Below are positions 1 to 64,000 of a DNA stretch of 64,000 bases, piece after piece. How positions within the stretch are numbered: position 1 is the stretch's first letter; the number at the start of each line of letters is the position of its first letter. Source of the stretch: Aquipluma nitroreducens (GTDB lineage Bacteria; Bacteroidota; Bacteroidia; Bacteroidales; Prolixibacteraceae); NCBI RefSeq assembly GCF_009689585.1, contig NZ_AP018694.1, forward strand, positions 4,331,501-4,395,500, given 5' to 3'. A program made the position numbers and the translations under genes. A model generated the notes under the pieces. That model worked only from the letters and a program-made list of their open reading frames with translations. It was not told the origin of the DNA and searched no databases.

Positions 1-35
1 GAAAGAAATAATAAACTAATCATAAACGATATCTC

Positions 36-1661
36 ATGAAGAAGTATTTCACATTTCTGTTTGTTTCAATTTTTATTATTGTAGTTGCATCATGCTCCAA
101 TCAAAAATCTGCTGATACGCGAACAATTTCTACTGAAACACTGAAAGATAAAATTGCTGGTGGCTGGGCCGGGAAGATGATAGGTGTAACTTATGGCGCT
201 CCAACTGAATTTAAAGCTCAGGGAAAAACTTTTGACGATTCGATCAAATGGAAACCTTCGGATGTGAAGGGTTCTATCTGGCAAGACGATATTTACGTGC
301 AGCTTACTTTTTTTATGACAATGGATCAATATGGCATTGACGCTCCGGCGAAAAAGTTTCAGGAGTTATTTGCGAAAGCAGGATACCAACTATGGCATGC
401 CAATGTTCAGGCCCGAAAGAATTACTACGACAGTATTTTCCCTCCGCAGTCGGGGCATCCCGATTATAACCTTCATGCCGATGATATTGATTTCCAGATT
501 GAAGCCGACTACATTGGTTTTATGTGTCCAGGCATGCCTGCAACTGCCAATCAGATTGCGGATAAAATTGGCCATATCATGAATTACGGCGATGGTGTTT
601 ATGGAGGCGTTTTCGTTGCTGCTCTTTATTCTGAAGCTTATTTCGATAACGATATCAGCAAAATCATCGATAAAGCATTGCTCTCGATTCCGGCAGAAAG
701 TGATTATGCCAGGATTGTAAACGATGTTATTCTTTTGCATCAACACTATCCAGCTGACTGGCGCGCAGCCTGGGCTGAACTGGAAGCCAAATGGGGAAAA
801 GTTCAGATTTGTGGCGCCGGAACTTCATTTAATATCGATGCCAAGCTGAATGGAGCCTTTATTGTTATGGGATTGCTTTATGGCGATGGCGATCCGGCAA
901 AAACCATGGAAATCTCAACCCGTTGCGGACAAGATTCGGATTGCAACCCATCTAACGCTATGGCAGTTTTAGGTGTAATCAAGGGTTTGAGCGGATTACC
1001 TGTTGAGTATCAGAATGCGGTGAAGGCAATTGGCGATTCAACATTTATTAATACCAGTTATTCTTTCAACAAGGCTGTGGATAAAACTTTGGACTATGCA
1101 CAAAAACTGGCAGTTCAAAATGGCGGAGAATCGGCATCCGGAGAATTAAAGATTAAAGTTCAACAACCACAGGCATTTGCACTGGAAGTGGCTTTTCCAA
1201 AACTTGTGTTTGATCGGAAAATAAGCGCATTTGCCACTGAAGGAGTTCAAATTAAAGGACATTGGAGCAATGTTGGTCCTAAAGATCCGACTAAGCTTGA
1301 AGCAAGATCTCAGGCCACATTCAGCGGAAATGCCGGCGATGAGATTAGTTTTACGCTTGAAGGAACCGGTGTTTCGATTTCAGGAAACTGGTTTAAAGAT
1401 GGTGGAAAAGCTGATGTTTTTGTGGATGGTCAGTTTAAACGCAGCATCGACTGCTATTTTAATTATTCGAATCAACAACACGAGAATATGGATCTGTATC
1501 ATATAACCAATCTGGCGCAGGGAAAACATACGATTAAAGTTGTTGTAAAAGGCGAGAAACGACCTGAATCAGCCGGCACAAATGTTTACATTACTGAAGC
1601 ATTGGTGTTTAAAACTGCTGACAAAATCAACGAAAATTATAAGTTCTCATTTCAGAAGTAA
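36..1661 (+). CDS. ADP-ribosylglycohydrolase-family lipoprotein
   Basis: Probable exported hydrolase of the DraG/ARH ADP-ribosylglycohydrolase fold, which cleaves ADP-ribosyl or related N/O-ribosyl bonds. Seen: a lipoprotein signal with lipobox VASC (Cys20), then an all-helical core (about residues 33-360) with acidic metal-site candidates QDD (83-85), ADD (148-150) and the late motif CGQDSDCNPSNA (297-308), which matches the family GxDxD...N element. Residues 370-541 form a separate beta-rich module (GDEISFTLEGTGVSISG, then DGGKADVFVDG), probably a ligand-binding sandwich. At 541 aa it is longer than single-domain ARH proteins because of this tail. It is followed 30 bp later by a nucleoside hydrolase and then a sugar permease, which suggests a shared ribosyl-salvage job. 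The true substrate is unknown. The ATG start is supported by the lipoprotein signal directly behind it. Confidence 0.8.
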   Translation: MKKYFTFLFVSIFIIVVASCSNQKSADTRTISTETLKDKIAGGWAGKMIGVTYGAPTEFKAQGKTFDDSIKWKPSDVKGSIWQDDIYVQLTFFMTMDQYGIDAPAKKFQELFAKAGYQLWHANVQARKNYYDSIFPPQSGHPDYNLHADDIDFQIEADYIGFMCPGMPATANQIADKIGHIMNYGDGVYGGVFVAALYSEAYFDNDISKIIDKALLSIPAESDYARIVNDVILLHQHYPADWRAAWAELEAKWGKVQICGAGTSFNIDAKLNGAFIVMGLLYGDGDPAKTMEISTRCGQDSDCNPSNAMAVLGVIKGLSGLPVEYQNAVKAIGDSTFINTSYSFNKAVDKTLDYAQKLAVQNGGESASGELKIKVQQPQAFALEVAFPKLVFDRKISAFATEGVQIKGHWSNVGPKDPTKLEARSQATFSGNAGDEISFTLEGTGVSISGNWFKDGGKADVFVDGQFKRSIDCYFNYSNQQHENMDLYHITNLAQGKHTIKVVVKGEKRPESAGTNVYITEALVFKTADKINENYKFSFQK

Positions 1662-1691
1662 ATCATAAATAAACCTAAGCCAACTCAACTG

Positions 1692-2681
1692 ATGAAACAA
1701 TTAACCCGATTCGCTTTTGTTTTTGCATTCCTGATGTTTTTTTCTGGCATTATTGGATCCGCACAGCCAGTCAAGATTATTTTCGATTCGGATATGGGAC
1801 CCGATTTTGACGATATTGGTGCCATTACTATTCTTCATGCTTTGGCCGCCAAAGGCGAATGCGAGATTTTGGCAACGATGGCCAGTGACGGATATTCATA
1901 TATTGCGCCAACACTCGAAGTTTTTAACCGCTATTTTCAGAAGCCCGAAATCCCAATTGGCGTTCCCGGGTCGGATGCACCAAACTTTTCATGTCCCAAT
2001 CATTGGAACGATTCTTTGGTTGTGAACTATTTGCCGAAGATGAAAACCAACAAGGATTACCCTACTGCAACTGAAGTCTACCGAAAAGTATTGTCAGCAC
2101 AACCCGATGGAAGTGTGGTCATTGTAACGGTTGGATTTTTATCCAATCTTGAAGCCTTGTTGAAATCAGTTCCCGATAAGAATAGTTCGCTTTCAGGGAA
2201 AGAACTGGTGGCTAAAAAGGTGAAAAAATGGGTGGCGATGGCCGGTACATTTCCGGAAGGAAGTGAATTTAATGTGAACCGGCATGCCACGGCTTCTGAA
2301 TATGTGATTAGTAACTGGCCAACTCCGGTTCTTTTCAGCGGATTCGAAATTGGGGTGAAAATTATGACAGGAGGCAAAGTGGCAACGCTGGGCTCTAAAG
2401 GAAGTCCGGTTCAGTGGGCTTACAACTATTGTTTATCGAATTACGAAGACCGGAAATCGGAGAACCGCAATTCGTGGGATCATACTGCTGTTTTGTGCGC
2501 TGTACGTAATCCGGAAAACTATTTTTATGTGGTTGGAAACGGAACTTTTGTGTGCAATCCCGACGGATCAAACTCATGGAATGCGGATAAAAATTCGAAT
2601 CATTCCTTCCTTGTTCACAAATATCCGTATCAAAAGATCGCAGATATTCTGGACGATTTAATGCTTTACGAACCTCAATAA
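1692..2681 (+). CDS. Exported nucleoside hydrolase-like protein
   Basis: Member of the inosine/uridine-preferring nucleoside hydrolase fold, whose enzymes split the N-glycosidic bond of ribonucleosides using a Ca2+-binding Asp cluster. Seen: a cleavable signal peptide ending near SAQ (about residue 25) and then DSDMGPDFDDIGA (about residues 32-44), which corresponds to the family DTDxGxDDxxA calcium loop with two extra residues. A late WDHTAVL segment sits where the family has its active-site His/Asp. Length 329 aa is normal for the family. Export to the periplasm is unusual for a housekeeping salvage enzyme and fits its exported ARH-like neighbour 30 bp upstream and the permease 26 bp downstream. 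Natural substrate not determinable; a related glycosidic substrate is possible. Confidence 0.78.
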   Translation: MKQLTRFAFVFAFLMFFSGIIGSAQPVKIIFDSDMGPDFDDIGAITILHALAAKGECEILATMASDGYSYIAPTLEVFNRYFQKPEIPIGVPGSDAPNFSCPNHWNDSLVVNYLPKMKTNKDYPTATEVYRKVLSAQPDGSVVIVTVGFLSNLEALLKSVPDKNSSLSGKELVAKKVKKWVAMAGTFPEGSEFNVNRHATASEYVISNWPTPVLFSGFEIGVKIMTGGKVATLGSKGSPVQWAYNYCLSNYEDRKSENRNSWDHTAVLCAVRNPENYFYVVGNGTFVCNPDGSNSWNADKNSNHSFLVHKYPYQKIADILDDLMLYEPQ

Positions 2682-2707
2682 TTTATAACTTATAATTCAT
2701 AACCCTC

Positions 2708-3703
2708 ATGTATATAGTCAGTTCATATTCACTAGCAGTTATCCTTTGTGTGATTACCATGTTGTGTTGGGGATCGTGGGCAAATACCCAGAAGTTGGCG
2801 CAAAAGTCATGGCGTTTCGAGTTGTTCTATTGGGATTATGTCATTGGGATACTCTTGATGTCGCTAATTTTCTCATTTACGATGGGAAGTTCCGGCGAAT
2901 TGGGCAGAGGTTTCCTCGATGATATCCGACAGGCAGAAATGAGTAATGTTGGAAATGCTCTTCTGGGAGGGATTATTTTTAATGCAGCCAATATTCTGGT
3001 TGCGGCAGCTATTTCTATCGCAGGGATGTCGGTCGCTTTTCCGGTTGGCATTGGCATTGCGCTGGTACTGGGAGTTATAGTTAATTACATGGCCAGTCCG
3101 CAGGGAAATGCCATGTGGCTGTTCACCGGTGTTGCATTGATTACAATTGCTATTGTGATTGATGCCGTGGCTTATCGCAAAAAAGCTTCACAATCGCATA
3201 AAATTCCGACAAAAGGAATTGTTTTATCGGTAATTGGCGGCGTTCTGATGGCTCTGTTTTACCGCTTTGTCGCAAGCTCAATGGTCACCAATCAGGAACA
3301 GCCTGAAGCTGGTTTCTTAACACCCTATACCGCAGTATTTGTGTTTTCAGTAGGAATATTAATCAGTAACTTCGTTTTCAATACGATTCTGATGAAACGA
3401 CCTTTTGAAGGACAATCTGTTACCTATTCCCAATATTTTGGCGGAAGTGGCAAAGAGCATTTTACCGGTATTTTGGGTGGAATGATTTGGAGTATAGGAA
3501 TGACTTTCAGTATTATTGCCGCCGGGAAAGCGGGATTTGCAATTTCATATGGATTGGGTCAGGGTGCTACACTGGTAGCTGCCTTATGGGGAGTGTTTAT
3601 CTGGAAAGAGTTTCATGGAGTAAAAGGCACGACTTGTCTTCTGGTAACCATGTTTTCAATGTTTTTAATTGGTATAGGCATGATTATTTATGCTGGAATT
3701 TGA
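2708..3703 (+). CDS. GRP/RhaT-like sugar permease (DMT superfamily)
   Basis: Integral membrane transporter resembling the glucose/ribose porter (GRP) and RhaT branch of the drug/metabolite superfamily, probably a proton-linked sugar importer. Seen: about ten hydrophobic helices over 331 aa, an N-terminal LCWGSWAN segment typical of the GRP family, paired half-repeats, and a Gly-rich AISYGLGQGATLVAALWGVFIWKEF stretch (split here only for length) near the C-terminus that matches the family end repeat. Position directly after a glycohydrolase and a nucleosidase suggests that it takes up the released ribose or another free sugar, but substrate assignment is inference. No terminator is evident immediately after it; the next 174 bp contain only a possible promoter for the next gene. 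Confidence 0.78.
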   Translation: MYIVSSYSLAVILCVITMLCWGSWANTQKLAQKSWRFELFYWDYVIGILLMSLIFSFTMGSSGELGRGFLDDIRQAEMSNVGNALLGGIIFNAANILVAAAISIAGMSVAFPVGIGIALVLGVIVNYMASPQGNAMWLFTGVALITIAIVIDAVAYRKKASQSHKIPTKGIVLSVIGGVLMALFYRFVASSMVTNQEQPEAGFLTPYTAVFVFSVGILISNFVFNTILMKRPFEGQSVTYSQYFGGSGKEHFTGILGGMIWSIGMTFSIIAAGKAGFAISYGLGQGATLVAALWGVFIWKEFHGVKGTTCLLVTMFSMFLIGIGMIIYAGI

Positions 3704-3852
3704 AAATAATCACAATCCGGAATTCCGTTTATTTTATGATGCGATGATTTTGTTTAGTAGGTTTTGATCAGCCAAAACAATTGAATGATCGTTCATTCCG
3801 ATGGTTTAGTAAGTGGCTGATTTAATGACTAGGTTTTTACTTTCAAATGGTT

Positions 3853-3860
3853 TAGCTTTG
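3853..3860 (+). promoter_or_regulatory. Possible -7 promoter box (TAgcTTTG)
   Basis: TAGCTTTG matches the Bacteroidota sigma-ABfr -7 consensus TAnnTTTG and lies 17 bp before the ATG at 3878. No clear TTG-type -33 box occurs at the expected 19-21 bp spacing, so the call rests on one box only. Confidence 0.35.
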
Positions 3861-3877
3861 AAATAGGAATTGCAAAA

Positions 3878-4447
3878 ATGAAGAAAGTAACCTTGTCGTT
3901 TAAGAATTATTTTGAAGAATCTTTTAGTAAAAAAGATCAATCGGTGTCTGAAAAGCTCGCCAAAGAGTTTTTTGCAGACGTCATTTATCATACTCCAATT
4001 AAACTTGAATTGCTTGATTCGCATTTGAAAGCTGGTCGCATTGATTATTTCTACCAATTATTATCTGACTTTAAATACCTTGTTGAGTTTTCCGATAGTT
4101 TAAATCGTTATTGGTATTTGTTGAGGGCTTATTCAACTGCACTTTCAAAATTGATAGCGGATCATTCAGTCAAAGATGCGAAAAAGCTATACAGCCATTA
4201 TTTCGAAATTTATGGTGACAGGCGAATGCTTCGGAAAGAACATTGGTTCGAGAAAAAGCGGTGGGAGTTTTTAGATGAACTACAACTCATAAATAGAGAG
4301 GATGAGCTTGAAGGTTTTATCAGCAAATACCTACAGGTTTTATCTGAGAATCTGAAAATTTATGTCTCTTTCATAATGGACTTTATTAATGATTTAGAAA
4401 AACTTCAGGCTTTGCAAAAACCAGTTAAACAATTAAAATCCGCTTAA
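3878..4447 (+). CDS. Hypothetical protein
   Basis: Not recognised. A 189-aa, Lys/Leu-rich, probably cytoplasmic and largely alpha-helical protein with no signal peptide or membrane segment. It starts MKKVTLSFKNYF, has several aromatic-rich helices (for example YWYLLRAYS and HWFEKKRWEF) and ends in a basic tail (KPVKQLKSA). No catalytic or metal-binding motif is visible. It is monocistronic in appearance: a possible TAgcTTTG promoter box lies 17 bp upstream and the next gene has its own candidate box. Its neighbour is a single-domain receiver protein on the same strand, so a role in signalling is conceivable but unsupported. The open frame and Bacteroidota-like composition make it likely to be real. 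Confidence 0.6.
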   Translation: MKKVTLSFKNYFEESFSKKDQSVSEKLAKEFFADVIYHTPIKLELLDSHLKAGRIDYFYQLLSDFKYLVEFSDSLNRYWYLLRAYSTALSKLIADHSVKDAKKLYSHYFEIYGDRRMLRKEHWFEKKRWEFLDELQLINREDELEGFISKYLQVLSENLKIYVSFIMDFINDLEKLQALQKPVKQLKSA

Positions 4448-4542
4448 TTTTGTTTTGCAGCCAGGTGTTTTTTGAGGTTGTTTTAGTTTAAACTTTAATT
4501 TAATCCTGAGTACACAGAATATCGTAATTGATTAAAGTTCTT

Positions 4543-4550
4543 TATCTTTG
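4543..4550 (+). promoter_or_regulatory. Probable -7 promoter box (TAtcTTTG)
   Basis: TATCTTTG is an exact match to the Bacteroidota TAnnTTTG -7 consensus, about 57 bp before the chosen ATG (4607) of the receiver gene. The -33 region is not convincing. The position also argues against the upstream TTG start at 4562, which would sit almost on the transcription start. Confidence 0.45.
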
Positions 4551-4606
4551 CCTAACTATATTTGATCATAGAACTTTTTAACGTTTCTCGATCAACAAAG
4601 GTAGAT

Positions 4607-4996
4607 ATGGAAATTTTGAAAGATTTGAAAATTTTGGTTGTTGATGATAATGAGGTTAATCAACGATTAGCAATATTAATTTTCCGCAAAATGGGATTTA
4701 AATGCGATGTTTCTTCTGACGGAAAGGAAGCATTTGAAATGTACCAGAAAAAAGCATACGATCTGATTTTTATGGATTTGCAAATGCCGGTTATGGGTGG
4801 TTTGGAATCAACTAAACTGATTCGTGCATTTGAAACTGATTCGGAAACCTTAAAACGGGCAACAATTATAGCTCTTACCGGAAGTGAACTTCAGGAAAAT
4901 AGAGAATCATGTATAGAGGTTGGAATGGATGATTTCATTGAAAAACCAATGCGTGTCGAAACGTTGAATAAATTTATTCATCCGTTAGTCAAATAA
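4607..4996 (+). CDS. Single-domain response regulator (receiver)
   Basis: CheY-like receiver domain without an output domain, about 129 aa from the chosen ATG. Seen: ILVVDDNEVNQR (acidic pocket DD), the phosphorylation site in DLIFMDLQMPVMGG, a Thr in IIALTGS and the conserved Lys in IEKPM. These are all the residues needed for phosphotransfer. The frame is open from a TTG at 4562, but the ATG at 4607 begins a normal receiver N-terminus (MEILKDLKILVVDD) and sits downstream of a good -7 box, so it is preferred. It has no adjacent kinase, so it is an orphan. Sequence style (receivers of hybrid kinases, with NEVNQ) suggests that it receives phosphate from a hybrid kinase elsewhere, perhaps one of those at 50898-55458. 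This partner is inference. Confidence 0.88.
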   Translation: MEILKDLKILVVDDNEVNQRLAILIFRKMGFKCDVSSDGKEAFEMYQKKAYDLIFMDLQMPVMGGLESTKLIRAFETDSETLKRATIIALTGSELQENRESCIEVGMDDFIEKPMRVETLNKFIHPLVK

Positions 4997-5149
4997 TTCC
5001 CACAAATACTATCGTTTCTCAACTCTTCTTATACCTTTTTCGCTCTGAAAAAAGGTTCAGCAAGGCTATATGAACAGTCCATTCGATTATTTCTCCTGAA
5101 TTTTATTTTGTCGTTTGGCTATGAATATTTATCTGATTTGAAATAGCCT

Positions 5150-5296
5150 AATTCTACTTTAATATATTCGAAAAATCTGTCTGTTTTTACCCTGAACCCT
5201 GAAGGGAACAGCCAGATTTTTCTCCTAACTCCCTTTAGTGTTGGGGTAAAACAGGAGAAAAATCAAACACCAATGTTAATCTGTTAAAGTAGAACT
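5150..5296 (+). repeat. 147-bp MITE-like element, copy 1
   Basis: Bounded by inverted ends AATTCTACTTTAA and TTAAAGTAGAACT. Inside are further inverted segments (AAAAATCTGTCTGTTTT... against ...AAAACAGGAGAAAAAT) and a small CCCTGAACCCTGAAGGG hairpin, so the whole unit can fold as a long stem. A second copy of the same length and about 95% identity by eye lies at 38631-38777 in the opposite orientation. No coding frame. Looks like a small non-autonomous mobile repeat; no transposase for it is in the window. Confidence 0.75.
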
Positions 5297-5409
5297 AAAA
5301 AAAACTTCTCAATTAACTGTTTGCTTTACAGTTCGATATGGTGTGCCTAAGCGTTGCTGATTTGTTAATAAATCTTATTATTTAGAACCTTGTTAAATTC
5401 CGTATCTAG

Positions 5410-5440
5410 TTGTTTTACTGACCGATCCTTAATACTTTTA
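5410..5440 (+). promoter_or_regulatory. Candidate promoter for the propeller/redox operon
   Basis: TTG at 5410-5412, a 20-bp spacer, then TACTTTTA at 5433-5440, one mismatch from the Bacteroidota TTG-N19-21-TAnnTTTG promoter. The ATG of the first propeller gene follows 25 bp after the -7 box. It is the best promoter candidate in the 5-22 kb region, consistent with it serving the long one-direction gene series. Confidence 0.5.
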
Positions 5441-5464
5441 CAAAAAACAATTTAAGCTGACCCA

Positions 5465-6679
5465 ATGCGACCATTATTTGTCTTTCTGATTTTATTCATT
5501 TCCCTGTCAATTCATGCAAATTCGCAGGATGCCACCCAATGGCGTGGAACTAATTCTTCAGGTATTTACACCGTTGAAAAACTTTTGCCACAATGGACTG
5601 TGGAAGGACCCCATATCCTCTGGTCGTACGCCAGTCTGGGGCAGGGATATTCTTCACCTGCTTTTGCCTACAATAAAATATACATAAATGGAATGGTAGA
5701 TGGGCAGGCAGTGTTGTTTGTGCTTGATCAAAATGGAAAAGAACTTCAGCAATTTAAATACGGGAAAGAGTTTGACGAAAGCTATTCAGGAGTTCGTTCA
5801 ACTCCCACAATTGTTGGCAATCTAGCCTATTTGCTCACAGGTCATGGAAAACTAACCTGCCTCGATCTGAAAACTGGAAAGCCTGTTTGGGTAAAAGATT
5901 TTATTGCTCAATTTGAAGGAGTAAATATTACCTGGGGATACACCGAATCGATATTGGTAGATGGTGATAAACTATATTGTACCCCTGGTGGAAAAAAGAA
6001 CAACGTGATGGCTCTCAATCGCCTGACTGGTGAACCAATCTGGAGCTGTCCCGGGCTAGGCGAATTATCAGCTTATTGCTCACCTTTACTTATTAAATTA
6101 CCCACTCGTCAGTTATTGATTACCCACACAGCTAGCCATGTTTTGGGAATTGATGCCACAACCGGAAAATTACTTTGGAGCTTCGAACATCCCAATCAGT
6201 GGGCCGTTCACCCCAATACTCCGATTTATTCCGATGGTGGATTGTTTGTTTTTAGTGGATATGGACAAGGTGGCGAAAAACTTAAACTGAGCGCCGACGG
6301 AAGTTCAGTCACAAAGGAATGGGAAATTAAGAGTTTTGATAGCCGCATTGGTGGAGCGGTTTTAATTGATGGTTATCTGTATGGATCTGGCGATAAGGAT
6401 CGCAGTTGGCAGTGTATCGATTGGAAAACCGGGGCGCAAAAATATACTTCAACAGAAGTTACCAAAGGTGTTGCCATAGCTGCAAACAAAATGTTGATTG
6501 GTTATTCTGAAAAAGGCGAATTGTTTTTGGCCGATGCCAATCCTTCAGCTTTCAAGGTAATCAGCAAAACAAAAGTGGCGTTGGGAACCGAGCAGCATTG
6601 GGCTCATCCGGTAATTAATAATGGAGTTTTGTACGTGCGTCATGGAAACACACTGATTGCTTATCAGATTTCAGAATAA
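5465..6679 (+). CDS. Exported PQQ-like beta-propeller protein, paralogue 1
   Basis: Secreted beta-propeller of the COG1520 PQQ-like repeat type. Seen: an N-terminal signal peptide (MRPLFVFLILFISLSIHANS, probable cleavage near residue 20), an ATQWRGTNSSG entry motif, then repeated blades ending in Trp-docking motifs (TGKPVW, TGEPIW, TGKLLW), a WGYTES segment and CTPGG. No lipobox. The fold is confident; a PQQ cofactor is not, because the calcium and catalytic Asp/Glu set of true quinoprotein dehydrogenases is not evident and no pqq genes are near. It is the first of three tandem paralogues (with 6730-7968 and 7989-9236) that share WRG and WGxxES motifs. Role in the locus is unknown: a periplasmic scaffold, a sugar-binding protein or an oxidoreductase are possible. 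Confidence 0.82.
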   Translation: MRPLFVFLILFISLSIHANSQDATQWRGTNSSGIYTVEKLLPQWTVEGPHILWSYASLGQGYSSPAFAYNKIYINGMVDGQAVLFVLDQNGKELQQFKYGKEFDESYSGVRSTPTIVGNLAYLLTGHGKLTCLDLKTGKPVWVKDFIAQFEGVNITWGYTESILVDGDKLYCTPGGKKNNVMALNRLTGEPIWSCPGLGELSAYCSPLLIKLPTRQLLITHTASHVLGIDATTGKLLWSFEHPNQWAVHPNTPIYSDGGLFVFSGYGQGGEKLKLSADGSSVTKEWEIKSFDSRIGGAVLIDGYLYGSGDKDRSWQCIDWKTGAQKYTSTEVTKGVAIAANKMLIGYSEKGELFLADANPSAFKVISKTKVALGTEQHWAHPVINNGVLYVRHGNTLIAYQISE

Positions 6680-6729
6680 AGCGATTTTCTAATACTGTCT
6701 TCGATTATCAAATAAACCAACTAAAAAAT

Positions 6730-7968
6730 ATGAAACGAATAAACCTTGCGATTGCATTTCTTTTGTTTGTAGTAATTTCTTTTGCTCAACCAACCCAATG
6801 GCGCGGACCAGAGCGAAGTGGTAAATTTTCGGATACCGGGTTACTGAAAAAATGGCCTGATGCTGGTCCTGAATTAGTACTAAAAGTGGAAGGAATTGGT
6901 AAAGGCTACTCCTCTGTTATTGCTACCGATAAATATATTTTCGCAACCGGAATGATCGATACGCTCGATTATTTATCGTGCATCACTCCTGAAGGCCAAA
7001 TCAAATGGAAAGTGGCTTATGGCCGTTCATGGACCAAATCATTTCCGGAAACTCGCGGATCTGCTACCATTGAAGGCGACCGCGTATATGTGATTAGTGG
7101 AACCGGCCAGTTGGTTTGCCTGAATGTTGAAGATGGGGTCATTCGCTGGAAAGTAAATGTGGACAAGGATTACGAATCAGAATGGCACATTTGGGGCGTT
7201 TCTGAATCACCGCTTATTGTTGATGATAAGGTGATTTGTACGCCCGGCGGAGCAAAAACTTCGGTCGTTGCATTCGATAAAATGACTGGAAAACCTGTAT
7301 GGCAAAGTGCGTCGGTTGGTGGCCCTCGCTGTTATGTGTCGCCAATCATTTATGAATACAAACAATTCCGGTATATTCTGGCTGCTACCGGAACGAATCT
7401 GATCGCGTTAGAACCGGCAACAGGCAAAGTTGTCTGGACTTTCAAATACTGGGATGGCGCCAAATGGGATCAACCTGGTCTGATTTGGGCGAATACTCCG
7501 GTTGTTAAAGGAGCTGATATTTTTCTTTCGATGGGTTACGATTACCGCAATGTAATGTTAACGATGAGTGAAGATGGAAAATCAGTCACCGAAAAATGGA
7601 GCAATTTAGTTCTGGATAATCATCACCACGGCCTCATCGAACTGGATGGATTCATTTATGGTTCGAATTGGGAAAGCAACAGCAAAGGCAAATGGGTTTG
7701 CATGGATTGGAATTCAGGAGCAACAAAATACGAAACAGAATGGTTGACCAAAGGTGAGCTGATTTATGACGATGGTATGTTTTACATTCTGGAAGAAAAA
7801 ACGGGAACCGTTGCTTTGGTGAAACCAAATCCTCAGAGTTTTGAAGTAATCAGTTCATTCAAATTGCAGGGAGGAAACGGTCCTTTCTGGTCGCATCCGT
7901 TCATTGCAAACGGGAAGTTGTATCTGCGGCATGGCGATGTTTTGTTTGTGTATAACATTAAAGCATAA
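6730..7968 (+). CDS. Exported PQQ-like beta-propeller protein, paralogue 2
   Basis: Paralogue of the preceding gene. Seen: signal peptide (MKRINLAIAFLLFVVISFA, cut near residue 19), PTQWRGPERSG, KGYSS, a WGVSES segment followed by CTPGGAKTS, and Trp-docking repeats TGKPVW and TGKVVW. A histidine-rich turn NHHHG near residue 300 is a candidate ligand site that the first paralogue lacks (it has SRIGG), while paralogue 3 has NHIGG, so the loop varies between copies. 412 aa, typical size for a 7- to 8-bladed propeller. Spacing of 50 bp to the upstream gene and 20 bp to the downstream gene supports co-transcription. Enzyme activity is not established by sequence. Confidence 0.82.
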   Translation: MKRINLAIAFLLFVVISFAQPTQWRGPERSGKFSDTGLLKKWPDAGPELVLKVEGIGKGYSSVIATDKYIFATGMIDTLDYLSCITPEGQIKWKVAYGRSWTKSFPETRGSATIEGDRVYVISGTGQLVCLNVEDGVIRWKVNVDKDYESEWHIWGVSESPLIVDDKVICTPGGAKTSVVAFDKMTGKPVWQSASVGGPRCYVSPIIYEYKQFRYILAATGTNLIALEPATGKVVWTFKYWDGAKWDQPGLIWANTPVVKGADIFLSMGYDYRNVMLTMSEDGKSVTEKWSNLVLDNHHHGLIELDGFIYGSNWESNSKGKWVCMDWNSGATKYETEWLTKGELIYDDGMFYILEEKTGTVALVKPNPQSFEVISSFKLQGGNGPFWSHPFIANGKLYLRHGDVLFVYNIKA

Positions 7969-7988
7969 TTTGATATTGGGAGACGATA

Positions 7989-9236
7989 ATGAGGATATTC
8001 ACTATTTTATTGCTGACAATAATTTTCTCGGGCGATCTTTTTTCTCAGGATGTAGTCGAATGGAGAGGACTCAACCGTTCTGGAATTTATCCTGATCAAA
8101 ATCTGCTGAAAAGCTGGCCTGAAAGCGGACCAAAACTTTTGCTGGAACTGGATAAAATTGGGAATGGTTATTCGTCGCCAGTGGTTTATAAAAATACAAT
8201 TTTTGTCACCGGACGTAAAGATACGCTTGATGTGATTTCGGCTTATGAAACGAATGGACAGAAGAAATGGGAAACACCTTACGGTCGGGCTTGGGCACGC
8301 ACTTTTCCTGAAACCCGATGCACGCCCACCATTGAAAATAATCGCATTTATATGGTAAGTGGTATGGGTCAAGTGGTTAGTGTTGATGCTCTTTCCGGAA
8401 AATTGCTTTGGACGGTTGATGCGCAAACTATTTTTAAAGGCGAGCCGCACCGCTGGGGGATTTCCGAATCGGTTGCGATTTCGGATAAGGCCGTTTTCTA
8501 TGTGACTGGTGGCGAAGAAACTTCAGTAATAGCACTAAATAAGGTTGATGGGAAGCTGCTTTGGAAAACCAAAAGCTTAGGCGGAGTTCGTGCCTATGCT
8601 TCCTCTGTAATCATCGAAAAAGCCGGATTGAAACTTTTGTTGGCGCAAACGGCCAATGATTTGATGGCTATAAACATCGAAAATGGAGAAATAGTCTGGT
8701 CTTTCAACCTAGTAAAGTATCATCCCGGAGAAACTGGTAAAGGCGCTAATACCAACACTCCGCTTTATTTTGATAACCAAATTTTTTTGACGAGTGGTTA
8801 TGATCATCCGGCGATCATGTTAACGCTTGCCGACGATGGACGGTCTGTTTCGGTTAAGTGGACCAATCCTGATTTTGATAATCACATTGGTGGTGTAGTA
8901 AAAGTTGGAAATTACATTTTTGGCTCAAATTGGATAACCAATACAACCGGAAATTGGATATGTGCAGATTGGAATACTGGAAAAACCCTTTATGAAACGA
9001 AGTGGTTCAACAAAGGCCCGATCATTTCTGCTGATGGATTTTTGTATTGCTACGAAGAAAAATCGGGGAATCTGGCGCTGGTCAGGCCAAATCCTGAAAA
9101 GTTTGATGTGATCAGTTCATTTAAGATCACAAAAGGTGAAGGTCCGCATTGGGCTCATCCTGCTATTTTTGATGGAAAACTGTTCGTTCGGCATGGCGAA
9201 AGTTTGATGGTTTATGATTTGAAAAATAAAGATTAA
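7989..9236 (+). CDS. Exported PQQ-like beta-propeller protein, paralogue 3
   Basis: Third tandem paralogue. Seen: signal peptide (MRIFTILLLTIIFSGDLFS), VVEWRGLNRSG, NGYSSPVV, WGISES, a TGGEETS segment in place of TPGG, and repeated propeller blades. It aligns end to end by eye with 6730-7968 (for example GPKLLLELDKIGNGYSS against GPELVLKVEGIGKGYSS), so a local gene duplication is clear. The loss of Pro in the TGG motif and a different variable loop suggest functional divergence rather than simple dosage. It ends only 6 bp before the open frame of the membrane-anchored propeller, with the TTTA-loop repeat lying between their coding parts. Confidence 0.82.
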   Translation: MRIFTILLLTIIFSGDLFSQDVVEWRGLNRSGIYPDQNLLKSWPESGPKLLLELDKIGNGYSSPVVYKNTIFVTGRKDTLDVISAYETNGQKKWETPYGRAWARTFPETRCTPTIENNRIYMVSGMGQVVSVDALSGKLLWTVDAQTIFKGEPHRWGISESVAISDKAVFYVTGGEETSVIALNKVDGKLLWKTKSLGGVRAYASSVIIEKAGLKLLLAQTANDLMAINIENGEIVWSFNLVKYHPGETGKGANTNTPLYFDNQIFLTSGYDHPAIMLTLADDGRSVSVKWTNPDFDNHIGGVVKVGNYIFGSNWITNTTGNWICADWNTGKTLYETKWFNKGPIISADGFLYCYEEKSGNLALVRPNPEKFDVISSFKITKGEGPHWAHPAIFDGKLFVRHGESLMVYDLKNKD

Positions 9237-9242
9237 AGTTGA

Positions 9243-10727
9243 TTGAAGCAATATCCTTTGTCGTTCACTTTAGTGAACGGACAGGATGAAAATAATAAAC
9301 AAAAAATCTTGGAAAAGAACATCAAATACATTTTGTGGAGCATTGGGGCAGTTTTGCTGATCCTCTTTTTCTGGTGGCTGATGAAAGATCCGACCAGTCA
9401 GTTCGCAGAAAGTATTCCTGGCGCTGACAATCGTGGTGCAGACTCAGCTAGTGTTGGCCCACTGGTAAAAATCGGGGAAAACTTTCAGGTTTTTGGTACT
9501 TCATCTTCAAACCTGAAAGGAACATGGACCCGATTCCGTGGCGCTGATTACGACAACATTGTTAAAAATTCGGTACCTCTCAAAAATTCATGGGCTGGCA
9601 ACGATCCCGAAATTAAATGGTCGGTTGAATTGGGCGAAGGCCATGCCGGACCAGCCATTTACGAAGGTAAAGTGTATGTGATGGATTATGATGAGGCCAA
9701 ACGTGAAGATGCTTTACGGTGTTTTTCAATTGAAGATGGGAAAGAACTTTGGCGACGTTCGTACAATGTGAGCCTGAAACGTAACCACGGAATGTCACGA
9801 ACGGTTCCTGCTGTTAATGCCGATTATATCCTTACCATTGGGCCACGATGCCACGTGATGTGCGTGAAGCGCGAAACAGGCGATCTGGTATGGGGGCTCG
9901 ACATGGTTCAGCAATACCAGACAGAAGTGCCTCTGTGGTTTACCGGTCAATGTCCAATGATCGATGGCAACAAAGCAATTCTGGCTCCTGGCGGAACTTC
10001 AGTTATGATTGCTGTGGATATGGCAACAGGCAAAGTTTTGTGGGAAACGCCGAATCCGGGTGGAATAAAAATGTCGCATTCGTCCATTATGCCCTGGACA
10101 CTGAATGGCAAGAAAATGTATGTATATAGTGCTGTTGGCGCTGTTATAGGTGTTTCTGCCGAAGGTGCTGATGAAGGAAAAATCCTTTGGCAGTCAACTG
10201 CTTGGAATCATGCGGTAGTTGCTCCTGCTCCTGTCTGTTTCCCTGATGGAAAAGTGTTTTTAACCGCTGGCTATGGTGCCGGAAGTATGATGATCAAAGT
10301 AACTCCTTCGGGAGGCGAATATAAAGTGGAAGTTTTGAAACAATATCTCCCCAAAGAAGGAATGGCCTGCGAACAGCAGACTCCTGTTATTTGGGACGGA
10401 AAGATGCTCGCAATTGAGCCAAAAGATGCCGGACCACTGCGTAATCAGTTGATTTGTGTTGACCCTTCAGATGTCACCAAAGTAATTTGGACTTCAGGAA
10501 AAGATGGTCGTTTTGGCCTTGGCCCTTACTTAATTGCTGATAACAAAATGTTTGTGCTAAGCGATGATGGAACGCTGACTATGATAAAACCCGAAGGTAA
10601 AAAGTACATTCAGTTGGCTCAGAAAAAACTGTTCGATGGGCAGGATGCATGGGCTCCAATGGCTTTGGCTGATGGTTTTTTATTGTTGCGTGATGCGAAA
10701 AAGATGTACTGTGTAAAAGTAAATTAA
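9243..10727 (+). CDS. Membrane-anchored PQQ-like beta-propeller (start uncertain)
   Basis: A propeller domain (about residues 95-494) anchored by one N-terminal transmembrane helix (YILWSIGAVLLILFFWWLM, about residues 30-48), with the propeller probably on the periplasmic face. Seen: WTRFRGADYDN entry motif, LAPGG, TGKVLW and repeated blades. The start is a problem. The open frame begins at a TTG (9243) but its first 15 codons are only the translation of a palindromic repeat, and no ATG is available before the helix in this frame. An ATG at 9286 in the neighbouring frame would enter the correct frame if the A6 run at 9301-9306 had one more A, giving MKIINKKILEKN before the helix. A TTG at 9309 is another option. 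See findings. Confidence 0.75.
   Translation: MKQYPLSFTLVNGQDENNKQKILEKNIKYILWSIGAVLLILFFWWLMKDPTSQFAESIPGADNRGADSASVGPLVKIGENFQVFGTSSSNLKGTWTRFRGADYDNIVKNSVPLKNSWAGNDPEIKWSVELGEGHAGPAIYEGKVYVMDYDEAKREDALRCFSIEDGKELWRRSYNVSLKRNHGMSRTVPAVNADYILTIGPRCHVMCVKRETGDLVWGLDMVQQYQTEVPLWFTGQCPMIDGNKAILAPGGTSVMIAVDMATGKVLWETPNPGGIKMSHSSIMPWTLNGKKMYVYSAVGAVIGVSAEGADEGKILWQSTAWNHAVVAPAPVCFPDGKVFLTAGYGAGSMMIKVTPSGGEYKVEVLKQYLPKEGMACEQQTPVIWDGKMLAIEPKDAGPLRNQLICVDPSDVTKVIWTSGKDGRFGLGPYLIADNKMFVLSDDGTLTMIKPEGKKYIQLAQKKLFDGQDAWAPMALADGFLLLRDAKKMYCVKVN
9253..9287 (+). repeat. TTTA-loop palindromic repeat, copy 1
   Basis: Core hairpin CGTTCAC-TTTA-GTGAACG (9262-9279), flanked by ATCCTTTGT and GACAGGAT. Member of a six-copy family with a conserved TTTA loop and a stem that differs in sequence between copies but stays paired. 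It lies directly before the membrane propeller coding sequence. Confidence 0.7.
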
Positions 10728-10732
10728 TCGCG

Positions 10733-11698
10733 ATGAACCGGAAACTCGTAAATATCGTATTGATCGTTCTGGCTTTAGCTATTGTGGTCGTCATTGGAAA
10801 AGACTTTATCGGGAAAAAGGCCGGGAAAAATATAGATAATCCATATGAATATAACATCGATGAATTCCGGAAAGTGGATTCCACCCAAATTTTATATACG
10901 GAGAAGCTTCATTTTCCGGTTAAAGCTCATTATTGGGCAGGCATTGCGGCAACTGATTCAACCATTATTGTGGCGAGCGCCAATCACTTACTTAAATTCG
11001 ATTATTCCGGCAATCAGATTTTCAGTAAACAAATCATTGATACGGCAACTTGCGTAACCGTTGATTCGAATCGCCAGATTTGGATCGGGATGAGCCATTA
11101 TGTGGTGATGTACGATCAGAATGGTACCTTGGTAAAACGCTGGAATTCGTTTGGCGACCGGGCTGTATTTACCTCGATTACGGTTTCAGGTGAAAATGTT
11201 TATGTGGCCGATGCCGGAAACCGGATCGTTTATCAGTGCAATACCAATGGGCAGATTGTTCAGAAAATAGGGGAGAAGGACGAACAAAAGGGAATACCCG
11301 GATTCGTGATTCCAAGTCCCTATTTCGATGTAGCAACTGATGATAATGGCATTTTGTGGGCGGCAAATACAGGCCGGCATACATTCGAAAATTACAATAG
11401 GGATGGCTCGCTCCGAACATCTTGGGGTGTGACAAGTTTCAAGATTGAAGGTTTTAGTGGTTGCTGTAATCCGGCGCATTTCGCAATTTTGAACGATAAT
11501 TCGTTTATAACCAGTGAAAAAGGTATGCCTCGTATCAAATTGTACGATCAGCACGGACAATTTATTGGAGTTGTGGCGCCTCCTGCGGCTTTCAGCGGTT
11601 CATTGGCTCCCGATATTGCAGTAGATGAGCAACAGCGTGTGATTGCTCTTGATTTTGAACGTCAGCAGGTACGAATTTTTGAAAAGAAAAAAGAATAA
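10733..11698 (+). CDS. Membrane-anchored NHL/SMP-30-like beta-propeller
   Basis: A 321-aa protein with an N-terminal signal anchor (LVNIVLIVLALAIVVVIG, about residues 4-21) and a six-bladed-type propeller. Repeated blade ends such as VTVDSNRQIWIG, YVADAGNRIVYQCNTNGQIV and ATDDNGILWAANTGRH resemble NHL or SMP-30/gluconolactonase repeats rather than the PQQ-like type of its neighbours. A GFSGCCNPAHFA motif with adjacent Cys residues is a possible metal or cofactor site. Start ATG is 5 bp after the stop of the preceding propeller gene, so the two are almost certainly co-transcribed. The likely location is the outer face of the inner membrane. Substrate or partner unknown. Confidence 0.75.
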   Translation: MNRKLVNIVLIVLALAIVVVIGKDFIGKKAGKNIDNPYEYNIDEFRKVDSTQILYTEKLHFPVKAHYWAGIAATDSTIIVASANHLLKFDYSGNQIFSKQIIDTATCVTVDSNRQIWIGMSHYVVMYDQNGTLVKRWNSFGDRAVFTSITVSGENVYVADAGNRIVYQCNTNGQIVQKIGEKDEQKGIPGFVIPSPYFDVATDDNGILWAANTGRHTFENYNRDGSLRTSWGVTSFKIEGFSGCCNPAHFAILNDNSFITSEKGMPRIKLYDQHGQFIGVVAPPAAFSGSLAPDIAVDEQQRVIALDFERQQVRIFEKKKE

Positions 11699-11727
11699 GA
11701 AAAAATTAATGAGTTCGTTTTCGAGAT

Positions 11728-11842
11728 AGCCCTGGAAGGGCGAAATATTTGTAGCCCGGGGCAACGCCCCGGGGAATGATAAGAAATAAACAGACCGTCC
11801 GAGCGTAAATATTGAAAATGGCTGTTGTCATATTTCGGACGG
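11728..11842 (+). repeat. Cluster of intergenic hairpins
   Basis: Two adjacent stem-loops, GCCCTGGAAGGGC and CCCGGGGCAACGCCCCGGG (11728-11777), of a GC-rich kind that I associate with dispersed Bacteroidota intergenic repeats, followed by a larger hairpin with arms CCGTCCGA (11795-11802) and TCGGACGG (11835-11842). They separate the propeller genes from the iron-sulfur genes and may act as an RNA-processing or partial termination point. Confidence 0.55.
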
Positions 11843-11873
11843 AATAGGAAAAACGCAGAAAAGAAAAAGGAAA

Positions 11874-12086
11874 ATGAAAGAGAATACAACCAACAGACGT
11901 GATTTTTTCAGGAAAGTAGCACAACTTACTTTTCTTTCGGCAATGGTGGGAGGTTCAGCTTATTTGCTGGCCAAAGACAGGGTGCAGTTGGATGGTTGTG
12001 CTGATAATCAATTTTGTAAAAAATGCCAGAAACTAACGACTTGCTCGTTGGACAAGGCAAAGAAATATCAGGAAAATGAGCGATAA
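11874..12086 (+). CDS. Tiny twin-arginine protein with four cysteines
   Basis: Not a family I recognise. A 70-aa protein with a twin-arginine signal (NRRDFFRKVAQLTFL, RR at 8-9, then a hydrophobic stretch to about residue 32) and a short mature part carrying four Cys in the order C42-x5-C48-x2-C51-x5-C57. Tat export implies that it folds, probably around a cofactor, before transport or travels with a folded partner. The four Cys could hold one iron-sulfur cluster or another metal. Its last 11 bp overlap the start of the Tat polyferredoxin gene, which indicates translational coupling and a shared role. A small maturation factor or an electron-carrier subunit of the NapGH-like complex is plausible. 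Confidence 0.65.
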   Translation: MKENTTNRRDFFRKVAQLTFLSAMVGGSAYLLAKDRVQLDGCADNQFCKKCQKLTTCSLDKAKKYQENER

Positions 12087-12681
12087 AAAAGAACCAAAAA
12101 GCATAGAAAGGCGTCGGTTTCTCCGAAGCGGAATGCAGATGGCGCTGGCTGTTTCGCTCGGTGGCGTAGCCGGTGTTTCGCTCCTGAAATCGACTTCGAA
12201 GGATTTGGTCTGGCAGATCGATCCGTTTAAATGCGTGCAATGCGGTCGTTGCGCCGACGAATGCGTGATGACTCCTTCGGCCGTAAAATGTGTTCATGCC
12301 TACGATTTGTGCGGCTATTGCGATTTATGTGGTGGTTACTTAAAACCCGATGCGAATGCTCGTACTACGGCTGCCGAAAATCAGCTTTGTCCTACCGCTG
12401 CTATTAAGCGGCAATATATCGAAGAACCCTACTTTGAGTATGTGATTGATGAAAGCCTGTGCATAGGCTGTGCCAAGTGCGTGGCTGGTTGCACTTCATT
12501 CGGAAATGGTTCGCTGCATTTGCAGGTGAGACACGATCAATGTAAAAATTGCAACGACTGTTCGATTGCAAGGGTTTGTCCGGCGGACGCTTTTCAGCGT
12601 GTTCCGGCCGATACACCATACATGATTAAGGGCGGATTTACGAAAGGTGGAACGAATAAGGATAATTTGAAGAAAGGATAG
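12076..12681 (+). CDS. Tat-exported NapG-like polyferredoxin
   Basis: Periplasmic 4x[4Fe-4S] ferredoxin. Seen: a twin-arginine signal (ERRRFLRSG, residues 11-19) followed by a hydrophobic stretch; cluster motifs C53-C56-C59-C63, C79-C82-C85 with C72 and C105-Pro, C129-C132-C135-C139, and C156-C159-C162-C168-Pro. This cluster count, the Tat signal and the partner gene at 13190 match NapG, which with NapH passes electrons from menaquinol to periplasmic reductases. No nitrate reductase gene is nearby, so the electron partner here must be something else. 201 aa. It overlaps the upstream tiny Tat protein by 11 bp. Confidence 0.85.
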   Translation: MSDKKEPKSIERRRFLRSGMQMALAVSLGGVAGVSLLKSTSKDLVWQIDPFKCVQCGRCADECVMTPSAVKCVHAYDLCGYCDLCGGYLKPDANARTTAAENQLCPTAAIKRQYIEEPYFEYVIDESLCIGCAKCVAGCTSFGNGSLHLQVRHDQCKNCNDCSIARVCPADAFQRVPADTPYMIKGGFTKGGTNKDNLKKG

Positions 12682-12687
12682 TCAGCT

Positions 12688-13200
12688 ATGCAACTTGAGA
12701 AAATTCAAACGAAAATTTATGAAATCCGCGGCCAAAAGGTAATGCTTGATTCTGATTTGGCAGAACTCTATAATGTTGAAACCAAGAACTTAAATCTGGC
12801 AGTTAAACGCAATATAAAAAGATTTCCTTCTGATTTTATGTTTCAACTTGCAAAATCAGAGTGGGATATTTTGAGGTTGCAAATTGAAACCTCAAAGGGT
12901 AGAGGAGGCACAAGATATTTGCCTTATGCCTTTACCGAGCAAGGCGTTGCAATGTTGAGTGGGATTCTTAATTCAGATAAAGCGATTGAAACGAACATTG
13001 CCATTATGCGAGCTTTCGTTTTTGTACGGCAATATGCTATGACTCATAAGGATTTGACTGAAAAACTTCAGGAGCTTGAGAATAAATACGACAAACAATT
13101 TAAGGATGTATATGAAGCCATTACTTATTTGCTTCAGAAAGACAACCAGGAAACAGAACAGAAACAGCGTAAACGAATAGGCTATAAAAATGAAGAATAG
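12688..13200 (+). CDS. ORF6N-domain protein
   Basis: KilA-N/ORF6N-type DNA-binding protein, a domain common in phage antirepressors and in many Bacteroidota genomes. Seen: the family start IYEIRGQKVMLDSDLAELYNVETKNLNLAVKRN, quoted here as separate blocks IYEIRGQKVMLDSDLAELY and NVETKNLNLAVKRN, then FPSDFMFQL, LPYAFTEQGVAMLSG and VFVRQYA. A C-terminal coiled coil (about residues 128-160) follows. 170 aa, usual length. It begins 6 bp after the NapG-like gene, and its last 11 bp overlap the start of the NapH-like gene, so it sits inside a functional operon. It has no obvious role in electron transfer; either it is a passenger inserted in an operon or it regulates the locus. Confidence 0.85.
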   Translation: MQLEKIQTKIYEIRGQKVMLDSDLAELYNVETKNLNLAVKRNIKRFPSDFMFQLAKSEWDILRLQIETSKGRGGTRYLPYAFTEQGVAMLSGILNSDKAIETNIAIMRAFVFVRQYAMTHKDLTEKLQELENKYDKQFKDVYEAITYLLQKDNQETEQKQRKRIGYKNEE

Positions 13201-14467
13201 ACTACAAAAATATTTTCTGATTATCTCGGTAATGCTTTTTATGTCTCTTCAATCGTTTGGGGCGGCCGAAGCAAAGCAGCGGTTTCCAAAACCTGAATTT
13301 GATACGGGTTACGTTCAGCCGCACACTACAGCGCCATCACCCAGATTTCTACTTCTGCAATATTTCGATGTGTTGGTGTTGCTGATTGTTTTGTCGGTAG
13401 TTACCTGGTTTGTACTGAAAAAACGCTCACGTAAAGGTGTTTTCTGGACTTCGGTATTTTCCTTGTTTTATTTCGGTTTTTACCGCGAAGGTTGTATCTG
13501 TTCCATTGGTTCTATTCAGAATGTGGTTTTGGGAATGGTCGATCCGACTTACGCGATCCCATTTACAGCTTTGTTATTTTTCCTTTTGCCGCTCGTCTTT
13601 TCACTTTTCTTCGGAAGGACATTCTGTGCCGGAGCTTGTCCGCTCGGTGCCATTCAGGATATTGTTGCGATCCGACCTATCGAGTTGCCCAAATGGATTC
13701 AGAAAGTATTGGGATTAATTCCGTATTTGTATCTTGGGCTGGCCATTTTGTATGTAGCTACCAAATCCGAATTTATCATCTGCCGTTATGATCCGTTTGT
13801 CGGACTATTCCGGTTCGATGCACCATACAACATGTTAATTCTTGGCATCTTATTTCTGGCCGTTGGCGTGTTTGTTGCCCGCCCGTATTGCCGTTTCTTC
13901 TGTCCGTATGGAGTTTTGCTGGGATGGATGTCTAAATTTTCATCGCGCCACATGACCATCACACCCGCTGCCTGTATTCAGTGTAAATTGTGCTCTAATT
14001 CATGTCCGTTTGGCGCCATTGACGAGCCAGTGGTTGAAACCGGAAAACGTCGTAGCAATGTGAATCGCCTGATGACTTATTTTGTGCTTCTACCATTGTG
14101 GATCGGAATCGGTGGATTTGCAGGTTCAATGATGCATGTGCCATTGTCGCGTTTTAATCAAACGGTTTACCTGGCCGAACAAATCATTGAACATCCCGAA
14201 GTGAAGAATGATCCTAAAAATATTGATGTCCGAACATTTATGAGCTCCGGAAAATCGACCGAACAATTGGTTCAGGAAGCCGATGCTATTCGTCGTCAGT
14301 TCTATTGGGGAGGTTGGATTTTAGGCGGTTTCATGGGTGTGGTCATTGGAACAAGCCTGATTAATCTGTCGAAATTCAGGAAACGTAATGATTGGGAGCC
14401 GAATAAAACGAATTGCCTGAGCTGCGGACGATGCATGGATTATTGCCCGGTGAAGAAAGAGGCTTAG
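13190..14467 (+). CDS. NapH/NosR-like membrane polyferredoxin
   Basis: Inner-membrane iron-sulfur protein related to NapH and to the C-terminal half of NosR. Seen: N-terminal signal or first helix, then several transmembrane helices; two CxxxCP motifs, CAGACP (146-151) and CRFFCP (234-239), each at a helix boundary as in NapH/NosR; an additional GCICSIG (101-107); one [4Fe-4S] site C262-C265-C268-C272-Pro and a C-terminal one C409-C412-C415-C419-Pro. No FMN-binding domain as in full NosR. 425 aa. Partner of the Tat polyferredoxin upstream; together they form a NapGH-like quinol-linked module. An ORF6N gene now separates them. Direction of electron flow cannot be read from sequence. Confidence 0.87.
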   Translation: MKNRLQKYFLIISVMLFMSLQSFGAAEAKQRFPKPEFDTGYVQPHTTAPSPRFLLLQYFDVLVLLIVLSVVTWFVLKKRSRKGVFWTSVFSLFYFGFYREGCICSIGSIQNVVLGMVDPTYAIPFTALLFFLLPLVFSLFFGRTFCAGACPLGAIQDIVAIRPIELPKWIQKVLGLIPYLYLGLAILYVATKSEFIICRYDPFVGLFRFDAPYNMLILGILFLAVGVFVARPYCRFFCPYGVLLGWMSKFSSRHMTITPAACIQCKLCSNSCPFGAIDEPVVETGKRRSNVNRLMTYFVLLPLWIGIGGFAGSMMHVPLSRFNQTVYLAEQIIEHPEVKNDPKNIDVRTFMSSGKSTEQLVQEADAIRRQFYWGGWILGGFMGVVIGTSLINLSKFRKRNDWEPNKTNCLSCGRCMDYCPVKKEA

Positions 14468-14520
14468 AGCCAGGAGCAAAGAGTAAGAAAATCTGGAGGA
14501 CGCTATAATATTTGCGATTT

Positions 14521-14552
14521 ATCCTTTGCCGTCTGCTTTAGCTGACGGACAT
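14521..14552 (+). repeat. TTTA-loop palindromic repeat, copy 2
   Basis: ATCCTTTGC, then CCGTCTGC-TTTA-GCTGACGG, then ACAT. The stem has one T-T mismatch. It lies 45 bp before the ATG of the membrane propeller at 14597 and is identical over 32 bp to copy 4 (28247-28278). Confidence 0.75.
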
Positions 14553-14596
14553 GGAAACATTAAAAATGATTTAAAAATATCTGAATTCCTAATATA

Positions 14597-16456
14597 ATGA
14601 ACATCTCAAAAAGCGATAAAATCAAACTGGCGCAGCGCATTGCCTGGATTGCAGCTGGATTTGCACTGATCATGGCGGTTTTGCTGATTGCCAACTTTGC
14701 GCAAACAAAGTTGAACAAACCCATTGACAACAAAACCATTCCGGAGCTTGTCAAACGGCTCAGCGAAAATCCGGGCGACGAAACGTTGAAAACGGAGATT
14801 CGTGCATTCGATCTGATGGCAAGGAAAGCCTATTTTACCAGTCAATGGCAAATCCGCACAGGTATCTACCTGATGTTTTTTGGAGTAATCATTTCGATTT
14901 TGGCGATACGCTATATTTTGGCTGCAAAATCGAAACTGAACGAAATTGATAGTGTCGAAAAAGTGAATGAACTGGACAAATTGGTGGCGCAAAAATGGGT
15001 CATTTATGTTGGTTCAGGATTAATTGTGATTGCGCTTGGTTCCGGATTTCTGGCTTCCAATTCACTCAAAGATTACATGGTGAATGAAAATATTGCTGTT
15101 CAGGAAGAAAAACCTGTTGAAACAGCCGTTGATCCAGCAATTCAGGAACAGGCTAGTACTCCGGTCGATCAAGCTGCTTCAGTTGCTGTCCCAACAACCA
15201 CAGAGAATGTTGCCCCGTCAAATGTTCCTGCTGAAACTACAGATGCTGCTGTTGTTCCTGCAGTCGCCGTAGCTGCAAAACCTGCCGGATTACCAACTCA
15301 GGCAGAATTGAAAGCCAATTATCCTTTTTTCCGTGGGCCGCAAGGTGATGGAGTTGCTTTTCAGAAAAATACGCCAACCGACTGGAATGGTGCCGGTGGT
15401 AAAAATGTAATCTGGAAAGTTAAAATTCCGAAAGCGGGGTTCAGCTCGCCGATTATTTGGGGAAATCAGTTATTTGTTACTGGTGCTGATGCTCAGTCGC
15501 GGGTGGTTTATTGCTACGATAAAACTTCAGGTAAATTACTCTGGGAAGCTGCCGCTGACAACATCGAAGGTTCACCGGCCAAAATGCCAAAAGTAACTGC
15601 CGATACTGGGTTGGCGGCTCCAACAATGGCTACCGATGGCCGATCTGTGTTTGCCATTTTCGCCACCGGCGATGTAATTGCCCTTGATATGACCGGAAAA
15701 CGTTTGTGGGCTCGCAATTTGGGTGTTCCGGATAATCACTACGGTCACGGCTCATCTCTAATAGTTTATAAAGACAAATTGTTGATTCAATACGATACCA
15801 ACAAGTCAGGAAAATTAATTGCATTAGACGCACAGACTGGAACAACTGCCTGGGAAACAGCCAGGAATTCAAAAATTTCATGGTCTTCACCAATATTAGT
15901 CAATACCGGAAGCCGCACTGAAGTAATCCTGACCACCAATCCGAATGTGAATGGTTACGACCCTCAAACAGGCAAGGAACTTTGGAACATTGCTTGTCTT
16001 TCCGGAGAAGTTGGGCCATCAGCCGGCTATGCCGACGGAATGGTGTTTGCCGCCAACGAATATGCCAAATTAGTAGGAATAAAAATTGGTGGTGGAACTC
16101 CTGAAATTGTCTGGGAAGCCGATGAGTTTTTGCCGGAAGTTTCGAGTCCTATGGCAGTAAACGGGCTTTTGTTTATCGCGACGACTTATGGCGTTTTGGC
16201 CTGTTACGATGCCAAAACCGGTACCAAAAACTGGAGTCAGGAATATGGCGATGCCTTTTATTCGTCACCGGTTTATGCCGATGGAAAAGTTTACATTACT
16301 GACATGACAGGTAAAACGCATATTGTAAAAGCATCCAAAGATTATCAGCTAATCGGAACTCCCGAATTGGGTGAGAAAGCGGTTTGCTCGCCTGTTTTCC
16401 AAGATGGAAGGGTGTATTTACGAGGGATGAATAATCTGTATTGTCTGGGTAAATAG
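14597..16456 (+). CDS. Polytopic membrane protein with PQQ-like beta-propeller
   Basis: A 619-aa protein with three N-terminal transmembrane helices (about residues 13-34, 86-107 and 133-153), an Ala/Pro/Val/Thr-rich flexible linker (about 160-240) and a PQQ-like propeller (about 245-619). Seen in the propeller: YPFFRGPQGDG entry motif, FSSPIIW, TGKLLW, TGKELW and GLLFIATTYGVLACYDAKTG (quoted to 20 residues). The linker length would let the propeller reach across the periplasm to the Tat and NapH-like proteins encoded upstream. The architecture (helices, low-complexity linker, propeller) differs from the secreted paralogues. PQQ binding is not established. It is preceded by TTTA-loop repeat 2 and followed by repeat 3. 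Confidence 0.8.
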   Translation: MNISKSDKIKLAQRIAWIAAGFALIMAVLLIANFAQTKLNKPIDNKTIPELVKRLSENPGDETLKTEIRAFDLMARKAYFTSQWQIRTGIYLMFFGVIISILAIRYILAAKSKLNEIDSVEKVNELDKLVAQKWVIYVGSGLIVIALGSGFLASNSLKDYMVNENIAVQEEKPVETAVDPAIQEQASTPVDQAASVAVPTTTENVAPSNVPAETTDAAVVPAVAVAAKPAGLPTQAELKANYPFFRGPQGDGVAFQKNTPTDWNGAGGKNVIWKVKIPKAGFSSPIIWGNQLFVTGADAQSRVVYCYDKTSGKLLWEAAADNIEGSPAKMPKVTADTGLAAPTMATDGRSVFAIFATGDVIALDMTGKRLWARNLGVPDNHYGHGSSLIVYKDKLLIQYDTNKSGKLIALDAQTGTTAWETARNSKISWSSPILVNTGSRTEVILTTNPNVNGYDPQTGKELWNIACLSGEVGPSAGYADGMVFAANEYAKLVGIKIGGGTPEIVWEADEFLPEVSSPMAVNGLLFIATTYGVLACYDAKTGTKNWSQEYGDAFYSSPVYADGKVYITDMTGKTHIVKASKDYQLIGTPELGEKAVCSPVFQDGRVYLRGMNNLYCLGK

Positions 16457-16467
16457 TAAATATGGCT

Positions 16468-16500
16468 ATATGCCTGTTGGCTTTAGCTGACGGACAGGAT
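16468..16500 (+). repeat. TTTA-loop palindromic repeat, copy 3
   Basis: Contains GTTGGC-TTTA-GCTGAC with two G-T pairs, flanked by CCT and AGG. It sits 18 bp before the GTG start of the NuoE-NuoF fusion. Same orientation relative to the downstream gene as copies 1, 2, 4 and 5. Confidence 0.65.
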
Positions 16501-16517
16501 AATAAATAAAACAAAAA

Positions 16518-18875
16518 GTGAGCGAATCAAAAAACATACAACAAACCGTTGACGATATTATCGCTGAAAAAGGGGTGAAAGGAAAGTCCGTCATTCCAAT
16601 TTTGCAGGCGATTCAAAATACATACAATTATCTTCCGGAGGAAGCCTTGAAATACGTCTGCAAAAAAACTGAAATCACCCCGGAACAGATTGTAGGAGTG
16701 GCTTCGTTTTATTCGCAGTTCCGAATGCAACCTGTTGGTGAGCACATCATCAAAGTCTGTGTTGGAACTGCTTGCCATGTGAAAGGCGCCGGGCAGGTTT
16801 ACGATGCTTTTCGTCGTCATTTTAACCTGACTGGGCACGAAGAAACGGATGCTTCGCGAAAATATACCATCGAAAAAGTATCGTGTCTCGGTTGTTGTAC
16901 CTTGGCTCCGGTGGTTCAGATCGATGAAATTACTTACGGGCATGTGGCTTCAGACAAAGTTGGAAATGTACTGGCCGATTTCGAGAAGCATGCCGGAATT
17001 TCGAGTAGTAAAAAAGGACTTTTCAGAAATGTTGACGGAGAAGAAATTCAGGGCGAAATCCGATTGGGGTTGGGTTCTTGCTGTGTAGCTTCAGGAAGTG
17101 AAGATGTAAAAAAGGCGGTTGAGGAAACAATTGCCGACACCGGAATTCATATCAGTCTGAAAAATGTCGGATGCGTTGGTATGTGTCATCAGGTTCCATT
17201 GGTCGAAATTATTCCAAAGGGTGGAAAATCAATTTTGTATGCCAAGGTAAAACCCGAAGAAATACAGGGGATTATTGCCAACCATTTTAAACCTCAAAGT
17301 ACTTTTGGAATGCTGAAAAGTAGCGTTTATAAGTTCTTTGAAAGCGTGCAGACCGATACGGTTTGGGATGGCGTAAAGCAATATTCGATTGATGCCCGCG
17401 AAAAGGCGGTGTCCGATTTTCTGGATCGCCAAATCCCGATTGCAACGCAATACCGTGGAATTATCAATCCGCTTGATCTGGAAGAATACAAAAAGCACGA
17501 GGGCTTCGAGGCCATGAAAACCTGTTTGTTCGATCTTTCTCCGGAAAAGATTATTGAAACCATTAAAGACAGCGGTTTGCGGGGAAGGGGAGGAGCTGGT
17601 TTCCCGACAGGGATGAAATGGGATTTGGTGGCTTATAATCATTCGGATGTAAAATACCTGATTGTCAATGGTGATGAGGGCGACCCGGGAGCATTTATGG
17701 ATCGGATGTTGCTCGAATCGTATCCGTACCGGGTAATCGAGGGCGCTGTTATTGCTGCTAAGGCGGTTGGTGCCACGCAGGGATTTTTCTACATACGTGC
17801 CGAATACCCTTTGGCCGTAAAACGGATTCGTCAGGCACTGGTTTATTGTAGGGAAAATAATTACCTCGGCGAAAATATTTTGGGAAGCGGATTCTCATTC
17901 GATATGACCATTTATGAAGGGGCTGGCGCTTTCGTGTGCGGCGAAGAATCGGCCATGATGGCTTCTATAGAAGGAGAGCGTGGTTTCCCGCGTATTCGTC
18001 CTCCGTTTCCTGCAGTGAGTGGCTTGTGGAAGCAGCCTACACTGATCAACAATACCGAAACTTTTGCGCAAGTCTCCTACATCATTCGCGAAGGATCAGC
18101 TAAATTTGCTGGCATCGGAAGTGAAAAGAGCAAAGGCACAAAGGTATTTGCATTGGCTGGAAAGGTGAATCGGGGTGGATTGATTGAAGTACCGATGGGA
18201 ATTACCGTTCGTCAGATTGTGGAAGAAATTGGCGGCGGTGTTCAGAATGGCAAAAAATTTAAAGCGGTGCAAATTGGTGGGCCTTCCGGAGGTTGTGTCC
18301 CTGCTGAGTTGTACGATACGCCAATCGATTACGAATCGCTCCTGAAAGTTGGCGCGATGATGGGTTCTGGTGGTTTGGTTGTATTGGACGAAGATGATTG
18401 CATGGTAGATATTGCCCGCTATTTTCTGTCTTTCACGCAAAACGAATCCTGCGGAAAGTGCACGTTCTGCCGGGTCGGAACCAAACGAATGCTTGAAATC
18501 CTGAATAAGATCACTTCAGGTAAAGGAAAGTTACAGGATTTGGATGAATTGGAATACCTTGCAAGCTGGACTAAAAAAGGAAGTTTGTGTGGATTGGGAA
18601 AATCAGCTCCAAATCCAATTCTATCGACGCTGAAATATTTCAGGGAAGAATATCTGGCTCACATCAATGGCAAATGCCCATCGGGTAAATGTCAAAGCCT
18701 GATTAAATATCAGATCAACGATTTGTGCATCGGCTGTACTAAATGTGCACAGAAATGCCCAACCGAAGCCATTCTGTTTAAGCCGCACGAAAAGCACGAA
18801 GTTATTACTGATCTTTGTATCAAGTGTGATGCCTGCCGTGTAGTTTGCCCGGTTGATGCGGTGGAGATCGTTTGA
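16518..18875 (+). CDS. NuoE-NuoF (HydC-HydB type) fusion, NADH-linked flavin/Fe-S protein
   Basis: Cytoplasmic 785-aa fusion. Domains: NuoE/HydC thioredoxin-like [2Fe-2S] domain (1-165; C81, C86, C123, C127); a second thioredoxin-like [2Fe-2S] domain (about 180-260; C188/C189, C219, C223), as at the N-terminus of HydB; NuoF core with NADH/FMN motifs RGRGGAGFPTG (355-365), GDEGDPGAFMDR (385-396) and GAGAFVCGEE (468-477), and its [4Fe-4S] ligands C645, C648, C651, C691; and a C-terminal two-cluster ferredoxin (C737-C740-C743-C747, C767-C770-C773-C777). HydB-like proteins occur in flavin-based bifurcating complexes, but no hydrogenase subunit is present here. GTG start follows repeat copy 3 and is supported by the NuoE domain beginning right behind it. 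Probable partner: the flavoprotein at 19452. Confidence 0.9.
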   Translation: MSESKNIQQTVDDIIAEKGVKGKSVIPILQAIQNTYNYLPEEALKYVCKKTEITPEQIVGVASFYSQFRMQPVGEHIIKVCVGTACHVKGAGQVYDAFRRHFNLTGHEETDASRKYTIEKVSCLGCCTLAPVVQIDEITYGHVASDKVGNVLADFEKHAGISSSKKGLFRNVDGEEIQGEIRLGLGSCCVASGSEDVKKAVEETIADTGIHISLKNVGCVGMCHQVPLVEIIPKGGKSILYAKVKPEEIQGIIANHFKPQSTFGMLKSSVYKFFESVQTDTVWDGVKQYSIDAREKAVSDFLDRQIPIATQYRGIINPLDLEEYKKHEGFEAMKTCLFDLSPEKIIETIKDSGLRGRGGAGFPTGMKWDLVAYNHSDVKYLIVNGDEGDPGAFMDRMLLESYPYRVIEGAVIAAKAVGATQGFFYIRAEYPLAVKRIRQALVYCRENNYLGENILGSGFSFDMTIYEGAGAFVCGEESAMMASIEGERGFPRIRPPFPAVSGLWKQPTLINNTETFAQVSYIIREGSAKFAGIGSEKSKGTKVFALAGKVNRGGLIEVPMGITVRQIVEEIGGGVQNGKKFKAVQIGGPSGGCVPAELYDTPIDYESLLKVGAMMGSGGLVVLDEDDCMVDIARYFLSFTQNESCGKCTFCRVGTKRMLEILNKITSGKGKLQDLDELEYLASWTKKGSLCGLGKSAPNPILSTLKYFREEYLAHINGKCPSGKCQSLIKYQINDLCIGCTKCAQKCPTEAILFKPHEKHEVITDLCIKCDACRVVCPVDAVEIV

Positions 18876-18907
18876 GTTACGGGTTGCGTGATACGGGTTA
18901 CGAGTTG
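18874..18907 (+). repeat. GTTACGGGTTGCG-type repeat, upstream of the IVP gene
   Basis: Begins in the stop codon of the NuoE-NuoF gene. Contains CGGGTTGCGTGATACGGG, an 18-bp exact match to a segment in front of hemN (59661-59722). The related, inverted copy lies on the other side of the four-helix-bundle gene (19397-19441). Confidence 0.65.
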
Positions 18908-19013
18908 TCGGTCGCAAAGATTGTAGTTAAAATGATTTGGTAGTCATATAATGAGAATATTGATAATATTTTTTTTTAAATAATTAGTGATGAGTTTTTT
19001 ATCCGAAGCTTGA

Positions 19014-19027
19014 AACTCGCAACAATT
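19014..19027 (+). repeat. 14-bp direct repeat, left copy
   Basis: AACTCGCAACAATT, 7 bp before the ATG of the four-helix-bundle gene. The identical 14 bp recur at 19432-19445, 6 bp before the ATG of the next gene, so the two copies bracket one gene unit of 418 bp. Confidence 0.75.
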
Positions 19028-19034
19028 AAGAAAT

Positions 19035-19412
19035 ATGAACAACTACAAGGATCTTGATATTTACAACCTGTCTTACCGATTGGCAATCGATGTTCATAAA
19101 ATGACAATGACATTGCCTAAATATGAGCTTTATGAGCAAGGAAGTCAGGTTCGAAGATCATCAAAAAGCATTAAAGATAATGTTGCTGAAGGTTTTGGCA
19201 GAAGAAGGTATAAAGATGAATTTGTTCGCTTTCTGGTTTTTGCGCATTCATCATGTGATGAAGCAATTTCGCAATTGACGATGATCAATGAAATCTATTT
19301 TGAAAATAAAGACTTAAACAATTTACTTGAGGAGTATGAAGTTTTGGGTGCTAAAATCAATAAGTTTATTCAGTATGTCGAAGAAAACTGGAAATCAACT
19401 CGTAACCCATAA
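19035..19412 (+). CDS. Four-helix-bundle protein (23S rRNA IVP / bAvd-like family)
   Basis: A 125-aa helical protein of the S23/IVP family, which is encoded in intervening sequences of some 23S rRNA genes and as free genes across Bacteroidota; the accessory variability protein of diversity-generating retroelements has the same fold. Seen: YKDLDIYNLSYRLAIDVH, then LYEQGSQVRRSSKSIKDNVAEG with RRSS and the conserved N-x-AEGFGRR, then a C-terminal helix ending KFIQYVEENW. No retroelement reverse transcriptase or 23S rRNA is in the window. It sits between two flavoprotein genes and is bracketed by a 14-bp direct repeat and by inverted GTTACGGG-type repeats, so it looks like an inserted cassette. 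Its function as a free gene is not known to me. Confidence 0.87.
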   Translation: MNNYKDLDIYNLSYRLAIDVHKMTMTLPKYELYEQGSQVRRSSKSIKDNVAEGFGRRRYKDEFVRFLVFAHSSCDEAISQLTMINEIYFENKDLNNLLEEYEVLGAKINKFIQYVEENWKSTRNP

Positions 19413-19441
19413 CCCGCAACTCGAATCACGTAACTCGCAAC
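19397..19441 (+). repeat. GTAACCCGCAACTCG-type repeat, downstream of the IVP gene
   Basis: Starts within the last codons of the four-helix-bundle gene (AACTCGTAACCC...) and runs to the leader of the next gene. It is related to the repeat at 18874-18907 in inverted orientation. Confidence 0.6.
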
Positions 19442-19445
19442 AATT
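19432..19445 (+). repeat. 14-bp direct repeat, right copy
   Basis: AACTCGCAACAATT, identical to 19014-19027 and placed 6 bp before the ATG of the flavoprotein gene, as if the leader of this gene had been duplicated when the four-helix-bundle cassette entered. Confidence 0.75.
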
Positions 19446-19451
19446 TTTTAA

Positions 19452-21014
19452 ATGATAAAATTAACCATAGATAATCGCTCCGTTGAAGTTCCTTCCGGCA
19501 CTTCAGTCTGGCAGGCAGCACAGTCGGCTGGAATTGAGATTCCGACCATGTGCTATTTGGAGGGAACGGAGCATTTCACCTCGTGCATGATTTGCCTGGT
19601 GAAAGACGCTAAGAACGGACGTTTTTTTGCATCCTGTTCCACACCTGTCTTTGAAGGTCAATCCATTATTACTAATGATGAGGAAACCATCGAATCGCGG
19701 AAAGCAGCGCTTGAGTTGCTTTTGAGCGAACATGTTGGCGACTGCGAGGCTCCGTGCCAATTGGTTTGTCCGGCTCACATGAATATTCCGTTGATGAACC
19801 GACTGATTGCCAAAGGTGATTTTGCTAAGGCGCTGGAAGTGGTAAAGCGCGACATTGCATTACCTTCTATTTTGGGCCGAATTTGTCCTGCACCGTGCGA
19901 ATCTGGTTGTCGCCGTAAACAGGTTGACGAAGCAGTTTCAATTTGTTTGCTGAAACGATTTGTAGGCGACGAAGATTTGAAAAGTGAAAAACCGTATAAG
20001 CCGCAACTGGCCAAACTTTCAGGCAAAAAAGTAGCTGTTATTGGCGCTGGCCCAGCCGGATTGGCTGCGGCTTATTATTTGCAGATTAAAGGGCATCAGG
20101 CTGTAGTTTTTGACAAGAATGATCGTGCCGGCGGCGAATTGTTACAGATTGATAAGCAACTATTACCTGCTGAAATCATTGATCAGGAAGTAGCTCAAAT
20201 AGTTGCAAAAGGAGTTCAGCTTCGGTTGAATGAAACGATTAATGAGTTTCGGTTTTTAGAATTACAGAAGGAGTTTGATGCAGTTGTCGTAGCCTTTGGG
20301 GCAGTTAAAGAAGATACGTACGATTACGGATTACGGACTAACAACACCGGAGTCATTGCTGATAAAACCAGTTACCAGACCTCGATTCCGAATGTTTTTG
20401 CTGTCGGAAATTCTGTCAGGTATTCAAAAATGGCGGTTCGCTCGGTCGGGCAGGGAAAAGAAGTGGCAACTGTGATCGATAATTATTTTAAGACTTCAGA
20501 AATAAAGGGTTACCCAGAGCGGTTTAATTCCAAATTTGGAAGATTGGCTGAGTCTGAATTTATTCAATATCAAAAGGATTCGGAAAATGCACCGCGACAA
20601 AAAGCTGATCAATCTGGATTTACTAAAGAAGCAGCAATCCGTGAAGCCAAACGCTGTATGCACTGCGATTGCCGCAATCCGGAATCGTGTGTATTGCGCG
20701 AATTGTCTGACCGTTATCATGCTGAACAAAAGAGATTTCAGGGCGAAAAACGGTTTGATGTAGAAAAATTCATTCACCGCGAAGGAATTGTTTACGAACC
20801 TTCAAAGTGCATCAAATGTGGCATTTGTGTCCGTTTGACCCGGAATCATCAGGAAGAATTTGGATTTACATTTATTGGCCGTGGGTTCGATGTAAAAGTA
20901 GGTGTGCCGTTTAACGAAAGCGTTCAGAAAGGATTAGAAAAAACTGCATCAATTGTTGCCAAAGCTTGTCCAACGGGTGCACTTGCCATGTATAATAATG
21001 AGGAACAAATCTAA
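19452..21014 (+). CDS. [2Fe-2S]/GltD-like flavoprotein lacking the NAD(P) domain
   Basis: A 520-aa cytoplasmic electron-transfer flavoprotein. Order: NuoG-type [2Fe-2S] domain (1-80; C34, C45, C48, C62); GltD/NfnB N-terminal [4Fe-4S] helical domain (about 95-165; C98, C102, C106, C145, C149, C153); FAD Rossmann motif VAVIGAGPAG (194-203); second FAD segment NVFAVGNSV (314-322); C-terminal Fe-S region (about 400-510) with CMHCDC (402-407) and a hydrogenase-style CIKCGIC...GFIGRGFD-like block (453-480) plus C506-Pro. In GltD/NfnB about 280 residues separate the two FAD motifs and include an NAD(P)H-binding domain; here only about 110 do, so that domain is absent. The usual Gly-Asp of the second motif is Gly-Asn. 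It resembles the GltD-like subunit of Stn/Nfn transhydrogenases, but without the nucleotide site. Probable partner of the NuoE-NuoF fusion. Confidence 0.85.
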   Translation: MIKLTIDNRSVEVPSGTSVWQAAQSAGIEIPTMCYLEGTEHFTSCMICLVKDAKNGRFFASCSTPVFEGQSIITNDEETIESRKAALELLLSEHVGDCEAPCQLVCPAHMNIPLMNRLIAKGDFAKALEVVKRDIALPSILGRICPAPCESGCRRKQVDEAVSICLLKRFVGDEDLKSEKPYKPQLAKLSGKKVAVIGAGPAGLAAAYYLQIKGHQAVVFDKNDRAGGELLQIDKQLLPAEIIDQEVAQIVAKGVQLRLNETINEFRFLELQKEFDAVVVAFGAVKEDTYDYGLRTNNTGVIADKTSYQTSIPNVFAVGNSVRYSKMAVRSVGQGKEVATVIDNYFKTSEIKGYPERFNSKFGRLAESEFIQYQKDSENAPRQKADQSGFTKEAAIREAKRCMHCDCRNPESCVLRELSDRYHAEQKRFQGEKRFDVEKFIHREGIVYEPSKCIKCGICVRLTRNHQEEFGFTFIGRGFDVKVGVPFNESVQKGLEKTASIVAKACPTGALAMYNNEEQI

Positions 21015-21033
21015 ACTACCTAAATACCATTCT

Positions 21034-21990
21034 ATGAAAACCACTTTAAGTATTGTTTGTATTCTGTTGTTGTCGCTTTCTTCGGAAGCGAAAATAAAAG
21101 TACTCATTGTTGACGGCCAGAATAATCACGAGGTTTGGCCCAAATCTACGATCATGATGAAACAGTATCTGGAAGAAACAGGTTTGTTTTCGGTAGACAT
21201 CAAACGCACAAAGTTTACCTGGATGGGCGAACGGGAAAAAGATTATCTGCCATTGGCCGGTGTGGGCGAAACACAAGATTTGAAAGAGCCAAAAACTGAT
21301 CCGGATTTTGTTTTGTCGTTCAAAAAATACGATGTGGTCGTTTCTAATTTTGGTTGGCGAGCTGCCGATTGGCCCGAAGCTACACAAAAAGCTCTTGAAA
21401 AATTTATGAAGGATGGTGGCGGTTTTGTTTCGGTACATGCTGCTGATAACTCGTTCCCAAACTGGTTGGAGTATAACAAAATGATTGGCCTTGGTGGTTG
21501 GGGCGACCGGACCGAAAAAGATGGGCCGTATGTTTATTATTCCAACGATGGCGAATTGGTTCGCGATACTTCGCCAGGTAGCGCCGGAGCGCATGGGCCA
21601 CAACATATCATTCCGGTTACCATTCGTGTGGCCGACCATCCAATTACAAAAGGGTTGCCTAAGGTTTGGTTAACAGCTAAGGACGAATGTTATGCAAAAT
21701 TACGTGGTCCGGGTGAGAACATGATCATTCTGGCTACCGGAAAAGATATGTCGGGAAAAGCTCCAACCGACAGAAACGAGCCTATGCTTATGGCGTTGAC
21801 TTATGGAAAAGGCCGTATTTTTCATACTACCCTTGGGCACGACGATTATTCATGCGAAAGTGTAGGATTCATCACTACTTTTTTGCGTGGAGTTGAATGG
21901 GCGGCAACCGGTAAAGTTACGCAGGCTGTTCCCTCTGATTTTCCTACTGCAGAAGAGTCAACCATCAGAAAATTTGTGCTGAAAAAATAA
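21034..21990 (+). CDS. Exported ThuA-like protein
   Basis: A 318-aa secreted protein of the ThuA family (class-I glutamine-amidotransferase-like fold linked to sugar, especially keto-sugar, metabolism). Seen: signal peptide (MKTTLSIVCILLLSLSSEA), KIKVLIVDGQNNHEVW, GGGFVSVHAADNSF (position of the amidotransferase nucleophile turn, here with no Cys), AHGPQHIIPV, DHPITKGLPKVW and the C-terminal GKGRIFHTTLGHDDYS typical of the family. The open frame extends upstream to a TTG inside the preceding gene, but the ATG at 21034, 19 bp after that gene's stop, is followed directly by a good signal peptide and is preferred. As last gene of the series it hints at a carbohydrate substrate for the locus; this is inference. 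Confidence 0.85.
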   Translation: MKTTLSIVCILLLSLSSEAKIKVLIVDGQNNHEVWPKSTIMMKQYLEETGLFSVDIKRTKFTWMGEREKDYLPLAGVGETQDLKEPKTDPDFVLSFKKYDVVVSNFGWRAADWPEATQKALEKFMKDGGGFVSVHAADNSFPNWLEYNKMIGLGGWGDRTEKDGPYVYYSNDGELVRDTSPGSAGAHGPQHIIPVTIRVADHPITKGLPKVWLTAKDECYAKLRGPGENMIILATGKDMSGKAPTDRNEPMLMALTYGKGRIFHTTLGHDDYSCESVGFITTFLRGVEWAATGKVTQAVPSDFPTAEESTIRKFVLKK

Positions 21991-22197
21991 GACGAGTTTC
22001 TTTATAACTTTCTTTTTGATTTGGGCATTGATTCTGTACGTTTTTCCCGTTTTATTGGCATAACATTAATTCAAAGAAGAACCAGTAAAATAAGGCGATT
22101 CCGTTAAGAAACTTTAACTTTAATTGTAAAACCTTGAAGTTAAAATTGGGTTCTTATCTGAAAAATCAAAATCATAAATTCCATTCAGAAAAAAGTT

Positions 22198-25100
22198 ATG
22201 GAAACGTCATCAAAACCGGTTTTTTACTCCACCAATTCTTCCCGATGGAAACGATTTTTATGGGGAGTTAAAATTCTAACTGTTTTAATTCTTATAGGTG
22301 TTGTTTGCCTGTCGTTTTCTTTGTTGCACAAACAAGTTTTTAAACTTCCTTCTTTGCATGAGCATCTGATGCTTTCTCAGAACGAAAATCTGAAATACAA
22401 CAGTGCTGATTTGCAGGTTGCGGAGAGCGAGCACTTCAAGAAATTGGCATTGGAAGCACGCACCCGTAAGGAGCATAATTTTTACAAGAAAGATAAAGTT
22501 ATTCCGGGCGAAGTCAGAAAATACATGCCTGTTCGTGCCGGGTTTTATGTGAACTGGGATATTCAATCGAAATATTCGCTTGATCAGAATGCTTCGAAAA
22601 TGAATATGATTCTTCCTGAATGGTTATTTATTCAGGATACAGCAGATGTGGTTTCTACTGATATTGATTTATCGGCACTCGAAATTATGCGACGAAATCA
22701 TTTGGCCATTGTTCCCATGCTGTCGAACTATTTTAAAAATGTGTGGAACGGGAAGAATGTACATCGCATCATCACTTCGCCTGAGAGACGTGCAAAATTG
22801 ATTAAAAGCCTGATCGATGTTCTGGATAAATACAAGTTTAATGGGGTAAACATCGACTTCGAGGAGTTGACAGATGAAAAAACCGATGAGTACCTTGTTA
22901 CTTTCATGAAAGAATTGCATCACGAATTGAGTAGCAGAGGTTATTTGGTCACCCAGGATATTGCTCCGTTTAACGAAGATTACAATGTGACTGAACTGGC
23001 AAAGTACACTGATTTCCTGTTCCTGATGGGTTACGATCAGCACAACTCAACATCCGAGGCTGGGCCTGTAGCGGCTCAAACGTGGCTCGAAGCAGGTTTG
23101 GGCGATTTATGTAAGAAAGTTCCGTCTGATAAAGTGGTACTTTGTCTTGCTGCTTTCGGGTACGATTGGCAGGATGGTTTTCAGGGCGAAGATGTGACTT
23201 ATCAGGAAGCGATTTCAACGGCGCTCGAAAGTGAAGGTAAAGTGAAGTATGATAACAATACCTACAACCTTGACTACACTTACTACGATGATAACGATAA
23301 GGTTCATCATGTTTATTTTGCCGATGCTGCAACAGCTTTTAACGGCATGCGTACAGCCGCCAATTTCGAAACTTCAGGAGTGGCTATATGGCGGTTAGGT
23401 TCTGAAGATCCGCGATTGTGGAAATTCTATAGCGAAGATCTTTCAGCCGCGACCCTCACGAATAAGTCTTTCGATGTGAATTTGCTCCAAGATGAACAGT
23501 CGTCGTATAGCGTTGATTATGTTGGCGCTGGTGAAGTGCTGAATATCCTCTCTGTACCTCATCCCGGAAAATTCAATATTGAATACAATAAAGCCGACAA
23601 CCTGGTGGCCGAAGAAGAATATATCAGTTTGCCTTCAGGATATGTGATTAACAAAGCTGGTGAGAAGAAAAAGCAGATTGTGCTTACTTTCGACGATGGT
23701 CCAGATGAACGCTACACTCCACGTATTCTGGATATTCTTAGCGAATACAAAGTTCCGGCTGCCTTTTTTGTAACCGGAATTAATGCTGAACAGAATCTTC
23801 CTTTGGTAAAGCGTCTTTATCGCGAAGGCCACGAGATTGGCAATCATACCTTTTTGCATCCGAATCTGACTCTGGCATCAGACGATCGATTGAAACTTGA
23901 GTTGCGGTCAACAGGATACATCATTGAAAGTATAACCGGCCATGCGACTACCTTGTTTCGTCCACCATACGACACCGATGCTGAACCGACAAATCCGATT
24001 CAGATACGTCCAATATATACCGCCAAACAGGAAGGATATTTGACCATTGGTTCTTCAATCGATCCTCGCGACTGGGAAGAGGGCGTTTCGGCTGACACGA
24101 TTGTTGCCAGGGCTGAAAGGCAGAGCGGACTAGGAAACATTATATTGTTGCATGATGCAGGAGGAGAGCGGGAACAAACAGTTGCCGCATTGCCCCGAAT
24201 CATTGAATATTATAAAATGCATGGTTATCAGTTTGTGAGCCTTGCATCGTTAATGGATAAAAAGCGCGACGACATTATGCCACAGGCTGTTGGTTCATTC
24301 AATAAATACCTTCAAACGGCTGATGCAACCGTTTTTAAAACGGGTTATTATTTCAATCGCGTGGTGTCAGCTATTTTCTTTCTGGCAATGATCCTTTCGC
24401 TGCTAAAGCTGAAAAGTATTGCCATTCTGGCGATTCGTCAACGAAGAAAATCAAAGAAACTGGGGGCAAATCCAATTGTGTCTGGAAATCGCAAAGTGAG
24501 TGTAATTGTTCCGGGTTATAACGAAGAAATTACGGCGCCTAAAACAGTCGAAAACCTTCTTCTTTCCAATTATCCGGATATTGAAATTGTGTTTGTTGAT
24601 GATGGTTCGAAAGACAATACCTTCGGGAATATACAATCGCTTTATGGCGATCATCCAAAAGTTAAAGCGCTTACCAAGCCTAATGGAGGCAAAGCTTCTG
24701 CCTTGAATTATGGAATCGGATTTGCTACTGGCGATATTTTGGTGTGTATCGATGCTGATACGGTGCTTAATCCGGATGCTATTTCCCGGATGGTCGCCGG
24801 TTTTGACGATCCTAAAGTGGCAGCAATGGCCGGAAACGTGAAAGTCGGGAACCGTAAGAATCTGTTGACACGCTGGCAATCGATCGAATACATTACCAGC
24901 CAGAATTTCGACAGGCGTGGTTACGACGTTGTGAATGCCATTATGGTGGTTCCCGGTGCTATTGGCGCTTTTAGACGTGACGCCGTAATGAAAGTTGGAA
25001 TGTTTACCACCGATACGCTTGCCGAAGATTGTGACCTGACATTACGTTTGCTAAGTGCAGGTTATAAAGTGCGAACCTGCAACGAAGCCCTCGCTTTTAC

Positions 25101-25566
25101 TGAGGTGCCGGAAACTTTGCATATGTTGCTCAAACAGCGCTTTCGCTGGACATTTGGAATTATGCAGTCGTTCTGGAAACATCGGGGCAATCTTTTTGTG
25201 CGCCGGAATCCTAACCTGGGGTGGATTGTTCTGCCCAATATGTTGATATTCCAGCTCATCTTGCCGCTTTTATCACCTTTAGTTGACATCACCCTGTTGA
25301 TTTCGATTTTTATGCCAAAAGGTGGGATAATCGTGTTGCTTTATTTTGCTTACTATGCATTGGATTTAGGCATTTCAATTCTTGCTTTTCGGTTCGATGG
25401 CGAAAAGTTTACCCTGCGTGTAGCTGGTAATCTGTTTTTGCAGCGAATCATTTACCGTCAGCTTTTATGGTATGTTTTGGTGAAAGGTTATGTTCGGGCA
25501 CTGAAAGGTGAACTTGCAGCATGGGGTTTTCTGAAACGGACAGGAAGTGTGGAAATGGCACAATAG
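22198..25566 (+). CDS. GH18-like / polysaccharide deacetylase / GT2 synthase fusion
   Basis: A 1122-aa membrane protein combining three polysaccharide modules. Seen: transmembrane helix (about 24-43); GH18-like domain (about 110-410) with active-site block NGVNIDFEE (D220, E222); NodB-type deacetylase (about 490-680) with TFDDGPD (497-503), HEIGNHTFLHP (545-555), RPPY (588-591) and LHDAG (651-655); helix (about 720-740); processive family-2 glycosyltransferase (about 765-1000) with VDDGS (800-804), DAD (852-854), AEDCDL (942-947) and QRFRW (980-984); then about three C-terminal helices. This is the equivalent of PgaB-like and PgaC-like functions in one chain, suggesting synthesis, de-N-acetylation and trimming of a beta-linked amino-sugar polymer. 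All key catalytic residues appear intact. The hydrolase and deacetylase parts should face the periplasm and the GT2 part the cytoplasm. Confidence 0.9.
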   Translation: METSSKPVFYSTNSSRWKRFLWGVKILTVLILIGVVCLSFSLLHKQVFKLPSLHEHLMLSQNENLKYNSADLQVAESEHFKKLALEARTRKEHNFYKKDKVIPGEVRKYMPVRAGFYVNWDIQSKYSLDQNASKMNMILPEWLFIQDTADVVSTDIDLSALEIMRRNHLAIVPMLSNYFKNVWNGKNVHRIITSPERRAKLIKSLIDVLDKYKFNGVNIDFEELTDEKTDEYLVTFMKELHHELSSRGYLVTQDIAPFNEDYNVTELAKYTDFLFLMGYDQHNSTSEAGPVAAQTWLEAGLGDLCKKVPSDKVVLCLAAFGYDWQDGFQGEDVTYQEAISTALESEGKVKYDNNTYNLDYTYYDDNDKVHHVYFADAATAFNGMRTAANFETSGVAIWRLGSEDPRLWKFYSEDLSAATLTNKSFDVNLLQDEQSSYSVDYVGAGEVLNILSVPHPGKFNIEYNKADNLVAEEEYISLPSGYVINKAGEKKKQIVLTFDDGPDERYTPRILDILSEYKVPAAFFVTGINAEQNLPLVKRLYREGHEIGNHTFLHPNLTLASDDRLKLELRSTGYIIESITGHATTLFRPPYDTDAEPTNPIQIRPIYTAKQEGYLTIGSSIDPRDWEEGVSADTIVARAERQSGLGNIILLHDAGGEREQTVAALPRIIEYYKMHGYQFVSLASLMDKKRDDIMPQAVGSFNKYLQTADATVFKTGYYFNRVVSAIFFLAMILSLLKLKSIAILAIRQRRKSKKLGANPIVSGNRKVSVIVPGYNEEITAPKTVENLLLSNYPDIEIVFVDDGSKDNTFGNIQSLYGDHPKVKALTKPNGGKASALNYGIGFATGDILVCIDADTVLNPDAISRMVAGFDDPKVAAMAGNVKVGNRKNLLTRWQSIEYITSQNFDRRGYDVVNAIMVVPGAIGAFRRDAVMKVGMFTTDTLAEDCDLTLRLLSAGYKVRTCNEALAFTEVPETLHMLLKQRFRWTFGIMQSFWKHRGNLFVRRNPNLGWIVLPNMLIFQLILPLLSPLVDITLLISIFMPKGGIIVLLYFAYYALDLGISILAFRFDGEKFTLRVAGNLFLQRIIYRQLLWYVLVKGYVRALKGELAAWGFLKRTGSVEMAQ

Positions 25567-25621
25567 GTAAGTATTCTTTAATTTTATAACTTTGAGACAA
25601 AGCCTAAAACAGTTATTCAGT

Positions 25622-26719
25622 ATGAAGTTTTTCCAAATTCTCATTTTTTGTAGTTTTTTCGTTCTTGAAACATCAGCGCAACCCTGGACTATTTTTCGTG
25701 GCAATCAACAGCTTACAGGTGCCACTTCTGCCAGCATTCCGGAAAAGCCAAAATTACTTACTTCATATCAAACCGGTGATGATATAAAAGCCACACCAGT
25801 AGTGGATGGGCAAACCATATTTTGCGGATCGACCGATGGAACGATGTATGCGATTGGTTTCGACGGAAAGCTGAAATGGAAATTCGCTTCCGGAAATTCA
25901 ATCGAGGCTCCAGCATTGGTCATGGATGGATCGGTGTTGTTTGGTCAGCTCGATGGATTGTTTTACCGCTTGGATGAAAAAACTGGCAAGGAAATCTGGA
26001 AATACAAAACCGATAACCAGATTATGGGTTCGGCCAACTGGCTGAAAGTTGCCGGGAAAGTGCGTTTGTTTGTGGGCAGTTACGATTATAACCTGCATTG
26101 CTTCGGTTTCGACAAGGGCGACAGCATCTGGCGCTACGAATCGGATAATTACATCAACGGAGCTCCTGCTTTGTATGGAAAATATGCGGTTTTCGGCGGT
26201 TGCGATGGTTTTTTGCATCTTGTAAATGTCGAGACAGGAAAGGTGTTTAAAAAGATTCATTTAGAGACTTACATCGCTTCGTCGCCTGTAATTGAAGGTA
26301 AGTTTGCCTATGTGGGCGATTACGAAGGAAAATTCTTCGGCATCGATCTGGAGGCAGGTAAAATCGCATGGATCTATCACGAAAAAGATAAAAACCTGCC
26401 GTTTATTGCGTCACCGGCTTTAAGTGGAAATTTCATTGTAATTGGTAATCAGGATAAATTTATTTACTGTTTTGATAAATCGAATGGGAAAGTCGTTTGG
26501 AAGGTTAAAACCAGCAATCGGGTTGAGTCGTCATCAGTGATTGCTTCAGGAAAAGTAATTACCGGAACCATGGACGGAATGTTGTACATCCATGATCTAA
26601 AAACTGGTGCTGAACTTTGGAAATACGAATTGGGTAGCCCAATTGTTGGCAGTCCGGCAGTAATTTCAGGAAAGATTGTGGTTGGAGCAGGCGACGGGAG
26701 AATCTATATCTTTGGATAA
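25622..26719 (+). CDS. Exported PQQ-like beta-propeller protein, sixth copy
   Basis: A 365-aa secreted propeller with a signal peptide (MKFFQILIFCSFFVLETSA). The open frame runs upstream to a TTG at 25592, but the ATG at 25622 begins the signal peptide and is chosen. Seen: WTIFRGNQQLTG entry motif and about seven regular blades of the form DGxxLW or TGKEIWKYK with GSxDGxxY turns, including CGSTDGTMYAIG, FGGCDGFLHLVN and GAGDGRIYIFG. The very regular repeats resemble BamB-like or COG1520 proteins. It lies 55 bp after the polysaccharide synthase gene and before a glycosyltransferase, so it may belong to the cell-envelope polysaccharide group rather than to the redox locus, although the FRG motif links it to the latter's propellers. 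Confidence 0.82.
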   Translation: MKFFQILIFCSFFVLETSAQPWTIFRGNQQLTGATSASIPEKPKLLTSYQTGDDIKATPVVDGQTIFCGSTDGTMYAIGFDGKLKWKFASGNSIEAPALVMDGSVLFGQLDGLFYRLDEKTGKEIWKYKTDNQIMGSANWLKVAGKVRLFVGSYDYNLHCFGFDKGDSIWRYESDNYINGAPALYGKYAVFGGCDGFLHLVNVETGKVFKKIHLETYIASSPVIEGKFAYVGDYEGKFFGIDLEAGKIAWIYHEKDKNLPFIASPALSGNFIVIGNQDKFIYCFDKSNGKVVWKVKTSNRVESSSVIASGKVITGTMDGMLYIHDLKTGAELWKYELGSPIVGSPAVISGKIVVGAGDGRIYIFG

Positions 26720-26720
26720 A

Positions 26721-26852
26721 GAGGCCCCACCCAAACTCTCCCCGAAGGGGAGGACTTAAAAAATGCAGCTTTGAAACGTATCTCAAATATATTAGTGAAT
26801 AGCATGGAACAAAGCATTTTTACTCTTCCCCTTCGGGGGAGTTGGAGGGGCT
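26721..26852 (+). repeat. Inverted pair of CCCCGAAGGGG hairpins
   Basis: Copy a (26721-26757) contains TCCCCGAAGGGGA; copy b (26823-26852) contains TCCCCTTCGGGGGA and is its approximate reverse complement. They bracket 65 bp without a gene. The 3' end of copy b (GGAGGGGCTATT) falls at the Shine-Dalgarno position of the next gene, which is unusual in this genome with its mostly weak ribosome-binding sites. Confidence 0.6.
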
Positions 26853-26855
26853 ATT

Positions 26856-28148
26856 ATGAAAATCGCACATATCATTCCGGGTTCAGGCGGTAGTTTCTAC
26901 TGCGGAAATTGCATGCGCGACAGCAAATACATTCGTGCGCTGAGAGATTTGGGGCATCAGGTCATCAAAGTGCCGCTGTACCTACCCATTTTCGATGATG
27001 CCCACGATTTGGACGAGGTGCCTGTTTTTTACGGGGCAGTGAACCTTTACCTGAAACAACAATTCCCTATTTTAAGGCACATGCCTGCGTTTGTCGAGCA
27101 TGCGCTTGACTCGAAAAGTGTATTGGAAATGGCGGCCCGAAAGGCTGGTTCGACCCGCGCGAAAGGGTTGGAAGGAATGACCATTTCGATGTTGCTGGGC
27201 GAGGATGGCGGCCAAAAAGAAGAACTGGAACGGTTGGTCGACTGGTTGGCTGATGAGGCCAAACCCGATGTGGTTCACCTCTCGAACGCACTGCTGTTGG
27301 GACTAGCGCACCGAATCAAACAGCGAATGAATGTGTCAATGGTTTGCTCGCTTCAGGACGAAGATGTTTGGGTAGATGCTATGGACGATCATTTCCGTAA
27401 AGAGGTTTGGGATTTGATGAGCGAACGCGGTAAAGATGTGGATGTGTTTATACCTGTCAGCAATTATTTTGCTTCGGAAATCCATCAGCGCATGACAATT
27501 CCTGAAAAGAAAATGCAAACTGTTCATTTGGGTGTCGATACGGCTGATTATTCGCCTAAACCCATTACGAAGAAAGAACCAGTAATTGGCTACCTTTCGC
27601 GTATGTGTGACGAAAACGGTTTGGCGGTTCTTGTTGATGCCTTTATTTTGCTCCGGGAAAATCCTGAATATTCGACGGTTCAGCTTAAAATTACCGGCGG
27701 AAAGACTGGTGATGATCTGCAATTTATTAAAGACCAAAAACGTAAACTAGCGAAAGCCAAACTCGAAGCCGATGTATTTTGGGTTGATGAATTTGAAGGT
27801 GAAGAACGCCAGAAATTCTTCGATTCGGTTCGCCTGATTTCGGTTCCGGTGCTGAATGGCGAAGCTTTCGGTTTGTATATGCTCGAAGCGATGGCCTCCG
27901 GAATTCCAATGGTGCAGCCTGCTTTGGGCGCATTTCCTGAAGTGATTGAACTTAGCGGTGGCGGAGTTATTTATGGCGAAAATAAACCTGAATTACTGGC
28001 CAAAGCGCTCGGCAAACTTATTTTCAACGATGCCCATCTTCAGGAATTAAGCGCTGCTGGAATTGCCGGTGTAAAAGCCCATTTCGATATTCATGCACAA
28101 GCCAAAAAAATGGTGGTGGTTTATGAAAGCGCAGTAAAGTCATCCTAA
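26856..28148 (+). CDS. GT-B glycosyltransferase (GT4-like)
   Basis: A 430-aa cytoplasmic glycosyltransferase of the GT-B fold. Seen: N-terminal MKIAHIIPGSGGSFYCGNCMRD (shown in two blocks: MKIAHIIPGSGG and SFYCGNCMRD), a linker IPVSNYFASEI, the donor-domain start YLSRMCDENGL, and the nucleotide-sugar block GEAFGLYMLEAMASGIPMV (split before PALGAFPEVIE), with the conserved E-x7-E pattern. Sugar donor and acceptor cannot be deduced. The start codon has a strong GGAGG site provided by the upstream repeat. The context next to a GH18/NodB/GT2 synthase suggests envelope or extracellular polysaccharide assembly. Confidence 0.85.
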   Translation: MKIAHIIPGSGGSFYCGNCMRDSKYIRALRDLGHQVIKVPLYLPIFDDAHDLDEVPVFYGAVNLYLKQQFPILRHMPAFVEHALDSKSVLEMAARKAGSTRAKGLEGMTISMLLGEDGGQKEELERLVDWLADEAKPDVVHLSNALLLGLAHRIKQRMNVSMVCSLQDEDVWVDAMDDHFRKEVWDLMSERGKDVDVFIPVSNYFASEIHQRMTIPEKKMQTVHLGVDTADYSPKPITKKEPVIGYLSRMCDENGLAVLVDAFILLRENPEYSTVQLKITGGKTGDDLQFIKDQKRKLAKAKLEADVFWVDEFEGEERQKFFDSVRLISVPVLNGEAFGLYMLEAMASGIPMVQPALGAFPEVIELSGGGVIYGENKPELLAKALGKLIFNDAHLQELSAAGIAGVKAHFDIHAQAKKMVVVYESAVKSS

Positions 28149-28151
28149 ACT

Positions 28152-28223
28152 TGTTTCAGGATCCCAGGGAATTCAACAGACCCCGAAATACCTGCCAGCC
28201 GGCAGGCTGGAATTCGGGGTGAC
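28152..28223 (+). repeat. Nested palindromic repeat / possible terminator
   Basis: Outer arms GACCCCGAA (from 28178) and TTCGGGGTGAC (to 28223) enclose a second palindrome CCTGCCAGCCGGCAGG (28190-28205). To the left lies AAACTTGTTTCAGGATCC, a piece I associate with a dispersed Bacteroidota repeat. A strong hairpin directly after the glycosyltransferase gene; followed by ATTTTA only, so terminator function is uncertain. Confidence 0.55.
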
Positions 28224-28246
28224 AATTTTACTTATATTGTAATGGT

Positions 28247-28278
28247 ATCCTTTGCCGTCTGCTTTAGCTGACGGACAT
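28247..28278 (+). repeat. TTTA-loop palindromic repeat, copy 4
   Basis: Identical over 32 bp to copy 2 (14521-14552): CCGTCTGC-TTTA-GCTGACGG core. It ends 14 bp before the ATG of the ABC ATPase gene. Confidence 0.75.
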
Positions 28279-28292
28279 TAAAAAAATAAACT

Positions 28293-28964
28293 ATGCTTTT
28301 GAAACTTGAAAAAATAACGAAATCCTACTCCAAAGATCGAACAATACTTGATCAGCTTGATCTGGAAATTAAAGCCGGAGAACGTATTGCCATTGTTGGT
28401 CCATCGGGCTCTGGCAAAACTACATTGCTGAATCTGATCGGAACTTTGGATCGTCCGGATTCGGGCAAAATGTTCTTCGAAAGTCAGGATCTATCGGCAT
28501 TTTCTGATCAGCAACTGGCCGCATTCCGTAACGAGAAAATTGGTTTTGTGTTCCAGATGCACCACCTGTTGCCGCAACTCACTTTGCACGAAAATATTCT
28601 TTTACCAACTTTGACCGACAAAAAACTTCAGGGAAAAGAAACGTTGGAACGTGCTCAAAAACTGATTGCCCGAATGGGACTGGCTGAAGTTACCCACCAA
28701 AAGCCTTCAGAACTTTCGGGTGGCGAATGTCAGCGAACCGCGGTTGCCCGGGCGTTGATTAACCGTCCCGGATTGATTTTGGCCGACGAGCCAACCGGTG
28801 CACTCGATCAGAAATCGGCTTTCAACCTGACCGATTTGTTGGTTGAATTGAATCAGGAAGAAGGAGTGACGTTAATTGTTGTGACCCATTCGATGGAAGT
28901 GGCCAGAAAAATGGATCGGATCTATCGGCTGGAAATTGGAAAACTTCAGGAATCGAAACCATGA
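28293..28964 (+). CDS. ABC transporter ATP-binding protein (LolD/MacB type)
   Basis: A 223-aa nucleotide-binding subunit. Seen: Walker A GPSGSGKTTLL, Q-loop FVFQMHHLLPQLT, signature LSGGECQRTAVARAL, Walker B LILADEPTGALD and the H-loop VVTHS. The HHLLPQLT and GALD details place it with LolD/MacB/FtsE-type ATPases that work with FtsX-fold permeases. The matching permease is the FtsX-type protein at 30604, but RhuM and DUF1697 genes lie between. Its stop overlaps the start of the RhuM gene by 4 bp. Role: mechanotransmission-type export or lipoprotein release is inferred from the family. Confidence 0.9.
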   Translation: MLLKLEKITKSYSKDRTILDQLDLEIKAGERIAIVGPSGSGKTTLLNLIGTLDRPDSGKMFFESQDLSAFSDQQLAAFRNEKIGFVFQMHHLLPQLTLHENILLPTLTDKKLQGKETLERAQKLIARMGLAEVTHQKPSELSGGECQRTAVARALINRPGLILADEPTGALDQKSAFNLTDLLVELNQEEGVTLIVVTHSMEVARKMDRIYRLEIGKLQESKP

Positions 28965-29956
28965 TGAACTCTGAAATCATATTATATACCACGCCCCAGG
29001 GAGATGTGAGGCTGGAGGTGATTGTTCAGGATGAAACGGTTTGGCTTACTCAAAAAGCTATGGGCGAGTTGTTTGGTGTCGCCAAATCGACAATTAGCGA
29101 ACACTTGTCAAATATTTTTCTTAGCCAGGAATTAGTCGAGCATTCAGTTGTTCGGAAAATCCGAACAACTGCGGCTGACGGTAAAAATTACAATACACAA
29201 TTTTATAGTCTTGATGCGATTATTTCGGTCGGTTACAGAGTCAATTCGCAACAGGCCACCCAGTTCCGTATATGGGCAACCAAAACCCTGAAGGAATTTA
29301 TTATCAAAGGTTTTGTTCTTGACGATGAACGCCTTAAGCAAGGTAAAAAACTTTTTGGCAAGGATTATTTCGACGAATTGCTGGAGCGGATTCGGGAAAT
29401 CCGGGTGAGCGAACGCAGGTTCTATCAAAAGATTACCGACATTTATTCGGAATGCAGCATTGATTATGACCCCAAAGCTGAAATCACGGTGACATTTTAC
29501 AAAACTGTGCAAAATAAACTTCATTGGGCGATCACCGGACAAACGGCAGCCGAAATAATTTCAAAAAGAGCTGATGCAGGACTTTCAAATATGGGTTTGA
29601 CGACCTGGAAAAACTCACCCCAAGGGAAAATTTTAAAATCGGACATTTCAGTTGCTAAAAATTATCTGAATGAACAGGAAATAGCGGAGTTAAACCGGAT
29701 TGTTACCATGTATCTGGATTATGCAGAAAATCAGGCTGCCAGACAGATTTCAATGAAGATGAAAGATTGGGTCGATAGATTGGATGCATTTCTGCAATTC
29801 AACGATTATTCGGTACTTAAGAATGCCGGGACGGTCTCGGCAGAGATTGCCAGAAAATTGGCAAATGACCAGTATGAGAAGTTCAGAGTAAGGCAGGACT
29901 CGGAATATGAATCGGATTTTGATCGGGAAATTAAGCGGATAAAAGGAGAGAAGTAA
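28961..29956 (+). CDS. RhuM-family protein
   Basis: A 331-aa RhuM-like protein, a family first named from a Salmonella pathogenicity island and frequent in mobile and accessory regions; biochemical role unsettled. Seen: EIILYTTPQGDVRLEV, then VWLTQKAMGELFGVAKSTI (helix-turn-helix-like, with SEHLSNIF), FYSLDAIISVGYRVNSQQA, and FRIWATKTLKEFIIKGF, all diagnostic. A C-terminal helical domain (about 170-331) with AEITVTFYKTVQNKLHWA follows. Normal length, no disruption. The ATG overlaps the stop of the ABC ATPase by 4 bp (ATGA), and a DUF1697 gene starts 2 bp after its stop, so it is translationally embedded in the transporter operon although it has no evident link to it. Confidence 0.87.
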   Translation: MMNSEIILYTTPQGDVRLEVIVQDETVWLTQKAMGELFGVAKSTISEHLSNIFLSQELVEHSVVRKIRTTAADGKNYNTQFYSLDAIISVGYRVNSQQATQFRIWATKTLKEFIIKGFVLDDERLKQGKKLFGKDYFDELLERIREIRVSERRFYQKITDIYSECSIDYDPKAEITVTFYKTVQNKLHWAITGQTAAEIISKRADAGLSNMGLTTWKNSPQGKILKSDISVAKNYLNEQEIAELNRIVTMYLDYAENQAARQISMKMKDWVDRLDAFLQFNDYSVLKNAGTVSAEIARKLANDQYEKFRVRQDSEYESDFDREIKRIKGEK

Positions 29957-29958
29957 GT

Positions 29959-30507
29959 ATGTCTCGATATGTCGTCCTGCTGCGTGGAATCAATGTTGGG
30001 ATAGGCCGGAAAGTTCCAATGGCCGACCTGAAAAAACTGTGCGAAAGTTTGGGCTTGAAAAATGTTCAGACATACATTCAAAGCGGCAACCTGATTTTTG
30101 AATTGGAACAACCGGAACCGATTTCTGTGTTGGAAGCCCGCTTGCAAAAGGCTTTTTCGGAGGCATTTGGTTTCGGGATTCCGGTGCTGATTCGCACGGC
30201 AGCAGAATGGGCTGATTCGATTGCCAAAAATCCGTTTCTGAACGAAGAACACCTAGACATCGACCGTTTGCATTTGACTTGTCTGAAAGAATTGCCGTCG
30301 CCTGACTTGCTGGAGAAGATCAAAACCTTTCAGTATTTGCCCGATCGGTTTGAAATAGTTGGTCGCGATGTGTTTATCTTTTGTGCTGCCGGATATGGAA
30401 CTTCGAAGCTGGTCAACTCCTTTTTCGAGTCAAAGCTGAAAACGCAGGCCACCACCCGAAACTGGAAAACGGTAATGCAACTGAATGAAATGATAATGAA
30501 TAAATGA
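29959..30507 (+). CDS. DUF1697 protein
   Basis: A 182-aa cytoplasmic protein of the DUF1697 family. Seen: the conserved start YVVLLRGINVG, KVPMADLKKLCESLGLKNVQTYIQSGN (in the family consensus as M-x-L-R-x-L-x-x-x-G-x-x-x-V-x-T-Y-I-Q-S-G-N), and the late block ATTRNWKTVMQL. Function is unknown in general. It starts 2 bp after the RhuM gene and is followed by a 96-bp hairpin-bearing gap before the permease gene. Together with RhuM it separates the ATPase and permease genes of what should be one transporter. Confidence 0.88.
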   Translation: MSRYVVLLRGINVGIGRKVPMADLKKLCESLGLKNVQTYIQSGNLIFELEQPEPISVLEARLQKAFSEAFGFGIPVLIRTAAEWADSIAKNPFLNEEHLDIDRLHLTCLKELPSPDLLEKIKTFQYLPDRFEIVGRDVFIFCAAGYGTSKLVNSFFESKLKTQATTRNWKTVMQLNEMIMNK

Positions 30508-30600
30508 ACACAAAGACCACGAAGTATGATCACGAAGAACTCAAAGAAATATTTTGTGTCCTTTGTGAAAACTTAGTGTTCTTCGTGATTAAATACAAAA
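30508..30600 (+). repeat. Intergenic inverted repeat (ATCACGAAGAAC)
   Basis: Arms ATCACGAAGAAC (30529-30540) and GTTCTTCGTGAT (30578-30589), a perfect 12-bp stem, with smaller ACACAAAG/CTTTGTG arms that also pair. This fills the gap between the DUF1697 and permease genes. It resembles dispersed ACAAAG...CACGAAG repeats of Bacteroidota. Confidence 0.55.
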
Positions 30601-30603
30601 ACT

Positions 30604-33600
30604 ATGTCGCTAACCAAATACATACTCCGAACTATTCGCCACTACCTGAAACTGAATTTTACAATCGTTTTGGGAATAGCCCTAAGTACTGCCATTCTGG
30701 TGGGTGCACTCATTATCGGTGATTCGGTGCGCTACAGTTTGCAGCAAATTACCGAGCAACGGTTGGGCAAAACTTCGCAGGTAATTACCGCCAGCGAACG
30801 CCTATTCAGGCAGCAACTGGCCACTGAATTAGCCGAGAAAAGCAACACCGAAACTGCGGCTTTGCTTCGCGCCAATGGGTTTGGAGTGATCGATGGTGGT
30901 GAACTTCGGATTAATCAGTTGGCCGTTTGGGGCGTTGACGCGACGATTGGAAATTTCGCCAATTATCCTGACGCATTTCAACTGCAAAACAATGAGGTGG
31001 CGATTAACGAAAACCTGGCTTCTTTATCGGGGCTAAAGGTTGGCGATGAATTTTTACTTCGGGTTGATAAACTGAATACCTTTCCGGCCAATACCCCTTT
31101 TGTTTCTGAAAAAGAGGCGACTGTTTCGTTTCGGGTGAAAGTTGCCCGAATTCTGAGCACGGATGAATTGGGAAATTTTAATCTACGAAACATACAATCC
31201 GCTCCACGCAATGTTTTCCTGAATTTGGAATGGCTCAACCAACAAATGGGACTTCAGCAAAAAGCCAATGTATTGTTGGTTGCCGAAGGTGTTTCAGGAA
31301 CAGAACTGGTTCAGAATCTACAAAGAAGCTGGAAATTGGATGACGTAAACCTGAAAATCAGGGAGAATCAGGAGTTGAATTATACTGAACTGATTTCGGA
31401 TCGGGTGTTTGTTGAACCGGTTGTGGAACAATTTAGCCTGAAATCGGTAGCTGGCGCGAAGCCCGTGTTCAGTTATTTTGTGAACGACTTTACGTTGGGC
31501 GACAAGCAAACACCGTATTCGTTTGTCACAAGCGATTCAAATCTCTCCGGAAATCAAATCGACATCAGCGAGTGGTTGGCCGAAGATTTAAAGGCAAAAG
31601 TGGGCGACAAAGTGAAGGTTTCGTATTTCGAAGTGGGGCCGTTGCGCCGTTTGGTTCAGAAAGACACTACGTTTATCGTTCATTCCATTTTCAGGATAGA
31701 AGGAGAGAAGGCCGATCCGCAACTGGCGCCGGTGATTCCCGGACTTTCGGATGCTGGTAATTGCCGCGACTGGAAAACCGGTGTGCCAGTGGATTTGAAG
31801 AAAATACGCACTAAAGACGAAGATTACTGGAAAGCATACAAAGGAACTCCGAAAGCGTTTGTTTCGCTAGAAACGGCGCAAAAACTATGGGGAAACCGCT
31901 TCGGACGATCGACCGCGATTCGTGTTGATGGATTGAAAAAAGCTGAACTTGAAAACCAGTTGCTGACCGGACTTTTGCCTGCTCAATTGGGTTTCGAGGT
32001 AAAAGATGTAAAAACCGACGGACTTGCGGCTGCCAGTGGCGGAACCGACTTTGGCGGCCTGTTTATTGGGTTGAGCTTTTTTGTGCTGTTTGCCTCGGTT
32101 TTATTGGCTTTCCTGTTGTTCAAACTGTATCTCGGATTCCGCAAAACCGAAATCGGAACATTAACCGCGCTTGGTTTTTCGTTTCCGGCCATCCGCAAAC
32201 TGTTTGTGGCCGAAGCTTCGGTATTTGTACTGGTCGGCATTTTGCTCGGAATACCGTTTGGTATCTACTATAACCACTTGATTTTAAAAGCCATTAATAC
32301 CATTTGGGTCGATATTGTGCGTACATCGATTGTCGATATATACATTCGTCCGGTTTCGCTGATGATGGGAAGCCTGATTATTGCAGCAATGTCTTTCATT
32401 GCCATTTGGCTGATGTTGAGTCGTTTTCTGAAAAACGAAGCAATTGCCTTGCAGCGAAAATCGGTTGCCGGAAAAGTGAAAAGTGGAAACCGATCACTTT
32501 GGATTGGATTGGGTCTGATTTCACTTTCAATCATTATCCTGTTTTCAATGGGTTTCCGGAGTGGCGAAATTAATCCTGAAATGTTCTTTATCAGCGGGTT
32601 TGGTTTGTTGCCGGGGCTGATCCTGATTTTCGACTTTTGGATGCGCCGGTTGGCAGTTCAGGAAAAGGCCATGGATTTTTCGCTGAAAGCCTTTCTGCTG
32701 AAACGTATTGCAGGGGAACGCCGCCGAAATGTGATGATCGTGAGTTTCCTTTCGGTGGGTGTGTTTATGGTGGTGTCTACCGGACTAAACCGAAAAGATT
32801 TAACTTCTCATGCTGAATTGCCATCGTCGGGAACTGGCGGATACGACTATTTTGTGGAAACAACCATGCCTGTGCTGTTTGACGCCAGCAGCAAGCAAGG
32901 CAGGGAAGACCTGAATATTCCGGCTAGTGCAGAGCTGGTGCAGTTTCAGTCGCAACAGGGCGACGATGCCAGTTGCCTGAACCTGAACAAAATTTCGCGG
33001 CCTCGTTTGATTGCCTGTAATCCGGAGGCTTTCGATCGGCGCGGTGCTTTTACTTTTGCCACACGAACCGACGATCTGGATGCACAACATCCGTGGCTGA
33101 CGCTGAATAAAACCCTTGCCGACGATGTGATTCCGGCAATTGCCGACCAAACCGTGATTCAGTGGGGACTGATGAAAAGCATTGGCGATACCATCCTGTA
33201 TAAAACTGAGGATGGCAAGAATTTAAAGCTGAAACTGGTGGGCGGACTGGCTAATTCTGTTTTTCAGGGCAACGTGATTATTGCCGAAGATCATTTTAAC
33301 CGGGCATTCCCCTCGGTGAGTGGTTCAAACATTTTCCTGATTGATGCGCCAGACACCACTTCGGTTGCAAGCGATTTACAAACCGGAATGCGTAATTACG
33401 GCCCGGAAATCAGCAAAACGACAGATCGGTTATTGAATTTTTATACCATCGAAAATACTTACCTGAATATTTTCCTGATGCTGGGTGCATTGGGACTTTT
33501 AATCGGCACACTCGGTCTTGGAATCCTAATTTTCCGGATCACCTTTGAGCAAATTTCCGAATACGCCTTGTTGCTTTCGCTGGGTTTTTCCAAATCGATC

Positions 33601-33837
33601 ATTCAGCGGATGGTGATGTGCGAAAAGTTATTCCTCATGGTAGTTGCCGTATTGATTGGCCTGATTCCCGCTGTGCTAAGCGGTTTGCCAACCTTACTTT
33701 CTTCGCTTTATGCCGGATTGTGGATTTGGCTGCCTGCCATCTCTATCCTGGTTATTTTTAGCGGAACTATTTTTAGTTTAATCGCTATCCGAATGGCTTT
33801 TAAACAGAATTTGGTGCAAGCGCTGCGGAATGAATAG
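30604..33837 (+). CDS. FtsX/LolCE-type ABC transporter permease, duplicated
   Basis: A 1077-aa permease made of two FtsX-MacB-PCD units. Seen: first transmembrane helix with a long periplasmic domain (about 50-480), then a block of helices (about 485-615) with FtsX features such as ASVLLAFLLFKLYLGFRKTEI (begins at about 494) and TALGFSFPAIRKLF, a second group (about 640-690), another periplasmic domain (about 740-950) and a final FtsX block (about 955-1075) with EYALLLSLGFSKSIIQRM. The coupling-helix motifs LTALGFS and LLSLGFS are the same element in both halves. The partner ATPase is at 28293. At more than 1000 aa it is larger than LolC/E and resembles the long two-unit permeases of Bacteroidota. 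Substrate unknown. Confidence 0.88.
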   Translation: MSLTKYILRTIRHYLKLNFTIVLGIALSTAILVGALIIGDSVRYSLQQITEQRLGKTSQVITASERLFRQQLATELAEKSNTETAALLRANGFGVIDGGELRINQLAVWGVDATIGNFANYPDAFQLQNNEVAINENLASLSGLKVGDEFLLRVDKLNTFPANTPFVSEKEATVSFRVKVARILSTDELGNFNLRNIQSAPRNVFLNLEWLNQQMGLQQKANVLLVAEGVSGTELVQNLQRSWKLDDVNLKIRENQELNYTELISDRVFVEPVVEQFSLKSVAGAKPVFSYFVNDFTLGDKQTPYSFVTSDSNLSGNQIDISEWLAEDLKAKVGDKVKVSYFEVGPLRRLVQKDTTFIVHSIFRIEGEKADPQLAPVIPGLSDAGNCRDWKTGVPVDLKKIRTKDEDYWKAYKGTPKAFVSLETAQKLWGNRFGRSTAIRVDGLKKAELENQLLTGLLPAQLGFEVKDVKTDGLAAASGGTDFGGLFIGLSFFVLFASVLLAFLLFKLYLGFRKTEIGTLTALGFSFPAIRKLFVAEASVFVLVGILLGIPFGIYYNHLILKAINTIWVDIVRTSIVDIYIRPVSLMMGSLIIAAMSFIAIWLMLSRFLKNEAIALQRKSVAGKVKSGNRSLWIGLGLISLSIIILFSMGFRSGEINPEMFFISGFGLLPGLILIFDFWMRRLAVQEKAMDFSLKAFLLKRIAGERRRNVMIVSFLSVGVFMVVSTGLNRKDLTSHAELPSSGTGGYDYFVETTMPVLFDASSKQGREDLNIPASAELVQFQSQQGDDASCLNLNKISRPRLIACNPEAFDRRGAFTFATRTDDLDAQHPWLTLNKTLADDVIPAIADQTVIQWGLMKSIGDTILYKTEDGKNLKLKLVGGLANSVFQGNVIIAEDHFNRAFPSVSGSNIFLIDAPDTTSVASDLQTGMRNYGPEISKTTDRLLNFYTIENTYLNIFLMLGALGLLIGTLGLGILIFRITFEQISEYALLLSLGFSKSIIQRMVMCEKLFLMVVAVLIGLIPAVLSGLPTLLSSLYAGLWIWLPAISILVIFSGTIFSLIAIRMAFKQNLVQALRNE

Positions 33838-33848
33838 GCTTAAACGAG

Positions 33849-33882
33849 AGTCAGGGCTTCACTTTGGAGTGAAACCCTGACT
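33849..33882. repeat. AGTCAGGG hairpin, copy 1 (possible bidirectional terminator)
   Basis: Arms AGTCAGGGCTTCAC and GTGAAACCCTGACT around TTTGGA, one G-T/C-A irregularity. It lies between the convergent permease (ends 33837) and membrane-protein gene (ends 33913). A related copy at 38591-38622. Confidence 0.6.
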
Positions 33883-33912
33883 AAATTCCTGGGGGAATTA
33901 TAATTGATGTGT

Positions 33913-34473
33913 TTATTTTTCAAGTTCTTCCAATAATCTTAAAGCATGTTCGCGAAGGGGTTTCTGGCGTTTGTACCAGATGAGGAAGCCGATACCAAAT
34001 CCAGCGCCCAAAAGCAGCAAGTAAGCCACAAATGCCACTGCAATTCTTATTTTGGTGTCATCAATATTTGGTATCATTTCTTCGCTGGTGAGGCTGACTC
34101 CAATGGCTGCCAGTAACGCGGGGAACAAGGCTTTTACCGTTTTGGTCTGCCAGATTTCGTAGCGCTGTGCAGCCTTCCGAAGCATTTCGGTAGTTGGTAT
34201 TCCGTAGTCAACCGATTTGTATTCGTTATTCATATTCCGGAAGATAAGGGCGAAAAACAGAAAACTGGCCGAAAAGAAGAAGAACCCGATTTCCTTCAAC
34301 ACGGATTCACCATCATAAAGCAGGAAAAGAAAAAAGCAAAAATAGAGTGGGGCAAAAATCCACATGAGCCATTTGAAACGGTTGGTCAAGTGCATGTTGC
34401 GGTCGTCTTCGCGGCGCAGTCCTTCAATAAGCTGGTTCAGGTCTAAATTGGGCGTATTTATTGTTGTTGTCAT
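33913..34473 (-). CDS. Four-helix membrane protein, probable ECF partner
   Basis: A 186-aa membrane protein with a cytoplasmic N-terminus (about 35 aa, containing NLDLNQLIEGLRREDDRN) and about four transmembrane helices in two pairs (about 30-50, 55-75, 115-135 and 140-165). It begins 5 bp after the stop of the ECF sigma gene, so the two are one operon and it is a candidate anti-sigma or sensor, but it shows no ZAS/anti-sigma zinc motif. No extracytoplasmic domain is long enough to bind a ligand. I do not recognise a named family. Position and translation coupling are the only functional hints. Confidence 0.7.
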   Translation of the reverse strand: MTTTINTPNLDLNQLIEGLRREDDRNMHLTNRFKWLMWIFAPLYFCFFLFLLYDGESVLKEIGFFFFSASFLFFALIFRNMNNEYKSVDYGIPTTEMLRKAAQRYEIWQTKTVKALFPALLAAIGVSLTSEEMIPNIDDTKIRIAVAFVAYLLLLGAGFGIGFLIWYKRQKPLREHALRLLEELEK

Positions 34474-34478
34474 GTCGG

Positions 34479-34997
34479 TTATGCTTTACTGTTTAATTGT
34501 TTTTTCAAGGTTTCTTTTACCCGGTGTATTTTCACTTTTACGTTGGGCTCGGTAAGCCCGATGATGTCGGCAATTTCGCGCATTGAGAGGCCTTCGAGTA
34601 CCAGAGAGATCAATGCTTTGTCGATGATCGACAATAGGTTCAGTTCGGTTTCTAAAGCTTCGAGTTGCTGTTCTTTTTTCTGTTTCAGTTCAAGCTCGTC
34701 GTTGTCGAGCAAAATGTTCAGGCTTTGAGGCGTCTGCTCCAGGTTCAGGTTCATGTTTCGGTAGGCTTTTCCGGCGAAACTCAGCGAAGTATTCACGGCA
34801 ATGCGGTAAATCCATGTGCTGATGGCCGAATCGCCGCGAAACTTGTCGAGGCTTTTCCAGATGTTGACCAAAATTTCCTGGTACAAATCTTTCCGGTCTT
34901 CCGGGTTTGACGAGTAATACCGGCAAATACCCTCGATCCGGAGTTTGTTTTCTTCAATAATTTGCTTAAACCGTAGTTCTTTTGAATCGTTCATCAA
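34479..34997 (-). CDS. ECF-type RNA polymerase sigma factor
   Basis: A 172-aa sigma-70 family protein with only regions 2 and 4. Seen: region 2 block DLYQEILVNIWKSLDKFRG (residues about 37-55), with STWIYRIAVNTSLSF for promoter melting, and region 4 helix-turn-helix LSMREIADIIGLTEPNVKVK with IHRVKETLKKQL. The central acidic linker (NDELELKQKKEQQLEALETE) is typical. A start one codon later (34994) is equally possible because of MM. It is co-transcribed with the membrane protein at 33913. The target regulon cannot be read from the window. Confidence 0.9.
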   Translation of the reverse strand: MMNDSKELRFKQIIEENKLRIEGICRYYSSNPEDRKDLYQEILVNIWKSLDKFRGDSAISTWIYRIAVNTSLSFAGKAYRNMNLNLEQTPQSLNILLDNDELELKQKKEQQLEALETELNLLSIIDKALISLVLEGLSMREIADIIGLTEPNVKVKIHRVKETLKKQLNSKA

Positions 34998-35101
34998 TCG
35001 TGTTTTTTGTTATTTAGTCAGCCGGTATTTAAATTGGTTACATTTTTTGTAGTCGAAAGTCACTAACAATCCGGAAGATTCTCTTATTCAAAACTATTTC
35101 G

Positions 35102-35109
35102 TATCTTTT
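35102..35109 (+). promoter_or_regulatory. Possible -7 promoter box (TAtcTTTT)
   Basis: One mismatch from TAnnTTTG, 39 bp before the chosen ATG (35149) of the DUF4395-like gene. No convincing -33 box. Confidence 0.3.
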
Positions 35110-35148
35110 TTGTCGAAAATTCAGGGTATAAACTTTAACTATTTAGCG

Positions 35149-35811
35149 ATGAGTAAAGTGATTAAATTTGGTGAAGATGTTGATGGGTATGAAATTCCGG
35201 TTTTAAACGAACGGGAAATACGTGCTGCCGCCGGAATATTATTTGTTTGGGCTTTTCTGTCGGTATTGATGGCCATTCTAAAAGGGAGTTTTGTTTCGCT
35301 AAAGTATTTTATTTTGGTTTTTCTGGTCGATTTTCTGATTCGTGTGTTTATCAATCCGAAGTTTTCGCCGACCCTGATCATCGGACGACTTATTGTTCGC
35401 CGACAGACCCCAGAATATGTGGGTGCAGCTCAAAAGAAGTTTGCCTGGGTAATCGGACTGGTTTTAGTATTGATCATGTTGGTTTTGGTTGTGTTCGTCA
35501 ATTCATACAGTGCAATTACCGGCTTGATCTGCTTGATCTGCCTGATATTTCTGTTATTTGAATCTGCTTTCGGAATTTGCCTGGGATGCCTGTTTTATGG
35601 TTGGTTTTACGGCAAGAAAGCTCGGTATTGTCCAGGCGAAGTTTGTGAGATAAAAGACCGGCACGAGATTCAGAAAACATCGTGGACACAAATCCTTATT
35701 GTTTTGGGATTTATCGCCTTTATTGCATTGTCAGTTTCTTTATTTCAGGAGAAGTTTAGCGAAAAGCCGCAGGATTTGTTTAAAATTATCGAATCGGCTC
35801 AATCGAAATAA
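35149..35811 (+). CDS. DUF4395-like membrane protein
   Basis: A 220-aa integral membrane protein with about four helices. Seen: KVIKFGEDVDGYEIPVLNER at the N-terminus, then INPKFSPTLIIGRLIV and AQKKFAWVIGLVL, and the Cys pair region ICLGCLFYGWFYG followed by YCPGEVC, which I associate with the DUF4395 family. The conserved Cys residues suggest a redox or metal role, not proven. The open frame starts 13 codons earlier (35110), but the ATG at 35149 gives the family's usual N-terminus. It is followed by a strong hairpin terminator and faces the histidine kinase gene. A C-terminal tail of about 40 aa ends in an amphipathic stretch. Confidence 0.68.
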   Translation: MSKVIKFGEDVDGYEIPVLNEREIRAAAGILFVWAFLSVLMAILKGSFVSLKYFILVFLVDFLIRVFINPKFSPTLIIGRLIVRRQTPEYVGAAQKKFAWVIGLVLVLIMLVLVVFVNSYSAITGLICLICLIFLLFESAFGICLGCLFYGWFYGKKARYCPGEVCEIKDRHEIQKTSWTQILIVLGFIAFIALSVSLFQEKFSEKPQDLFKIIESAQSK

Positions 35812-35829
35812 GATTTGCCATTTTAAGTC

Positions 35830-35880
35830 AAATACCCGCTGATTCCTTTTTTTGACGAGGGTTGCAGCGGGTATTTCTTT
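35830..35880. terminator. Bidirectional hairpin terminator
   Basis: Perfect 12-bp arms AAATACCCGCTG (35830-35841) and CAGCGGGTATTT (35865-35876) with a T-rich stretch after and an A-rich stretch before, between the convergent genes ending at 35811 and 35909. Confidence 0.75.
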
Positions 35881-35908
35881 TGCTGTAACGACCACATTCA
35901 AAAAAACA

Positions 35909-37930
35909 TTAAACTGAGATTTTGGCAGGAATGGTGAAGAAGAATGAGCTCCCTTTTTCTGGAGAACTGTTTACCCAGATTGTACCATTGTGTTTACCCA
36001 CAAATTCCTTGCATAGGATTAATCCCAGTCCCGAACCGTCTTCGTTGTTGGTTCCTTTTCGTTTGACTGTCGAATCGATTCGGAACAGGTTTCGTGCATC
36101 TTCTTCGGAAATGCCTATTCCTGAATCTTTAACACAAATGCTGATTTGATCGGTGATTTGAATTGCAGATACTTCAATCAGCCCGTTCTCGGGAGTAAAT
36201 TTAATTGCATTGTTAATGAGGTTTCTCAGTACGGTCTCAATCATCAGCGGGTCAGCAAACAGGATCAGATCATTGTCGTATTCTAGTTTAATTTCGATAT
36301 TCTTTTGTTCGGCTAAAGATCGCAGAACGCTTACCGAATTTTCAATGATCTTTTTAAATTCAATGTTTCGGGGACTAAATGTTAGTCTTCCAGTTTGCGA
36401 TCTCGACCATTCGAGCAGGTTTTGAAGCAACCGGAAAATATTGTTGGTTGAATGGTGTATGTCTGAAGCAAACTTTCTTCTTTCATCTTCAGTAAAATGA
36501 TCATAGTCATTACTCAAGAGCCACGAATATCCCATCACCGTGTGAAATGGGTTCTTTAAATCGTGCGCAATAATCGAGAAGAACTTATTTTTTGAAGCAT
36601 TTAAAACTCTGAGTTCATTTTCGCTCCGTTCAATTGTTTTGTTTTTTTGTTCAAGTAATTGATTCAACTTAATTTTGTCGTAATACCTGATGAGTACATA
36701 AAATACGAAAATAAGCAGCAATGCAGCCGTCACAAATCCAAGAATCTTGAGCTGTCGGTTTTTTTGCAATTGAACATCTGTTAAATCCTGTTTGGCTTGT
36801 AGCCTGATAATTTCATTTTGTTTCTTTTCAGTTTCATATTGTTTTTCGAGATTGGCAATTTGATCAAACTTCTGTTTTTCAGTTATACTATCGTTGTATT
36901 GCGAGGATAGAATGCGGTATTCTAAGGCATGTTTGTAATCGCCTTTCTTTTGGTAAACTTCCGACAAACCCTGATAAAGTTGCTTTTTCAGGAAAAGTTC
37001 TCGCTTAAATTTATTGGCAAGCTGTATGCTCTTTTTGTAAGCTGAAATTGATTCATCTAATTTGCCTTGTTTTCCTAAAATATTGGCAATTCCAAACTGA
37101 ATATTTGGCTCAAAATGAAGCCATCCAAGTTCCTGAAATTTTTTCCATGCCAAATTGAAATAGTTGATTGCGCTGTTTAAGCTATCTGGATAATTTGGCA
37201 GAATCCAAGCCATGTTCGATAGCGAAACTGCGTAGCGGTCATCTTGCCTGACTTTCTTAAAAAGATACAGTGCTTTATGGTAATTAATCAATGAAGAATC
37301 TGGCATTTTCATTCGGCTGTATGTTGCCCCCAGATAATCGTAATCAATAGCCAAACTTGCGGTATCGTGAATGGATTGGTTGATACTTAATGCTTTCCGG
37401 AAATAACTTATTGCTTCATTCACATTATCCATCTCGTTATGCACCAATCCAATATTGCCAAGAAGTTCGGCGGTGTAATCCAAATCTCTTTTTGCCAATT
37501 TTATTCCTTCAAGATAGCTGGCAATGGCTTCTTTACTTCTCGACATATTGAAATTCGAAATGCCAATGTATCTGTAACATTTGGTCATGCCTGAAGTATC
37601 GTTTAGTTGACGATACATTTCCAAAGCTTTTTGGTATTTTTTTATTGCCTCAGTAAAGTCTCTGGCCGTGTAAAGAATTCTCGCTGAATAGTAAACTGAC
37701 ATGGCTTGTTCGGGCAATTGTTTGTTGGCAACTGCGAGTTCAAATGCCTTTTTATTGTATCGATTACTTAAAGAGGAATCTTTAACAGTAGCATTTACAA
37801 GTTCTAAATAAATAGTTGTCTTTTGGACATTGCGGGCTTTTTCACTAAGACTCAATAAGCTATCCACTTTAGTTTGGGCAGAAGTAGTTATAGCTAATAA
37901 AAGACCAATAAATACATATAAAAGTCGCAT
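35909..37930 (-). CDS. TPR sensor histidine kinase
   Basis: A 673-aa membrane kinase of the kind common in Bacteroidota. Seen: signal peptide (MRLLYVFIGLLLAITTSAQ), about seven tetratricopeptide repeats (about residues 40-360; for example YQKALEMYRQLNDTSGMTKCY and ISYFRKALSINQSIHDTASL), one transmembrane helix (about 392-412), a coiled coil, a HisKA box with FFSIIAHDLKNPFHTVMG (phospho-acceptor His) and an HATPase domain with NLINNAIKFTPENG, GIGISEEDARNLF and GSGLGLILCKEF. The TPR sensor domain would be in the periplasm. No response-regulator gene is adjacent, so its partner is elsewhere. Monocistronic, with the strong terminator at 35830. Confidence 0.9.
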   Translation of the reverse strand: MRLLYVFIGLLLAITTSAQTKVDSLLSLSEKARNVQKTTIYLELVNATVKDSSLSNRYNKKAFELAVANKQLPEQAMSVYYSARILYTARDFTEAIKKYQKALEMYRQLNDTSGMTKCYRYIGISNFNMSRSKEAIASYLEGIKLAKRDLDYTAELLGNIGLVHNEMDNVNEAISYFRKALSINQSIHDTASLAIDYDYLGATYSRMKMPDSSLINYHKALYLFKKVRQDDRYAVSLSNMAWILPNYPDSLNSAINYFNLAWKKFQELGWLHFEPNIQFGIANILGKQGKLDESISAYKKSIQLANKFKRELFLKKQLYQGLSEVYQKKGDYKHALEYRILSSQYNDSITEKQKFDQIANLEKQYETEKKQNEIIRLQAKQDLTDVQLQKNRQLKILGFVTAALLLIFVFYVLIRYYDKIKLNQLLEQKNKTIERSENELRVLNASKNKFFSIIAHDLKNPFHTVMGYSWLLSNDYDHFTEDERRKFASDIHHSTNNIFRLLQNLLEWSRSQTGRLTFSPRNIEFKKIIENSVSVLRSLAEQKNIEIKLEYDNDLILFADPLMIETVLRNLINNAIKFTPENGLIEVSAIQITDQISICVKDSGIGISEEDARNLFRIDSTVKRKGTNNEDGSGLGLILCKEFVGKHNGTIWVNSSPEKGSSFFFTIPAKISV

Positions 37931-38125
37931 CAGAGTAAGCTTTTTTTAGATGCGGAAAATTATATATTTTTTGGAGATGGCAATCGTCTGGGGTAAATTT
38001 TAGTCGATTGGAATTTAATGGTTTTGGTTTGATCGTGAACATACCTAAAAGGAATCCGGATTCCAACGATTCAGTGAATCACCGTATTTAAATTTGGTAG
38101 ATTGAGTAGCCTGACTTTTAGAATC

Positions 38126-38560
38126 TCAATGCTGATTTTCCGGAATGGCGATTTCGTCGTTCCGGAGTTTGATGAAAAAGATGCTGATGATGCACCATCC
38201 AATCCAAAACAGGTATCCACCAATATGAAAACGATCACCCAATATTCCGTGTGAGAATGTTTTGAAATCTAAATAAGTATAATACATACCGAGAACGGCC
38301 AGAAATATAAAAGCAGCCTGGATCGTCAGATTAATACTTCGGCGGTATCTTTTTAAAATCTGATATTGAACGATTTCCAAAACTAGCCATGTAACCCAGA
38401 TCAATAAAGATCCTTTCCACCAGGTGTTTAAAAACTGGTATTCCCGATGCAAAACATTGATCCCTACCTTACCAACCAGTGATGCTTTCGATAGTGTCCA
38501 TCCGGCAATGATGGCAAGTGGTACTAAAATGGCATTTAATGTGATTATTTTTTTATTCAC
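38126..38560 (-). CDS. Small four-helix membrane protein
   Basis: A 144-aa hydrophobic protein with about four transmembrane helices (about residues 5-25, 50-70, 80-100 and 112-132), GTG start. Conserved-looking polar features are WWKGSLLIWVTW, YYTYLDFKTFSHGILGDRFH and the short charged tail RNDEIAIPENQH. Not assigned to a family. It lies between the histidine kinase (downstream by 195 bp) and two repeat elements upstream. Nothing in the sequence shows a catalytic role. Confidence 0.6.
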   Translation of the reverse strand: MNKKIITLNAILVPLAIIAGWTLSKASLVGKVGINVLHREYQFLNTWWKGSLLIWVTWLVLEIVQYQILKRYRRSINLTIQAAFIFLAVLGMYYTYLDFKTFSHGILGDRFHIGGYLFWIGWCIISIFFIKLRNDEIAIPENQH

Positions 38561-38590
38561 CTGTAGTTGTTTTAAAACTCCGGAACAAAA

Positions 38591-38622
38591 AGTCGGGGTT
38601 TCATCTGGAGTGAAACCCTGAC
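38591..38622. repeat. AGTCAGGG hairpin, copy 2
   Basis: Arms AGTCGGGGTTTCAT and GTGAAACCCTGACT around CTGGA, related to 33849-33882; both are followed by AAAT. It abuts the 147-bp repeat copy 2. Confidence 0.6.
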
Positions 38623-38630
38623 TAAATCTT

Positions 38631-38777
38631 AATTCTACTTTAACAGATTAACATTGGTGTTTGATTTTTCTCCTGTTTTACCCCAACCCTAAAGGGAGTC
38701 AGGAGAAAAATCTGGCTGTTCCCTTCAGGGTTCAGGGGTAAAACAGACAGATTTTTCGAATGTTTTAAAGTAGAATT
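38631..38777 (-). repeat. 147-bp MITE-like element, copy 2
   Basis: Same 147-bp length as 5150-5296 and in the opposite orientation, with ends AATTCTACTTTAA and TTAAAGTAGAATT. Differences from copy 1 are few (about seven or eight by eye) and scattered, including a complementary change that restores a CCCTAAAGGG hairpin. Confidence 0.75.
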
Positions 38778-38789
38778 AAAAATAGTTGT

Positions 38790-39617
38790 TTACCAAATCA
38801 AATCGGAGTTTAACAAACTGTCTGGATTGAGGTTTTTTTCTTCGATTGATTTAAAGTGCTTGTAGGTTCCTACTTTCAATTCGTAGGTTGCCGGTTCATC
38901 GCAAACAATCATTCCGCGTGGGTGAAGTTGCAGGGCACTGATGGTCCACATGTGGTTCACACCTTCTTCAATGGCATGTTGTAGCGCGCGGGCTTTGTTG
39001 TAGCCATTTACAATGATTAAAACTTCTTTCGAGTCCATTACAGTGCCAACGCCAACAGTAAGCGAAGAGTCAGGCACTTTATTCACGTCGTTGTCGAAAA
39101 AGCGCGAATTGGCTACTTTGGTATCGAAATTCAATTCTTTGTCGCGGGTTCGCGATGCCAGTGACGATCCGGGTTCGTTGAACGCAACATGCCCATCGGC
39201 GCCAATTCCACCAAGGAATAAATCAATTCCGCCATATGTTTTGATTTTATCTTCGTAAGCCTGGCATTCGGCTTTGAGGTCGGGTGCATTCCCATTCAGA
39301 AGATTAGCATTTTCAGGACGAATATCAATATGACTGAAGAAATTAGTCCACATAAATGTATAGTAACTTTGCGGATGATCTTTCGGAATACCTACATATT
39401 CGTCCATGTTAAAGGTTACTACATTTTTAAACGAAACCACTCCCGCCTGGTGCAATTTAATCAGTTCGCGATAAATGCCCAGCGGCGACGAGCCTGTTGG
39501 CAGTCCCAATACATAAGGTTTTTCGGTAGTTGGCTGAGCCAGAATAATCTTCCGTGCTATGTAGTTTGCTGCCCATTTAGATGCTAATTCGTAATTGTCC
39601 TGAATAATAAGTCTCAT
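38790..39617 (-). CDS. nagB: Glucosamine-6-phosphate deaminase
   Basis: Converts glucosamine 6-phosphate to fructose 6-phosphate and ammonia, the branch point of amino-sugar catabolism. Seen: 275 aa; [15 protein letters not shown] (phosphate loop), [17 protein letters not shown] (general-base Asp and conserved turn), [18 protein letters not shown] with the catalytic Glu/His region, and [19 protein letters not shown]. No allosteric deletion seen. It is the last gene of a tight minus-strand operon (42654-38790) starting with a small protein, a methyltransferase and a DUF4954 protein, with gaps of 3, 11 and 5 bp. Confidence 0.95.
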
Positions 39618-39622
39618 AATAT

Positions 39623-41635
39623 TTAATTCTGTTGGTTTTTCTCTATTGTTGTTAATTTCTCAATCATTTTTTCGCCGAGAAGAGTTTTTCGTTGGATGTG
39701 GTTCACAATCTCGTTGACAAAATCGTTGCTTTCAAAGCTCCCACGAACTTTTTCGAAATCGAGTTTTTGGGTGGTTTTATTGCCGTCCATTCCGAATCCA
39801 GTCATCGAGTCAAGCCTGAACTCTTTTTTTGCATCTTCATACAGCATCTCATCCAATCCGATTACACTTTCTTTCCATTTTTTGATCAGTGAAATAACGT
39901 CATTCAGGATAAGGTCGTCTATTTTTTTACCGGTTTTTTCGACTAATAATTCCGAAGCCCAAATCCATTCGTATTCATAATAATTGTTGTGTAAGTTTTT
40001 GAATTCCAGTTCTATCTCTTCTAAACTAGCCAATTCCTTACGTTCGATGCTTTTGATCAGCTTGTGGATTTCAGTCTTCGGAGCAATTAATCCTGATAAA
40101 TCGCTCCATTCTCCTTCGCCAATATTGTGTTTCGGTTTCAGGCATTCAATAAGTTCTTCCCATGTTTGAACGTTACATTTCTCGAGGCGCGAAATAACAG
40201 AGTTCCCCAGAAATTTATAGATAGCTTTATCGTACAGGTTGATTCCTTTTTCCAATGCAGTTCTGCTAATCAGTGTGTTCCGGTACGCAAAAACTTCGGT
40301 TGTTTCTCCTGAAATTTCCTTCAGACTGTTCAGTATATCCAGACCTTTCTGCATTTTTTTTATGGTGAACGGACTGAGCAGATTGAAGTTGATACAATCC
40401 AACTTCTCAGGATCATTGCGTCGGTCGCGCCGTGGCCATTTCATCACGTCACGAATGGTTCCAACACTCCGGAGGTTAATTCCGGGAGCAATCCAGCTGT
40501 CGTCCTTATTTTCAATGAGGTACGAAAATGGAAGGTCAGAGGTATCGGTATTTTTATAATGTCGCCCCATAACAAGCGTGAAAGCGCCTATTTTAGCTGG
40601 CCAGAGAATGTATGAGTCGGAGGTAGTTTTCGAGCCACGTTCCACTATCCCGTGATGAATTGGCCCCAGTTTGTACATGTGGTTGCTCTGGTTCGATCCG
40701 CTACCGGCATTGCAAAACGAGAACATTCCGGCAATTAATAAGGTTGATTTGTGATGTGTTACCGTGTATGGTCCACCAAAAATTGAACAGGCTTCGCCAT
40801 GAAACCCTTGGCAGTTGGCAAAAAATAAAGAGTTTTCGGCCGAATATTGTTTTCCTAAAGTACACCCCTGACCAATGAAACAATTGGATACAATAGTTCC
40901 GTCGGATATTTCGGCGCCTGAAGAAACAATAAAGTTTTCGGCCATAATGCCAGCGCCCAATTTTACAGGGGCAAATTCGTTGCTGTTTACCGATCCGTTT
41001 TCAAGTCGGGTGCAACCCTTTACCTGGCTATAAGGCCCGAACTTTACATTTTTAATTAGTCGACAGTTGCGGATAACTGAATATTCGCCAATGGTTCCGC
41101 GGTTGCTTTTCACCGAATTGGCATAATCGGTAATTTTTGATTCCAACTCTTCAATCAGGCAATGACGGTGTTTGTACCAGGCCAAAAAATAAGCCAGATG
41201 TGCCGACAGTTTATCGTAAATCATAACGCCGCGGCCACCAGTTTCGTCAAGCGTGGAGACTTTTATTCCGTTTCCAAAGGTGCTTTCCTCGTCAATGTAA
41301 CACAATTCAATGTTCTCAACAATAACATGATCGTGAATGTCATAGTTGGCTATATAATTCGAAATCTGGCTAATGTAAACCTGATCTCCAATGGTGCAGT
41401 TGTGTATGGTTGAGTTATACAAGCCACAATTTCTGAAAATTCCGCCATCGAATTCAACGGTTCCGGAGTTGTTGCCAATTTTTATACATCCGGAGAATTG
41501 TACATTGCGAATATTCTGGGGAATGAATACCTGACTCACAAAAATCTGATCCCAATCAGCGGCTGAAACACCTTGCTGTTTTAGAATTTCTATTTCCGAT
41601 GCGGAAAGTGGCCTGTATTTCTGATTGTCTTTCAA
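39623..41635 (-). CDS. DUF4954 left-handed beta-helix protein
   Basis: A 670-aa protein of the DUF4954 family, whose N-terminal two-thirds is a hexapeptide-repeat left-handed beta-helix like that of sugar acyltransferases/nucleotidyltransferases. Seen: N-terminal [16 protein letters not shown], repeated hexapeptide-like turns (for example [21 protein letters not shown], shown to 20 as [20 protein letters not shown]), [13 protein letters not shown], and a histidine-rich core block [20 protein letters not shown] followed by [13 protein letters not shown] and [11 protein letters not shown]. The His residues fit an acyltransferase-type active site. C-terminal 200 aa are helical. It is directly upstream of nagB (5 bp), pointing to amino-sugar or nucleotide-sugar metabolism; the reaction is unknown. 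Confidence 0.82.
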
Positions 41636-41646
41636 GTTGTTTGTTT

Positions 41647-42378
41647 TTAAAAGGTTATCTGAGCCAAATAATCGTAATGCTGACCTTTAAATACTTTTTT
41701 CAGTTTTAACTGATTTTTTTCAATCGCATTTTCCAGATTGTTCAAGTCGACATACAACCACGAAAAAGGATGACTTATCCAGTTTTTATATTCCGTTTGA
41801 AATGTCAGTTCTCCATAGTATTTGCCGGCTGAAATATCAATCAGGGCGGACCCGTCTTCCTCCTCAAACAAATAAATGAGGTCTGACGAGTCTATTAAAA
41901 TTTGACCACCTGGATTTAGCAGCGTTTTCAGATGATGCAGCAACACTTCAAGTCCGCTCAAACTCCCGGCGATTCCTGTTCCGTTCATAAGCAGCAATAT
42001 GGTATCGAAAGTTTGGCCGTTGAATTTAAAAATGTCTTGCTGAACGATTTTTGTGATGTTGCGGTCTTTTAAAACGTTGCAGCAAAGTGCCGAAGTTTCG
42101 AGAGCGGTAACTTCAAACCCTTTTTGTTGCAGGTAACCCGAATGTGGCCCGGCACAGGCTCCCACATCAAGAATAGTTCCGGAGCAAAGGCTCATGGCTT
42201 TTTTTTCCAGCGCAGGCATCTGTTTATACGTCCTGAACAAGTAGGAGGTATCGATGGTGTCGTCATCAAAATCGTCGGAATGAACGATGATGGGCTGGTT
42301 GATGGAATGATAATGAAAGTCATAGACAGCTCTTCCAATGGGGTCATCAAAATGTGGGCTCATACTTTCGTTTTCCAT
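41647..42378 (-). CDS. Class I SAM-dependent methyltransferase
   Basis: A 243-aa Rossmann-fold methyltransferase. Seen: motif I CSGTILDVGACAGPHSGYL (SAM-binding GxGxG variant, DVGACAG), motif II VTALETSALC, motif III TILLLMNGTG with the substrate-region sequence GLEVLLHHLKTLLNPGGQIL, and a C-terminal beta domain (FKGQHYDYLAQITF). Substrate not identifiable; small molecule or carbohydrate is as likely as protein. It is in an operon with the DUF4954 and nagB genes (11 bp upstream of DUF4954). Confidence 0.85.
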   Translation of the reverse strand: MENESMSPHFDDPIGRAVYDFHYHSINQPIIVHSDDFDDDTIDTSYLFRTYKQMPALEKKAMSLCSGTILDVGACAGPHSGYLQQKGFEVTALETSALCCNVLKDRNITKIVQQDIFKFNGQTFDTILLLMNGTGIAGSLSGLEVLLHHLKTLLNPGGQILIDSSDLIYLFEEEDGSALIDISAGKYYGELTFQTEYKNWISHPFSWLYVDLNNLENAIEKNQLKLKKVFKGQHYDYLAQITF

Positions 42379-42381
42379 GAA

Positions 42382-42654
42382 TTAAACTTCGGCTAATTTT
42401 CGCTCAAATTTAAAACATGTTTTTTGTTTTTGGGAGTAAATGTAGAATCCTTCTGCCGATCCTTCGCCAATTACAACAATCTTTGAATCTGGCATGTTCC
42501 TTGAAAAGTCGACAATTTCATCGAGATTCAGGTTGTTCTTTTGAATCCATTTAGAGGTTAAAAAATCTCCAAGGCGCCATCTGCTGCCATTTGTCTCAGC
42601 TTCTTCAAAAAACTTTAGAGCTGTTTCGAAATCAATTGCAATAAAATGAGACAT
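42382..42654 (-). CDS. Small hypothetical protein
   Basis: A 90-aa cytoplasmic protein with no recognised domain. Seen: MSHFIAIDFETALKFFEEAE, RWRLGDFLTSKWIQKNN, DSKIVVIGEGSAEGFYIY. It stops 3 bp before the methyltransferase start and is the promoter-proximal gene of the nagB operon. The region upstream on its side contains a terminator for the porin gene (42764-42797), so this operon's promoter should lie within 42655-42763. Confidence 0.6.
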   Translation of the reverse strand: MSHFIAIDFETALKFFEEAETNGSRWRLGDFLTSKWIQKNNLNLDEIVDFSRNMPDSKIVVIGEGSAEGFYIYSQKQKTCFKFERKLAEV

Positions 42655-42763
42655 GTTCTATGTGTATGATTGAGCTAATTTAAGGCAAAGCAAGGTGAAA
42701 AAAAAACATTATCAAAGAAATCATGACTTCAATGCCTTAGGTTTAATATTTTATTAGTGCAAC

Positions 42764-42797
42764 AAAAAAGCCGGCTAATAACTTAACCGGCTTTGCT
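42764..42797 (-). terminator. Rho-independent terminator after the OmpP1 gene
   Basis: On the minus strand: arms AAAGCCGG and CCGGCTTT (42787-42794 and 42767-42774 on the plus numbering) with an 12-bp loop, followed by a run of T residues. Classic form, 15 bp after the stop of the porin gene. Confidence 0.85.
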
Positions 42798-42811
42798 TAA
42801 ATATGTTTGTG

Positions 42812-44302
42812 TTAGAATTTATATCCTAGCGTAAAAATGATATTGTCTTGTGTTGTAGCGTATTTGGCCATTTCAGGAGAACCTGGGTAAAGTTTTAAGT
42901 TTTCGTCATTCATAATGTGCTTAATTGTTGCATCAAAGAATACGTTACCCTGTCTGAATCCAAAACCTCCGGCAACAGTTGAATACGATGTATTACTATT
43001 CATATTTGTTGTATTCAGGTATGCTGTTTTGTAAACACTTGGATAATTTTCGTATCCTGCACGAAGGCTGAAATTCTTGTTAACACGGTATTCGCCACCA
43101 ATGTGAAGATTCCCTACTCTTTTATAGGCATTTTGAATGGTTTGATTCTGGCTATAAAAGTCGTAACCATCGCTCCCGTTTTTGATTTTGACGGTTGAAT
43201 AGTCAACAATTTCATAATCGACACTAATTAAACCTGATTTCCCAATGACATAAGCTCCGCTTAAAATGGCTTTCATTGGAGTTTCAATTTCGTAATCGTA
43301 AACACCTGCTTTATCAGGAGAAATCGGGTTTCCGTTGTTGTAAGTTGATGCCGACATACTGCTGTCATACTCATCGTTGAACTTGTAGAAAGTTGGAGTA
43401 TGGAAAGCCAAACCTAATCTCAGGTTTTCAGTTGGTTTGTAGATTGCTCCAATTTTCAAATTGAACCCACTGCCTGTTGTTTTTAAATAGGTATTGAAGT
43501 TTAAATCATTAAAATAATCAATGTTATTTTTAGCATCCCATTCGTATAGGTTTGCATTTTCTTTGAAATAAACATCGTGAATTCCGATTGTTCCACCAAG
43601 GTAGAATTTGTGGTTGAAGTTAGCCCCAAACGAAATCAGATATTCGTTGATGTAGCCTCTCCGGTCGGTCGATTTTCGCTGCGATTGCCCATATCCGGCA
43701 TCTTTAACGTCGTTAAAATATTCTTTGGCATTATCATCATGGTTAATCAAATAAGTATCCCATGCCAGTCTTTCATAGTATGGATCCAGAGTAGCATCCT
43801 CGTTTCCGAATATATTGTCATAATCGGCATTCATGTTGTCTGTAAAATAGCTCAGGATTGAATTGTTCGAATTTGCACCTTCAGCAAGTGAATTCATCGA
43901 GAAACTCCCCAATTTATTGAAGCCCAAACCAAAGCTAAAACTTACCAAGCCCGATTCGCTATTCGATCCGGTAGGAATAGTGGTTACATAGCCAAGATTA
44001 TCGATTCCGATATTGTATTTTGAATCAGTGGATGTACTTCCAAGGTAAGTTCCATCAACACTAATTTTTCCGAAGGATGGAGTAAAAGTAAATTCTCCTG
44101 AACGGTAGACTGCAACACCTGCCGGATTGATACTCAAGGAAGTGAAATCGCCACCCAACGCGCCAAATGCATTTCCCATGGCTGCTGAACGGGCTGTACC
44201 ACTTATTTTGTAGTTTGAATATCGTAAAGCATCTTGCAAATCCTGCGCGAAAGCACTGAATGTAATCAGCAGGATACTAAGGGTATATACTAATTTTTTC
44301 AT
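42812..44302 (-). CDS. OmpP1/FadL-family outer-membrane porin
   Basis: Outer-membrane beta-barrel of the FadL/OmpP1/TodX family for uptake of hydrophobic compounds. Seen: signal peptide (MKKLVYTLSILLITFSAFA), N-terminal hatch segment GTARSAAMGNAFGALGGDFTS with SINPAGVAVYRSGEF, alternating aromatic/polar barrel strands through 496 aa, and a C-terminal strand ending TLGYKF. Substrate is unknown; in Bacteroidota this family often has unassigned ligands. It follows the lipoprotein gene at 44357 (54 bp gap), probably co-transcribed, and is terminated at 42764. Confidence 0.88.
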   Translation of the reverse strand: MKKLVYTLSILLITFSAFAQDLQDALRYSNYKISGTARSAAMGNAFGALGGDFTSLSINPAGVAVYRSGEFTFTPSFGKISVDGTYLGSTSTDSKYNIGIDNLGYVTTIPTGSNSESGLVSFSFGLGFNKLGSFSMNSLAEGANSNNSILSYFTDNMNADYDNIFGNEDATLDPYYERLAWDTYLINHDDNAKEYFNDVKDAGYGQSQRKSTDRRGYINEYLISFGANFNHKFYLGGTIGIHDVYFKENANLYEWDAKNNIDYFNDLNFNTYLKTTGSGFNLKIGAIYKPTENLRLGLAFHTPTFYKFNDEYDSSMSASTYNNGNPISPDKAGVYDYEIETPMKAILSGAYVIGKSGLISVDYEIVDYSTVKIKNGSDGYDFYSQNQTIQNAYKRVGNLHIGGEYRVNKNFSLRAGYENYPSVYKTAYLNTTNMNSNTSYSTVAGGFGFRQGNVFFDATIKHIMNDENLKLYPGSPEMAKYATTQDNIIFTLGYKF

Positions 44303-44356
44303 GTTTTCTGTATTAATTGTTTGTTTGAATTCAGATGTTATTTTAGTAGTTCAATA

Positions 44357-45832
44357 TTATCTTCTATGGCCAGAACCTCCGCCACCACCTGAGCTGCCGC
44401 CACTGGAGCTTCCACCTGATGAACCGCCACTTGAGCTGCTTCCACCTCCAAAGGACGATGAACCACCAGATGAACTTCTTGCCGGAGCACTATAGGTTGA
44501 ACCTGAATTGCCCGAAGATCTGTTGTAGCTTGAAGAACTCCTGGCTCCGGTAGAACTTGAACCTGTAGAATAAGATGAACTTGAACGATAAGTCTGTCTC
44601 ATACTTGAAGAACTTCTGGGTTGAGTATAGCTCTGATTTTGACTGCTTGAGTTTGCACTTCTTAATGCTGGCTGATTATAAGCACCTGCAGTACGCGGAC
44701 GTGTATAGCTGTTACTATTGTAATTCGATTGATTAACAATTCTTGGTTTGTTGTAGCTTGGCGTATAATTCTGGCTCTGTCTTACAACTCTTCCCTGGTC
44801 ATAGGTTCTTCCGGTGGTTGAAGGTTCATACGATCTTCTTGTACTTCCTGAAGTCACATTTTGTTGTGCTTGAGAATTAACTTGCCTTCCGGTATTTGAT
44901 CTGCGGTCGTTTACAGTCGTTGCGCTTTTCGTATCCTGATTGTCACCAGTTGCATTAATGGAGCGCGTTCTTGAATGACTGTTGTCGATTGTGCTGTTTG
45001 AATTCGCTCTTCCTGTATTTACGGTTGATCTCTCTCCGTTTGCTGATTTGGTATAGCCAGTACTGGTATTTGGCAGGTTCATGTCGGTTGATCTTCTTCT
45101 GGCAACCTGGTGATTGTTGTAGAAACCACCACCACTACCGTAGTACCCATTGTAGTAGCCGTTATAATAACCGTTGTAGTAGCCGCCATATCCACCTCCC
45201 CAATATCCACCAAATCCAAATGAAAAGGGTGAATAATAACCGCCATAATAACTGTATGGATAACCAAAGCCACCATACCATCCATTATATCCTAAGCCAT
45301 ATCCCATTCCATAATATCCTGAATACCATGGTGAGTAATAACCGCCATACATCCAATCATCGTAGAAAAAGGGATTGTAGTAATATGGGTTGTGAAATCT
45401 TCCGATTCGGTAAGCAAAATCAAGATCGTTGTCGTTTTCGTCGTAATAGTTATTTATAACGTATTTAACATCGTCGTCGTTGTAGTAAGCAGTTGTGTCA
45501 GATTCGGCCAATTCCTGATTATCCATGTTGTAACTCTGATTATCCGGATTGCCGTTGTTGTCAGGCTGATAAATGTAGTTGTTCACAGAAGATGTGCCAT
45601 CTGCATTACGATCCATCTGACTAAGAATTATTTTTTTGTCTCTGGTATCATTATTGCTAATTCTAGCTGATTTTTCGCTCGCCGGAGCTTCATTCTCAAC
45701 AATAGCTACTGGTGGAACATCTGCGGGAGAGAAATAAATGTCATCATCATACGCTTTAGTCATATATGTCCCCGTAGTGCATGCGCTGACTAAAATTGCT
45801 AGAATTGAGATGACGGTAAGTTTGGTTTTCAT
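44357..45832 (-). CDS. Gly/Tyr/Ser-rich lipoprotein
   Basis: A 491-aa surface lipoprotein. The open frame extends to 45967, but the ATG at 45832 carries a strong Shine-Dalgarno (GGAGGGTG, 7 bp before) and a lipoprotein signal (MKTKLTVISILAILVSAC, Cys18), so it is preferred. Seen: a short acidic region, an aromatic/Gly-rich middle (about residues 145-240; tandem GYYNGYYNGYYNG-like repeats), and a Ser/Thr/Arg/Asn-rich tail (about 250-470) ending in SSGGSSGG-type repeats and GHRR. No domain recognised. The composition suggests a cell-surface adhesin-like or structural protein; the exact role is unknown. It shares its overall plan with the secreted protein at 60788. Confidence 0.75.
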   Translation of the reverse strand: MKTKLTVISILAILVSACTTGTYMTKAYDDDIYFSPADVPPVAIVENEAPASEKSARISNNDTRDKKIILSQMDRNADGTSSVNNYIYQPDNNGNPDNQSYNMDNQELAESDTTAYYNDDDVKYVINNYYDENDNDLDFAYRIGRFHNPYYYNPFFYDDWMYGGYYSPWYSGYYGMGYGLGYNGWYGGFGYPYSYYGGYYSPFSFGFGGYWGGGYGGYYNGYYNGYYNGYYGSGGGFYNNHQVARRRSTDMNLPNTSTGYTKSANGERSTVNTGRANSNSTIDNSHSRTRSINATGDNQDTKSATTVNDRRSNTGRQVNSQAQQNVTSGSTRRSYEPSTTGRTYDQGRVVRQSQNYTPSYNKPRIVNQSNYNSNSYTRPRTAGAYNQPALRSANSSSQNQSYTQPRSSSSMRQTYRSSSSYSTGSSSTGARSSSSYNRSSGNSGSTYSAPARSSSGGSSSFGGGSSSSGGSSGGSSSGGSSGGGGGSGHRR

Positions 45833-45927
45833 AGTACACCCTCCTTTATAATGAATGATAATTTTACTTTCTTTGTAGGCATTAAAACTAATACGAAAAA
45901 CGCAAATACCATACCAAAAGTTAAAAA

Positions 45928-47403
45928 ATGGCAAAAGAATTGACTTCACGCAGCGAAAATTATTCACAGTGGTATAACGATCTGGTAGTCAAGGCAGATC
46001 TCGCTGATAATTCTGCGGTTAGAGGATGTATGGTGATAAAACCATACGGATATGCGATCTGGGAGAAGATGCAGGCACAGCTTGACAAGATGTTTAAAGA
46101 GACCGGACACGTAAATGCTTACTTCCCGTTATTTATCCCGAAATCTTTTTTTAGTAAGGAAGCCAGCCATGTGGAAGGCTTTGCTAAGGAGTGTGCTGTG
46201 GTTACGCACTACCGTTTAATGAACGATCCGAACGGTAAAGGCATCATTGTTGACCCGGATGCCAAATTGGAAGAAGAACTGATTGTACGACCAACTTCTG
46301 AAACAATTATTTGGAGTACCTATAAAACATGGATTCAATCTTATCGTGATTTACCTATTTTGGTTAACCAATGGGCAAATGTGGTACGATGGGAAATGCG
46401 TACCCGTTTATTTTTACGTACTGCTGAGTTTTTATGGCAGGAAGGACATACAGCACATGCAACCAGTCAGGAAGCAATGGAAGAAGCAGAACGAATGGTA
46501 AATGTGTATGCCACTTTTGTTGAAGAATTTATGGCTTTGCCTGTAATTAAGGGATCTAAATCGGCCAACGAACGTTTTGCCGGAGCGCTCGAAACTTACA
46601 CCATTGAAGCGTTGATGCAGGATGGAAAAGCTTTGCAGTCTGGGACTTCTCATTTTCTTGGTCAGAACTTTGCCAAAGCGTTTGATGTTCGTTTCACGAA
46701 TAAAGAAGGGAAAGAAGATTTTGTTTGGGCAACTTCCTGGGGCGTTTCAACCCGATTGATGGGAGCCTTGATTATGGCTCATTCCGACGATAATGGATTG
46801 GTTTTGCCTCCAAAACTTGCGCCTTTTCAGGTGGTTATCGTTCCAATCTATAAACAGGATGAACAATTGGCCGCAATTTCAGAAAAAGTTGACAGCATCG
46901 TTTCCAAATTGAAAGCGCTTGGGATCTCGGTTAAATACGATAACAACGACACCAAAAAGCCAGGCTGGAAATTTGCCGAATATGAGTTGAAAGGTGTTCC
47001 GGTTCGTATTGCTATCGGTCCCCGCGATCTGGAAAATGGGACAGTAGAAGTTGCACGTCGCGATACACTTGAGAAACAAGTTGTTTCGATGGATGGGATC
47101 GAATTGTATATCCAACAATTATTGGATGCCATTCAGGAGAATATTTACAAGAAGGCATTTGATTATCGGACTGGAATGACAACTCCCGTTGAAACCTATG
47201 AAGAATTTAAAGAGGTTCTTCAAAATAAAGGCGGATTTATTTCTGCCCACTGGGATGGTACTCCCGAGACCGAACAAGCCATTAAAGACGAAACCAAAGC
47301 AACAATCCGCTGCATTCCGTTTGATCAGGTTCCTGAAGAAGGCAAATGTATTTACTCAGGAAAGCCATCAAAAGGTCGTGTATTATTTGCATTGGCATAC
47401 TAA
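45928..47403 (+). CDS. proS: Prolyl-tRNA synthetase
   Basis: Class II aminoacyl-tRNA synthetase charging tRNA(Pro). Seen: 491 aa, the shorter type without the editing insertion; motif 1 region [10 protein letters not shown], motif 2 [12 protein letters not shown] and VRWEMRTR (with [17 protein letters not shown]), motif 3 [20 protein letters not shown] (20 residues), then the anticodon-binding domain and a C-terminal part ending RVLFALAY with a terminal Tyr, characteristic of the archaeal/eukaryotic-like subtype. Divergent from the lipoprotein gene. A clean terminator lies at 47423-47460. Confidence 0.96.
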
Positions 47404-47422
47404 AAGTTTAAAATCAGATAGA

Positions 47423-47460
47423 AGAAAAGCAGTCAAAGTTGGCTGCTTTTCTTATTTTTA
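47423..47460 (+). terminator. Rho-independent terminator after proS
   Basis: Perfect 10-bp arms AGAAAAGCAG (47423-47432) and CTGCTTTTCT (47443-47452), then TATTTTTAT. 19 bp after the proS stop. Confidence 0.8.
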
Positions 47461-47481
47461 TGGGATTATTAAACGAAATCT

Positions 47482-48168
47482 ATGAGTGCAAAGAAAAAAG
47501 TTGTTAATCAGTTAGATGGAATGATCCTTAAAACTAACCTTAAACAAGAGGTTTACCAAAAGGCAGTTGGTTCGTTTGCCTTGTTGAAGGAAGTTCTGAA
47601 AGAATTAGCTGATGATTACCGGAATAAACTAAAAGATAAGGTTGACGACAGTGTCTTACCTGTTTATCAGGAAAAAGGACCTTTTGAAGCCGAATTTAGG
47701 TTGGGTGGAGATATGCTTATTTTTAGCATGCATTCCAACGTATTTGTTTTCAATCGTGAACATCCAATCTGGAAATTGGATTACATCAAAGCGAATCCAT
47801 TAAACTCGTATTGCGGTGTTTTTAATATATACAACTTCCTGACTGATAGTTTTAAGTATAACCGAATGGAAGATTTGGGGTATCTAATAGCCCGGATTTT
47901 TATAAACCGTGAGAACCACTTCTTTGTTGAAGGTAAACGCCAATCGACTGAGCTTGTTAAAGATTTTGAAAGTGACGAGATGTCCAAGAAATACATGAAG
48001 GAAATTATCGAAACTGCAGTTCAGTATGCTATTGATTTCGACTTGCTGGTTCCACCTTACGATCAGGTAAAAATTGTTACTGTTGACCAGATGAATGCAG
48101 AAATTAATAATTCGAAAATTCAGACAGGCAAACGATTAGGCTTTAAATTTAATTCTGACGACGTTTAG
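47482..48168 (+). CDS. Conserved hypothetical protein
   Basis: A 228-aa cytoplasmic protein, apparently typical of Bacteroidota but without a named domain. Seen: KKVVNQLDGMILKTNLKQEVY, a Lys/Asp-rich helix (LADDYRNKLKDKVDDSVL), then a beta-rich centre with FEAEFRLGGDMLIFSMHSNVF, GVFNIYNFLTDSF, YLIARIFINRENHFFVEGK and a final helical region; C-term KTQTGKRLG-like (KIQTGKRLGFKFNSDDV). No catalytic motif. Followed by an inverted repeat (ATGAATGAT...ATCATTCAT, 48190-48222) that may terminate it. Start ATG is at the only sensible position after the proS terminator. Confidence 0.7.
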   Translation: MSAKKKVVNQLDGMILKTNLKQEVYQKAVGSFALLKEVLKELADDYRNKLKDKVDDSVLPVYQEKGPFEAEFRLGGDMLIFSMHSNVFVFNREHPIWKLDYIKANPLNSYCGVFNIYNFLTDSFKYNRMEDLGYLIARIFINRENHFFVEGKRQSTELVKDFESDEMSKKYMKEIIETAVQYAIDFDLLVPPYDQVKIVTVDQMNAEINNSKIQTGKRLGFKFNSDDV

Positions 48169-48189
48169 AAAATTGATTATTTATAACTG

Positions 48190-48230
48190 ATGAATGATGA
48201 TTGTCTTCAATAGATCATTCATTTTACTTC
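48190..48230 (+). terminator. Possible terminator after the 228-aa gene
   Basis: Arms ATGAATGAT (48190-48198) and ATCATTCAT (48214-48222), then TTTACTT. A 9-bp stem but AT-rich, so moderate support. It ends 8 bp before the pepT start. Confidence 0.45.
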
Positions 48231-48237
48231 AATAAAA

Positions 48238-49464
48238 ATGGAACAAGTTTTAGACAGATTTTTAAGATATGCAAAGGTTTTTACCACTTCAGATCCTGAA
48301 AGTGAAACCTTCCCAAGTACCAGTCGACAATTGATTTTTGCTGACCAATTAGCAGACGAATTGCGCAAAATTGGCTTAGCCGAAGTTACCCGTAACGAAT
48401 TTGGTTATGTTACCGCTACCTTGCCTTCAAATCAGGATAAGGCAGCGCCAGTAATTGGCTTTATTTCTCACATGGATACCAGTCCCGATTATTCAGGCGA
48501 AAATGTGAATCCTCAAATTGTAAAAAATTATCAGGGTCAGAAATTGGTGTTGGATTCCGACTTGGATTTGAATTTAAGTCCGCTTGATTTTCCGGAGTTA
48601 CTGAAATATGTGGGTCAGGATTTGATAACTACCGATGGGAAAACTTTGCTCGGTGCCGACGATAAAGCTGGCTTGGCCGAAATCGTTTCTGCAATGGATT
48701 ATTTGATTCGTTATCCTGAAATTAAACACGGTAAAATCAGGATTTGCTTTACGCCTGACGAAGAGGTGGGACATGGAGCCGATCATTTTGATGTTGCTAA
48801 TTTTGGAGCCGACTTTGCTTATACGCTTGACGGGGGTGAAATTGGTGAACTTGAATATGAAAATTTCAATGCCGCCGGAGCAAAAATTGCAATAAAAGGC
48901 CGAAGCGTTCATCCCGGATCAGCTAAAAACCAAATGATTAATTCAATTTTGGTTGCGCACCAGATTATTCATGCCTTGCCTCCTGATCAACGGCCGGAGC
49001 ACACTGAAGGCTATGAAGGTTTTTTTCATCTCACATCTTTTGAAGGCAATATTTCACTTACGAAAATGGAATACATCATTCGCGATCACGATCTGGTCAA
49101 GTTTGAAGCCAAGAAAAAACTGATGAAAGAAATCTGTGGATTGATTAATCTTCGCTATGGACAAGGAACTGTGTCGCTTGAAATGCACGACCAGTATTAC
49201 AACATGAAGCTAAAAGTGGAGCCGGTGAAATACATCGTTGATATAGCTGAACAGGCGATGAAAGATGTTGGCGTTTCTCCAAAAATAAAAGCTATCCGCG
49301 GAGGAACCGACGGCGCCCGGCTTTCGTGGGATGGTTTGCCTTGCCCCAATATTTTTGCCGGAGGACACAATTTTCATGGCCCATACGAATTTGTTCCGGT
49401 ACAATCGATGCAAAAAGCAGTTGAGGTGATTGTACGAATCGCCGAGTTGGTAGCAAAATTATAA
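48238..49464 (+). CDS. pepT: Peptidase T (tripeptide aminopeptidase)
   Basis: Zinc-dependent M20 aminopeptidase removing N-terminal residues from tripeptides. Seen: 408 aa; [16 protein letters not shown] (metal-binding His/Asp), [13 protein letters not shown] (bridging Asp), [14 protein letters not shown] (catalytic Glu and metal Glu), [38 protein letters not shown] (dimerisation-domain His), and [20 protein letters not shown] with [14 protein letters not shown] (last metal His). All metal and catalytic residues of the family are present. The gene lies between the conserved protein and tilS on the same strand. Confidence 0.95.
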
Positions 49465-49477
49465 CGTTTAGACGAAG

Positions 49478-49505
49478 GTAGAGACGCCATGCATGGCGTC
49501 TCTAC
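49478..49505. repeat. 28-bp perfect palindrome
   Basis: GTAGAGACGCCATG followed by its exact reverse complement, with no loop. A dispersed type of element that I associate with intergenic DNA in Bacteroidota. The first in-frame ATG of the tilS frame (49493) falls inside it and should not be used as the start. Confidence 0.8.
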
Positions 49506-49531
49506 GCATCACCCATAATAAACCCATTTTC

Positions 49532-50854
49532 ATGGTCGAGCAATTTCTGAAATACATTCACACCGAGAAGCTGTTTCATTCGTCGCAGCGAATTTTGCTG
49601 GCGGTGAGTGGCGGTGCAGATTCAATGCTCATGTTGCATTTATTCACCAATGCCGGGTTTTCTGTGGCTGTTGCTCATTGTAATTTCGGTTTGCGTGGTG
49701 GCGAATCGGATGGCGATGAACAGTTCGTTGCGGAATATTGCGACAAACACAACCTGGCCTTTTATGTGAAGCATTTTAATACGCAAGACTATGCCATGGA
49801 GAAAGGTATTTCGATTGAAATGGCCGCCCGCGACCTTCGCTATGCCTGGTTTGATGGTTTGCTTTCCAAACACAATCTGGATCTTCTTGCAACTGCACAT
49901 CATCAGGACGATGTAATTGAAACTTTTCTGATCAACCTTTCCAGAGGAAGCGGAATAAAGGGGTTGAGCGGCATTCAGCCCAAATCGGGAAAGATTATTC
50001 GTCCGATGCTTTTTACCAACCGGACTGAAATACTGGAGTATTGCCAACGATTAAAAATTGAATTCCGGACTGATTCCAGTAATGTTGATACCGTTTACAA
50101 ACGAAATCTGATTCGTCAGCAAATATTGCCTTTGCTTGAGCAGGTGAATCCAGCTTTCCGGCGAAATGCCATGAAAACTGTTGGGAATCTGCATGAAACA
50201 GGTCAGCTTTTTCAGCAGCGGATGAGCGAGATCAAAACCTGGGTTTACTCGGAAGATGACCAGGGAGCTATGATTCACATCGACAAGCTGCTGACACTTT
50301 ATCCGCTTCGGACTATTTTGTTTGAGCTGATCCGCGAATTTGGCTTTCAGGCTGAGCAGGTTGACGATATCATCGATTCGCTGACCAAAGAATCGGGACG
50401 TCAATTTTTCTCAGGTGAGTACCGTTTGGTGAAAGATCGAGAATATTTGCTCATTTCGCCATTCCTGTCGAAACAAGATCAGGTTTTCTACATTGAAGAG
50501 AATTGTCTCAAAATAAACTATCCCATCCATCTTTCGCTTGAAATAATTGATCGGAAACCTGATTTTCGATTCTCCACCCATCCGAATGTAGCCGATCTGG
50601 ATTTAGATAAAGTGGTATTTCCGCTTATCTTGCGCCATTGGCAGGAGGGCGAGTATTTTCAGCCATTGGGCATGACGGGCATGAAAAAGCTGAGTGATTT
50701 CTTCGTTGATGAGAAATACTCCATTCCGGATAAAGAAAATATATGGATTTTAGCCAGTGGAAATCAACCGGTTTGGATTGTTGGCAAACGGCTGGATGAC
50801 CGATTCAAGATTACCTCGATAACCAAACATATTCTCAGGATTAGGATGGAATAA
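49532..50854 (+). CDS. tilS: tRNA(Ile)-lysidine synthetase
   Basis: Adds lysine to C34 of tRNA(Ile2), an essential modification for AUA decoding. Seen: PP-loop ATPase motif AVSGGADSMLMLHLF, VAHCNFGLRGGESDGDE, AARDLRYAWF, TAHHQDDVIETFLINLSRG with the family HxxxDxxET pattern and GSGIKGLSG; then the C-terminal tRNA-binding domain ending in GEYFQPLGMTGMKKLSDFF-type sequence (WQEGEYFQPLGM, KKLSDFFVDEK). 440 aa from the chosen ATG at 49532. The frame begins at 49493 within a palindrome whose 13 codons are not conserved protein. Convergent with the kinase gene at 50898. Confidence 0.94.
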   Translation: MVEQFLKYIHTEKLFHSSQRILLAVSGGADSMLMLHLFTNAGFSVAVAHCNFGLRGGESDGDEQFVAEYCDKHNLAFYVKHFNTQDYAMEKGISIEMAARDLRYAWFDGLLSKHNLDLLATAHHQDDVIETFLINLSRGSGIKGLSGIQPKSGKIIRPMLFTNRTEILEYCQRLKIEFRTDSSNVDTVYKRNLIRQQILPLLEQVNPAFRRNAMKTVGNLHETGQLFQQRMSEIKTWVYSEDDQGAMIHIDKLLTLYPLRTILFELIREFGFQAEQVDDIIDSLTKESGRQFFSGEYRLVKDREYLLISPFLSKQDQVFYIEENCLKINYPIHLSLEIIDRKPDFRFSTHPNVADLDLDKVVFPLILRHWQEGEYFQPLGMTGMKKLSDFFVDEKYSIPDKENIWILASGNQPVWIVGKRLDDRFKITSITKHILRIRME

Positions 50855-50897
50855 TCCCTTCACAAGTATAATCGGATTGTAGTAAGAGGTATATTTT

Positions 50898-52616
50898 TTA
50901 CTGTTTTGCGTGCTTGCTGATCAAGTTTAGTAGATTACTCGTTTTGATAGGTTTTGAAACATAATCGTTACAGCCAGCTTCTATCGCTTTTTCATTGTCG
51001 CCACATAGGGCAAAGGCTGTTTGTGCAATAATAATTACATCGGTGTTAAATTGCCTGATTTGTCTCGTGGCTTCATAACCGTCCATTATTGGCATTTGAA
51101 TATCCATTAGTATTAAATCGGTATCAGGATTTTCAAAACAAGCTCGAACGGCTTCTGTTCCGTTTTCTACAATGATTATTTCTCCTGCAATTTTCCGGAT
51201 TATAATTGAAATGAGTTGGCTCGATGATTTATCGTCCTCGGCAATTATTATTTTTAATTTCTTTATCTGGTTTTCCTCGATTGGAGTCAGAACTTCTTGT
51301 CCAATATTGAATCCATTTTTTGATACCGGAAGATATGGAATGGTAAACCAAAATGTCGAACCTTTTCCTTCTTCGCTTTCAATCCATATTTTTCCGCCCA
51401 ACATCTCGACATAAGCTTTCGAAATAGCCAATCCTAAACCGGCACCCTGGCGAGCCATCTTATCAACAACATCAACCTGAATAAAACGTTCAAAGATAGC
51501 GTCGTGCCTGTTTTGAGGAATCCCAATACCAGTGTCTTTTACGAAATATTGCAGAAACAATCCATGCCCGTTCTCTGCAATATCACAACCAAATTCAATA
51601 AATCCTTTTGAGGTATATTTGATTGAGTTTTTCACCAAATTGGTTAGTATAGCGTAAAGCTTTTCACGATCGGTCTCAACGATTGATTCGGGCGGCAATG
51701 AAACTTTTTTAAGCAATAATTGCAATCCCTTTTGTTCAACTTCTCTGTTAAAAAGCTTGTAAATAAATTCGAGTTGTTCGTTGATATTAGTCTCCAACAG
51801 AGTGGCCTTCATTTGTCCCGATTCTATTTTGGAGATATCAACAATATCGTTTATAATATTCAGCATTCGGGCGCCGCTTTTTTCTATAATTTTTATATAT
51901 TCTTGTTGCTGTTCGCCTGTAAGATCGGGCTCTTTCAATAGTTCGGCGAAGCCAAGAATGCCGTTCATTGGTGTCCGGATTTCGTGGCTCATATTGGCCA
52001 GAAATGCCGATTTTAACCCATCGCTTTCCTCTGCTCGTTTTAGCGCTTCTATTAATTCCAGCTCGGCCTGTTTTCTTTGTTCTATTTCCTGTTCAAGTTG
52101 TGAGGCATAAATCCTGATTTTCATTTCGGCTTCTTCGCTTTTAATCATACGATCCTCCATTTTGCGAATAAGGGTTTCGTTGTATTCCTTCAGCATAGAG
52201 ACTTCGGATGATTCAGGTATTAGCGATCCCTGAATTTTACCATTTCGGAATTCTGATAATACTTGCTCAATTATGTTCATGAAATCTTCAGGCTCCTGAG
52301 GTTTTATGATAAATCTATCGGCTCCAAGACTTAAAGCAAATTCTCCGTCTTTGGGATGCGTGTATGTGGCAGTGTAAAAAATAAATGGAATGTTTTTTAG
52401 TGTGTCATCCTTTTTCCATTCGCGGCAAAGGGTATAACCATCCATAACGGGCATCAGGATGTCAGCAATAATTAGATCTGGTGGTTCTTTCAAGCCAAGG
52501 CCAAGTGCTTCGGCACCATTGTTTGCCGTAACGGTTGCATAACCATATCCTTTGAGTAAGGATTCCAGTAAATACAGGTTTTCTTTTATGTCATCAACAA
52601 TTAGGACTCGTTTCAT
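50898..52616 (-). CDS. Receiver-kinase-receiver hybrid protein
   Basis: A 572-aa soluble phosphorelay protein. Domains: receiver 1 (1-120) with DLIIADILMPVMDG; coiled coil (about 140-205); HisKA (about 205-270) with FLANMSHEIRTPMNGILGF; HATPase (about 315-430) with NLVKNSIKYTSKG, DTGIGIPQNRHDAIF and GAGLGLAISKAY; receiver 2 (about 448-570) with DLILMDIQMPIMDGYEATRQI (shown to 20 as DLILMDIQMPIMDGYEATRQ). Both receivers keep their Asp and Lys. The gene overlaps the upstream receiver gene by 4 bp (52613-52616), so it is the end of a three-gene operon from 55458. Expected to receive and pass phosphate in a multi-step relay; the output is unknown as no DNA-binding protein is present. Confidence 0.93.
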   Translation of the reverse strand: MKRVLIVDDIKENLYLLESLLKGYGYATVTANNGAEALGLGLKEPPDLIIADILMPVMDGYTLCREWKKDDTLKNIPFIFYTATYTHPKDGEFALSLGADRFIIKPQEPEDFMNIIEQVLSEFRNGKIQGSLIPESSEVSMLKEYNETLIRKMEDRMIKSEEAEMKIRIYASQLEQEIEQRKQAELELIEALKRAEESDGLKSAFLANMSHEIRTPMNGILGFAELLKEPDLTGEQQQEYIKIIEKSGARMLNIINDIVDISKIESGQMKATLLETNINEQLEFIYKLFNREVEQKGLQLLLKKVSLPPESIVETDREKLYAILTNLVKNSIKYTSKGFIEFGCDIAENGHGLFLQYFVKDTGIGIPQNRHDAIFERFIQVDVVDKMARQGAGLGLAISKAYVEMLGGKIWIESEEGKGSTFWFTIPYLPVSKNGFNIGQEVLTPIEENQIKKLKIIIAEDDKSSSQLISIIIRKIAGEIIIVENGTEAVRACFENPDTDLILMDIQMPIMDGYEATRQIRQFNTDVIIIAQTAFALCGDNEKAIEAGCNDYVSKPIKTSNLLNLISKHAKQ

Positions 52617-53014
52617 AATTGATTCCTCCTTTGCAAAAGTTCTTCAGAAAAATGGGATTCCATCCGTTGTATAAAATTATCAGGATCGATCGGTTTTTCA
52701 ATATAGCCAGTTGCCCCGGAAGCCATCGCTTTTTCGCGGTCGCCAACCATGGCATGAGAAGTGACTGCGATAATCGGAATCGTGTTGAGATCCTTCCTGT
52801 TCCTTAACTCCTGAGCAATCTGATATCCATCCATTTCAGGCAGTTGAATATCCAGTAATATCACATCTGGCAGGCAATTCATTGCAGCTTTAATTCCGTC
52901 TAAACCGTTGAATGCCTGAAATACTTCATAATTATTCTTTTCGAGCAAAAAACTGAGCATATACATGTTTTGTTCGTTGTCTTCAATAATTAATGCCTTT
53001 AACTTCATATTCAT
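52613..53014 (-). CDS. Single-domain response regulator
   Basis: Receiver-only protein of about 133 aa. Seen: ALIIEDNEQNMYMLSFLL, phosphorylation site DVILLDIQLPEMDG, IIAVTSHAM and IEKPIDPDNF. The frame begins at a GTG (53026); an in-frame ATG at 53014 (MNMKLKALIIED) is chosen, and 53008 is also possible. Its gene lies directly after the membrane kinase stop (53032) and its end overlaps the next gene by 4 bp, so the three are co-transcribed. The absence of an output domain suggests a phosphate shuttle within the relay. Confidence 0.9.
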   Translation of the reverse strand: MNMKLKALIIEDNEQNMYMLSFLLEKNNYEVFQAFNGLDGIKAAMNCLPDVILLDIQLPEMDGYQIAQELRNRKDLNTIPIIAVTSHAMVGDREKAMASGATGYIEKPIDPDNFIQRMESHFSEELLQRRNQL

Positions 53015-53031
53015 TTTTTTTATCACATCAG

Positions 53032-55458
53032 TTAATTGTTCTCAAGAGGTAACCTGATACTAAAAGTACTACCTTTTGCAAGCTCTGATTCAACCGAAAT
53101 CGATCCGCCCAACATGGTCATCAGCTTTTTACTGATAGAAAGTCCTAATCCGGTACCTTCGTGTTTCCGAGCTATTCCCGAATCGATTTGTATAAATGGT
53201 TTAAACAACTTTTGTATCTGATTTTCTTCGATTCCCAAGCCGGTATCAATTACCATGACTACCAGTTGGTTGCTCTGTAAAAACGCTTCCACTTTCACTG
53301 ATCCAACTTCGGTAAATTTCAATGCATTATTTACCAGATTGATAATAACCTGCTGTATCCGGAACTGGTCACTGGTAATTTCAGGCAGCTCTGGTTCAAT
53401 CGAGGCTGTTAAAAGTAAATTTTTGCTGGTGGCAAATGGTTTTGACAGGTCGACGACGTTTTGAATAACTTCCGAAATTTTAAATCTGTCGGTACTCAAA
53501 TTTAACTGGCCAGCCTCAATTTTCGATAAATCAAGAATATCGTTTATCAGCGATAAAAGGTGCCGACCACTTTTCTGGGTCATCCGGAGTTGTTTTTTCT
53601 GCTCGTCGTTCAATGGTCCAGGTAATTCCTGAAGCAACATTCCGGTAAACCCAATGATCGAGTTTAATGGTGTGCGAAGTTCGTGCGACATGGTAGCCAA
53701 AAAAGCTGATTTTAATTGATCGGCCGATTCAGCTCGTTCTTTGGCTATTTCTAACTCGGCAGTGCGTTCTTCAACCATATTTTCCAAATGCTTGCGGTAC
53801 CTTTCCAATTCCAACTCGGCCAGTTTTCGATCGGTTATATCGGTTACTACAGCAATGCGGGCATCTCGTTCCATATAATCCAAATCGTGAGAAGTTGCGA
53901 TAATCGAAATAACCGAGCCATCTTTCCTGATGTGATGCCATTCGCCTGCATAGGCATGCCCATGTAAGTCTCGAGCTACCTTAACAATAGCATCTTTTTC
54001 TTCATCCGGGTAAAGATCGGGTAATTGCATGGTTAACACTTCATCGATAGAAAACCCATACTGTTTTATAAATGCTTCGTTGACGGCAAGAAATTTTAAT
54101 GTTTCCGTATCATAAATTAGTAATGGAACTGGATTTCGCTCAAATAGAAACCGATATTTTTCTTCGTTTAGCCTTAGCAATTCTTCAGCCTGTTTTCTTT
54201 CTGTAATGTCCCAGAAAATTCCCTGAATACCAATAATGGAGCCATTCCCATCTTTAACAGGAACCTTAACCACTTGTGTCCAGTAAGGTTGTCCGGCCCG
54301 GGTCTCGCATACTTCGGTTTCCAATAGTTTGCCTGCTGCTAAAAATGCAGAATCCTCTTTCCGATATTTTTCAGCCAGGTCAATTGGAAAGAAGTCATAA
54401 TCAGTTTTTCCGGCGATCTCAGACGATTGGATATTTAACTCTCTTGCAAAATTTTCATTACAGGAGACAAAAATCAAGTCACTATTTTTTACAAAAATTT
54501 TCTGAGGCAGATTTTCGAGTAATGAACGATGTTTGATTAGGCTTTCATACAGACTTAATTGCATTTTTTTTCGCTCATAAATTACAGAAGAAAGCACAAG
54601 AAATGTAATTGCCACAATGCCAACAAAACTTTGAATGACAAGTATTGATTCGTTTTGCTGAAGTGCATTATTAATCGTGTGATGTATACTTGCCCATAAT
54701 GCTAATCCACTTATTATTAAAACAAACACACTCGTTTCGAATTTACCAAATCTGAATATAGACCATAACAAAACAGGTATAAACAGGTAAATTAGGTTAT
54801 AAATCGTAAAAAATATCAAATAGGATGTAAGACCTAATACAACAATAAATCCTGCTAATTCCGTAAATTTCAGGTAGTTCCATTCTTTAAATTTATATTT
54901 ACTCCAGTTTATAATGATAGGTGCCAAAATCAGAATACCCAATGCATCTCCAAACCACCAATTTGAAAGCAGGTGATCAAAAATTTCCCAATGATTTGTA
55001 AAAATGCAAAACGAGAAAGAACCAACAATAGCTGCAATAAGAGGTGCTAGTAAAGCGCCGAAGAAGATGAAAAGTGTTGTTCCTTTCAATGTTTCCAATG
55101 GGTTTGGATTGTTGGAGAAACGGGAAATTAACCATACTCCGGCAAGAGCTTCCAACGTATTGCCCGTTGCTGTAATGATAGAAAGAAAAAATATAGAACT
55201 GAATGATAATCCGGAAACGGTTAGCACCTGAATATTTGCCAATAATGCACCTAGAAAAACGGCTGGCCAAGCCCGGTATCCTACAAGTAAAATTGCCGCC
55301 AGGGCAATCCCTGATGGCATCCATACCGGTGATGCATTAGTGCCTTCAAATGCGAAAATCAAACCCAATTTTGCCGTTGAGTAATAACTCAAAGCGATTA
55401 AAATCAGCGAGATGAACCAATGCCATTTATTCGCAGGTGTTGATTTAGTTTTTTCCAT
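53032..55458 (-). CDS. MASE1-PAS-PAS sensor histidine kinase
   Basis: An 808-aa membrane kinase. The frame extends to a TTG at 55536, but the ATG at 55458 (MEKTKSTPANKW) leads directly into the membrane domain and is chosen. Seen: MASE1-type sensor of about eight helices (about 10-300; YYSTAKLGLIFAFEGTNASP and VWMPSGIALAAILLVGYRAW), two PAS domains (about 310-430 and 435-545; ENLPQKIFVKNSDLIFVSC and RFLFERNPVPLLIYDTETL), a coiled coil, HisKA (about 575-640; FLATMSHELRTPLNSIIGF) and HATPase (about 685-800; NLVNNALKFTEVG, DTGLGIEENQIQKLF). First gene of a kinase/receiver/hybrid-kinase operon. Confidence 0.92.
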   Translation of the reverse strand: MEKTKSTPANKWHWFISLILIALSYYSTAKLGLIFAFEGTNASPVWMPSGIALAAILLVGYRAWPAVFLGALLANIQVLTVSGLSFSSIFFLSIITATGNTLEALAGVWLISRFSNNPNPLETLKGTTLFIFFGALLAPLIAAIVGSFSFCIFTNHWEIFDHLLSNWWFGDALGILILAPIIINWSKYKFKEWNYLKFTELAGFIVVLGLTSYLIFFTIYNLIYLFIPVLLWSIFRFGKFETSVFVLIISGLALWASIHHTINNALQQNESILVIQSFVGIVAITFLVLSSVIYERKKMQLSLYESLIKHRSLLENLPQKIFVKNSDLIFVSCNENFARELNIQSSEIAGKTDYDFFPIDLAEKYRKEDSAFLAAGKLLETEVCETRAGQPYWTQVVKVPVKDGNGSIIGIQGIFWDITERKQAEELLRLNEEKYRFLFERNPVPLLIYDTETLKFLAVNEAFIKQYGFSIDEVLTMQLPDLYPDEEKDAIVKVARDLHGHAYAGEWHHIRKDGSVISIIATSHDLDYMERDARIAVVTDITDRKLAELELERYRKHLENMVEERTAELEIAKERAESADQLKSAFLATMSHELRTPLNSIIGFTGMLLQELPGPLNDEQKKQLRMTQKSGRHLLSLINDILDLSKIEAGQLNLSTDRFKISEVIQNVVDLSKPFATSKNLLLTASIEPELPEITSDQFRIQQVIINLVNNALKFTEVGSVKVEAFLQSNQLVVMVIDTGLGIEENQIQKLFKPFIQIDSGIARKHEGTGLGLSISKKLMTMLGGSISVESELAKGSTFSIRLPLENN

Positions 55459-55877
55459 TACAAATGAGTGAAGTATCCTATTGTCGAAATAAGTATCGTG
55501 AATACTGAAATAAGCTAACTCTTTTTTATTTGTCAAAACGAAAAAGAATTGGACTGTATACGACCATTTTCAAATTAAGAAACATACATGATTCGTGAAG
55601 CTAATCGTTCATGGATCACTCTGGTTAAATTTGGATTATGAGGAACAGATATCAAACTTATCTAATCAATCAGCCTATGCCTCTTTGACCCTTTCCAATC
55701 ATTCATCATAAAGATGATATGGACACAACTAAAATAGCGAAATAGAATGGAAAATCCTACTGGAAATATTTTGTGAAAAGAGCCATGAGTAGAGCTCACT
55801 CAAGCACGAGGATACCTAGTTGGGAAATTCAATATGGCAATTAAAAAACAAATTATAGACATGTGAAATTAGCTTTT
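55459..55877. other. Intergenic region of 419 bp
   Basis: No supported gene, RNA or repeat was seen. It contains the presumed promoter of the MASE1 kinase operon on the minus strand and the end of the hemF transcript; a weak TTG-N21-TATTTCAG arrangement is the closest approach to a promoter for the former (about 55500-55545). Otherwise AT-rich and featureless. Confidence 0.55.
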
Positions 55878-56765
55878 CTACAGCCAATTAATTCCCTTCT
55901 TCAGCAGCTCCTGAGTTTGTGCTTCGGGGCTTCCCGCTTCGGGTTGGTATTGATACACCCATTCCACTTCGGCAGGTAGACTCACCAAAATTGATTCGAT
56001 GTTGCCATCGGATTCCAAGCCGAATTTGGTTCCACGGTCGTGAATCAGGTTGAACTCAACATAGCGTCCGCGACGTATTTTTTGCCATCTCTTCTGTGCT
56101 TCGGTAAACGATTTGTGCCCGTTGTCCTTCATTAATCGGCTGTAAATTACTGGGTAGATTCGCAGCAAATCAGATGTCAGATTCAACATTTTTTCAAGAT
56201 CTGTTTCATTGGCAGGTTGGATGCGGTCGAAAAATATTCCCCCAATACCGCGCGTTTCTTGTCGATGGGTCAGGTAAAAGTAATTGTCAGCCCAGGTTTT
56301 CCATTCCGGATAAAATGAAGTATCGTATTTGTCACAGATGTTCTTAATCGTTTGATGAAACCAACGAGCTTCTTCCGGATTAATGTAAGTAGGAGTGAGG
56401 TCGATTCCGCCGCCAAACCACGATGAGCCATTGTCGAGACTGAAATGTCGTACATTCATGTGAATGGTTGGTACAAAAGGATTACCGGAATGAAGAATCG
56501 ACGAAACACCTGTAGCGGCAAACGAAGAAGCACTTTCGCCCAGGAGTCTGGCCATGTTGTCGTTATAACTACCGCTTACATGAGAAAAGTTAACACCTGC
56601 TTTTTCAATGATCGAACCGTTTTGCATAACACAAGTCAAGCCCGAACCTATTTCTTTTTCCCAGTTGTCTTCAGTAAATTTTCCTGTTCCGTCGGCTTCT
56701 TCCAACGTTTGGCAAATGGTTTTTTGTATGCTTTTGTAAAGAGCGGCGGTTTTCGATACGTTCAC
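55878..56765 (-). CDS. hemF: Oxygen-dependent coproporphyrinogen III oxidase
   Basis: Converts coproporphyrinogen III to protoporphyrinogen IX using O2. Seen: 295 aa from a GTG start; GVNFSHVSG, PTIHMNVRHF, WFGGGIDLTPTY, RGIGGIFFDRI, FTEAQKRWQKIRRGRYVEFNLIHDRGTKFGL (cited as FTEAQKRWQKIRRGRYVEF and NLIHDRGTKFGL), and SLPAEVEWVYQYQP, all diagnostic. It is the last gene of the heme series, 128 bp downstream of hemG in transcription order; that gap holds two TTTA-loop repeats. Coexistence with hemN supports growth with and without oxygen. Confidence 0.95.
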   Translation of the reverse strand: MNVSKTAALYKSIQKTICQTLEEADGTGKFTEDNWEKEIGSGLTCVMQNGSIIEKAGVNFSHVSGSYNDNMARLLGESASSFAATGVSSILHSGNPFVPTIHMNVRHFSLDNGSSWFGGGIDLTPTYINPEEARWFHQTIKNICDKYDTSFYPEWKTWADNYFYLTHRQETRGIGGIFFDRIQPANETDLEKMLNLTSDLLRIYPVIYSRLMKDNGHKSFTEAQKRWQKIRRGRYVEFNLIHDRGTKFGLESDGNIESILVSLPAEVEWVYQYQPEAGSPEAQTQELLKKGINWL

Positions 56766-56789
56766 AGTTGTCGTGTTTTTATATTATAC

Positions 56790-56821
56790 ATGTCCGTCAG
56801 CTGAAGCAGACGGCAAAGAAT
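56790..56821 (-). repeat. TTTA-loop palindromic repeat, copy 5
   Basis: On the minus strand reads ATTCTTTGC-CGTCTGC-TTCA-GCTGACG-GACAT, with a TTCA loop in place of TTTA. It lies 24 bp upstream of the hemF start, in the same orientation relative to its gene as copies 1 to 4. Confidence 0.7.
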
Positions 56822-56848
56822 AGCTCAATTCTGATTAATAGTTCAAAT

Positions 56849-56881
56849 ATCCTTAGCCGTTTGCCTTTAGGCAGCGGACAT
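56849..56881 (+). repeat. TTTA-loop palindromic repeat, copy 6
   Basis: ATCCTTAGCCG, then TTTGCC-TTTA-GGCAG, then CGGACAT. A diverged copy facing copy 5 across 27 bp, 12 bp past the hemG stop. It is the only member not immediately upstream of a same-strand start codon. Confidence 0.6.
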
Positions 56882-56892
56882 GAGAATAAAAA

Positions 56893-58272
56893 TCAATGAA
56901 TCTTGCTAATCAGTTCTTCGGCTATGCTGCGCCCTTGTTTCACACGATCAGCCATTCCAATCCCATCGCGGATGTTTCCGGCTAAAATCAGCCCGGGGTA
57001 TTTCTGCTGAAGCTGTTCAATCATTTCGAAACGTTCCTTCGAACTTTCGGTATATTGTGGGATGGCTTTCGGATAGCGGTGAATCCGTATCATATCCGGG
57101 CTCAGGCTTCGGTTGCTCATCATTCGCGGAAGATCCTTGTTCAGAAGCGCTTCAATCTCATCATTATCCATTTTTGCGATATCCGGACGTTTGGTTCCTC
57201 CCATGAAAACAGACAACAGTGCACCACCTTCAGGAGCGCGGCCTTTAAAGAACGACGAGGTAAATAACACACCAAGTATATTTTTGTTTTCCTTTCCGGG
57301 AACCAAACCGCCAAACGCATTCAGCGACATGCCTTTCCATTTTTTAAATCCAAGCAGAACCTGTGTAACCTCAGCATATTTTAAGTTATTGAATGGCGCA
57401 ACTTCGTTCTCGTTCAGAAACGGTAAAAAGCCGGTCAAGGCGTATCCTCCGCAAGTGGTGACCAAATGCGAAGTTTCGAGGGTAAATAAATGTTCAGGAG
57501 TGGTTACCTGTAACTGAAATCCATTTGCAATAGGTTTCACCATGGTCTCAGCTGATAACAGAATATTTTCAGTTCCTACAGCCACGGTGAGCGCTTCAAT
57601 TAGCCGACCTAGACCTCCCTTGGCCGAAAATACTTCTTTGGTTGCTTTCTTGTCGCGGTCGGTTTTCGGAAGTTTGGCCTTTTTCATGGCTCCTTTAATG
57701 AAACTACCGTATTCCTGCTCCAGATTATAAAGCTTGGGCATCGCATATTTTGTGACCAGTTTCGTCGGGTCACCGGCGTAAATTCCAGAGATGAACGGAT
57801 CGATTGCATAATCCAAATAGCTTTGTCCCATGCGTCGTTTAACCAAATTCGCCAGTGTTTCATTTGGATTGTTACCTTTTTTGCGGAAAGGTTCGCCCAA
57901 TATCCTGAATTTATCGTACCAGGTAAAAAGTGGCGTACCAACGGCCGATATTAATCCTGAAGGCAAAGCGTGCCATGCCTGGTTTTTCCAGATCAGGCGT
58001 CGTTTGGCGCTGGGATCAGCAATTTCAAGTTCGCATTTCCCGGCAAGTTCTTCAAATAATTCAGTCATTTCAGGACATGAAACTACCCCGGTATTTGGAC
58101 CAGTTTCGTAAACAAAACCCTTTTCGCTGATGGTTTGAATCACCCCTCCGGTTTTGGCCGATTTTTCGATGATTTTAAAATCGATTCCTGCTTTTTTTAG
58201 ATATAGTGCCATTGTTAGACCGGTCAATCCGGCACCAATAATAACGACTTCGGGTTTGAGCGATTCAGCCAT
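56893..58272 (-). CDS. hemG: Protoporphyrinogen oxidase (HemG/HemY flavoprotein type)
   Basis: FAD-dependent oxidase of protoporphyrinogen IX to protoporphyrin IX. Seen: 459 aa; N-terminal FAD-binding VVIIGAGLTGLTMALYLKKAG with ARP-type loop GGVIQTISEKGFVYETGPNT, the central ISGIYAGDPTKL motif and SAKGGLGRLIEAL, and the C-terminal RIHRYPKAIPQYT and LILAGNIRDGIGMADRVKQG (20 residues). This is the oxygen-dependent HemY-type flavoenzyme, not the unrelated flavodoxin-like HemG of enterobacteria; the symbol follows TIGR usage. It starts 2 bp after the hemN stop. The N-terminus ends at a TAA-separated junction with copy 6 downstream. Confidence 0.93.
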   Translation of the reverse strand: MAESLKPEVVIIGAGLTGLTMALYLKKAGIDFKIIEKSAKTGGVIQTISEKGFVYETGPNTGVVSCPEMTELFEELAGKCELEIADPSAKRRLIWKNQAWHALPSGLISAVGTPLFTWYDKFRILGEPFRKKGNNPNETLANLVKRRMGQSYLDYAIDPFISGIYAGDPTKLVTKYAMPKLYNLEQEYGSFIKGAMKKAKLPKTDRDKKATKEVFSAKGGLGRLIEALTVAVGTENILLSAETMVKPIANGFQLQVTTPEHLFTLETSHLVTTCGGYALTGFLPFLNENEVAPFNNLKYAEVTQVLLGFKKWKGMSLNAFGGLVPGKENKNILGVLFTSSFFKGRAPEGGALLSVFMGGTKRPDIAKMDNDEIEALLNKDLPRMMSNRSLSPDMIRIHRYPKAIPQYTESSKERFEMIEQLQQKYPGLILAGNIRDGIGMADRVKQGRSIAEELISKIH

Positions 58273-58274
58273 AA

Positions 58275-59651
58275 TTAAACTGGTTTTGAAAAGTTGGTTT
58301 GCCCGGCCTGAATAAGCGGGTCGAACGAGGCGGCTACATTGCGGATAAACAATTGCCCATCGGGTGTAATTTGTATTTTTTCGTCAGAAAGAATTATTAC
58401 TCCGTCGTCAGCAAATTGTTGAAGCAGTTCCTGATTGTAAACGGTCTGTGATTTAACTTCTTCGGATGTCATCCCAAGTATTTCGCCCAAATGGCTCCAA
58501 ACAATCTGCTCGTTGCACATTAGTTCGGTAATTACTTCGCGAACAACCACCTGTTGTTTGGTTAGTGCGTAACCTTTAATCGTGGTTAATTCTCCCTGAT
58601 TTATTTTTGCAATGTATTCGTCAATTGACTTGGTATTTTGTGCATAAACGCCTTCCAGCTGGCTGATCCCGGTAACTCCAAAAGCATAAACCTGCCCAGT
58701 CGTACGACGGGTACAATAGCCTTGAAAGTTGCGGTGCAATTGTTTATTCTGGCGGGCAACGGTTAGTTCGTCATCAGCGTTTGCATAATGATCCATTCCA
58801 ATGGCTTCGTAGCCGTTTTGTGTCATCAGAGAATAAGCGGCTTCGTACATTTTAATTTTTTCGTCCGGAGCGGGCAGTCCTTCTTTCTCTAGTTTCTTCT
58901 GAATTTTGCTCACCCATGGCACATGTGCGTACGAAAAAGTGACCAGACGATCTGGTCTCAATTCGATGGCTTTACTGATGGTTTTAGAAAAGTTAGCAGC
59001 CGTTTGTTTAGGCAGACCATAAATGAAATCGAGATTAACAGCCATATTGGGTGAATCCTTTTTCAGGAAAGAAATTATATCTGCAACCGGGAGAACAGAT
59101 TGTTCGCGGTTGACAGCATCCAAAACATCATTGTCAAAATCCTGAATACCTATACTGAATCTGTTGAATCCTGCTTTTTTAAGTCCGGTCATTTGCTCGT
59201 AAGTGAGGTAAGCCGGGTTGACTTCAATAGCGATTTCAGGTTCAGGTATAAACTCGAACGTTGAAAACAACAATTCGTTAATCTCCTGAAGATACTCTAC
59301 CGGAATGGCATTTGGCGTTCCACCTCCATAGTGAATCTGCGAAACTTTCCGGTTTTTATCTAATCTCGAAGTCACCATCTTAATTTCCTTGATCAGGGCT
59401 TTGTGGTATGCTTCCACCACTTCTTCTTTCCGGAGCGCGTATGAATTACATCCGCAGAAATAGCACAATTTCAGGCAAAACGGAATGTGAATGTAAATGG
59501 AAATATTTTGTGGATTCCACTGATTCGACTCATCGATGGCTTCCAGATAATTGGCCAGACTAAATTCTTCAGTAAAGAAATTAGCTGGCGGATAGCTGGT
59601 GTACCGTGGAACCGGATGGTTGTATTTTTCGAGTAATTCGCGGTTGATCAT
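58275..59651 (-). CDS. hemN: Oxygen-independent coproporphyrinogen III oxidase (radical SAM)
   Basis: Radical-SAM enzyme doing the same decarboxylation as HemF without O2. Seen: 458 aa from the chosen ATG (MINRELLEKYNHPVPRYTSY); radical-SAM Cys motif CLKLCYFCGC (C-x3-C-x2-C-x-C), SQIHYGGGTPNAIP, AIEVNPAYLTYEQMTGLKKAG-type region, FSIGIQDFDNDVLDAVNREQ (20), and VNLDFIYGLPKQT. The frame stays open to 59756 but the first 35 codons are the translation of an intergenic repeat (see 59661-59722), so 59651 is preferred. Upstream gene hemE ends at 59726. Confidence 0.93.
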   Translation of the reverse strand: MINRELLEKYNHPVPRYTSYPPANFFTEEFSLANYLEAIDESNQWNPQNISIYIHIPFCLKLCYFCGCNSYALRKEEVVEAYHKALIKEIKMVTSRLDKNRKVSQIHYGGGTPNAIPVEYLQEINELLFSTFEFIPEPEIAIEVNPAYLTYEQMTGLKKAGFNRFSIGIQDFDNDVLDAVNREQSVLPVADIISFLKKDSPNMAVNLDFIYGLPKQTAANFSKTISKAIELRPDRLVTFSYAHVPWVSKIQKKLEKEGLPAPDEKIKMYEAAYSLMTQNGYEAIGMDHYANADDELTVARQNKQLHRNFQGYCTRRTTGQVYAFGVTGISQLEGVYAQNTKSIDEYIAKINQGELTTIKGYALTKQQVVVREVITELMCNEQIVWSHLGEILGMTSEEVKSQTVYNQELLQQFADDGVIILSDEKIQITPDGQLFIRNVAASFDPLIQAGQTNFSKPV

Positions 59652-59660
59652 AGCTTCAAT

Positions 59661-59722
59661 GTTCGGGTTACGTGTTTCGGGTTGCGTGATACGGGATAAC
59701 TTGAAACCCGTAACTCGCAACT
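59661..59722 (-). repeat. GTTACGGGTTGCG-type repeat between hemE and hemN
   Basis: Contains CGGGTTGCGTGATACGGG (identical to a part of 18874-18907) and AACCCGTAACTCGCAACT. It lies in the hemN leader and reads through as false N-terminal codons of hemN. Confidence 0.65.
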
Positions 59723-59725
59723 CTT

Positions 59726-60760
59726 TTATCTTTTCCAATCGGTGTGTTTTACCCAATCGGCTAAAAACTTGGCATTTTCGAATGAAATACCTGGCATGAA
59801 TCCGTGACCCAGATTGAAAATCCAGTTCTGGTTATTCTTGCCAAATTCAATATAAGGTTGCAGCGCCTTCTCAATTTCAGGCTGACTGGCATATAACAAA
59901 CGAGGATCGACATTTCCCTGTAACCCAATTTTCGGATCGACTAATTTTCTCGCCAAATCGAGCGGTGTTTGCCAGTCGATGCTCAGGTAATCGCAATCTT
60001 CAGGAGTAATCTGAGCGATTCCGGTTCCCAATCCTTTCGGGAAGAAAATGAACGGAATACCTTTTTCGCGCACGGCAGCCGCTATTTTTTTTGTGGCAGG
60101 CATAAACAGTTCCTGATACAAATCGGCTGGAATCAATCCGGCATGCGTATCAAACAACTGAAAAACGTCGATTCCATGTTCAATTTGTCCTTGCGCATAA
60201 ACCACAGAAAGATCCGTAACAACTTCAATTAGCTTTTTGGTGGTCTCCTTATTTTCGTAAATGAATTTAATGGCTTCCGGAAAATCACCTTTACGTCCTA
60301 ACCCTTGAAGCATGAACAACAGAACTGTCAAAGGTGCGCCACAAAAGCCGATCAACGGTGTTTCCTCTTTTTTTGTCCGGATGATTTCGTCAATCACTTC
60401 GTAGATGTAATTCAATTTCGACGGATCTGGATTCAATCCCGCCAACGGATTTTCGCGAAACGCCAACGGTTGATCGAATAGCGGACCGCTGTCGTTAAAT
60501 TCCAATCCCATTCCTAACGCATGAGGGATAACCAGAATGTCGGAGAACAAAATCCCGGCATCAACGCCCAAATCGTCAACCGGAAGCAGCGTCACTTTAG
60601 CTGCGATTTCCGGATTCTGCATCATCTGCCAGAAGGTGTAATCCTCTTTAATTTTCATGTACGAAGGCAACACTCTGCCCGCCTGACGCATAAACCAAAC
60701 GGGTGGCCGTTCCGTTTTTTCACCCCGGAGTGTTTTTAATAGAATTGAATTTGTTGTCAA
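59726..60760 (-). CDS. hemE: Uroporphyrinogen decarboxylase
   Basis: Removes four carboxylates from uroporphyrinogen III to give coproporphyrinogen III. Seen: 344 aa; PPVWFMRQAGRVLPSYMK (conserved RQAGR), VTLLPVDDLGVDAGILFSDI (20), GFCGAPLTVLLFMLQG, FQLFDTHAGLIPADLY and NLGHGFMPGISFENAKFLAD (20). All substrate-binding residues of the family appear conserved. The upstream gene on the minus strand is the Arg-rich exported protein (60788), 27 bp away, an unusual neighbour for hemE. Confidence 0.95.
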   Translation of the reverse strand: MTTNSILLKTLRGEKTERPPVWFMRQAGRVLPSYMKIKEDYTFWQMMQNPEIAAKVTLLPVDDLGVDAGILFSDILVIPHALGMGLEFNDSGPLFDQPLAFRENPLAGLNPDPSKLNYIYEVIDEIIRTKKEETPLIGFCGAPLTVLLFMLQGLGRKGDFPEAIKFIYENKETTKKLIEVVTDLSVVYAQGQIEHGIDVFQLFDTHAGLIPADLYQELFMPATKKIAAAVREKGIPFIFFPKGLGTGIAQITPEDCDYLSIDWQTPLDLARKLVDPKIGLQGNVDPRLLYASQPEIEKALQPYIEFGKNNQNWIFNLGHGFMPGISFENAKFLADWVKHTDWKR

Positions 60761-60787
60761 AATATCTCGTTTTAATTATTAATCGGT

Positions 60788-62011
60788 TTATCTTCTTCTT
60801 CCGTTTGAGTCTTCTTTTTTAGTCGATTCAGTCTTTTGAGAGTTCCTCTGGCTCTGTTTTGCTGTACTGTTTGATCTGTTTTGTCTTTTTACTGAAGCCG
60901 ATTTTTCTCTTGGAGCAGAGGTTCTCTGTGGCGATTCAACCCGCTGAGTTGATCGTTGCGGAGTTGAAACCGAACGTTGTTCATGAGCAGACCGCCTTTC
61001 ATAAGATTGGCTTTTGTTTTCACTTCTCTGCTGAATCTGTTGATTGTTATTCTGAGTTTTGCTTCTGTTCGAATTTCCGTTGTATTCTCTTGGTTGAGTT
61101 TGAGTTGATCCTGACTTTACCTGATTAGTAGGACGACGGTATTCATTTGTTGATTGTCGTTTTTGACTACTCTCGGTTCTTGAATTTTGCCTTTCTGGTC
61201 TAACTGTACTGTTTGGTCTTTGAGCATTACTGTTTCGTTGGTATCCAGCACCAGAGCGGTCCGAACGCCTTTGAATCAATTCATTTCTGTTTGTCACGCC
61301 ATTATGCCTGCTTTCAAAAGCGCGGTCTGGATATCTCTTGGCAAAATCATCTCTGCGGATTCGGCTATAGTTATCTCCCGAAATGTGAATAATCGGACTG
61401 TCGATGCGACGATATTTATTTTCGTAATTGATATGCCCATAAATATGACGGCGGTACTTAAAAGGCGAGTAAGGCCTGTAATAACTGTACCATCTTGGGT
61501 AGTAGTTCCAGTAGTAGGGTGAAATCCATGGACTGTAACGGGGACCCCAAAAGAATGAGAAAATTAATGGTGTACGATAAAATACGGGTTCGATGATATA
61601 ATTTGAACCATATATATAAGCATCGCCTACAATTTGTATTCGCGGATTACCATTTTGAACCCGTTCAACTTCAATGGTTGCAACGTCTTGAAATACATTG
61701 TCGCCAAGAACAGCCTGAATAACCACTAACGAATTACGTTCTGATGAGTTTTCAACAACCCTTAAATAATCAATGTAACCATCCTCATTTAAGTCGAGGT
61801 TCGAAATCCGGTTATTCGGATCATTCAGACTACGCTCAAAATCTTCCAGATTCTTTGAGTCACCGAAAATAGAGGCAACGGCATCCAAATCGAGATTGTC
61901 GCTAATATCGTAGCTGGTTGCACGTGCGGTAGTTACTACACGTTGTTGTGCATGTACATTGAAGAAGCATGTGCTTAAAGCTAAAACTAAGATTCCAATT
62001 TTTGTTTTCAT
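60788..62011 (-). CDS. Exported aromatic/Arg-rich low-complexity protein
   Basis: A 407-aa secreted protein within the heme series. Seen: signal peptide (MKTKIGILVLALSTCFFNVHAQ), an EF-hand-like LDLNEDGYIDYLRV (about residues 75-88), a folded region with VVIQAVLGDNVFQDVATIEV (20), an aromatic stretch (PYYWNYYPRWYSYYRPYSPF, 20 residues), and a long Arg/Ser/Gln/Asn/Thr-rich basic tail (about 225-407) ending in GRRR. No enzyme domain is recognised. The architecture resembles that of the lipoprotein at 44357. Function unknown; a calcium-binding cell-surface protein is possible. It has 196 bp upstream without a gene, so it may have its own promoter and be unrelated to heme synthesis. Confidence 0.7.
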   Translation of the reverse strand: MKTKIGILVLALSTCFFNVHAQQRVVTTARATSYDISDNLDLDAVASIFGDSKNLEDFERSLNDPNNRISNLDLNEDGYIDYLRVVENSSERNSLVVIQAVLGDNVFQDVATIEVERVQNGNPRIQIVGDAYIYGSNYIIEPVFYRTPLIFSFFWGPRYSPWISPYYWNYYPRWYSYYRPYSPFKYRRHIYGHINYENKYRRIDSPIIHISGDNYSRIRRDDFAKRYPDRAFESRHNGVTNRNELIQRRSDRSGAGYQRNSNAQRPNSTVRPERQNSRTESSQKRQSTNEYRRPTNQVKSGSTQTQPREYNGNSNRSKTQNNNQQIQQRSENKSQSYERRSAHEQRSVSTPQRSTQRVESPQRTSAPREKSASVKRQNRSNSTAKQSQRNSQKTESTKKEDSNGRRR

Positions 62012-62207
62012 GGTCGTAAGTATTAATTGTTTCCTGTTTCTGCTGAATTTTGAATAGAAACTCTAATCAGCACATAAGCTACTTCAAAAAATCTGCCAAT
62101 TTTAATTTGATTATTTTGTTTGTTGAATATCAGTATGTTACAATATTTTACTTATTTCACTATCCAAAATCCATCCCAATTTTGATTAAGGTTTTGGAAT
62201 AGTGCTT

Positions 62208-63506
62208 TTATCCCTTTAAGACCTTCAAAGCTTCGTAGGTTGCTTCAATGGTCTTATCAATTTTTTTCGATGTATGGGCAGCCGACATAAATCCAGCTTC
62301 AAATTGCGATGGAGCCAGGTAAACGCCGCTTTCCAGGGCCATTTTAAAGTATTTAGCGTAGGTAACCGTGTTACATTTGAGTGCATCGGCAAAGGAATTT
62401 ACTTGCTCCTCTTCGGTAAAGAAAAGTGTAAACATGGAGCCAACGCGGTTTACTACGCCCGGGAAATTCAAATCAGCCAGACATTTTTTGATGCCTTCGC
62501 CCAGTTGAGCCGATTTATCTTCAAGCATATCGTAAAATCCATCCGTTTCATCCAGAATTTTCAATGCAGTTAATCCAGCAGCCATTGCCAATGGGTTTCC
62601 TGAGAGTGTTCCGGCTTGATAAACAGGACCTTTTGGTGCCAGTTTATCCATGATTTCCTGTTTTCCACCATAAGCACCAACCGGAAGTCCGCCACCGATT
62701 ATTTTTCCGAAGCAGGTGAGATCAGGGGTAATTCCAAGTATTTGCTGTGCGCCACCTTTTGAAAGGCGGAACCCGGTCATCACCTCGTCAAAAATCAAAA
62801 CTGTTCCATATTTCGTGCAAAGGTCACGAACACCCTGAATGAATTCAGGTTCAGGAATTACCACACCCATATTACCGGTAACCGGTTCCAATATCAAAGC
62901 TGCAATCTGTTCAGGATAACGATTGAATAATTCTTTTACTGAATCCAGATCGTTGTAGCCAGCAGTCAGGGTATCTCTTGCTGTTCCTGAAGTAACGCCC
63001 GGTGAATTAGGAGTTCCAAATGTCAGAGCGCCCGATCCGGCTTTAATCAAAAAACTATCGTTGTGACCGTGATAGCAGCCTTCAAATTTGATGACCAGTT
63101 CGCGGTTAGTATATCCGCGAGCCAGACGCAAAGCGCTCATCGTGGCTTCAGTTCCAGAGTTAACCATCCGAATGCTGTCGATCGAAGGAACCATCTTCTT
63201 GATTTGAAGAGCCATTTCGGTTTCGAGCAGGGTAGGTGCACCAAAACTGGTTCCCTTGGCTGCTGTTTTCTGAATAGCCATAATTACATCCGGATGGGCG
63301 TGACCTAAAATCATTGGACCCCAGGAGCCCACGTAATCAATGTATTCGTGACCATCGATGTCGAAAACTTTGGCGCCTTTGGCACTGGCAATAAACAATG
63401 GGTCTCCATCAACACTTTTAAACGAGCGAACCGGTGAATTAACTCCGCCTGGAATGTGTTTTTGTGCTTCCTGAAAAGCTGCGATGCTTTGGGTATAGTT
63501 TTTCAT
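62208..63506 (-). CDS. hemL: Glutamate-1-semialdehyde 2,1-aminomutase
   Basis: PLP enzyme making 5-aminolevulinate from glutamate-1-semialdehyde (C5 pathway). Seen: 432 aa; [37 protein letters not shown] (20), [38 protein letters not shown] and the PLP-lysine motif [17 protein letters not shown], with [16 protein letters not shown]. Complete and standard. It follows hemB on the minus strand and contains an insertion-free coding region; the 108-bp gap to hemB holds repeats related to those near the IVP gene. Confidence 0.95.
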
Positions 63507-63521
63507 GCTTTAATTTTTAAT

Positions 63522-63555
63522 CAAGTTACGAGTTTCGGGATACGGGGTTTCGAGT
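63522..63555. repeat. GTTACGAGTTTCGGG-type repeat between hemB and hemL
   Basis: AAGTTACGAGTTTCGGG and ATACGGGGTTTCGAG, related in wording to the repeats at 18874-18907, 19397-19441 and 59661-59722. It sits in the hemL leader (hemL start 63506). Confidence 0.5.
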
Positions 63556-63614
63556 CAACTGCTAACTGTGACTGAACACTGCGACTCTTTCCCCATGCTC
63601 CTTGCCCTTTGCTT

Positions 63615-64000
<386 letters not shown>

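Follow-up and report, generated by a model that had tools for sequence, protein, structure and literature searches.

A conserved locus of Aquipluma nitroreducens predicted to join a Bfu-type core to a transmembrane iron-sulfur conduit and extracytoplasmic propellers

Contig NZ_AP018694.1 of Aquipluma nitroreducens (GCF_009689585.1; GTDB lineage Bacteria; Bacteroidota; Bacteroidia; Bacteroidales; Prolixibacteraceae) raises the question of whether a run of genes for propellers, ferredoxins and relatives of NuoEF and GltD constitutes one redox system and, if so, which. The window analysed is the whole 64,000-nt stretch at positions 4,331,501-4,395,500. A sequence-only reading had proposed an extracytoplasmic-to-cytoplasmic redox locus of about a dozen genes at 5,410-21,990 of the window, and its inventory was borne out: propellers, Tat-type proteins, a NapH-like protein, a NuoE-NuoF fusion (here BfuCB), a GltD-like protein (BfuA) and a ThuA-like protein are all encoded between 5,465 and 21,990 on the forward strand, as are all features described below. 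Two inserted genes had been omitted, and the conserved series in the window runs on to 33,837 with a sixth PQQ-type propeller (PQQ6), a glycosyltransferase, a LolD-like ATPase and an FtsX-like permease. The core order is PQQ4-NHL-(smTat)-NapG-NapH-PQQ5-BfuCB-BfuA.

Intergenic gaps measure 50 nt between PQQ1 and PQQ2, 20 between PQQ2 and PQQ3, 6 between PQQ3 and PQQ4, 5 between PQQ4 and NHL, 175 between NHL and smTat, 129 between NapH and PQQ5, 61 between PQQ5 and BfuCB and 19 between BfuA and ThuA, smTat and NapG overlapping by 11 nt; larger gaps of 508 and 576 nt sit where genes have been inserted. The series is interrupted by an ORF6N gene between NapG and NapH (12,688-13,200; Pfam ORF6N), which has matches at this site in some close relatives only, and by a four-helix-bundle gene (19,035-19,412; TIGR02436, 97.4 bits) lying inside 28-nt, 86% complementary inverted repeats (18,880-19,423). 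The ThuA-like gene (20,953-21,990, probable start 21,034; Pfam ThuA) is likewise limited to close relatives and follows BfuA in only 10 of the 61 loci with enough downstream sequence. These three genes are local additions outside the core of the system and, ThuA not being conserved, the link to sugars that it had suggested is rejected. The same applies to a dedicated promoter, for which a candidate had been placed at 5410-5440: the region holds 29 sigma-70-like sites against 36.0 in shuffled sequences, i.e. no excess, and the Bacteroidota-type pattern, in the form that we take to be its consensus, has four occurrences in the window where 4.0 would be expected, none of them at 5,410-5,440, so that the site counts lend a promoter at 5410 no statistical support.

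Homologues of the remaining genes are not scattered but occur together, mostly contiguously, in the taxonomic order to which the window's genome belongs as well as in the other lineages named below. Among 295 genomes of the same order as the window's genome, a short BfuA (E < 1e-96) was present in 38 and the NHL protein in 42, the latter being 46 minus four weak partial matches (G316, G426, G493, G530); at the 1e-50 level 123 genomes show a BfuA match of some kind, usually within frames of ~1,200 aa, and matches weaker than 1e-96 were left out of the count. Both proteins occur in 36 genomes, BfuA only in 2, NHL only in 6 and neither in 251 (Fisher p 1.5e-37, kinship ignored), and 26 of the 36 pairs share one contig at a spacing of 6.2-8.7 kb. 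The two BfuA-only contigs are just 5.3 and 7.4 kb long, and rechecking the six NHL-only genomes revealed BfuA in three (G381, G401, G480) and contig ends in two (G350, G476), with G455 as the remaining exception. The core recurs with the same gene order in Bacteroidota, in one class of Planctomycetota (42 genomes with NapG, 6 of them left out of the long-region comparison) and in KSB1-labelled records, often accompanied by PQQ6 (25,592-26,719; exported, BamB-like; Pfam Beta-prop_ACSF4 219.6 bits; 50/58 loci), a GT4-type glycosyltransferase (26,856-28,148; Pfam Glyco_trans_1_4; 41/53 loci), a LolD-like ABC ATPase (28,293-28,964; TIGR02211 247.9 bits, short of the 307.75 cut-off; 37/47 loci) and a 1077-aa FtsX-like ABC permease (30,604-33,837; Pfam FtsX 49.7 bits; 32/44 loci). 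In a profile recount, made because some NapG and PQQ4 genes had escaped the initial ORF calls, NapG was retained in 46 of 51 loci, NHL in 45 of 51, PQQ5 in 46 of 52 and NapH in 46 of 52, three distant BfuA relatives (L143, L144, L145) being excluded. The profiles behind this recount, the cross-phylum comparison, the FAD-domain survey and the BfuCB tree all derive from the locus family under study. Even where BfuA is split from the rest, NapG is found in seven of eight genomes (L126, L134, L079, L082, L084, L087 and L124, not L080), and in L079, L084 and L087 a different contig carries the complete part from PQQ4 through BfuCB. The proposed redox locus is thus conserved as a unit. A match to rnfA exceeds the cut-off in 238 of the 295 genomes, the window's genome having one weak match (1.2e-50); the notion that the system is a simple substitute for Rnf was dropped because, counted by eye, 14 of the 44 BfuA- or NHL-bearing genomes lack an rnfA match below 1e-60.

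In BfuCB (16,518-18,875), Pfam families, PDB matches and ligands reveal a BfuC (NuoE) part fused to a BfuB part (2Fe-2S, NuoF and two 4Fe-4S). Its nearest relatives are solved HydB/NfnB-type subunits, with NfnB (9n5u_B, E 7.6e-212) as top PDB match, and the FMN domain of BfuB is detected by Pfam Complex1_51K and NADH_4Fe-4S. All 63 sequences conserve the B1 ligands C645, C648, C651 and C691 as well as the B2 ligands C628, C720, C725 and the diagnostic H715, the B2 positions having been matched to the published ones by spacing and by alignment to 9n5u_B. The variable B2 position 666 is T in 43 sequences, C in 13, R in 4, S in 2 and unlisted in one; a variable Thr or Cys ligand at B2 is given as a trait of the Bfu family in the main text of Schut et al. 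2022 (PMC9304861). Cysteines of the C-terminal B3/B4 4Fe-4S pair are kept in 61-63 of the 63 sequences, and those of the 2Fe-2S sites in 59-62 (B5 region) and 59-60 (C1). Judged from their sequences, the fusion is the core of an enzyme of the electron-bifurcating Bfu family, to which HydABC and StnABC are related, and the GltD-like protein is the subunit that feeds electrons to it. The earlier description of both as flavoproteins is modified in that they are not of a generic NAD(H) type but a Bfu-type core and a BfuA from which the nucleotide domain has nearly always disappeared.

This loss can be followed in BfuA (19,452-21,014), which carries a 2Fe-2S domain, a GltD-like FAD domain and C-terminal 4Fe-4S motifs and aligns in pieces to the NfnA/Stn-type subunits 9bov_A and 9n5u_A, the NAD(P)-binding region being skipped. 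The NAD(P)-binding domain is missing in 101 of 102 BfuA proteins, the exception (L207) keeping a ~106-aa insert as a second nucleotide-type domain. In seven of the 102 (341-366 aa) the FAD domain has also been cleanly excised while the Fe-S parts remain; it is degenerate in one, present with its motif in 77 and unclear to the test in 17. In the BfuCB tree the excised forms occupy no fewer than four branches (L209+L213; L189; L198; L203+L204) with nearest-node supports of 0.96-1.0, L189 being sister to L194, whose BfuA is full-size; L212 is poorly separated from L209+L213 (support 0.4). Since the NAD(P) domain is nearly always lost and the FAD domain sometimes excised with the Fe-S parts kept, BfuA most likely serves as an Fe-S wire and not as a transhydrogenase; an NADP transhydrogenase was rejected for the window, whose BfuA has no nucleotide domain. 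The FAD may still react with a further partner, since most BfuA proteins keep its domain. A Bfu-type core combined with a BfuA that in nearly all cases is devoid of a nucleotide domain leads us to predict ferredoxin as third party of the enzyme.

The genes for a putative membrane conduit lie upstream. The NapH-like membrane Fe-S protein (13,190-14,467), recognised by two Pfam Fer4_5 stretches, helix pattern and alignment, has 15 Cys invariant in 48/48 sequences, eight of them within two ferredoxin motifs. It scores far under the curated cut-offs (TIGR02163, 49.6 against 213.05 bits; NF007013, 44.6 against 234), its solved structural relatives cover the ferredoxin part only, and a structure search with its model (pLDDT 70.7) gave no match at E 0.001. 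NapG (12,076-12,681) is a 201-aa Tat-type ferredoxin identified by Pfam Fer4 families and alignment, with 16 Cys invariant in 41/41 sequences, and smTat (11,874-12,086) is a 70-aa Tat-type protein recognised by its C-x5-C-x2-C-x5-C pattern. Beside the 81 NapG genes examined, smTat was a separate gene in 50 cases, fused in three and not found by pattern in 27. The genome encodes TatC.

The propellers comprise a group of variable number, the exported BamB-like PQQ1 (5,465-6,679; Pfam PQQ_2 81.5 bits; N-terminal signal-like segment), PQQ2 (6,730-7,968; 76.6 bits) and PQQ3 (7,989-9,236; 82.3 bits), and three core members. PQQ4 (9,243-10,727; 67.6 bits), whose start codon is uncertain, TTG being the choice of the ORF tool, is membrane-anchored and BamB-like, with R180-N181-H182-G183, S185-R186-T187, Q236-C237, H279 and R483-D484 invariant in a 14-row alignment; the best PDB matches of its AlphaFold model (pLDDT 81.5) are BamB, tetrathionate hydrolase and quinoprotein sorbose dehydrogenase appearing further down the list. 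The NHL propeller (10,733-11,698; Pfam NHL, alignment) has an N-terminal anchor and a vicinal Cys244-Cys245 pair (GCCNP) invariant in 44/44 sequences, and PQQ5 (14,597-16,456; PQQ_2 104.1 bits) shows three N-terminal TM-like segments by hydropathy. The quinoprotein family PF01011 (cut-off 26.7) was exceeded by PQQ1, PQQ3, PQQ5 and PQQ6, PQQ2 falling below it and PQQ4 being unlisted, and the four proteins tested against TIGR03075 (PQQ1, 4, 5 and 6) score 24-74 against a 480-bit cut-off. The CXXCH motif is absent from the 16 proteins tested. The genome has no pqqC match, but neither do the control genomes. Given the closeness of PQQ4 to BamB and the missing CXXCH motifs, to which the PF01011 scores run counter, PQQ is not established as propeller cofactor and the sequences do not support PQQ dehydrogenase activity.

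From gene content, ligand positions, NAD(P)/FAD domain loss and co-occurrence, all read from sequence, we infer complex formation, bifurcation, a BfuA-NapH contact, topology, direction, substrate and the role of the ABC and glycosyltransferase genes. BfuCB would be a soluble bifurcating core, its FMN serving NAD(H) and its C-terminal 4Fe-4S pair ferredoxin; BfuA would most likely dock on NapH at the ferredoxin domain facing the cytoplasm, and through NapH electrons would cross the membrane to NapG and smTat; PQQ4, NHL and PQQ5, all anchored in the membrane, would form the outer part of the complex, with an acceptor or donor site; and PQQ6 and the ABC and glycosyltransferase genes would probably contribute to its envelope assembly or trafficking. 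To this membrane-bound Bfu-family enzyme, with BfuCB as core, BfuA as wire, NapH/NapG as conduit and propellers outside, we assign about an even chance. In its favour stand the HydB/NfnB-type core with its conserved ligand positions, the domain losses, Cys retention, co-occurrence, the persistence of NapG in split genomes, the smTat-NapG fusions and TatC. Against it we count the weak separation of BfuCB from the genome's own paralogues (tree support 0.47), the L207 BfuA, the FAD domain kept in most BfuA proteins, the NapG genes with no smTat found beside them, the low family scores and absent structural match of NapH, the occurrence of NapH without Bfu genes in the stretches fetched for L201 and L205, and the failure to recognise a terminal enzyme of the periplasm whose active site is known. 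It is tempting to speculate further, with confidence somewhat short of even, on a bifurcating enzyme that finds its third substrate on the far side of the cytoplasmic membrane, a haem-free, all-Fe-S link leading directly from the NADH and ferredoxin pools to a periplasmic propeller active site formed by PQQ4 and the Cys-Cys NHL protein, and of sufficient age to be common to Bacteroidota, Planctomycetota and KSB1-labelled lineages. We know of no described Bfu enzyme with a third substrate outside the cytoplasmic membrane. On reasoning, outward flow, in which a low-potential acceptor in the periplasm would take up the electrons confurcated from NADH and reduced ferredoxin, is somewhat favoured over inward flow.

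The opposite direction, in which a donor near -400 mV, be it a sugar, a sulfur compound or something else, would be oxidised in the periplasm and feed NapG, NapH and BfuA and, by bifurcation, NAD+ and ferredoxin, is unlikely yet deserves consideration: Bfu enzymes are reported, in the parts of the literature covered, as reversible and suited to mid-potential donors, the invariant polar or Cys residues of PQQ4 and NHL are of active-site type, and PQQ4 resembles tetrathionate hydrolase and, lower, sorbose dehydrogenase, whereas no dehydrogenase was recognised at the locus, ThuA is not conserved and the propellers have no recognised cofactor site. The sugar-derived reaction once suggested for the locus falls under this reading. 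Equally improbable is that NapH is a menaquinone oxidoreductase through which the Bfu core would connect the quinone pool with NADH and ferredoxin, the periplasmic proteins being scaffold or side branch. Some NapH-like proteins are held to accept electrons from quinol and the proposed Nuo-Bfu would be a precedent, as far as the sections covered go, but NapG, NHL and PQQ5 are kept about as strictly as NapH, which makes scaffolding alone a poor explanation. An ordinary soluble Nfn/Stn-type transhydrogenase merely adjoining a periplasmic operon, which the Nfn/Stn-type subunits among the solved relatives nearest BfuA and the L207 insert would suit, is very improbable in view of the absent NAD(P) and, in some, FAD domains, the gene order common to several phyla and the NapG kept in 7/8 split-cluster genomes. 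Chance neighbourhood of unrelated operons, for which the local insertions might speak, can practically be dismissed with 36/38 co-occurrence, 26 same-contig pairs at 6.2-8.7 kb and the same order in other phyla.

The proposed membrane-bound enzyme shares with the Bfu family, as presented in the main text of Schut et al. 2022 (PMC9304861), the BfuBC core with B1-B5, C1 and FMN domain and a separate BfuA for the third substrate, but has BfuC and BfuB fused, a BfuA nearly always without nucleotide domain and, as predicted third partner, the NapH/NapG conduit with propellers. That main text contains no word starting with NapH, PQQ or periplasm; it leaves 17 Bfu clades without function, of which the present system may be one. 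The StnABC/Nfn-Bfu transhydrogenase (PMC10482914, as far as covered) has a BfuA of the same NuoG-like 2Fe-2S plus GltD-like plan, whereas here the NADP(H)-binding domain is missing in 101/102 and the FAD domain excised in 7 and degenerate in 1. With the NapGH ferredoxins that link quinol and periplasm, the locus shares a TM protein with two Fer4_5 stretches and a Tat-type Fe-S protein; in contrast, its NapH scores far under curated cut-offs, no Nap reductase lies among the scanned genes and the partner is a Bfu-type core. Flavinylated systems in which a NapH-like protein is a modular transmembrane electron carrier have been described (Meheust et al. 2021, PMC8238504, in the part covered), but no FMN-binding or ApbE Pfam match was found among the 30 proteins scanned here (window 36-39617, some small ORFs falling outside the scan), and the cytoplasmic partner is again Bfu-type. 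PQQ1-6 share the propeller fold of BamB and PQQ-type quinoproteins, PF01011 being passed by four of them; unlike quinoproteins, PQQ1, 4, 5 and 6 remain under subfamily cut-offs and the structures nearest PQQ4 are BamB. The third substrates of the named Bfu enzymes are, in the parts of these sources covered, cytoplasmic or at the quinone level. The literature searched contains no description matching the gene set, in agreement with the sequence-only reading.

What would be new here is a Bfu enzyme with a predicted transmembrane third partner. Electron transfer between ferredoxin or NADH and the periplasm is usually seen as the task of Rnf, Nqr or cytochromes. If the prediction is true, the union of a conserved Bfu-type core with an Fe-S conduit through the membrane would provide anaerobes with another such route, and would give a function to proteins annotated as "PQQ-like", "4Fe-4S binding" or "NuoEF-like" in Bacteroidota and Planctomycetota. 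The role of function-less Bfu clades would become testable in Sunxiuqinia, Mariniphaga and Maribellus, culturable bacteria that carry the system.

The window (G000:C1:4331501-4395500) lies within a one-contig genome of 5.71 Mb, and its nearest named relatives at the locus are Prolixibacteraceae MAGs (BfuA, the GltD-like protein, being 93% identical in locus L093). ORF and profile scanning recovered every gene named by the sequence-only reading, together with two insertions that it had not mentioned, an ORF6N gene (12688-13200) and a four-helix-bundle gene (within 18880-19423), the latter with flanking 28-nt inverted repeats that are 86% complementary; the conserved series also extends beyond the span it had proposed, up to 33,837. 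A homologue of the four-helix-bundle gene occupies the same junction in 11 relatives, between BfuA and the NuoE-NuoF fusion BfuCB, and we take this element to resemble intervening-sequence-type mobile elements. Single ORF6N, RhuM (28961-29956) and DUF1697 (29959-30507) genes are inserted at cluster junctions, where other relatives carry what are presumably transposase-like or GxxExxY-like genes, as judged by eye; the junctions are therefore an insertion hotspot. Between ThuA and the propeller gene PQQ6, a 1122-aa protein combining GH18, polysaccharide deacetylase and GT2 domains is encoded (22198-25566), with a same-place match solely in L093 and L097 among the neighbourhood loci listed. Consecutive ADP-ribosylglycohydrolase, nucleoside hydrolase and ureide-permease-like genes at 36-3703 are perhaps a nucleoside-use operon.

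Conservation was counted over 70 named loci (73 minus 3 distant relatives), using for each gene only those with enough sequence. Upstream of BfuA were found BfuCB (57/62 loci), the propeller PQQ5 and the Fe-S protein NapH (46/52 each), NapG (46/51), the NHL propeller (45/51) and PQQ4 (30/38); downstream, PQQ6 (50/58), the GT gene (41/53), the ABC ATPase (37/47) and the ABC permease (32/44), with ThuA in just 10/61. The missing downstream partners are partly accounted for by Planctomycetota and KSB1-labelled loci, where the PQQ6/GT/ABC module can sit upstream. Within Bacteroidales, NHL is present in 36 of the 38 BfuA genomes; among 285 genomes sampled from the rest of the class, with only first-look candidates scored, no full-length match to the short BfuA appeared. 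In the Planctomycetota class of G582, the genome of Phycisphaerales record L133, NapG was detected at E <= 1e-40 in 42/150 genomes, and 31 of the 36 NapG regions fetched contain BfuCB and 17 the ABC permease gene; three of the five regions without BfuCB end at a contig edge, L201 and L205 do not. The KSB1-labelled phylum of G585 gave NapG at E <= 1e-60 in 18/82 genomes. Where BfuA is split from the rest of the cluster, NapG is still encoded in 7/8 genomes. BfuCB is absent from the stretch fetched around BfuA in L079, L080, L082, L084 and L087, NapG lying on another contig in four of these five genomes; in L079, L084 and L087 the genes from PQQ4 to BfuCB are intact, on a contig other than that of BfuA. 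Haem-biosynthesis-looking genes (by eye, from L084) lie upstream of BfuA in these five loci, and a cysteine-desulfurase-like gene, also recognised by eye, lies near or directly 3' of BfuA in L126 (13310-14461) and L128 (11627-12751), both from genomes of the KSB1-labelled phylum.

What defines the electron-bifurcating Bfu family is a BfuBC core that contains clusters B1-B5 and C1, and at the B2 cluster a His is kept in virtually all BfuB proteins while one position is Cys, or Thr in about two thirds, according to sections of Schut et al. (PMC9304861). BfuCB (785 aa) comprises NuoE, a second thioredoxin-like 2Fe-2S stretch, FMN/NuoF, SLBB, the NuoF 4Fe-4S domain and two further 4Fe-4S motifs, its closest solved structures being NfnB (9n5u) and other HydB-type subunits. 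All 63 BfuCB sequences compared carry the B2 His; at position 666, 43 have Thr and 13 have Cys, and the remaining Fe-S ligand positions are kept in 59-63. Judged from its sequence, BfuCB is a Bfu-type core, the split from its own-genome paralogues being weakly supported (0.47; FastTree, 99 sequences). The same genome holds further BfuB/NuoE-like gene sets at G000:C1:5625445-5629976 and 3570333-3574886, one extra set having a 1045-aa frame that also contains a GltD-like part.

Against Nfn/Stn-type subunits, BfuA aligns in pieces flanking a missing NAD(P)-binding region. In StnABC this domain accepts NADPH, and a linear Fe-S chain then runs to the core (sections of PMC10482914). The insert at this position is absent in 101 of the 102 BfuA sequences gathered; the exception, from the divergent Planctomycetota-class locus L207 (14465-16456), has one of ~106 aa and perhaps preserves the system's ancestral state. 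The FAD domain and its motif are retained in 77/102, degenerate in one (L179), without clear class in 17 and cleanly excised in 7, where the 2Fe-2S part at the N-terminus and the 4Fe-4S motifs at the C-terminus remain. On the BfuCB tree, the excisions occupy four or more branches (the Bacteroidota pair L209+L213, with which L212 may group; L189; L198; L203+L204). The sister of L189, L194, has a full-size BfuA, and several GltD-domain Cys, as read from the sequences, are lost too in L198, L203 and L204. These patterns are most simply explained if the nucleotide domain was lost first and the FAD domain later; since the Fe-S parts stay throughout, the job of BfuA would be electron conduction.

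In NapH, Fer4_5 matches two stretches, a pair of ferredoxin motifs is present, and 15 Cys are invariant across 48 aligned rows. Its hydropathy and helix pattern would place C102, C104 and C198 outside, with the CX3CP pairs and both ferredoxin motifs on the inner side; confidence in the structure model is moderate (pLDDT 70.7). NapG has a Tat-type start and 16 Cys invariant in 41 rows, and TatC is encoded in the genome. The 70-aa Tat-type Cys protein smTat is a separate gene beside 50 of the 81 NapG genes examined and fused in 3, its pattern being unmatched near 27 (one had too little sequence). The regions fetched for L201 and L205 encode NapH but no Bfu genes, and in L201 also an smTat-fused NapG and PQQ5; alternative electron partners are possible there.

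Outside the membrane, NHL carries a Cys-Cys pair invariant in 44/44 sequences, and the 14-row alignment of PQQ4 relatives, with identities to the window protein of 39-89%, has many invariant polar residues. The PQQ4 model (pLDDT 81.5) has BamB as its nearest structures and, further down the match list, tetrathionate hydrolase and quinoprotein sorbose dehydrogenase. A scan of 16 window proteins for CXXCH found no such motif. PQQ1, 3, 5 and 6 score above threshold with PF01011, while TIGR03075 stays far below its threshold in the PQQ proteins tried with it; PQQ binding by the propellers is therefore conceivable but unsupported.

No description of this gene set was recognised among the open-licence papers searched, including sections of PMC9304861, PMC11406978, PMC8238504 and PMC10482914; an unnamed clade in the supplements of Schut et al. 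may already hold these sequences. Gene content, ligand positions, domain losses and co-occurrence of the cluster are established by the present data. We infer that the products assemble into a membrane complex, whose Bfu core would couple NAD(H), ferredoxin and, via BfuA-NapH-NapG, a periplasmic partner, and the ABC/GT genes may serve a putative role in envelope assembly. Outward electron flow is slightly favoured over inward flow, since the named cultured carriers live by fermentation or as facultative anaerobes and have NADH and ferredoxin to get rid of.
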